From: a virus
Length of the DNA stretch: 24,576 nt
IMG/VR virus record: IMGVR_UViG_3300031708_000006
Coordinates: 1 to 24,576 of that record
Strand: one strand, 5' to 3'
Shown piece by piece: positions 1 to 24,576 of the stretch (its first letter is position 1; every line of letters begins with the position of its first letter). A program made the position numbers and the translations under genes. The notes below the pieces were generated by a model. The model worked only from the letters and a program-made list of their open reading frames with translations, did no database searches and was not told the origin of the DNA.

Positions 1-1115
1 ACCCCTACGCGCTGGCAACGTTCCAGACGCTGAACCAGGTGCTGATCGGGGACGACCGCAAGCAGCTCGGCGCGCAGTCCTTCCCGCTTGCCGCCGCTGC
101 GGCGCCGTCGATCTCCCAGGTGGCCTCTGGCGGCACCATCACCAACGTTGAGGTGTACGTCGGAGTCGCCGCGCGAACCGGCTCGGGGTACTACTACGGC
201 TCCGGGAACTCCCAGGGCAACAGCAACTCCACCACGTTCTCCGGCGGCTCGTCCAACTCCCTGACCGCTTCCGTGGCCGCGATCCGGGGCGCCGTCCTGT
301 ACGACTGGTTCCAGTCCAGCAACGGCACGACCTGGTACTACTACACGTCGACGACGACCAACACGGTCACGATGACCAAGATCATCACCCAGCCCCAGGC
401 GCTGCCGAGCCTCCCGGACCTGTCCACGATGTGGCAGGGCGTCGCCGGCGTGCCGGCTTACAACTCGGCGGCCGACAACGGCTCCGGGAACTCCAAGGAC
501 TACGACGGGTTCCTGGCCAGCCTCAGCGGCGACTACACGCCCACCGGCCAGTGGGCGCAGCCCGGCACCCAGACCCCCAACCCGTCCGTGTGGAACAGCC
601 TCAACGGCTCGCCTCTCACCCTCACCGGCGGGTCCGTCAACGAGATCGCCGAGTACATCTTCCTGGCCTTGTGGAACCAGGTGAAGTGCTCCCCGACGGC
701 ACTCATGATGAATGCCGCCCAGGCCCAGGAGATCGCGAACCTGATCCTGGGCACGAACAGCGCGACGACGTTCCTGAACACCGACTCGGCGGGCCGTATC
801 AGCGTGACAGCCGGCGGCCGGGTCGGGGAGATCATCAACACCTCCGCCAACGTCACCGTCCCGATCGAGGTCCACGTCAGCCTGCCGCCCGGCACGATTA
901 TCGGCCGCACCGACCGGGTGCCGTTCCCGCAGGCCGAAATCGCCAACGTGATCGCCCAGCGGTGCCTCCGTGACACCGCGCAATTCGACTACGGGATTTC
1001 GAGGGTTGCGGGCGTCAAGGGCGGGGGTCCGCGCCGCGAGTTCGAGGTGAGGTCGATGAGTGCCTTCGTGAACCGTGCGCCGGTAGCCATGGCGACACTC
1101 GCGAATGTTGCCTAG
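1..1115 (+). CDS. Major capsid protein, HK97-like, 5' end outside window
   Basis: This is the C-terminal 370 residues of what I take to be the phage major capsid protein, the shell subunit. The frame is open to the left edge (first full codon at 3), so the GTG at 39 is not the true start. The last ~200 residues carry what I recognise from actinophage capsid proteins: a GGSVNEI segment, LMMNAAQAQEIANLILG, TAGGRVGEIINTSANVTVPI, a GRTDRVPFP segment and the end motif GPRREFEVRS followed by AFVNRAPVAM. Before this lies a Ser/Gly/Asn/Tyr/Thr-rich stretch of about 90 residues (roughly 150-390 in the DNA), with YYYGSGNSQGNSNSTTFSGG and WYYYTSTTT, that looks like an inserted surface domain. A strong hairpin follows the stop. 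The family is named from recalled motifs, not from a search. Confidence 0.85.
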   Translation, partial: PYALATFQTLNQVLIGDDRKQLGAQSFPLAAAAAPSISQVASGGTITNVEVYVGVAARTGSGYYYGSGNSQGNSNSTTFSGGSSNSLTASVAAIRGAVLYDWFQSSNGTTWYYYTSTTTNTVTMTKIITQPQALPSLPDLSTMWQGVAGVPAYNSAADNGSGNSKDYDGFLASLSGDYTPTGQWAQPGTQTPNPSVWNSLNGSPLTLTGGSVNEIAEYIFLALWNQVKCSPTALMMNAAQAQEIANLILGTNSATTFLNTDSAGRISVTAGGRVGEIINTSANVTVPIEVHVSLPPGTIIGRTDRVPFPQAEIANVIAQRCLRDTAQFDYGISRVAGVKGGGPRREFEVRSMSAFVNRAPVAMATLANVA

Positions 1116-1130
1116 GACCTAGACACTCAC

Positions 1131-1165
1131 CGGAGGCCCGGGAGGCTAGTTCTCCCGGGCCTCCG
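1131..1165 (+). terminator. Strong hairpin after the capsid gene
   Basis: A perfect 14-bp inverted repeat (CGGAGGCCCGGGAG at 1131-1144 and its complement at 1152-1165) encloses the 7-base loop GCTAGTT. There is no T-run, so it may be an attenuator or an mRNA-stabilising structure rather than a complete intrinsic terminator. It sits 15 bases after the capsid stop and is followed by CATGCCC and the next ribosome binding site. Confidence 0.7.
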
Positions 1166-1189
1166 CCATGCCCGAAGGAGTTACCGCTC

Positions 1190-1627
1190 ATGCGCCTGTA
1201 CTCGCTGATCGGCGCGATCGCCCACGAAGACCCGGAGTTCGGCCACTTCGAGGCCGACCCGGATGACGGCTCATTCCTGTTCCCCGACGACGTGTCGGAC
1301 GTGCTGGTCACCACCGGCGTCAAGGGCCGCAAGCTGTGGGAGACGGAGGAAGACCGGGCCGGGCGGCTGCACGGCCTGGAACTGGCCCGCCGCCGTGACC
1401 CCGCGTCGATGCTGGAAGTCATGGAGACCAACGCGGCCCTGACCAGGCAGCTCACCGAGGTCATGACGCAGCTCGCCGCGATGCAGCTCGCCCAGGGCGG
1501 CGCTCCCGCCACTGCGGCGCCCCTGGAGGCCCAGGCGGGCGGCGGCAGCACCCCCGTCCCGGACGACGGCACGGGCGGCGAGAAGGCCGCGCCGAAGCGC
1601 AAGACGCCGGCCGCCAAGGCCAGCTAG
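1190..1627 (+). CDS. Conserved small protein downstream of capsid, function unknown
   Basis: This 145-residue protein starts at an ATG behind a clear GAAGGAG Shine-Dalgarno (1174-1180). The N-terminal half is acidic (PDDGSFLFPDDVSDVL), followed by KGRKLWETEEDRAGRL, a charged helix ending ARRRDPASMLEVME, and a Gln/Ala helix. The tail is Gly/Pro/Ala-rich and ends in basic residues (PKRKTPAAKAS). The pattern of a WET segment followed by RRxDP resembles proteins encoded just after the capsid gene in other actinophages, as I recall. Position suggests a virion or head-assembly role, but nothing in the sequence proves it. Confidence 0.75.
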   Translation: MRLYSLIGAIAHEDPEFGHFEADPDDGSFLFPDDVSDVLVTTGVKGRKLWETEEDRAGRLHGLELARRRDPASMLEVMETNAALTRQLTEVMTQLAAMQLAQGGAPATAAPLEAQAGGGSTPVPDDGTGGEKAAPKRKTPAAKAS

Positions 1628-1682
1628 CCCCGTTTCCCCTCTCCGCGCGGCCTGCCCGCGCTGACCTCATGGAGGTTCAATC

Positions 1683-2072
1683 ATGCCCACGGCAATCGTC
1701 AGCGGCGGCAACAACGGCCCGCTTCAGGCGGAGTCCTCCGGCAACCCCGAGACGCTGAACGGCGTGCAGTCCCTCGGCGCCGGCAGCAACACTGCCCCGT
1801 CGGCCCCGGTCCTCACCCCGTCGTTCGCGTCCGGTACCGCAGCGCAGCTCTCCGACACGACCCGGGATTACATGGTGTACCTGGCCGTCACGACGTCGGG
1901 GACGGCGACCACGGTCGCGATCGGCCCCACGTCAACGCCGGCGAACACGATCCTGCCCAGTTCCTCAGTGACCGCGGGGCAGCTGATCAGCTTCCGTCTC
2001 CCGGCCGGCTGGTACGTCAAGTGGGCGGGGACGACCACGGCGATCGCCACTCAGACGGCGATCGGCTGCTGA
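1683..2072 (+). CDS. Possible head decoration or fibre protein
   Basis: A 129-residue protein starting at an ATG after a GGAGG box (1672-1676). It is rich in Thr, Ser, Ala and Gly with alternating hydrophobic residues (YMVYLAVTTSGTATTVAIG, FRLPAGWYVKWAGTTTAIAT), which fits a small beta-sandwich. It has no Cys-pair motif, signal peptide or membrane span. Lying between the capsid gene and the connectors, it could be a head decoration or head-fibre subunit. That role is inferred from position and composition only. It is similar in style to the 118-residue protein at 7519-7875. Confidence 0.7.
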   Translation: MPTAIVSGGNNGPLQAESSGNPETLNGVQSLGAGSNTAPSAPVLTPSFASGTAAQLSDTTRDYMVYLAVTTSGTATTVAIGPTSTPANTILPSSSVTAGQLISFRLPAGWYVKWAGTTTAIATQTAIGC

Positions 2073-2078
2073 GCAGGC

Positions 2079-2357
2079 GTGACGGACTCTCCGCAGTTCC
2101 TCGTCCTGCACTTCGACTGGCTGGACGGGACCTCTGCCTGCCAGGAGACGTATGGTCCGTGGGCGGTACAGGGCGACGAGTCGCACCTGGAGGACATCGC
2201 CGCCTTCATGAAGGCGTGGCCGCGAAGGGCGGGGATCAGGCCGCAGGCAGTGACCATGGCGCTGTGCGTCAGCCCGGATGCGTGGCTGGCGGGCGACGCG
2301 GTCACGGCGGCAGGCCTGGCGACGGCACCGGGAGGGGATTGCGGGCGCGGTCGCTGA
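2079..2357 (+). CDS. Hypothetical protein, 92 aa
   Basis: I do not recognise this protein. It begins with a GTG six bases after the stop of the preceding gene, with only a weak AGCAGG upstream, so translation probably depends on coupling. The N-terminal two thirds look like a folded domain (PQFLVLHFDWLDGT, AVQGDESHLEDIAAFMKAWP, IRPQAVTMALCVSP). The last ~18 residues are low-complexity Ala/Gly/Arg and overlap 56 bases of the convergent minus-strand gene ending at 2302. The natural C-terminus may therefore have been replaced when the minus-strand operon arrived. It could itself be an accessory gene rather than a structural one. Confidence 0.6.
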   Translation: MTDSPQFLVLHFDWLDGTSACQETYGPWAVQGDESHLEDIAAFMKAWPRRAGIRPQAVTMALCVSPDAWLAGDAVTAAGLATAPGGDCGRGR

Positions 2358-2670
2358 CCAGTGCTTCGATCTCCTCCTGCATCGCCTGGTAGGCGTCGAT
2401 CGCCGCCTGCCACCGGTCGTACTGTTCCCGAGGGATGTCGAACACGCGCCGGGGGCTCTCGGATGATCCGGCGCGGTAGCCGCTGAACCCGGGACCGAGG
2501 TAGTAGTCGTCGTCCAGCACGACCCGCGCCATGCCGTCGGCCAGCGGGCCGGGAACGTAGCGCGGCTGCGGGGATACGGTGCCGGGCTTGCTCAGGGGCG
2601 TGAAGCGCGCGATGTCGCCGGGAGGTCCGGGCGGCTCAAGGTCATAGGCGACGATGCCGTTCTCGCTCAC
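2302..2670 (-). CDS. Third gene of minus-strand cassette, hypothetical, 122 aa
   Basis: The GTG start at 2670-2668 overlaps the TGA of the upstream gene (GTGA), so I choose it over longer in-frame extensions and expect translational coupling. The product is acidic, with a Pro/Gly-rich N-terminal half (VAYDLEPPGPPGDIARFTPL) and DDDYYLGPGFSGY in the middle. It ends in a helical segment, RRVFDIPREQYDRWQAAIDA, then AMQEEIEALV. This IPxExxDRW ... MQxEIexL ending recurs, as I recall, in small actinophage proteins of unknown function. It has no Cys and no membrane segment. The 3' end runs into the end of the convergent plus-strand gene. Confidence 0.65.
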   Translation of the reverse strand: MSENGIVAYDLEPPGPPGDIARFTPLSKPGTVSPQPRYVPGPLADGMARVVLDDDYYLGPGFSGYRAGSSESPRRVFDIPREQYDRWQAAIDAYQAMQEEIEALVSDRARNPLPVPSPGLPP

Positions 2671-2975
2671 CGCGGGCACCGGCAGGCGTTCATGACGTGA
2701 ACAGGCAGGCCGCCGCTGGTCCGGTAGCACGCGCCGGGCACCAGCGCGGCACCGGGTACGAGCAGCTCCGGGGCCTCGATCTGCATGCGCCCCATGATCC
2801 CTAGCCAGCAAGGATCGCATATGACCGCGAGTTCATCCGGGTCGCTGAGCTGGTCGGCCGGCAGCAGCGATTCGGCCTCGGCGAGCGCTTCCTCGTCACT
2901 CTGACCTTTGGTGAATGCGCCTCCGCAGCTGGCGCAGGTGTACGACTCTCCGGTGCCGCTCATGCGCTCCATCAT
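2667..2975 (-). CDS. Small zinc-ribbon protein, second gene of minus-strand cassette
   Basis: A 102-residue protein whose ATG overlaps the upstream stop (ATGA) and whose own stop overlaps the next start (GTGA). It carries two CxxC pairs, C14/C17 (YTCASCGGAFTKG) and C53/C56 (VICDPCW), separated by an acidic helix SDEEALAEAE, a likely zinc ribbon. I recall small actinophage proteins of the form CxxCGxxFxKGxSDEEAxxEA ... CDxCW, usually shorter. The ~45 residues after the second pair, with two further Cys near the end, are extra. A DNA- or protein-binding accessory role is an inference; there is no enzymatic motif. Confidence 0.7.
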   Translation of the reverse strand: MMERMSGTGESYTCASCGGAFTKGQSDEEALAEAESLLPADQLSDPDELAVICDPCWLGIMGRMQIEAPELLVPGAALVPGACYRTSGGLPVHVMNACRCPR

Positions 2976-3340
2976 CCCGTCTCGTTCTCGCTCATCCGGT
3001 CACCACCTCCAGTCCTGATCGGGGCATCCAGTGCCTCGCGGATCCGGTCCGCCACGAGGTCGTCCCGGCTGACGGTTACGGCTCCTGCTGCCTGCTCACG
3101 AAGGCGCATCACCTCTTGCACCCACTCCAGCAGCGGATGGGTTCCCAGGTGGGCCTGGCAGATCTCTTCAAGGGCAGCGAAGTGCTTCGCCAGGACGTCC
3201 GTGACTACCTCGTCAATGGTCGCCCCGAAGCCTTCTGGCAGTGGCCCGTCATGGTGCTGCCACGAGCACGTCGAGAGCGGGCAGTACGAGATGATCTTGG
3301 CCCCCGGCGGCCACTGATATTGCGCGAGTGATTCGCTCAT
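2972..3340 (-). CDS. First gene of minus-strand cassette, CPLxxC protein, 122 aa
   Basis: The ATG at 3340 has no Shine-Dalgarno but has TAGCAT exactly six bases upstream, so it is probably translated from a leaderless transcript. The N-terminus has a Cys pair, YCPLSTCSWQHHDGPLPEGF (C20, C25) with nearby His, then a helical middle (IDEVVTDVLAKHFAALEEIC, HPLLEWVQEVMRLREQ) and a charged end. The YCPLxC-W-H-D opening followed by HxxxH and EWV helices matches a family I have seen as a hypothetical protein in actinophages. Function is unknown. It heads a three-gene unit (3340 to 2302) in which every junction overlaps by four bases. Confidence 0.7.
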   Translation of the reverse strand: MSESLAQYQWPPGAKIISYCPLSTCSWQHHDGPLPEGFGATIDEVVTDVLAKHFAALEEICQAHLGTHPLLEWVQEVMRLREQAAGAVTVSRDDLVADRIREALDAPIRTGGGDRMSENETG

Positions 3341-3352
3341 CTGCTCATGCTA
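3341..3352 (-). promoter_or_regulatory. Leaderless -10 promoter of the three-gene minus cassette
   Basis: On the minus strand TAGCAT (3352-3347) is followed by GAGCAG and then the ATG at 3340. TANNNT six bases before the start codon is the usual arrangement for leaderless genes in actinobacteria. No convincing -35 is seen. The same layout precedes five other inserted genes here. Confidence 0.6.
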
Positions 3353-3361
3353 GGCGCGCGG

Positions 3362-3446
3362 GCGGCCGACTGGGAATCGAACCCGCGTACCCCTTGAGGC
3401 ACGACGCCTGGGGCGCCGCTGCTGACACCGGCATAGCTGCCGGCCA
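3362..3446 (-). other. tRNA-like sequence, possibly a degenerate type II tRNA
   Basis: On the minus strand an 85-base segment can be folded like a tRNA. The 7-bp acceptor stem is TGGCCGG with TCGGCCG (two G-T wobbles). The D-arm is GCT...AGC with GG in the loop. An anticodon-like stem has a 7-base loop CCCCAGG, followed by a 15-base variable region and a canonical T-loop region GGGTTCGATTCCC. Against a working tRNA, the T-stem has two mismatched outer pairs, position 33 is C rather than T, and two bases rather than one lie before the anticodon stem. I read it as a relic or mimic. It lies between the cassette promoter and the adaptor gene. Confidence 0.25.
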
Positions 3447-3480
3447 CCCGCGATCCGAAGAGTATGCCGGGAGGTCCGCG

Positions 3481-4410
3481 ATGCCTTCCGGCACCCCGTA
3501 CATCACCAGTTCGATCCTGCTCAACCAGCCAGCGGGATTGAGCTGGACGATCGTCCCGACTCTCACTGCGGACGCGGTCCAGCAGACAGCCCAGCTCGAC
3601 TACGTGTGCCAGCAGGTCACGTCCCTGGTCGACGGGTACCTGCAGCAGCCTTTGCGGGCGACGATCGTCACCGAGCAGAACCAGGGTCCGGGGATGCCGA
3701 GGGTGTCCGTCGACCCGCACACCGGGATCGCGGGCCTCGTCACCCGTCAGTCGCCTGTCACCGCGATCAACGCCATCCAGGTGTCGGAGGCCCGCTGCTT
3801 CCCGCCCAACTGGACGCTCATACCCCCCAGCCAGGCACGCATCCGTACACTGGTCCTCCAGCCGGCGTCGGGCGTGCCGGTGTACGGGTGCTCCGGCGGC
3901 AACGCGATCGACATCGCACCCGGCTACATCGACCGCCGTCACGGGCGCGGCCACTGGCTCGTGGCGGACTCCTATACGTCAGGGTGGGCGCACACCAGCC
4001 TCACCGCTGCCGCCAACGCCGGAGAAAACACCCTGGAAGTTGATGACGTCACCGGCTGGGCCGGCTGGACCGGTTTTCTCCTCGACGCGCAGGCCACCGA
4101 GGTCAGCTCTGTCGTTGACGTGTCCGCTACCACGCCGGTGATGCTTCCGGGACTGGGCTGCACCGTCCAGGCCGGACCCGGGACCGTCACGCTCTCTTCG
4201 GGGCTGGAAAACAACCACGCTGCGGGGGCAGTCTTCACCGCGGTGCCGCTCGGCGCGCTGCAAGCCGCCGCGCTCACCGCGGCGGTGATAGCGCTGGAGA
4301 CGATCGCGGCGATCGCCGTACAGTCCACCAGCGGGATGCTTCCCGGCGGCCTTGACGCCCTCGCTGCTGAATCGAAGTCGGAGCTCAACCCGTTCTGCAG
4401 GGTCATGTGA
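3481..4410 (+). CDS. Head-tail adaptor (connector) protein with inserted beta domain
   Basis: A 309-residue protein. I start it at the ATG at 3481 because GGGAGG lies at 3469-3474; the frame is open further upstream, but that part overlaps the tRNA-like sequence and the divergent gene. The N-terminal helical segment (TADAVQQTAQLDYVCQQVTS, LVDGYLQQPLRA) is typical of phage adaptors that bind below the portal. Residues ~165-260 (NAGENTLEVDDVTGWAGWTG through GTVTLSSGLENNHAAGAVF) form a beta-rich insertion. A helical Ala-rich C-terminus (LQAAALTAAVIALETIAAIA) resumes the adaptor fold and ends NPFCRVM. Its place just before the head-closure gene supports the call. Confidence 0.7.
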   Translation: MPSGTPYITSSILLNQPAGLSWTIVPTLTADAVQQTAQLDYVCQQVTSLVDGYLQQPLRATIVTEQNQGPGMPRVSVDPHTGIAGLVTRQSPVTAINAIQVSEARCFPPNWTLIPPSQARIRTLVLQPASGVPVYGCSGGNAIDIAPGYIDRRHGRGHWLVADSYTSGWAHTSLTAAANAGENTLEVDDVTGWAGWTGFLLDAQATEVSSVVDVSATTPVMLPGLGCTVQAGPGTVTLSSGLENNHAAGAVFTAVPLGALQAAALTAAVIALETIAAIAVQSTSGMLPGGLDALAAESKSELNPFCRVM

Positions 4411-4826
4411 TGGCGACCGCCAGGCCCTCATCGGGCGGCAGCGGCGGGATCGGGTCCGCGACCGCGCTGCGGTTCATGAACCACCGGATCACCATCCTGC
4501 GCGGCGAGGACGCCAGCGCGTACGGCGACATCAGCGACGTCGGCACACCCGTCTACGAGGACGTGCCCGCAGCAATCGCGGAAACATCGCAGACGGCGTT
4601 CGACCCGGCGACGCAGCGGCAGAGCATCATCCGGGCGATCAAATGCATCCTGCCGTCCTGGGCGGACGTGGAGACGACCGACACGATTTTTGACCCGTTC
4701 ACCGGGTTCTACTACATGATCGAAAACCTTGAACAGGAGCCAGGTCTGGGCTATTACCCGCCGCGGCAGATCCTGACGTTGCGGATGAGGTCCGGTGTCA
4801 CCGCAGCCGGGGAGTCGGGGCCATGA
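4407..4826 (+). CDS. Head closure (stopper) protein
   Basis: The product of 139 residues is encoded by a gene overlapping the adaptor stop; GTG at 4407 or ATG at 4410 (TGATG) are both possible starts. The domain RFMNHRITILRGEDASAYGD, followed by strands around VYEDVPAAIAETSQ, IIRAIKCILPSW and TIFDPFTGFYYMIENLEQEP, fits the small beta-barrel stopper proteins that seal the packaged head. The HRITILRG ... DxxGDxxD opening is typical, as I recall. A ~20-residue Gly/Ser-rich leader precedes it. The position between adaptor and the gp10-like gene agrees. It ends with ATGA overlapping the next small gene. Confidence 0.65.
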   Translation: MMATARPSSGGSGGIGSATALRFMNHRITILRGEDASAYGDISDVGTPVYEDVPAAIAETSQTAFDPATQRQSIIRAIKCILPSWADVETTDTIFDPFTGFYYMIENLEQEPGLGYYPPRQILTLRMRSGVTAAGESGP

Positions 4827-4990
4827 ACAGACTCGCCGACGCGACCGCCCGGCTCACCGTGGCGCAGGCGGAAAACACGGCCGCCCAGGCGTTCGAGGAC
4901 GCCGTGCATGAGTGCACGTTCTGCGAGCGCGGCGAGTGCGCGCGGTGCACCGACAGGCGCTGCACCTGCTGCTACGGGAACGAGGACTGA
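4823..4990 (+). CDS. Cysteine-rich 55-aa protein
   Basis: This very short gene is supported by both junctions: its ATG overlaps the previous stop (ATGA at 4823) and its TGA overlaps the next ATG (TGATG at 4988-4992). The N-terminal ~29 residues form an Ala-rich helix (TVAQAENTAAQAFEDAV). The C-terminal part CTFCERGECARCTDRRCTCC holds seven cysteines (31, 34, 39, 42, 47, 49, 50), enough for one or two metal sites or a disulphide knot. I do not recognise the family. It is co-translated with head-tail genes, so it could be a minor connector component or a metal-binding accessory protein. Confidence 0.65.
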   Translation: MNRLADATARLTVAQAENTAAQAFEDAVHECTFCERGECARCTDRRCTCCYGNED

Positions 4991-5475
4991 TGCCGAAAGA
5001 GGTCTTCAAGACCCGCGACGAGGACGGCGCCGACTTCGACGTCACCTGGTCCGGCGGATACTGCCAGATCGGCGCGACTGCCTACCTGGGTGCCCGGAAC
5101 TTCTGCGGCGGCGAGGACCGCCCGGCCAGCGAAATGATCGGCGTCAACGCCAAGCCGGATTTCTCGGCCGACGAGCTGGACCGGCTGATACTCACGCTCC
5201 AGCGGGCACGCCGCGAAGCGTTCGGGTCGAAGCTTCCGCTCGCGGTGACCATGGAAATCGTCGAGCGCGGGCGCAAGACCGACGGCACCACAGGCGGCAG
5301 CCTGATCGTCCCGACCGATGTCCGGATCAACGGCGTCTCGGTGCTCACCCAGGGTGGCATCAAGGTGCACGAGATGGACTTCCATCCGCTGAAGGAAATG
5401 GTGACGGTTACCGTCACGCTGCCTGTTCGGATGCTGACCGTGGGCGCGGAAGGCGACCTTCCGGCAGTCTCCTAA
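4990..5475 (+). CDS. Hypothetical protein in the connector region, 161 aa
   Basis: I do not recognise this protein. The ATG at 4990 overlaps the preceding stop (TGATG), so it is preferred over longer in-frame extensions. The N-terminal half has FDVTWSGGYCQIGATAYLG and a helix ADELDRLILTLQRARREAFG. The C-terminal half is beta-rich, with VPTDVRINGVSVLTQGGI and LKEMVTVTVTLPVRMLTVGA. The two halves may be separate small domains. Its stop TAA (5473-5475) interlocks with the TAG of the convergent zinc-ribbon gene. A virion role is inferred only from co-translation with the connector genes. Confidence 0.65.
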   Translation: MPKEVFKTRDEDGADFDVTWSGGYCQIGATAYLGARNFCGGEDRPASEMIGVNAKPDFSADELDRLILTLQRARREAFGSKLPLAVTMEIVERGRKTDGTTGGSLIVPTDVRINGVSVLTQGGIKVHEMDFHPLKEMVTVTVTLPVRMLTVGAEGDLPAVS

Positions 5476-5702
5476 GTCCCTCGCGCGGGCTCGATCGCCG
5501 CGAGCCGCTGAGCCCGGAACTCGGCCCTGGCCAGCGCGTCGGGGTCGTTGATCTCGCCGCGATCATCCGGGTTGCCCCACAGTTTCTCCCGGCATGACCG
5601 GCAGATCGGCAGCCGCCGGGCGACCCCGGGCTGCGTCTCCGCGGTGAGGAACTCGTCCTCCGGACGCCACCGCCAGCACGTCTTGCACTCCCGTGTCATC
5701 AC
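5472..5702 (-). CDS. Small zinc-ribbon protein on the minus strand
   Basis: This 76-residue gene is started at the GTG at 5702, directly followed by an ATG; the GTG is preferred because TACGTT lies exactly six bases before it and no Shine-Dalgarno is present. The protein has C6/C9 (ECKTCWRWRPEDEF) and C34/C37 (LPICRSCREKLWG). This C-x2-C ... P-x2-EF ... C-x2-C pattern is known from small zinc modules that often accompany endonuclease VII-type HNH proteins. Here it stands alone, with no nuclease residues. The remaining ~35 residues are a charged helix. It is inserted between the 161-aa gene and the gp10-like gene, with stops interlocked. Confidence 0.7.
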   Translation of the reverse strand: MMTRECKTCWRWRPEDEFLTAETQPGVARRLPICRSCREKLWGNPDDRGEINDPDALARAEFRAQRLAAIEPARGT

Positions 5703-5714
5703 GTCCCGAACGTA
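5703..5714 (-). promoter_or_regulatory. Leaderless -10 promoter of the zinc-ribbon gene
   Basis: On the minus strand TACGTT (5714-5709) is followed by CGGGAC and the GTG at 5702. It lies close to the plus-strand Shine-Dalgarno (around 5719-5725) of the gp10-like gene, so transcription in the two directions may interfere. Confidence 0.55.
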
Positions 5715-5730
5715 TCGCGAGGAGGCGGTT

Positions 5731-6237
5731 ATGGCCCGTGTCGTGATCGACCCCGACTGGCAAGAGCAGGTCATGGGCGAATGGGCGGCGTTCGCCGACG
5801 ACCGGCTCGGCGGCGACATCGCCGACGACGCCCGCCGCTACGCACCAGTCAGGACCGGCGCACTCAAAGCCTCCATTGAGCATCACCTTGAAGGCGACGA
5901 CTTGATCGTGTCCGCGTCCGGCGGCGGCGAAGACAGCAACGGGAACCTGTACGTCCTCCGGCGCCCGGGACGGCTCAGCGACGCGGCTGCGGGGCTGACG
6001 CACCCGAACCCGGGCCGGAACGTCGGATCGCTGACCACCCGCGAAGTGCATCACGTGGAGCTGGAAGCCGACCAGCTGCCTCATGAAAGCGCCGGCGACG
6101 AAGGCGGCCGCACCTACGCCGCTTTCGTGGAGTTGGGCCATAGGGTATTTCACCCATCCACCGGTGCAACAGGTCCAGAAGTAGTAGCACCTCGCCCATT
6201 TCTGCGCCCGGCGCTATTCCAGGAACGCGGCGAGTAA
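5731..6237 (+). CDS. HK97 gp10-like neck/tail-completion protein
   Basis: This 168-residue product starts at an ATG behind a strong GAGGAGG site (about 5719-5725). The segment IADDARRYAPVRTGALKASI is the hallmark of the HK97 gp10-like family (helix, then Y/AP-x-RTGxL). The end, AAFVELGHRVFHP then APRPFLRPALFQER, matches the family's usual C-terminus, in which the new neck or tail-completion protein packs against the connector. The middle contains a Gly/Asp-rich loop and a ~50-residue insertion (VLRRPGRLSDAAAGLTHPNP onward). The last 24 bases overlap the convergent minus-strand gene. Confidence 0.8.
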   Translation: MARVVIDPDWQEQVMGEWAAFADDRLGGDIADDARRYAPVRTGALKASIEHHLEGDDLIVSASGGGEDSNGNLYVLRRPGRLSDAAAGLTHPNPGRNVGSLTTREVHHVELEADQLPHESAGDEGGRTYAAFVELGHRVFHPSTGATGPEVVAPRPFLRPALFQERGE

Positions 6238-6639
6238 CCGGGGCGGCGCGGAGCGGTCGCGCTGCTTCTCGCGGACATACCGCTCAACCTCTTCGACGAG
6301 GGAGAACCCGCACAGGCGCGCGATCCTCGCGACCGGAAGCGCATCCTCGAACGTCCAGAATCCTGACCCGAAATCCATCGAGCCGGTTGCCAGGTCGTAG
6401 AGCGCCTGGACGCCTTCGGTCACGTCTGTCTGCGTGCCGTCATCGGCGATGTGGACGATGCGCCCGGTCACCGGGGAACCTTCGTCCGGCTCTCCGCGCT
6501 CGGAGAACGGCTTCCAGCGCCACACCGAACCGCAATCCGGGCACGTCCAGCCAGTCGCGGGAGCCGGAGGGTCCATCGCCGGCAGACGGCACAGATGGCG
6601 TGGTGCCTCAGTCGCATTCCATCCCGCGATGTCGCGCAT
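6214..6639 (-). CDS. Minus-strand zinc-ribbon-like protein, 141 aa
   Basis: The ATG at 6639 has no Shine-Dalgarno; TACCTT lies seven bases upstream, again a leaderless layout. The N-terminus carries H15/C17 (RHLCRLPAMDPPAP) and C33/C36 (GWTCPDCGSVWRWKP), a probable zinc ribbon of a type common among small actinophage proteins. The middle is acidic (VHIADDGTQTDVTEGVQALY) and may be a beta-helical mini-domain. The C-terminus is helical (ARLCGFSLVEEVERYVREKQ). Its role is unknown. The 3' end overlaps the gp10-like gene by 24 bases, so its last codons are antisense to that gene. Confidence 0.65.
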   Translation of the reverse strand: MRDIAGWNATEAPRHLCRLPAMDPPAPATGWTCPDCGSVWRWKPFSERGEPDEGSPVTGRIVHIADDGTQTDVTEGVQALYDLATGSMDFGSGFWTFEDALPVARIARLCGFSLVEEVERYVREKQRDRSAPPRLLAAFLE

Positions 6640-6652
6640 GGGTCCAAAGGTA
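6640..6652 (-). promoter_or_regulatory. Leaderless -10 promoter of the 141-aa minus gene
   Basis: On the minus strand TACCTT (6652-6647) is followed by seven bases (TGGACCC) and the ATG at 6639. No ribosome binding site or clear -35 is visible. Confidence 0.5.
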
Positions 6653-6698
6653 GCCGTGCCTCACCGTGAGCCGCACTACCTGAGACGGGGGGTGCGCT

Positions 6699-6809
6699 GT
6701 GCCTGACTGGCTAGCGGCCGTCATCGGCGCCGTCATGGGAGCCGGCGGCGTTCCCGCGCTGATCTGGGGTCTCGACCGGGCCGCTGACTGGCTTGCGAGG
6801 CGCACCTGA
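6699..6809 (+). CDS. 36-aa hydrophobic mini-protein
   Basis: This small ORF runs from GTG 6699 to a TGA that overlaps the ATG of the tail terminator gene (TGATG at 6807-6811). The upstream G-run (ACGGGGGG) could act as a weak ribosome binding site. The product VPDWLAAVIGAVMGAGGVPA followed by LIWGLDRAADWLARRT could form one membrane helix with a basic C-terminal end. Such short hydrophobic ORFs can serve merely to couple translation. No family is recognised. Confidence 0.45.
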   Translation: MPDWLAAVIGAVMGAGGVPALIWGLDRAADWLARRT

Positions 6810-7312
6810 TGACCACTCCCGCGACGATCCCGCTCGCCCCCGATGACGAGCTCGTGGCCGCTGCGTGGATCGCGTCTATCCCCGGTTTCACCGCGGCGAT
6901 GACCGGCCCGACTCTCCCGCCGGACATCACGCCGGACGGGGAACCAGCCCCGTGGATCTCCACCGGTTACGTAACCGTCGCCGTCGCCGGCGGCAACCCT
7001 GATGACCTGCTGCCCGTGCACCGGCCGGTGATCGACGTGCAGTGCTGGGCGACCGTCCCCGGATCGAACCGGCCGCCGTGGCAGATGGCGAAAGCCCTCG
7101 CGAACGCGATCACCAAAGCCACCTGGGACCGCACCACGCTCAACCGGGTCGTGACCCCCGTCGTCAACGGCGTCACCTACCCAACGGCCTCAGTGCAGGG
7201 CGCGAAGGTCCTCACCGCATTCCGGCGCTTGTACTCCGACACCGCGGACTACGCGTGCGTTCAGGGCGACCTGTGGCTGTCGTGGATCTGCCAGTCCGAC
7301 CAGATCACCTGA
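6809..7312 (+). CDS. Tail terminator protein
   Basis: A 167-residue protein starting at an ATG overlapping the preceding stop. Features fit tail terminators, the ring protein that caps the tail tube and joins it to the head. There is an N-terminal helix (DDELVAAAWIASIPGF), then WISTGYVTVAVAGG, the segment HRPVIDVQCWATVPGSNRPP with WQMAKALANAITKAT, and late strands with AFRRLYSDTADYACVQGDLW. The DVQCWA ... AxxLAxAI arrangement is the recognisable part. Position directly before the major tail protein region, after the gp10-like gene, is the normal place for this function. Confidence 0.7.
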   Translation: MTTPATIPLAPDDELVAAAWIASIPGFTAAMTGPTLPPDITPDGEPAPWISTGYVTVAVAGGNPDDLLPVHRPVIDVQCWATVPGSNRPPWQMAKALANAITKATWDRTTLNRVVTPVVNGVTYPTASVQGAKVLTAFRRLYSDTADYACVQGDLWLSWICQSDQIT

Positions 7313-7327
7313 CGAAAGGAACGGCTC

Positions 7328-7519
7328 ATGCCGCCACGCTCTGAACCGCCGCCCGGCACCGTCCCGGTGCGGCTCACCATCCGCCCCGGCGAGACCGCCT
7401 ACGTCCCCGAGGACGAGGTTCCGATCCTGCGCCAGCAGGGGCTGCTCGTCGAGGACGACCAGGCCCCCGCTGCGGGTGCCGAGATCAAGGCGCCTAAGGG
7501 TGCCGGTAAGGACGCCTGA
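7328..7519 (+). CDS. Small protein, 63 aa, function unknown
   Basis: It starts at ATG 7328 behind GAAAGGAA. The product has a Pro-rich N-terminus (MPPRSEPPPGTVPVRLTIRP), a short beta-like segment GETAYVPEDEVPILRQQGLL, and an Ala/Lys-rich tail. Its TGA overlaps the next ATG (TGATG). The xVPxxEVxxLxxQGLLxE pattern resembles short phage proteins that often lie near the tail genes, but I cannot name a function. Confidence 0.65.
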   Translation: MPPRSEPPPGTVPVRLTIRPGETAYVPEDEVPILRQQGLLVEDDQAPAAGAEIKAPKGAGKDA

Positions 7520-7875
7520 TGTCGACGGAGACCCTGACTCCCGCCCAGTTCGTGAAGAACGGCAGCGGCCTCAACATCACGCCTCTGCTCCAGGCCCCCA
7601 CTGGCGTCACGCTGGAGTTTTCGAACACGGGCCATGAGGTCCTGTTCGTCGTGACGTCGGCCTCGGCGGTGACGGTGCAGCTGGACATCGGCGCGACTGT
7701 CCTCGGGCAGGCGGTCACGAACCCGGCGGCGGTCACCCTCACCGAAAGCGACATGTACGCGTTCGGGCCGTACGACTCGCCGGCGGACCAGCCCGGCACG
7801 AACACCGTCGAAGTCACCTTGTCGACCATCACCGGGGTGACTGTCGCCCTGCTCCAGATGGTCGGCGCTGCCTGA
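7519..7875 (+). CDS. Beta-rich virion protein, possible decoration domain
   Basis: The ATG overlaps the previous stop at 7517-7519. The 118 residues alternate small polar and hydrophobic residues (LEFSNTGHEVLFVVTSASAV, VTVQLDIGATVLGQAV, TNTVEVTLSTITGVTVALLQ), fitting an all-beta fold of the kind found in phage decoration or tail-tube accessory domains. No Cys, no signal peptide and no membrane segment. An intrinsic terminator follows 23 bases downstream. The virion role is inferred from composition and from lying directly before the major tail protein. Confidence 0.65.
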   Translation: MSTETLTPAQFVKNGSGLNITPLLQAPTGVTLEFSNTGHEVLFVVTSASAVTVQLDIGATVLGQAVTNPAAVTLTESDMYAFGPYDSPADQPGTNTVEVTLSTITGVTVALLQMVGAA

Positions 7876-7898
7876 CCTGCACCTGCTCCGACTGACCG

Positions 7899-7922
7899 GC
7901 CCGCCAGCGCGCGGGCTTTTTT
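7899..7922 (+). terminator. Intrinsic terminator before the major tail gene
   Basis: GCCCGC (7899-7904) pairs with GCGGGC (7911-7916) around a 6-base loop, followed directly by six T. Positioned between the 118-aa gene and the major tail protein gene, it would partially separate head and tail transcription units. Confidence 0.75.
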
Positions 7923-7957
7923 CATGCCCGCGCAACCCCTGAAAGGCAGGGATCCCC

Positions 7958-8551
7958 TTGTCCGTCAACCCTCTTAACCTGGTGCTCGGCCCCGCCCGGC
8001 TGTACGTCGCCCCGTTCGGTTCGACTGAGCCGGCCGACTCGGCTGTCTCTCCCACTGGCTACCTGACGCCGCCTGGCGGCGCATGGGCGGATGTCGGCGG
8101 GACAGACGGCGGCATCACCTTCGAGGCGGACCCGACGTACACCGACCTGACGGTCGACCAGGTCATCATGAACGTCGGGGCCAGGTTGACCGAGGTGAAG
8201 ATGTCGGTGGCCGCGAAGCTGTCGGAGATGACGTTCGCCAACTTTCAGACGGCGATCAACAACATCGGCGTCACCAACGTCCAGTCGACGTATCAGACGC
8301 TGGAGATCCCGGTCCTGTCGTCCGCGACACAGCCGTCCTACCTGGCGCTGATCGTCGACGGGTGGGCGCCGATGACCAGCACGGGCGCTCCGGCGCTCCG
8401 CAGGATCATCGTCCGCAAGGTCCTCTCCCAGGTCAAGGCGAGCCTCGCATTCGACAAGAAGACCCAGGACAATCTCGACTGCACCTTCGAAGCTTTTTTT
8501 GTCAGTTCGACCATCAATCCTGTGCATGTGATCGATGAACTTTCGTTATAA
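7958..8551 (+). CDS. Major tail (tube) protein
   Basis: The likely start is TTG at 7958, with GAAAGG upstream, giving 197 residues. The sequence fits a tail-tube subunit: LNLVLGPARLYVAPFGS, then WADVGGTDGGITFEADPTYT, LTVDQVIMNVGARLTEVKMS and SVAAKLSEMTFANFQTAINN. In this family the GxxxGGI-x-F pattern followed by a D(Q)xxxxV segment is usual, as I recall. The subunit polymerises around the tape measure. The last ~20 codons are unusually AT-rich and the final sense codon is TTA (8546-8548), a codon rare in streptomycetes. The HNH gene begins only 32 bases after the stop. Confidence 0.8.
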   Translation: MSVNPLNLVLGPARLYVAPFGSTEPADSAVSPTGYLTPPGGAWADVGGTDGGITFEADPTYTDLTVDQVIMNVGARLTEVKMSVAAKLSEMTFANFQTAINNIGVTNVQSTYQTLEIPVLSSATQPSYLALIVDGWAPMTSTGAPALRRIIVRKVLSQVKASLAFDKKTQDNLDCTFEAFFVSSTINPVHVIDELSL

Positions 8552-8571
8552 GTTAGTAAATGCAATGGTGT

Positions 8572-8583
8572 TATAGTCGACGC
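8572..8583 (+). promoter_or_regulatory. Leaderless -10 promoter of the HNH gene
   Basis: TATAGT (8572-8577) is followed by CGACGC and ATG at 8584, within an AT-rich patch (about 8490-8577) that stands out from its surroundings. There is no Shine-Dalgarno. It is the only plus-strand member of the six leaderless promoters. Confidence 0.6.
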
Positions 8584-9162
8584 ATGGCGCGTCCCAAGAA
8601 CCCCGATTTCGAATACCTCCCCGACCGGCGCGGAATCCTCAAGGCGTACGTCTGGGTCACCTGTGAGACATGCGGCAACGCGGCACTCGTGCGAACAGAC
8701 GGTTCGCGCCGCTTCTGCTCCAAGAGCTGCGCTGCCGCCAAGCAGCACGTTCAAGGCAAGAGCCGTCAGGCGTCGGGCGATGAGCACTACGCGTGGAAGG
8801 GCTCCGAGGCCAAGTACCAGGCTCTCCATAACAGGGTGATGCGGGCGCGAGGCCGGGCCGGTCATTGCGAGCGTCGCGCTGAGGTCGGATGCAAGAGCCT
8901 GGCATACGAATGGGCCCACATCCATGACACCGATCCCGGTGATCCATCGAACTACGTTTCGCTCTGCAAAACGTGCCACCAGCGGTACGACAAGCAGACT
9001 GGCGCCGACCATGCCCGCGCGAAGCTGACAGCGGAGAACGCTGCCGAAATCCGTCATCGTTACGCTGCCGGCGGTATCAGCCAGCAGGCTCTCGCGGATG
9101 AGTTCCTAGTCGGGCAGACCGTAATCAGCAGGATCGTTCTCGGCAACGCATATCAACCCTGA
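8584..9162 (+). CDS. HNH homing-type endonuclease
   Basis: This 192-residue protein has a complete HNH layout. An N-terminal zinc finger (VTCETCGNAALV, C27/C30; FCSKSC, C45/C49) is followed by the nuclease core with C95 and C103, AHIHD (H112/H114), N123 in PSNYVSLCKTCHQRYDK, C128/C131 and H132. The C-terminal helix-turn-helix AENAAEIRHRYAAGGISQQA with QTVISRIV (about 147-188) is the DNA-binding end of many phage free-standing HNH endonucleases. Such genes spread by cutting alleles that lack them. Here it lies between the major tail gene and what looks like that gene's terminator. The start is ATG 8584, not the upstream TTG or GTG codons, because of the leaderless promoter. Confidence 0.9.
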   Translation: MARPKNPDFEYLPDRRGILKAYVWVTCETCGNAALVRTDGSRRFCSKSCAAAKQHVQGKSRQASGDEHYAWKGSEAKYQALHNRVMRARGRAGHCERRAEVGCKSLAYEWAHIHDTDPGDPSNYVSLCKTCHQRYDKQTGADHARAKLTAENAAEIRHRYAAGGISQQALADEFLVGQTVISRIVLGNAYQP

Positions 9163-9179
9163 ACGGTTCCCCTCCAGTA

Positions 9180-9208
9180 CCCGGCATCACTGTGGTGCCG
9201 GGTTTTTT
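9180..9208 (+). terminator. Intrinsic terminator after the HNH gene
   Basis: CCCGGCATCA (9180-9189) pairs with TGGTGCCGGG (9193-9202, one T-G wobble) around the 3-base loop CTG, followed by six T at 9203-9208. It probably belonged originally to the major tail gene before the HNH gene was inserted. Confidence 0.85.
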
Positions 9209-9228
9209 CATGCCCTTGAGAGGATGAA

Positions 9229-9648
9229 GTGGCAGCACAAGTGAAGGCAGGCCCGAAGGCTCGCCGTCCCCAACGGCCGCCCGTAGCGCCGCCAGAGCCT
9301 GAGCCTGAGCGTTCAGGGCCGCTGCATTTCGCCGCCCCGGACAAGGACGCTGAGCGGGTCGACGACGAGCGGGAAGCCCTGTTCTACGTCGGGAACGCCG
9401 AGTACACGATCCCCGTCGACCCAGGTCCCGGTATCGGGCTGGAAGCGCGCCACATCGTTGTCGCGGGCGGTCCGACGGGGGCCGCGCAGGCCGAGGACTT
9501 CGTGATGACGCGGATGCTCGGTGAGGACGGCTGGGCGGACATGCGGCGGTATGTCCTGGACAAGGTCATCGGCCGTGAGGATTTCGGCTACCTCATCAAG
9601 GTGGTCACTGAGAAGGCGATGGGGGCGCTGGAGGTCCCAAACTCCTGA
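9229..9648 (+). CDS. Tail assembly chaperone, short form (gpG-like)
   Basis: The start is GTG at 9229 with GAGAGGATGAA upstream. The 139-residue product opens with a Pro/Lys-rich leader and continues with DDEREALFYVGNAEYTIPVD and AQAEDFVMTRMLGEDGWADM, RYVLDKVIGREDFGYLIKVV. This is the usual helical architecture of the short chaperone that binds the tape measure during tail assembly. It ends ALEVPNS and overlaps, near its stop, the slippery site that yields the longer fusion form. Position directly before the tape measure gene confirms the assignment. Confidence 0.85.
   Translation: MAAQVKAGPKARRPQRPPVAPPEPEPERSGPLHFAAPDKDAERVDDEREALFYVGNAEYTIPVDPGPGIGLEARHIVVAGGPTGAAQAEDFVMTRMLGEDGWADMRRYVLDKVIGREDFGYLIKVVTEKAMGALEVPNS
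9636..9642 (+). promoter_or_regulatory. Programmed -1 frameshift slippery site
   Basis: The heptamer CCCAAAC sits in the X XXY YYZ phase of the chaperone frame (codons GTC CCA AAC), six bases before the stop at 9646-9648. After a -1 slip, the next codon is CTC at 9642-9644 and the frame stays open to 10064. This matches the conserved -1 frameshift in siphovirus tail chaperones. Confidence 0.85.
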
Positions 9649-10064
9649 CGCGCCGGCTGGCGCAACTGGCGTGGATCGACGAGCACCTGGCTGACGTCGA
9701 GTCGGACATGTCCGTGTTCCACCGGGTCGATGACATCTGGTCGATGCCCGCCGCTAAGTTCTTCGCGTTTGCGTGGCGGCTGCCGCACTACCGGGGCGTG
9801 ATGCGGGAACGGGTCCTGGCGGAGCAGCGCGACAGCAGTTCACGGCGCCCCCAGCAGCAACGACCCGCGACCCGCCAGGCATCTCCGGCACGGCAGGCTC
9901 CGCCGCCGGCGACACCCGCGGTGGTGCGGTCTGATCCGGTGCTGGGCGGCGTGTTCTCGTTCAGCTCATTCAGCTCCCCGAGCACAGATGACGCTCCCGG
10001 CGCAGACGACGCGCGGGCGGATCTCCGCGAGACGGCACAGCAGGAGTACCCGGAACTTCACTAA
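9642..10064 (+). CDS. Tail assembly chaperone, frameshift extension (gpT-like)
   Basis: This frame is read by -1 slippage from the short chaperone and adds 140 residues, giving a fusion of about 278 residues. The extension starts LLTRRLAQLAWIDEHLADVE and continues DMSVFHRVDDIWSMPAAKFF and AWRLPHYRGVMRER, which is the expected compact helical domain. A Gln/Pro/Ala-rich linker and an acidic end (DDAPGADDARADLRETAQQE) follow. There is no good start codon with ribosome binding site in the extension before the homologous region; the ATG at 9708 falls inside it. The join is therefore 9229-9642 plus 9642-10064. Confidence 0.85.
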   Translation, partial: LLTRRLAQLAWIDEHLADVESDMSVFHRVDDIWSMPAAKFFAFAWRLPHYRGVMRERVLAEQRDSSSRRPQQQRPATRQASPARQAPPPATPAVVRSDPVLGGVFSFSSFSSPSTDDAPGADDARADLRETAQQEYPELH

Positions 10065-10080
10065 ACGGGGGTGACACTCC

Positions 10081-13000
10081 GTGGCCAGTGGATTTCGGAT
10101 TGCGACTGCGTATGTTGTCGTCTCCCCAGACACCGAGGATTTCGCGGAGCAGCTGGAAGCCGACGTCCAGGAGGCCACCGAAGGCGTCGAGGGCAAGGTC
10201 AAGATCGGCGCGGACAAGGCCGAACTGGACGCCGCACTCGATGAGGCCAAGGCCGACGTCGACGAGTTCGACGGCAAGACCGCCACAGCAAAACTCGGCG
10301 CCGACGACGACGAGTTCACCGCCAAGATGGATTCGGCCGAGGAGAAACTCGGCGACTTCGACGGGCGCACCGGCGAAGCTGAGCTCCTCCTGGCCGATGA
10401 CGATTTCACGGCCAAGATGGACGAGGCCGATGACCGTCTCGACGACATGGACGGCAAGTCCGCCCATCCGCGGCTGGACCTGGATGACGACGATTTCCAG
10501 GAGAAGCTGCAGCGCGATAAGCAGCAGCTGAACGAGGCGAACAGCGAGTCCGGTGAGGGCTCGATGCTCGGCGGCATCGCCATCGGCCTCGGGTCGATCA
10601 TGCCCGGCATCGGGGGTGCCACAGCGGGGCTCGGTCTGCTCGCCGGTACCGGGGCACTCGCGTTCTCCGGCGTCGCGAAAGCCCTCGAAGCTGCCCACGA
10701 GTCATCCGAGAACGTCGGGATGACCAACGCCCAGATGGCATCCCAGGACTACTCCAACAGCGTCCAGATCCAGCAGTCCCAGGAGTCGGTCACCCAGGCC
10801 CGCGAGCAGGCCGCGCAGGACGCCATCAGCTCAGCGCAGTCCATCGAGCAGGCCGACATGAACCTCGCGTCGACCGAGCGGAACGCCGCGGCCAGCCAGA
10901 TCGAGGCGATCCAGTCCGTCGGGCAGGCCCAGCAGCAAGTCCAGCAGTCCACCTACAACCTGTCCGAGGCGCAGTACAACCTCGGCCAGGCCTATGTGTC
11001 GGCCCGTCAGGCGATCGTCCAGGAAAACGACGCGCTGGCCGACGCGAAACTCAACGTCGCGTCCGCGTCCCTGGCTGTGCAGCAAGCCGAGTACAACCAG
11101 CTCCTGGTCGACCAGAACGCCTACTCCACGGACCTGGACCGGGAACAGGCCGCACTGGCGGTCAGCCAGGCGAAACAGCAGGTCACCGACGCGACCGCGA
11201 ACGAGACCGATGCGCAGACCGCAGCGAACCTCGCCAACTCCCAGGGCGTCAACGGCAGCCAGGCGGTCATCCAGGCCAAGCAGGCGCTACTCGCCGCCCA
11301 GGACTCCCTTACCGACGCCCTCCAGTCCTACACCGACGCGCAGCGGAATCTCACCGACACCGAGCTCAACGGCGCGCAGCAGGTCAAGGAAGCGCAGCTT
11401 CAGGTCGCGTCCGCGCAGGAACAGGCCGCCTACCAGGCGAAGATGGACGCCCAGTCCGTCGCTGAGGCCGAGCTGAACCTGACGGAGACGATCAGGGAAC
11501 AGAAACTTGAGTGGGCGTCGATGCTGTCGACGTCCAACAGTTCCGCGAACGAGTTCGCCAAGTACATGGCCGCGCTGTCCCCGGCGGGCCGTAATTTCGT
11601 GAACGAAGTGCTGTCCATGCGCGGCGCGTTCAAGGACCTGGAGACCGCGGCGCAGAACGCGGTGCTGCCCGGGTTCACCGTGTTCCTCACCGGCATCTCG
11701 GATCTGCTGCCGTCCGTGCAGAGCGGCATCTCCCAGATGGGGTCGGCCATCTCGCAGGCGTTCGCTGGGTTCGGCCAGGAAATGCAGGCCCCCGGCGCGC
11801 AGAAGGTCCTGCAAGGCCTGATCTCTAACGGGATCCAGTTCGCGAACATCGTGCTCCCGGCGTTCGCCACGTTCATCGGTGACCTGTTCAAGCTCGGGTC
11901 CGCACCAGGGGCGGTGTCCGGGCTCGCCGGGCTTTTCGCCGGGATCGGCCGCGGGCTCGCCGGCATGGTCACCTCCCTGAAGCCGTGGATCCCGTCCCTG
12001 AACTCGTTCCTGAAGGCGGCCGGGAACGTGATCGCGGCGATCGGCCCTCCGCTGGCCAACATCATCGGGCTCGTAGCGGGTGCTCTCCGGCCGCTGACTA
12101 GCTACCTGGACAAGCACCCTAACGGGACGGTCGTCAAGATCCTCGGCGACGTGGCCGCCGGGCTGATCACCATCAAGGGCCTGCAGAAGATCCTGCCGGA
12201 TTTCATCACCGGGCCGCTGGGGAAGCTGGGCGCCAAGAGCGCCGAGAAGCTAGCGGGCCCGTTCAAGGACATCGGCGGCAAGATCGCAGGCTACATCGGC
12301 AATGCCATGTCAAGTGCGGCAGGGTCGGTCGCCACGTTCGTGTCCGGGTTCGTCTCCAAGCTCGGCGAGGCAGCCATAGCGACCGGGACGTGGATCGCCG
12401 AGCACACGGTGGCCACGGCGGCGTTCATCACCGAGAACGTGGCACAGGCCGCGTCGGCGACGGCCGCGTTCATCGCGGAGAACGCGGCGACCCTCGGGAT
12501 CGCCGGTGCTATCACCGCGCTGGTCGGAGTCGCGATCTACCTGGGCACCCACTGGAAGCAGGTCTGGGGTGACGTCCAGAAGATCGGCGAAGACGCCTGG
12601 AACTTCATTTACAACGGGTTCGGGAAATACCTCCTGCCGCTCCTGGGGCCAGTGGGGCTGATCGCGCTCGGCGCGATCGAGCTGTACCAGCACTGGCAGA
12701 CGATCTGGGGCGCCATCCAGGATGTAGGACAGGATTTCTATAACTGGATCTGGTCCGATTTCGGAGCGAAAATAGAGACGTTTTTCACGTCTACCATTCC
12801 TGGCTGGTGGGACACGTTCTGGTCCGACACCCGCTCAGTGTTCAACTCGGGCGTTTCGGATCTCGGCCGGATCTGGTCGACGCTGGAGAACGTCTTCAAG
12901 AGCCCGGTGAACTTCCTGATCAACACCGTCTACGACGACGGGATCCTGAAGCTCTGGAACTCTGTCGTCGACCACATCGGCCTCGGCAGCATCGCGCTGA

Positions 13001-14223
13001 AGCCGATTGGCGGCCTCGCCCATGGTGGTGTGGTTCCCGGCTACAACCCGGGCCACGACACGGAGCCTGCGATGCTCTCGAAGGGCGAGGCGGTCCTCAC
13101 CCCGGACGCGACGAAGGCGATCGGCGGCTCGTCCACGGTCAACGCGCTGAACAAGGCGTACCCGCCGTCCGGCGGCGGTCACAGCCTCATCGGGAAGGAA
13201 GCAGGCAAGCAGCTCCGCAAGCACCTGGTCGAACGCCCCGCGGAGCACGCGGCGACGCTGGGGACGTTCTCCGGCGGCGGGATCGCCGGCGACATCGGGA
13301 GTGCTGTAGGGGACGTCGGGTCGGCGATCGGCTCCGTGGTGTCCGGCGCGGCCGACGCGGGGAAGCTCGTGGCGGCGCTGGCGACGGGGAACACGACGGC
13401 GATGGTGAACGCCCTCGGGAAGTTCGTGTCGACCGATGCGGCGGGTGACCTGGCGAAGGTCATGCTGGGCGTCCCGAAGACCCTCGCCGGTGACATGGTG
13501 AAGTCCCTCGTCGGCCTGTTCGCCGGCAGCGGCGGGTCAGTGCCGTCCGGCGGGTCGAACGCGATGGGGAGCCTGCCGCAGAACTGGCATGCCATCGCCT
13601 CGTACCTCTTCGGTCACGGGGCGACGAAGTATGCCGCAGCCGGCATCGCGGGGAACATCACGGCCGAATCCGGCGGTGACCCGGAGATCCTCGAGGTCGG
13701 CGGCGGAGGCGGAGGCGGCCTCATCCAGTGGACGCCGTGGCAGGCGTACGGGCCGCTGATCACCGGAAACGCGAGTCAGGACCTGATGACGCAGCTCGCC
13801 GAGATCCTCAGCTTCGGCGGCGGCCTCGGTGTCGTGAACAAGGCAACGTCCCCGTCGAACGCGGCCCTGATCTACCAGGACGACTATGAGCGCCCCGCAT
13901 CGGACACCGCGTCACTCGCGACCCGGATGTCCAGCGCGAACGCGGTGGCCCACGCGATGGGCTGGGGATCGTATGACTCCGGCGGTGAGCTGCCACCCGG
14001 GCCGACGCTGATGGTCAACGGCACCGGGCAGCCAGAGAGGGTGCTGGACCCGCAGCAGTCGCAGGCGTTCGAGATGCTCGTGAACCACCTGACCTCAGGC
14101 GCGTCCGGCGGCTCGTCAGGCCCGGCGGTCATCCAGAACTATTACGGACCGCAGATGCCAGGTCAGGAGCAGACGGCGGAGATGAACCGCCAGCTTGCCC
14201 TTGCACTCGGCGGCGGCACGTAA
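10081..14223 (+). CDS. Tape measure protein with tail-lysozyme domain
   Basis: The 1380-residue protein starts at GTG with GGGGGTGAC upstream. The N-terminus (to ~155) has about four ~30-residue acidic repeats, each with FDGKTA/FDGRTG-like and DDxFTAKMD segments. A hydrophobic stretch follows (~165-203, GLGSIMPGIGGATAGLGLLA), then a long Gln/Ala-rich coiled coil (~220-475), typical of the rod that sets tail length. Further hydrophobic segments lie at ~800-870 and HGGVVPGYNPGHDTEPAMLS near ~980. Residues ~1166-1297 resemble the phage tail lysozyme family: a GIAGNITAESGG segment with the likely catalytic E1196, and LIQWTPWQAYG. The end (GTGQPERVLDPQQSQAF) is usual for these proteins. The lysozyme domain should open peptidoglycan during injection. 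Confidence 0.95.
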   Translation: MASGFRIATAYVVVSPDTEDFAEQLEADVQEATEGVEGKVKIGADKAELDAALDEAKADVDEFDGKTATAKLGADDDEFTAKMDSAEEKLGDFDGRTGEAELLLADDDFTAKMDEADDRLDDMDGKSAHPRLDLDDDDFQEKLQRDKQQLNEANSESGEGSMLGGIAIGLGSIMPGIGGATAGLGLLAGTGALAFSGVAKALEAAHESSENVGMTNAQMASQDYSNSVQIQQSQESVTQAREQAAQDAISSAQSIEQADMNLASTERNAAASQIEAIQSVGQAQQQVQQSTYNLSEAQYNLGQAYVSARQAIVQENDALADAKLNVASASLAVQQAEYNQLLVDQNAYSTDLDREQAALAVSQAKQQVTDATANETDAQTAANLANSQGVNGSQAVIQAKQALLAAQDSLTDALQSYTDAQRNLTDTELNGAQQVKEAQLQVASAQEQAAYQAKMDAQSVAEAELNLTETIREQKLEWASMLSTSNSSANEFAKYMAALSPAGRNFVNEVLSMRGAFKDLETAAQNAVLPGFTVFLTGISDLLPSVQSGISQMGSAISQAFAGFGQEMQAPGAQKVLQGLISNGIQFANIVLPAFATFIGDLFKLGSAPGAVSGLAGLFAGIGRGLAGMVTSLKPWIPSLNSFLKAAGNVIAAIGPPLANIIGLVAGALRPLTSYLDKHPNGTVVKILGDVAAGLITIKGLQKILPDFITGPLGKLGAKSAEKLAGPFKDIGGKIAGYIGNAMSSAAGSVATFVSGFVSKLGEAAIATGTWIAEHTVATAAFITENVAQAASATAAFIAENAATLGIAGAITALVGVAIYLGTHWKQVWGDVQKIGEDAWNFIYNGFGKYLLPLLGPVGLIALGAIELYQHWQTIWGAIQDVGQDFYNWIWSDFGAKIETFFTSTIPGWWDTFWSDTRSVFNSGVSDLGRIWSTLENVFKSPVNFLINTVYDDGILKLWNSVVDHIGLGSIALKPIGGLAHGGVVPGYNPGHDTEPAMLSKGEAVLTPDATKAIGGSSTVNALNKAYPPSGGGHSLIGKEAGKQLRKHLVERPAEHAATLGTFSGGGIAGDIGSAVGDVGSAIGSVVSGAADAGKLVAALATGNTTAMVNALGKFVSTDAAGDLAKVMLGVPKTLAGDMVKSLVGLFAGSGGSVPSGGSNAMGSLPQNWHAIASYLFGHGATKYAAAGIAGNITAESGGDPEILEVGGGGGGGLIQWTPWQAYGPLITGNASQDLMTQLAEILSFGGGLGVVNKATSPSNAALIYQDDYERPASDTASLATRMSSANAVAHAMGWGSYDSGGELPPGPTLMVNGTGQPERVLDPQQSQAFEMLVNHLTSGASGGSSGPAVIQNYYGPQMPGQEQTAEMNRQLALALGGGT

Positions 14224-14238
14224 GCGCGGGGGTGACCT

Positions 14239-15576
14239 GTGACTGAGACGCTCGGAACAGCCGGCTACCCCGTGACCCTCCTCATGAATTTCTGGGTCGG
14301 CGGGGCACTGACTGACCCGTCCGCGGTGCAGCTGGACATCACCTACGGCGCGGAACTGGGTTTCGCCCCGGACGTCGCGGGGCCGTTCACCTATTCGGGT
14401 GCGAGCAGCCCGGCCTACGGGCAGGTGTACCGGCTGGGAGCGGGCCTCTACGCGTTCACCTGGCAGATCCCGCAGTCTTCCCCCGCCGGGTCGTATGTCG
14501 CGAACTGGACCTGCACCTACGAGGGGTCGGAGTGGCTCGGCCCCGAGAACTTCTGGGTCAGCGGCGGGTATTCACCTGCTGTCCCCGCGGGGGATATCGG
14601 GTACTGGACCGGCGGGATCATCTATGGCGGCCTGGATATCGAGTTCGGGCAGGTCGACGCGAACGGCATCGCGTGGCTGTGGCAGAAGCTCACCGGCTGG
14701 GACGGTCCCGCGGTGCAGGGCGCCGGGGTCATCCCCAAATCCGGCGACCACGGGGCGTGGGCCAGTCCCCAGTATTACGCGGCCAGGACGCTTACCTGGA
14801 CTGTCACAGCGTCGGCGCCGACGCAGGCACTGAGAGACGTGGCGCGGGCGCTGCTCCAGCAAGCTGTTCCGGTGAGCGACCTGGCGACGCTCCGGTATGA
14901 CGAGCCGATCCCGAAGGTCGCCTACGTGCGGCGCTCAGGGCAGGTCACGGAGGCGTATCCGACGCTCGCGGACGTCACGTTCACTGTCGGCCTGGTCGCC
15001 CCGGACATGCGCAAATACGCTGCGGGCGGCAAGACCATCACGATCACCCCGATGCCGTCCGGCGGCGGCGGGGACATGGTGGTGCCGTTCACGGTCCCGT
15101 TCTCGCTCGCGGCCGCGCCGGCGCCGGGAAGCGCGATCGCGCAGAACCTCGGGAACTTCGAGTCACCTCCGGTGGCGGTCCTCTCAGGCCCTGTCGCCGG
15201 TCCGTCCCTGTCGAACCTGACCACGGGCGAAACCGTGTCGTGGCCGACGCTCACCCTCGATGCCGGGGATGTCGCGGTGATCGACTTCTCGACACGGCAG
15301 ACCTGGGTCAACCCGTCGGTCATCTCAACCACACCGGGGATGCCGTCTGGTACCGGGACGTACTGGTCCGCTGCTGTCGGCTCCGCCTGGTGGCAGCTCG
15401 CACCGGGGAACAACGCCATCCAGCTCGGCGGCGAAACCGGATCCGGGTGCAGCGCGATGCTCTACTTTGCCGATGCGTGGAGCTTAGGTCTCCGGCGTCC
15501 CGGTAGCCCGGATGCGCACCGGCTCCAGCGCGCGGTCTGGGTCGTGGAGGGCGATGTGGGCTGCCTGCCCGGGTGA
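14239..15576 (+). CDS. Distal tail (Dit-like) protein with N-terminal Ig-like domain
   Basis: The start is GTG 14239 behind GGGGGTGAC. Residues 1-112 form a beta domain (PVTLLMNFWVGGALTDPSAV, RLGAGLYAFTWQIPQSSPAG) of the kind fused to actinophage minor tail proteins. From ~125 a Dit-type domain begins: GGLDIEFGQVDANGIAWLWQ, KLTGWDGPAVQGAG and DHGAWASPQYYAARTLTWTV, then a helix and VAPDMRKYA. Dit forms the ring at the tail tip. The region ~290-414 is beta-rich and ends AMLYFADAWS (W414 S415), where Dit proteins normally stop. The final 30 codons, starting with a TTA codon, overlap the convergent DUF6221 gene and look acquired. The 3' end is therefore probably altered. Confidence 0.75.
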   Translation: MTETLGTAGYPVTLLMNFWVGGALTDPSAVQLDITYGAELGFAPDVAGPFTYSGASSPAYGQVYRLGAGLYAFTWQIPQSSPAGSYVANWTCTYEGSEWLGPENFWVSGGYSPAVPAGDIGYWTGGIIYGGLDIEFGQVDANGIAWLWQKLTGWDGPAVQGAGVIPKSGDHGAWASPQYYAARTLTWTVTASAPTQALRDVARALLQQAVPVSDLATLRYDEPIPKVAYVRRSGQVTEAYPTLADVTFTVGLVAPDMRKYAAGGKTITITPMPSGGGGDMVVPFTVPFSLAAAPAPGSAIAQNLGNFESPPVAVLSGPVAGPSLSNLTTGETVSWPTLTLDAGDVAVIDFSTRQTWVNPSVISTTPGMPSGTGTYWSAAVGSAWWQLAPGNNAIQLGGETGSGCSAMLYFADAWSLGLRRPGSPDAHRLQRAVWVVEGDVGCLPG

Positions 15577-15774
15577 CGGCGACGCAGCGTATGCGGCGGT
15601 GCCGCGGTTGAAGGTGACGACATCGCCGTTGCTCGTCCCGATGAGTCCGGGCTGCCGGACCGGGTCGGCTTCCTGCCAGCAGTAATCACCCGCGCAGCCG
15701 TCACCAGCTGCCTGAGCGGCCGCTTCGTCCTCTGCCAGGCGCGCCCTGATGAACGCGATCAGCGCCTCTTCCAT
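15484..15774 (-). CDS. DUF6221-like protein, truncated form
   Basis: The 96-residue product begins MEEALIAFIRARLAEDEAAA, the recognisable opening of the actinobacterial DUF6221 family (function unknown), and contains a CxxxYCW segment and GQAAHIALHDPDRALEPV, the family's AxHIAxHDPxRxL motif. Full-length members, as I recall, continue for 30-50 residues to a PYxDHPDYxExW-type end; here the gene stops soon after the HDP motif, so it is a short or truncated version. The ATG at 15774 has a leaderless promoter. It is convergent with the Dit gene and overlaps its last 93 bases. A second, damaged copy lies at 18646-19025. Confidence 0.75.
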   Translation of the reverse strand: MEEALIAFIRARLAEDEAAAQAAGDGCAGDYCWQEADPVRQPGLIGTSNGDVVTFNRGTAAYAASPSPGQAAHIALHDPDRALEPVRIRATGTPET

Positions 15775-15786
15775 CCCGCCAGCTTA
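15775..15786 (-). promoter_or_regulatory. Leaderless -10 promoter of DUF6221 copy 1
   Basis: On the minus strand TAAGCT (15786-15781) is followed by GGCGGG and ATG at 15774. The same sequence, with CTTC before and GGGATGGA after, precedes copy 2. The element borders and partly overlaps the plus-strand Shine-Dalgarno AGAAGGGGA (15786-15794). Confidence 0.65.
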
Positions 15787-15801
15787 GAAGGGGACATCCC
15801 T

Positions 15802-16884
15802 TTGGCCACCTCTCTCGCCATGTCACTCCCGTGGGCGCTCACGGGCTGCACCTATGACGCCGATGCGGGTAATGACTTGCGCAACAGCACTGTCACCGCG
15901 ATGTTCTATGACGAGGGCATCGTCACCGGGTCGGTGATCGGGGTCCTCGGCGGGGTGATCGGCGGCGCGGGGCTTGAGGTGTCGGCCGCTGGCGGGATGA
16001 CGGTGCACGTGCAGCCCGGCTCGATCGCGGTTGCCAACACCGCCTCGCCCGTCTCCGGCGGCTACACGGCGACACTCGCCCAGCAGGGCACCCTCACCGT
16101 CCAGACCGCCGACCCGTCCAACCCCCGCATCGACATCGTGTACGCCGGCGTCAACGACCTGGGCACGTCGTCGTCCAGCGGCGCGGTGCAGTACCTGGCC
16201 GGGACCGCCGCTTCATCCCCGGTCGCCCCGTCGGCCCCGGCGAACTCGATAATCCTCGCGCAGATCAGTGTTCCGGCGTCCACCACAACGATCACGACCG
16301 GGCTGATCACTGATGTGCGCCCGTTCACGACCACCACGGGCGGCATCCTGGTAGCCGCTCCGGGCACGGTGACCGGCTACGAGGGCATGGGCGCCTTCGA
16401 CGTGGGCAACGGCCGGTTCTACCACAACAGCAACGAGACCGGTGACACGCAGTTCAAGGTCCTTCCGTGGCCGCCCCAGTATTCGACGCTGGCCGCCGAC
16501 ACCAACCTCGCGTCCTCCAGCGCCGGCACCCTGCTCAGTAGCGGAATCGTGTGCGACGGCTACACCGACATCAAGATAACCACCCACATCGTCGGCATCT
16601 ACCAGTCGTCCCCGTCGACAGCGCAGGCGATTTTCTCAACCTGGATCGACGGCACGCAACTCGACGAAATCGACCTGATGACCAGCTCAGGCGACAACGC
16701 GGGCATCAGCCACCTGGGTTACACGAACACGTACAGCACCGGTTCCGCGTCCGGGGACACGCCGTCAGCCGGGTCGCACACCGTCTACTGGAAGGCTCAG
16801 GGGGTAGGCGGCGGTCACACGATCACGATCCGCGCCAGCGCCACCCGCAACGCCTACCTGCGTGTCGAACCGGTTGTCCTGTAG
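15802..16884 (+). CDS. Minor tail protein, tail-tip or baseplate component
   Basis: I start this at TTG 15802, eight bases after AGAAGGGGA; an ATG lies 18 bases further in. The 360-residue product has an N-terminal module (SLPWALTGCTYDADAGNDLR, VTGSVIGVLGGVIGGAGLEV, GGMTVHVQPGSIAVANTASP, NPRIDIVYAGVNDLG) as seen in proteins that dock onto siphovirus tail tips. A linker (PVAPSAPANSIILAQISVPA) leads to a C-terminal beta-sandwich (~225-360, ITTHIVGIYQSSPSTAQAIF, HTVYWKAQGVGGGHTITIRA). The C-terminal domain could contact the host surface. The ORF stop is immediately followed by the next ATG. Confidence 0.7.
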   Translation: MATSLAMSLPWALTGCTYDADAGNDLRNSTVTAMFYDEGIVTGSVIGVLGGVIGGAGLEVSAAGGMTVHVQPGSIAVANTASPVSGGYTATLAQQGTLTVQTADPSNPRIDIVYAGVNDLGTSSSSGAVQYLAGTAASSPVAPSAPANSIILAQISVPASTTTITTGLITDVRPFTTTTGGILVAAPGTVTGYEGMGAFDVGNGRFYHNSNETGDTQFKVLPWPPQYSTLAADTNLASSSAGTLLSSGIVCDGYTDIKITTHIVGIYQSSPSTAQAIFSTWIDGTQLDEIDLMTSSGDNAGISHLGYTNTYSTGSASGDTPSAGSHTVYWKAQGVGGGHTITIRASATRNAYLRVEPVVL

Positions 16885-18084
16885 ATGGCCGTCTGGACGT
16901 ACTGCTCAACAGACCTCCTGACCGGCGCGGTCCTGTGTGATGACCTGCCGCTGAATGTCCAGTCGATGTCGGCGAACCTCAACGGCTCAGGGACCCTCAC
17001 CGCGTCGCTGAACCTCGACGAGGTGTATGCGGTCAACGCCCCGTTCGTCGCGGCGCTCCTGCCGCGCCGCAGCGTGCTGTGGGCGCTCGCGGACGGCTTC
17101 CCGGTGTGGGCCGGGATCGTGTGGGACTGGCCGGACATGACCCGGGCGCAGGGCACCCTGTCGATCTCCGCGCAGACCATGGATTCCTTGTGGTCGCACC
17201 GGCTGATCACCGACACCCTCGAATACGGCGAAGTCGATCTCTTCACCGCGTTCCTGGATTTGATCACCTACGGGACGAACAAGCAGTCCTCCTATATCGA
17301 AACTGGTGTCAGCCCCGAGGAAACCCGAGACCCTGCCTACCTGGCGATGTTCGCCACCCAGGGCAGAGCCGCCCGGCTCACCCTCCCCACCGGTCTCACC
17401 TCCGGTGTGTCCTGGACCGCGTCCTACACCTATTCGGACCTGACCCAGGTGTCCTCGGCCTGGTCCGACATGGCTGCCAGCGGGAACCTCGAGTACGCGT
17501 TCACTCCCGGTTTCGACTCCGCCGGGCAGCTGACCGTATTCGTGAAACTCGGCTACACGGCGCTCGGCCGGGCACAGGCCGACTCCGGGATTTCACTCAG
17601 CTACCCCGGGAACCTGCTGGACTACGGGTGGACGGTAACCGGCAGCCAGTCCAGCAACATGGTGTTCGGCACCGCACCCCCCAACGGGTCAGAGCTGACC
17701 TGGGAATCCTTCTACCCGAACGGCGCCGACCTGACCGACCTGGCGTCGTTCCCGGTCCTCGAATCCACCGTGTCGTGGGAAGGCTCGTACGTCACATCCC
17801 AGGCGCAAGTCAACTCATTCGCCCAGGGCCAGGTGGCGATGCTGACCGCGGGCATGACAACCCCGGTCGTCAACGTCGGCGGCGGGAGCTACCCGAAGCT
17901 TGCCGATCTTCAGCTCGGCGACAGCGTGCTGCTCGCGCTCACCTCCCCGCTGCATCCCCCGGCCGCGAACGGTTCGCCGGGATATCAGGGCGAGCAGCGG
18001 ATCACCGGCTGGACTTGCTATCCCCCGGGCCCGCAGCAATCCGAGTACTACCAATTGAACCTCAGCGGGGTGGTGGCGTCGTGA
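16885..18084 (+). CDS. Minor tail protein, hub / tail-associated (Tal-like)
   Basis: The ATG directly follows the previous stop with no separate ribosome binding site, implying coupled translation. The 399-residue protein opens WTYCSTDLLTGAVLCDDLPL and proceeds through beta-rich segments (LNGSGTLTASLNLDEVYAVN, RRSVLWALADGFPVWAGIVW, GTLSISAQTMDSLWSHRLIT). The VWAGIVW segment followed by LSISAQTxxS is a known trait of siphovirus tail hub proteins that lie below Dit. The rest is consistent with the T4 gp27-like ring fold of such hubs. It ends in a small beta domain (YPKLADLQLGDSVLL, GEQRITGWTCYPPG). It overlaps the next gene (GTGA). Confidence 0.75.
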   Translation: MAVWTYCSTDLLTGAVLCDDLPLNVQSMSANLNGSGTLTASLNLDEVYAVNAPFVAALLPRRSVLWALADGFPVWAGIVWDWPDMTRAQGTLSISAQTMDSLWSHRLITDTLEYGEVDLFTAFLDLITYGTNKQSSYIETGVSPEETRDPAYLAMFATQGRAARLTLPTGLTSGVSWTASYTYSDLTQVSSAWSDMAASGNLEYAFTPGFDSAGQLTVFVKLGYTALGRAQADSGISLSYPGNLLDYGWTVTGSQSSNMVFGTAPPNGSELTWESFYPNGADLTDLASFPVLESTVSWEGSYVTSQAQVNSFAQGQVAMLTAGMTTPVVNVGGGSYPKLADLQLGDSVLLALTSPLHPPAANGSPGYQGEQRITGWTCYPPGPQQSEYYQLNLSGVVAS

Positions 18085-18386
18085 CGACCTACCCGCGTCC
18101 GCTGCTCCAGCGGTTCCAGGCCACGCTGCAGAAACTCCAGCAGGACGTCGCCAAGCTCAAGACCCGCACCGCCGGGATCGACTCGGGGTTCCCGCTGATG
18201 GTCCTCCCTGGAGTGATCTCCGGCTCGTACACCAGCGGCAACCCTCAGGTGTACATCAACGGGTCACCGACCCTCAGCGGGCCGTTCCCGTACCTCGCGT
18301 CCTACACGCCGGCAGCGAATGACACGGTCATCCTTGCACCGGTCGGGGCGCTGCAAAGTTACATTGTGATAGGCAAGTACGAGTGA
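18081..18386 (+). CDS. Small minor tail protein, coiled coil plus beta domain, 101 aa
   Basis: GTG at 18081 overlaps the hub gene stop (GTGA at 18081-18084); this fixes the start although the frame is open much further upstream. A short coiled coil (LQRFQATLQKLQQDVAKLKT) leads into a beta domain: DSGFPLMVLPGVISG, NPQVYINGSPTLSGPFPYLA and NDTVILAPVGALQSYIVIGK. The pattern of a coiled coil, PQVxINGSxTLSGPxPYL and PxxGDTVxLxPVG is common for short tail-tip proteins of actinophages, as I recall. It is likely a trimeric or hexameric adaptor for the fibre. Its end marks the left border of the second minus-strand insertion. Confidence 0.75.
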   Translation: MTTYPRPLLQRFQATLQKLQQDVAKLKTRTAGIDSGFPLMVLPGVISGSYTSGNPQVYINGSPTLSGPFPYLASYTPAANDTVILAPVGALQSYIVIGKYE

Positions 18387-18397
18387 CCGGCGCTTGG

Positions 18398-18435
18398 CTG
18401 GCGCAGGCCCCGGCCTTCAGGCCGGGGATAGCCAG
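18398..18435. terminator. Two-part palindromic hairpin, likely bidirectional terminator
   Basis: CCCCGGCC (18408-18415) and GGCCGGGG (18420-18427) enclose the loop TTCA, and an outer CTGGC/GCCAG pair (18398-18402, 18431-18435) extends it across an internal loop. It lies between the plus-strand stop at 18386 and the minus-strand stop at 18440, which suggests a terminator for both. There is no T-run. Confidence 0.55.
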
Positions 18436-18439
18436 TGCC

Positions 18440-18649
18440 CTAACCCGCGTGGTGTTCGGCCAGGAGATCGGCGTGACGCGGGCAGACCCCGACGCGGACC
18501 GCCCCGCCATGGACCGGGACGAAGAAGTACAGCGGGCCTGGTCCCTGGTCTTCAGGGCAGCCGAGCACGACGCCCGGGTCGTTTATCCCGAGTTCGGCGA
18601 TCTGCTCATCGGTGGGCGTCTCGTAGTACTGGCACAGGGGTTGAATCAC
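18440..18649 (-). CDS. Hypothetical 69-aa protein coupled to DUF6221 copy 2
   Basis: The GTG at 18649 overlaps the TGA that ends the restored DUF6221 frame (GTGA at 18649-18646), so this is the second gene of the cassette. It is acidic with three spaced cysteines (C6, C31, C56): PLCQYYETPTDEQIAELGIN, VVLGCPEDQGPGPLYFFVPV and VRVGVCPRHADLLAEHH. The CPxH ending after a beta-like middle hints at metal binding. No family is recognised. The stop lies just before the palindromic hairpin at 18398-18435. Confidence 0.65.
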   Translation of the reverse strand: MIQPLCQYYETPTDEQIAELGINDPGVVLGCPEDQGPGPLYFFVPVHGGAVRVGVCPRHADLLAEHHAG

Positions 18650-19025
18650 GGCTTCAGTTCCTCCGGGTAATCCGGGTGGCCGCTCCAAGCTGCACCGAGT
18701 TCCGCGAGGAGCTGCCGGGCCAGGAGCGCACGCGGCGAGACGAGGGCATTGGGGGTACTCGTCCATCTCGTTGGCCCACCTCGTGCAGCGCCGCACGATC
18801 GCCCGGGTCGTACACGACGCTCGCCGACGCCGGCGCGGGAAGCTCATGCCCGTCAGCACACCAGGGTTGGTCATCGTCACCTGCCGCCACGGTGGTGTAG
18901 AGCATCTGACCCTGGTCGTCGAGGTAAGTGAGCCATGCGACCTTCGCCGGGCCGGAAAAGTGAGCCGGGGCCTCTTTCTCAGCTAGCCGGGCCTCGAAGA
19001 ACGCGATCACTGCCGCCATGTCCAT
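18646..19025 (-). pseudogene. DUF6221-like gene, copy 2, frameshifted
   Basis: The ATG at 19025 opens MAAVIAFFEARLAEKEAPAH, like copy 1, and includes a VVYDPGDRAALHEV segment, a worn form of the family's HDPxRxL motif. The first frame then loses similarity and stops at 18654. The family's usual C-terminus is found in the -1 frame, LLARQLLAELGAAWSGHPDY then PEELKP, ending at 18646 with a TGA that overlaps the next gene's GTG. A -1 shift is needed, most simply at the C5 run near 18750 (GTACCCCCAATG on the minus strand). A single-base deletion or assembly error is likeliest; programmed slippage is less likely. Copy 1 lacks this C-terminal part. Confidence 0.6.
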
Positions 19026-19037
19026 CCCGTCAGCTTA
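19026..19037 (-). promoter_or_regulatory. Leaderless -10 promoter of DUF6221 copy 2
   Basis: On the minus strand TAAGCT (19037-19032) is followed by GACGGG and ATG at 19025, nearly identical to copy 1 (TAAGCT then GGCGGG). It abuts the plus-strand AGAAGGA, which would be the Shine-Dalgarno of the fibre gene. Confidence 0.65.
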
Positions 19038-19068
19038 GAAGGACAGGTGAGCGGTCATCGCAGCGAAC

Positions 19069-21072
19069 GTGTACGGCATCGCCGATGCTGAACTGGCGAT
19101 CTCGCCGGTCGCCGTCCAGACCTCCGCCTGCACGGCCACGGCTGGCAACCTGATCCCGGCCAGCATCAGCGGCGGCGGCTTCACGATCACATTGCCAGAC
19201 GCGCCGGCCGACCAGACCCGCGTCGCCGTGAAAATCATCGCCACCAACGCCGCGGCGACGAACGTCCTGACGGTCACCTGCCAGGGAACGGACCGGTTCA
19301 ACGAGTCCGGCGGCAGCGTCACCATGTCGCTGTCGATGCTGAACCAGGGCCAGATCTACCAGTACAGCCTGACGTACGGCATCTGGTACATCACCGATGA
19401 CAGCCTGCCGCTGAGCGGTCTCAAGGCCCTGTTCAAGTACATTTTCCCCTCCGGTGACTCGACCGGAGCGAAGGACACGGCGGCGATCAATGCGGGGCTG
19501 GCCAGCGGCGGCTCAGTCCAGCTGATGCCCGCACCCTTGAGCGCCCCCTACTACATCAACGCGCCGATCACGCCCACATCCCAGTCGTGCCTGCGGGGCG
19601 CTCAGTGGTGGTCCGGGAGCACCAACGACAACTACTCGGCGGGGTCGGGCACTAGCGGCGGTACCACGATCGTCATGGTCGCCGGGTTCACCGGCTCGGC
19701 CGCGATCCTCATGCAGAACACGACCGGCACCCAGTACTACGGGGTGGACATCTCCGGCATCACGATCGAGGGCTACGAGCTGTCGTCCGGCACCATCTAC
19801 GGCCTTCTCGTGGATGGCGCGTGGGGCGCATGCTTCCTTCGCGGCGTGTGCATCCACCGGCCCCCGGCCGACTGCGCCCGGTTCGTGACAGACACGACGA
19901 GCGGGAAGATCCCCGATGACTGGGTGATCAGCCAGTGCAAGTTCTCAGCGAGCCGCGCCGGCTACGGGGTGTACGCCGCCGAACTGGCCGACTCCTGGTT
20001 TACCGACTGCGAGTCGTCGGAAAATGACCTCGATGGTTGGTACATCAACTACGGTGTGCAATCGCGCTGGATTAACTGCAAGGGCGAGAACAACGGAGGC
20101 TCAGGCTTCCACCTGACGGGCCTCGGTTCTTACCAGACTCAGTACTTCACCGGCTGCTCGACGCACATCAACCAGCATCACGGGTTTTACTTTGACAACT
20201 CAGGCCCCGCCGGGGGCGGCTCGGGTGCGCTCTACGTCCTGACCGGGTGCGTCGCCCAGCAGGACGGCCAGGCGTCCACCAGCGGAGGCTACGCGGGGTT
20301 CGCCGCCAGCGCCTGCACCGCGCAGGTCATCGGGACCGGCTGCGTCGCGCAGGAAGACTCCACTACGGACTACCCGCAGTACGGGGCGTCCCAGGTGAGC
20401 AGCTCAGCGGGGATGTGCTTCACCGGCAGCTGGCTGAAGACCGCCGCCGGGGTCACCCACGATGACGCCAGCAACACCACCGTCCTGGCCAACCAGTTCC
20501 CGGCAGGCGGGGCCGGCGCGATCGTCCCCCTCAGCCAGGGCGGCACCGGGCAGGCGAGCGCCGCCGCAGCATTCAACGCCCTGTCCCCGATGACGACCAC
20601 CGGGGACATGATGTACGACTCTTCCGGGGGGACCGCCGCCCGGCTGCCGGCCGGCTCACCCGGGCAGTACCTCGGGATCTCCGGTGGTGTCCCCGCCTGG
20701 ACGAGCGCGCCAGGGGCTGGCGGGACGCTCACCGGCTACCTCGCGCCCGCCGTCTCGGCCCTCACGTACGGCACGTCGGTCGCGGTCAACGCGGCGCTCG
20801 GTAACGTCTTCACGCTGACGCTGACCGCGTCGACGGCCACGATCGCCGCACCGAGCAACCCGGTTGCCGGCCAGGTGATCGAGTTCGACTTGACACAGGG
20901 CACCGGAGGCTCGTTCACCGTGGCGTGGGCGTCCGGTTCCGGCGGCTTCGACTTCGGCGCGGCCGGCGCGCCCACACTAAGCACCACGGCGGCCGACGTC
21001 GACGCCGTGAGCTTCCGGTACAGCAGCGCCAAGGGCAAGTGGCTGTGCCTCGGCTACGCCCTGGGGTTCTAG
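19069..21072 (+). CDS. Tail fibre protein, beta-helix type
   Basis: The 667-residue product has an N-terminal beta domain (VRVAVKIIATNAAATNVLTV-like segments, QGQIYQYSLTYGIWYI). From ~125 comes a right-handed beta-helix typical of pectate-lyase-like fibres: KYIFPSGDSTGAKDTAAINA, then TIVMVAGFTGSAAILMQNTT, GVDISGITIEGY and repeated NCKGENNGGSGFHL-like turns. The end has the short QGGTGQASAAAAFNAL motif found in fibre tips, followed by a small C-terminal domain (VFTLTLTASTATIAAPSNPV). It should bind host surface glycans. The start is uncertain: an AGAAGGA at 19037-19043 points to a start near 19050, but no ATG/GTG/TTG lies there in frame (TGA at 19048); GTG 19069 has no ribosome binding site. 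Confidence 0.75.
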   Translation: MYGIADAELAISPVAVQTSACTATAGNLIPASISGGGFTITLPDAPADQTRVAVKIIATNAAATNVLTVTCQGTDRFNESGGSVTMSLSMLNQGQIYQYSLTYGIWYITDDSLPLSGLKALFKYIFPSGDSTGAKDTAAINAGLASGGSVQLMPAPLSAPYYINAPITPTSQSCLRGAQWWSGSTNDNYSAGSGTSGGTTIVMVAGFTGSAAILMQNTTGTQYYGVDISGITIEGYELSSGTIYGLLVDGAWGACFLRGVCIHRPPADCARFVTDTTSGKIPDDWVISQCKFSASRAGYGVYAAELADSWFTDCESSENDLDGWYINYGVQSRWINCKGENNGGSGFHLTGLGSYQTQYFTGCSTHINQHHGFYFDNSGPAGGGSGALYVLTGCVAQQDGQASTSGGYAGFAASACTAQVIGTGCVAQEDSTTDYPQYGASQVSSSAGMCFTGSWLKTAAGVTHDDASNTTVLANQFPAGGAGAIVPLSQGGTGQASAAAAFNALSPMTTTGDMMYDSSGGTAARLPAGSPGQYLGISGGVPAWTSAPGAGGTLTGYLAPAVSALTYGTSVAVNAALGNVFTLTLTASTATIAAPSNPVAGQVIEFDLTQGTGGSFTVAWASGSGGFDFGAAGAPTLSTTAADVDAVSFRYSSAKGKWLCLGYALGF

Positions 21073-21756
21073 ATGTCCCGCACTGTCACCGCGACCGCGT
21101 CCGGATCGGGCAGCGCGAACGGCATCCTGCTGCGGGTGGCCGTCCTCGACAACGCTGCCACGGTGCAGACCGGGGCGGCGACGGCGAACAGCGACGCCTT
21201 CACGGTGCCCGATAAAGCAATCACCCCCACCGCCACCGGCTCCTGGATTTACGGCGCACTCGTCCAGGGCGCGAGCAGCACCACGTTCACCGCCGTCTCC
21301 GGGACCACGTTCAGCGCCAATATTGCCGATACGACCCACGGCGCCGCCTACGGGACGTTCCGGACCACGGGCACCACCACGTCCGGCACGCCCGTGACCG
21401 TGGGTGCGAGCGCCCCGACGGTCCCGAGCGGTGAAGGCAACATCGCGCTCCTGGAGATCCTCGCTGCGGGCACCCTAGCGGAGGACGCGACCACCCCCGC
21501 GGCGGTATCCACGACGGCGGCCAAAACGATCACCACCGCGTCGTTCACCCCGCCGGCCGGGACACTGCTGGTCGCGCAGGTCGCGGCGGACTACAGCGGC
21601 AGCAGCACCGTCACCATGGCCGTGACCGACACCGGGGGCCTGAGCTGGGCCAAGGCCGTCGCTGACCCGATCGGGCTGACGAGCGTGTGGATCGCGCAGG
21701 TCCCGGGCGCCCCGGCTGGACATTCCTTCGGGGCGATGGCCGGAGGCTTCCCCTGA
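21073..21756 (+). CDS. Virion-associated beta protein (minor tail/fibre accessory)
   Basis: The ATG follows the fibre stop without a gap. The 227 residues are Thr/Ala/Ser-rich and alternate in beta fashion: SGSANGILLRVAVLDNAATV, SWIYGALVQGASSTTFTAVS, TITTASFTPPAGTLLVAQVA and SSTVTMAVTDTGGLSWAKAV. The ASFTPPAGTLLVAxVAxD ... DTGGLSWxxxV module is a repeat found, from memory, in phage and actinobacterial surface proteins with a jelly-roll-like fold. It probably attaches to the fibre or forms part of a branched fibre. No enzyme motif is visible. Confidence 0.7.
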   Translation: MSRTVTATASGSGSANGILLRVAVLDNAATVQTGAATANSDAFTVPDKAITPTATGSWIYGALVQGASSTTFTAVSGTTFSANIADTTHGAAYGTFRTTGTTTSGTPVTVGASAPTVPSGEGNIALLEILAAGTLAEDATTPAAVSTTAAKTITTASFTPPAGTLLVAQVAADYSGSSTVTMAVTDTGGLSWAKAVADPIGLTSVWIAQVPGAPAGHSFGAMAGGFP

Positions 21757-21776
21757 ACCCCGGGAGAGGAGGCCGC

Positions 21777-22229
21777 ATGCGCAACCCGTTCCGGCCGCTC
21801 ACCCGCACCGCCGCAGGCCTCGGCGATGCCCGGGCCAGCATCCTCGTCATCACCATCGCCTACGCCGTGTTCGCCTGCTCGCTGACCTGCCAGCCGGCCC
21901 GCTGGTCCGCCACCCCCGCCTACAAGGACCTGCTGCTCATCATGCCGGCCCGGCCGTGGGGAGCGTGCTTCGCCGCCGTCACCATCCTGCTCGCCGGTAC
22001 GCTCGCCGCCCCTGCGCGGCGCTGGCTGTCAGTGCTCGCCCTGTCGGCCGCGCTGGCCATCACCCTCACCTGGTGCGCAGCGTTCCTGGTCCGGTGGGCT
22101 ACCAGCGATAACACGACACCCGAGACATGGGTGAGCTGGGCTGTTTTCGCCTACATCCTGCTCCGCGCCCTCATCGCCGGGGAGGTCAGGGTCCCCTCCC
22201 GCCGGAACCGCGGGACCGGTCATGGCTGA
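21777..22229 (+). CDS. Four-helix membrane protein, possible holin
   Basis: ATG at 21777 is preceded by GAGAGGAGG (about 21764-21772), a strong ribosome binding site, and fixes the start within a longer open frame. The 150-residue protein has four probable membrane helices: ASILVITIAYAVFACSLT, PWGACFAAVTILLAGTLA, WLSVLALSAALAITLTWCAA and WVSWAVFAYILLRALIAG, with short basic ends (RNPFRPLTR; PSRRNRGTG). It opens the block of small membrane proteins after the fibre genes, where actinophages often place holin candidates. Four helices are more than most phage holins, so holin is only one possibility; the function is unproven. Confidence 0.65.
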   Translation: MRNPFRPLTRTAAGLGDARASILVITIAYAVFACSLTCQPARWSATPAYKDLLLIMPARPWGACFAAVTILLAGTLAAPARRWLSVLALSAALAITLTWCAAFLVRWATSDNTTPETWVSWAVFAYILLRALIAGEVRVPSRRNRGTGHG

Positions 22230-22587
22230 CCCCACTGTCATCACCGCGGTCGTCGGGACGATCGCCGCAGTGATCGGAGCATCGACCCCGATCATCATCG
22301 AACGGCGGCACGACAGGGCCACCGAGCATGACCGCGAGACCGACGCGGCCGAGGAGACTGAGGCCACCCGGGTCGCGTCCTGGGCGGGGCTCAACGAGGC
22401 GCTGGGCCGCGAGATCGAGCGCCTCCAGCAGGATGTCGCCCGGATCCGCTCCGACTACGAAGCAGCACTGGCCCGCCAGCGCGACGAGTACGAAGCGAAA
22501 CTCGCCGCATCGACGTCCAGGATCACCGAGCTGGAAACCGACGTCGCCTCCCTGCGCCGCCTTCTCGGCCAGCCGCCCAAGCCATGA
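22222..22587 (+). CDS. Single-span membrane protein with coiled coil
   Basis: The ATG overlaps the previous gene's end (8 bases). The 121-residue product has one N-terminal membrane helix (VITAVVGTIAAVIGASTPII) followed by a charged region (ERRHDRATEHDRETDAAEET) and a coiled coil (REIERLQQDVARIRSDYEAA, SRITELETDVASLRRLLG). The topology of one span plus a long coiled coil is seen in holin-like and spanin-like small proteins and in phage membrane-anchored adaptors. Within a lysis-like cluster, a lysis accessory role is plausible but unproven. Confidence 0.65.
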   Translation: MADPTVITAVVGTIAAVIGASTPIIIERRHDRATEHDRETDAAEETEATRVASWAGLNEALGREIERLQQDVARIRSDYEAALARQRDEYEAKLAASTSRITELETDVASLRRLLGQPPKP

Positions 22588-22922
22588 ATGGCCTCCTGAT
22601 CCTGATGCTGCTCGTGTCCTGGACATCGCTGCTGCTGCAAGGCGCTGCCCTGATCCACCTGGTACGGCAACGGGCCTCCTATGCGGCGGAGCAGCTCGCC
22701 GGGAACGGCTACGTGAGGACCGCCGCCTGCAGGGTCGCCGCGGCCTGCATCTACGTCACCGTCGCCCTCCTGGACGCCTGCCACGTCCAGGTCCCCGGGT
22801 CGGGCGGCGTGACCGCCGAGGCCCTCGTGGTCCTGTCCGCTGTCCAGTTCATCTGGCTTGTCAACTCCGCGCTGGACATCAAGGTCAGGCGCCAGCTCAG
22901 GAAGGAGGCCGGCGATGAGTGA
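22584..22922 (+). CDS. Membrane protein, about three spans
   Basis: The ATG overlaps the previous stop (ATGA). The 112-residue product has a hydrophobic N-terminus (NGLLILMLLVSWTSLLLQGA) and two further spans (CRVAAACIYVTVALLDACHV, LVVLSAVQFIWLVNSALDI), then a basic tail (KVRRQLRKEAGDE). It resembles no family I know. The cluster of three consecutive, coupled membrane proteins (21777-22922) suggests a shared membrane-located task such as lysis timing or superinfection exclusion. Confidence 0.65.
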   Translation: MNGLLILMLLVSWTSLLLQGAALIHLVRQRASYAAEQLAGNGYVRTAACRVAAACIYVTVALLDACHVQVPGSGGVTAEALVVLSAVQFIWLVNSALDIKVRRQLRKEAGDE

Positions 22923-23091
22923 GCACCAGGAACGCGAAGACCACGGCTGGGAGATCGAGATCCCCGACCATCCTGGCCGCACGGAGTCGCGGGACTTCCG
23001 CCGGGCGAAGGCGACGATGCACAAGATCCTCGCCGCGGTGACACAGCAGGCGACCGGTCCGGGCGCGCTGATTGCGGCGATCTCCGCGTGA
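22915..23091 (+). CDS. N-terminal fragment of a split DUF6424-like protein
   Basis: The ATG at 22915 overlaps the stop of the previous gene and yields 58 residues. It includes HGWEIEIPDHPGRTESRDFR followed by RAKATMHKI. The WxIEIPDHPxRT(D/E)S ... K/RxxMxKI segment is what I recall as the beginning of actinobacterial DUF6424 proteins (function unknown), which are normally one chain with the next gene's domain. Here a TGA at 23089-23091 ends it and the following gene begins in the -1 frame within the same four bases (GTGA). Either the gene has been split by a frame change or two subunits are made. Confidence 0.5.
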   Translation: MSEHQEREDHGWEIEIPDHPGRTESRDFRRAKATMHKILAAVTQQATGPGALIAAISA

Positions 23092-23729
23092 CCGCGCCGG
23101 TGCAGGCCCATCACGCCGGAAGCCTGTGGGTGTTCGACGGCGACGGGTGGTTCCTCCTTTTGAATGTCTGCGGGGTTGAATGGTCCGCCCAGTGGTCGGC
23201 CGACCCGGCGAAGGTCGACGCTCTGCGGCAGAACGCCCAGCGTCTCTACGCGCGGTTCCCTGAGACCGTCGCCGAGCTGGAACGCCTCGGATACACCGAA
23301 TGCGGGGCGATCCTGGACACGCCGATCACCGACCATGCGGGTGTCGCACGCTGGACGGACAGCTTGTTCAACTCGTGCGTACCGCTATCACCAGGGATGC
23401 ACCAGGGCATCGTGTCCGACCATCAGGACACCGGTGGCTGGCATCACTACCCCAAGAGCGTCTGGGACATCCAGCTCACGAAACGAGACGACTTCCAGTT
23501 GTGGGTCACCGACGGGGAAGGGCACCCGGCCGCGGTCGCCCCCGCTGCTCCTCCCGGCTCCGGGGACAGCCGCGTACGAGTCCTGTGGGCCACGCCCGGG
23601 TCGGCTCTCCACGCCGAGCACCAGGCCGCCGAGGCTGCGGGCATCCCCCACATTCTCGACGCGAGTCACCCGCTGGCCACGCAGGCATTCGCACGGCAGG
23701 GACCGGCACCGCATGAAGCCGTGAAGTGA
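23088..23729 (+). CDS. C-terminal part of split DUF6424-like protein
   Basis: GTG at 23088 overlaps the previous stop. The 213 residues contain AHHAGSLWVFDGDGWFLLLN, VEWSAQWSADPAKVDALRQN, AQRLYARFPETVAELERLGY, LDTPITDHAGVARWTDSLFN, HHYPKSVWDIQLTKRDDFQL and PPGSGDSRVRVLWATPGSAL. In order these match, from memory, the body of the DUF6424 family. The catalytic or binding role of that family is unknown to me; WTDS and the HHYP motifs are the strongest conserved spots. The family's N-terminal ~40 residues are encoded separately by the preceding gene. GTGA overlaps on both sides show a continuous translation unit. Confidence 0.6.
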   Translation: MTAPVQAHHAGSLWVFDGDGWFLLLNVCGVEWSAQWSADPAKVDALRQNAQRLYARFPETVAELERLGYTECGAILDTPITDHAGVARWTDSLFNSCVPLSPGMHQGIVSDHQDTGGWHHYPKSVWDIQLTKRDDFQLWVTDGEGHPAAVAPAAPPGSGDSRVRVLWATPGSALHAEHQAAEAAGIPHILDASHPLATQAFARQGPAPHEAVK

Positions 23730-24046
23730 GCGCCCTCAGCCAAGCGCGCCGCGTCCCCACGCTCGACGACCTCGAGCGCGCAGGCGACTACACCGGCCCG
23801 CACCCGATCGAGCGCGGCGACAAGACCGAGCGCGTCGTCTGGTTCCTGCTGCCAACGCACAAGGGCGCGGACATGTTCGACCGGCCCGACGAGCATTCCG
23901 GCCTCCATGGCGTGTACGAGCCGCCGTGGACGTTCCGCGAGTGCCCGGACGGTTCGCTGGAGATCCGCGCCTCGATCGGATGCGGTCCGCAGCCGTACTA
24001 CTGGCACGGCTACCTCGATGAGGGGAACACCTGGAGGCAGGTCTGA
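23726..24046 (+). CDS. Conserved small phage protein, 106 aa, function unknown
   Basis: GTG at 23726 overlaps the preceding stop (GTGA) and its TGA overlaps the next ATG (TGATG). The product carries LDDLERAGDYTGPHPIERGD, RVVWFLLPTHKGADMFDRPD and the C-terminal signature WTFRECPDGSLEIRASIGC followed by YYWHGYLDEGNTWRQV. The combination WTFxECPDGSLEIRxSI ... WHGYLDEGxxWR recurs in actinophage hypothetical proteins, as I recall, with no known activity. It is soluble, with no zinc pair. Confidence 0.65.
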   Translation: MSALSQARRVPTLDDLERAGDYTGPHPIERGDKTERVVWFLLPTHKGADMFDRPDEHSGLHGVYEPPWTFRECPDGSLEIRASIGCGPQPYYWHGYLDEGNTWRQV

Positions 24047-24339
24047 TGAGCGGGATACGGGAAGTCACCCAGACCATCCTCTTCGCCCCCGAGCTCAACG
24101 CCCGCGGCGTGTACGGCAACTGCCTCCAGGCGGCGATCGCAGTCCAGCCTGGACACCGCTGTCGCCACTGTCGGCACGCTGGCCGCCTCGGTGAACCCGC
24201 CGGCGCCAGCCCCGACGTCCTCGACGACAACCACGACCACCACCGAGGGGACGGTCTAGCGGAACCACGTCCCTCGCCCGTCCCAGTGCCACGGGCTCAG
24301 TTTGGTGGGATCAGCCGGCAAACTCCCTCAGTCCGGTGA
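24046..24339 (+). pseudogene. GNCLQA-type protein, truncated or chimeric
   Basis: The ATG overlaps the previous stop. Only the first ~33 residues look like protein: REVTQTILFAPELNARGVYG then NCLQAAIA. The GNC-x-QAA-x-A(S) motif opens a family I have seen in actinophages, where it is followed by a ~100-residue domain. After about 24140 the frame becomes low-complexity Arg/His/Pro-rich and unlike a protein. Over the same bases another frame (24137-24259) reads as a plausible C-terminus of an unrelated protein. I infer a recombination or deletion joint near 24135-24145 that removed the rest of this gene. Confidence 0.45.
24137..24259 (+). pseudogene. Orphan C-terminal reading frame past the chimeric joint
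   Basis: In a different frame from the GNCLQA fragment the bases encode QSSLDTAVATVGTLAASVNP, then PPAPAPTSSTTTTTTTEGTV and a TAG at 24257-24259. The Ala/Val helix and a Pro/Thr-rich tail look like the C-terminus of a real protein, but upstream the frame lacks a start codon and meets TGA at 24047. It is likely the tail of a deleted neighbour. Parent unknown. Confidence 0.35.
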
Positions 24340-24576
24340 CGGGCCTCTCCTGAGGAACATGTCGAACCACTCCAGTGCGTTACGCCATTTATCGTTCTGG
24401 CCGAACCGCCGCGTATAACCCCGGTACTGGTAGTAGCGGTTGCCGTGCCAGTCCACGAACCGGATGACCGGCCGACATGGCGGTTCTACGGAGGCGTTCT
24501 CCTCGAAGACGTAATAGGTGAGGCCATCTTTCACGTAAGGATCTTCGTGAGCATCCAGGTGTATTCCCTGGTATCT
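24328..24576 (-). CDS. Hypothetical minus-strand protein, 5' end outside window
   Basis: The frame is open to the right edge of the window (82 codons visible), so the GTG at 24534 need not be the start. The visible sequence includes HEDPYVKDGLTYYVFEENAS, RPVIRFVDWHGNRYYQYRGY and KWRNALEWFDMFLRRGPSP. It is aromatic-rich and looks like a small soluble domain; I do not recognise it. The right-hand neighbour is unknown. It may be another minus-strand accessory gene, but its promoter lies outside the window. Confidence 0.5.
   Translation of the reverse strand, partial: RYQGIHLDAHEDPYVKDGLTYYVFEENASVEPPCRPVIRFVDWHGNRYYQYRGYTRRFGQNDKWRNALEWFDMFLRRGPSPD

Follow-up and report, generated by a model that had tools for sequence, protein, structure and literature searches.

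How can a gene that sits inside the late region of a temperate phage, and mostly against its direction of transcription, be expressed while the late operon is silent? The question is raised by a 24,576-nucleotide stretch of a virus record, here called the window. The capsid protein encoded in its late region, on the plus strand, has its match in those of Arthrobacter phages Mufasa8 and Sonali; the region also encodes neck proteins, tail proteins, and the tape measure. Relatives of the capsid protein, at 65–69% identity, are found in Streptomyces, Kitasatospora, and Catenulispora genomes, and one of them lies inside an 11.6-Mb contig; at least that one is therefore an integrated prophage. The closest long relative, which we call G2, is 68.8 kb long, has late genes syntenic with those of the window, and carries a tyrosine integrase. 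Six genes in the window, named below by the position and strand of their start codons, are preceded by a TANNNT hexamer, and five of the six are oriented opposite to the late operon. We propose, with a probability of about 0.78, that these six genes or short operons are moron-like accessory insertions in the late region of a temperate Streptomyces-type phage from soil, each with a leaderless promoter for the host sigma factor, so that they could be transcribed while the late operon is off.

The preliminary description of this DNA had listed six combinations of hexamer, spacing, and start codon, and had noted the lack of a Shine–Dalgarno (SD) sequence before them. Read letter by letter, the window has TANNNT(6-7)[AG]TG at all six sites exactly as listed, and inspection of the upstream sequences bears out the lack of SD sites. 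The last T of the hexamer is 7–8 nt before the start codon, which is the actinobacterial leaderless geometry. When the first four starts of each of the 133 ORFs of at least 60 aa were scanned at spacings 5–8, TANNNT was found in just these six genes; the background rate, over all 1401 ATG/GTG codons in the window, is ~0.0014 per spacing. Chance values were obtained for each gene by shuffling the 60 bases upstream of every possible start, and they are 0.01 (3340-), 0.024 (5702-), 0.0094 (6639-), 0.107 (8584+), 0.005 (15774-), and 0.037 (19025-), with a product of 4.5e-11. Since 15774- and 19025- derive from one segment by copying and divergence, the independent cases number about five, and the product is then near 1e-8. 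The earlier remark that six of six would be hard to reach by chance holds with either count; the six of six refers to the gene that opens each inserted unit: the downstream minus-strand genes at 2975-, ~2679-, and ~18649-, which overlap or abut their upstream neighbours, have no motif.

The unit at 3340- is led by a gene for a 122-aa protein with no assigned function (2972..3340, minus strand), whose hexamer TAGCAT (3347..3352, minus strand) is 6 nt upstream of the ATG. It is followed by overlapping minus-strand genes without the motif (2975-2667 and ~2679-2302, spanning 2302..2975). TAGCAT is kept in both homologs found, G2 17091- (spacing 7, ATG) and the one in locus L244 (spacing 6, ATG). 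A stretch resembling the 3′ half of a tRNA lies upstream of 3340- and is common to G2 and L244; Rfam gives a tRNA-Sec match upstream of 3340- at 27.4 bits, below the gathering score of 47. The G2 copy of the stretch folds no better than shuffles, and a tRNA gene upstream of 3340- was rejected, given the sub-threshold Rfam score and the lack of any ARAGORN prediction there.

At 5702-, the hexamer TACGTT (5709..5714, minus strand) is 6 nt upstream of a GTG that is third among the possible starts of its ORF and is directly followed by an ATG. The product is a 76-aa zinc-ribbon-like protein (CxxC...CxxC; 5472..5702, minus strand), and its gene overlaps a plus-strand ORF. In a pairwise comparison, the protein weakly resembled the zinc ribbon at the N-terminus of inserted Endonuclease_7 genes (E 0.013); this was all that spoke for a truncated Endonuclease_7 relative, and that assignment was dropped. 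The hexamer TACCTT (6647..6652, minus strand) is 7 nt upstream of the ATG at 6639, which begins a gene for a 141-aa protein with a CxxC motif and no assigned function (6214..6639, minus strand); its C-terminal relatives in loci L008 and L009 are without TANNNT. The one plus-strand case, 8584+ (8584..9162), is a zinc-finger/HNH/HTH homing-endonuclease-like gene inserted between tail genes. Its hexamer TATAGT (8572..8577, plus strand) is 6 nt upstream of the ATG; a second candidate start, TAAGTT(5)ATG, is at 8560. The Pfam matches of the product, to zf-FCS_1, HNH, and HTH_3, are weak and all under the gathering score. This unit has a clear terminator of its own right after the gene (9179..9203, plus strand), an 11-bp stem followed by a T run, and a search just 3′ of the minus-strand units found none.

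The remaining two units form a pair. The hexamer TAAGCT is found at 15781..15786 and at 19032..19037 (both minus strand), in each case 6 nt upstream of an ATG. The gene at 15774- (15484..15774, minus strand) belongs to the DUF6221 family (PF19730; E 1.3e-11, 45.7 bits against a curated cut-off of 27.6), for which a literature search found no mention. That at 19025- (18654..19025, minus strand) is a diverged DUF6221-like gene, alike at the N-terminus only and without a PF19730 match in a Pfam profile search, and it is followed by a gene with an SD-like start and no TANNNT (18440..18649, minus strand). The 5′ segment of 19025-, promoter plus start, is a duplicated and diverged copy of that of 15774- (82 nt, 74% identical), so promoter and start can be copied together.

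Comparison with relatives indicates both conservation and turnover. Individual sites are conserved between phages: TAGCAT in three homologs, and TAAGCT in two, the 19025- site being matched by G2 34877- with TAAGCT(6)ATG. As is typical of morons, inserted genes are replaced or absent in G2, in which the slots of 5702- and 6639- are occupied by different genes, that at the latter being 20954- with TACGAT(6)GTG, and the place of 8584+ by none, with 239 bp against 822 in the window. The four related Endonuclease_7 genes all have TANNNT at spacing 6 with differing hexamers (TATAAT, TATGCT, TAGCCT, and TATGAT). In a related prophage of S. prunicolor NBRC 13075 (locus L025), the inserted gene for an endonuclease is preceded by TAGCCT(6)GTG. 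In the matching tail slot of Mufasa8, the reverse gene gp20 has TAATTT(6)ATG, and its Sonali counterpart is SD-led.

What kind of promoter would these hexamers be? In the map of transcription starts of S. coelicolor, TANNNT is the -10 element of 80.4% of starts, the -35 element, NTGACC, is weaker, and 21% of primary transcripts are leaderless (PMC4895711); in an in silico survey of Actinobacteria, TANNNT ~12 bp before the start was the mark of leaderless genes (PMC3160421). The window sites fit this published -10 and its leaderless geometry. A candidate -35 lies upstream of 19025-, where ATGACC fits NTGACC at a spacing of 15 nt, and four of its five bases are present at 15774-; elsewhere it is weak or absent. 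Over 33 motif sites, a count that leaves out three mis-placed rows (L273 twice, L284), ten match at least 4/5 bases of TGACC, against 11% at random control places, a weak signal. Full sigma-70 consensus promoters were discarded as candidates, a consensus scan of the window having found no site; this result and the weak -35 elements speak against the promoter reading. The moron trait of an own promoter is present at the level of sequence, conservation, and enrichment. Taken with the contrast between rare and recurrent genes described next, the published -10 and the conserved sites lend good support to the earlier suggestion of own promoters, recognised by the host vegetative sigma factor and giving leaderless mRNA.

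The preliminary description had also named an equal frequency of the motif before structural genes as contrary evidence, and in related phages the frequencies clearly differ. Capsid scans gave 88 loci, 75 of them non-redundant, in which genes were called by codon usage, blind to the motif. With starts that depend on this home-made gene caller, TANNNT at 6-7 is found before 22 of the 397 genes classed as rare or intermediate and before 4 of the 739 recurrent ones (Fisher 2e-7). Three of these four recurrent genes make up one HNH_3 family, and the fourth comes from an alternative start further upstream. Of the 22 rare or intermediate motif genes, sixteen lie in contigs other than the window and G2, and over the 75 loci the enrichment peaks at spacings 6-7 only, other spacings being at background. 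In the relatives, the motif is found before 11/39 lead genes oriented opposite to the late operon and before 9/806 same-strand inner genes, at least five of these nine being endonuclease-like. A second lineage, that of phiC31 (24 loci), has it before 5/33 rare and 2/308 recurrent genes, both of the latter being serine integrases by sequence, and at none of six opposite-strand genes. The near-absence of the motif from recurrent virion genes is an observation, as are its sequence, spacing, enrichment, and conservation. The motif is not universal among inserted genes, as the 11/39 opposite-strand leads and the motif-less DUF6221 gene in the 15774- slot of G2 make plain.

Could the six sites be short A/T-containing hexamers near starts, picked by a reader from many candidates? 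The two weakest sites invite the thought, since 5702- needs its ORF to begin at the third possible start, and 8584+ has AT-rich surroundings (chance 0.11) and a second candidate start. Against this stand the joint chance of about 5e-11, or ~1e-8 with the DUF6221 pair counted once, the recurrence of enrichment and spacing peak in independent contigs, and the conservation of sites in homologs whose hexamers differ at the corresponding position; chance or base composition as the source was rejected on the shuffles and the spacing control, and we regard this reading as extremely improbable. It is also improbable, if less so, that a sigma factor encoded by the phage, or an alternative one, recognises the boxes. 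phiC31 and Kromp do encode sigma-like proteins, by annotation, and the -35 boxes are weak at these sites, but TANNNT is the predominant S. coelicolor -10 (PMC4895711), the same motif is found in two unrelated phage lineages, and the window showed no sigma gene. Somewhat greater weight, although still little, is due to the idea that the promoter belongs to gene families such as DUF6221 and HNH and travels with them. The Endonuclease_7 genes that keep TANNNT(6) in 4/4 cases and the promoter and start common to 15774- and 19025- fit this idea. However, DUF6221 genes have the motif in 0/63 cases in Streptomycetaceae genomes and in 1/68 in other viral contigs, with SD-like sites before 47/63 and 46/68, respectively, and most members of the 12-locus HNH family are without it. 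Inheritance of the promoter with the DUF6221 family is rejected by these counts; since members elsewhere are mostly SD-led, the leaderless start belongs to the gene in its late-operon setting and not to the family. The promoters may have arisen in place or may have been picked up with neighbouring DNA, the data being compatible with both.

The alternative that deserves the most serious weight, even if we think it will probably not prove right, is that leaderless promoters do exist at these sites but act in the lytic cycle, in early or constitutive expression of, for instance, homing endonucleases or anti-host proteins, and not in the lysogen. Many motif genes in the relatives are endonucleases, the benefit of which is expected during co-infection, and a vegetative-sigma promoter would also fire immediately on infection. 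Yet the relatives are integrated prophages with an integrase, and in G2 the HTH regulator gene just before the tyrosine integrase has a promoter of the same leaderless type, TACGGT(6)GTG. Early lytic and lysogenic use are compatible with each other.

Under the accessory-insertion reading that we prefer, each unit would have its own TANNNT -10, with the last T 7-8 bases before the start codon and a weak or absent -35, probably read by the vegetative sigma factor of the host (HrdB/SigA type). Transcription would start on or beside the first base of the ATG or GTG, and the resulting leaderless mRNA would be translated as such; both the exact start and the leaderless translation are predictions. 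Such a promoter would take up only a few bases next to the adjoining structural gene and would require no late activator. Being compact and activator-free, it would leave the genes transcribable with the late operon off, presumably in lysogeny and early infection; once the late operon is on, five of the six units would oppose late read-through. That the motif genes are expressed in the lysogen, with the late operon off, is plausible and a reasonable inference, drawn from the prophage relatives, from the tyrosine integrase of G2 with its neighbouring leaderless-type HTH gene, from an antisense placement typical of accessory loci (PMC7067206), and from the annotation of phiC31 gp32.

Morons, leaderless actinobacterial promoters, and a predicted phage precedent are already known, so the pattern, while robust, is of a known kind. 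The precedent is in Cluster O mycobacteriophages, where a leaderless promoter (PL2) is predicted for Corndog 53, a leftward gene within the rightward structural operon, with a SigA promoter that puts +1 exactly where the start codon begins (PMC4351075). It is one predicted case in another phage group; here there are six units, mostly with a -10 only, and statistics over two lineages. STMMW_20121 in ST64B, a moron or prophage accessory locus, is likewise antisense to lytic genes, with its own promoter, and outside the recurrent virion set (PMC7067206), but it is enterobacterial and its transcription was measured, whereas in the window promoter and start codon are fused and lysogenic expression is putative. 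phiC31 gene 32, from a Streptomyces phage, is also a late-region gene in reverse orientation, and its annotation reads "transcribed in lysogens". The gene has an SD-like leader rich in purines and no TANNNT at 6-7; we therefore set it aside as a control for leaderless expression in lysogens, and it supports moron behaviour, not leaderlessness. Actinobacterial leaderless genes, ~20% of genes there, have TANNNT ~12 bp before the start as here (PMC3160421, PMC4895711), but these are host genes, whereas the phage cases are confined to inserted or regulatory genes, with almost none among recurrent virion genes. Leaderless translation has also been suggested for hidden HNH genes (PMC11855218).

What is new is that the contrast between rare and recurrent genes is so strong and so general, together with the evidence tying the leaderless start to genomic setting. 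It is tempting, although rather doubtful, to go further and propose that the way in which a gene is initiated shows where it belongs in the actinophage life cycle: virion genes would essentially never be leaderless, and genes arriving in the late operon would, time and again, acquire a minimal leaderless promoter on the spot, ~12 bp ahead of the start codon. Families that are otherwise SD-led, DUF6221 among them, would thereby become self-contained units that do not depend on late transcription. If our main reading is correct, TANNNT 6-7 bases before the start would allow accessory and lysogeny genes to be flagged cheaply, from sequence alone, in actinophage genomes and metagenomes, where they are otherwise hard to separate from virion genes. 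It would also give a simple account of how a gene could function immediately after insertion, with few bases needed beside the next gene and no late activator. The arrangement at 15774- is a tight one: the hexamer TAAGCT adjoins the SD-like AGAAGGGG of a divergent tail gene, the two start codons are just 27 bp apart, and a leaderless promoter may suit such gaps for that reason.

Immediately 5′ of the promoter of 3340-, the minus-strand inserted gene, lies a tRNA-like stretch resembling a T-arm and acceptor 3′ half, and it is common to all three homologs: at 3362-3447 on the minus strand in the window, at about 17110-17170 (minus strand) in G2/L017 (G2 being the 68.8-kb relative), and before position 3001 in the related locus L244. 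The window copy matches tRNA-Sec below threshold (27.4 bits) and is the only one of the three with a cloverleaf-like fold (z -2.6).

Another segment is present twice in the window, at 15713-15791 and 18961-19042, as diverged copies about 3.2 kb apart, each containing a DUF6221 5′ end with its leaderless promoter, together with the SD-like site that belongs to the structural gene running the other way. Two leaderless-type promoters also face each other as a divergent pair in the phage locus L106 (2081-2296, minus strand; 2326-2679, plus strand). Both have good -35 boxes (TTGACA and TTTACA), one of the genes is HTH-like, and the arrangement looks like a regulatory switch.

Within the late operon, a hairpin with a T run at 7898-7917 (plus strand), resembling an intrinsic terminator, precedes the major tail protein gene and is kept in G2 at about 22079-22103. 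G2 also encodes a lone Cas1-like protein (PF01867, E 2e-16; 46770-47774, equivalent to L019:8770-9774, minus strand in L019), with glycosyltransferase genes close by.
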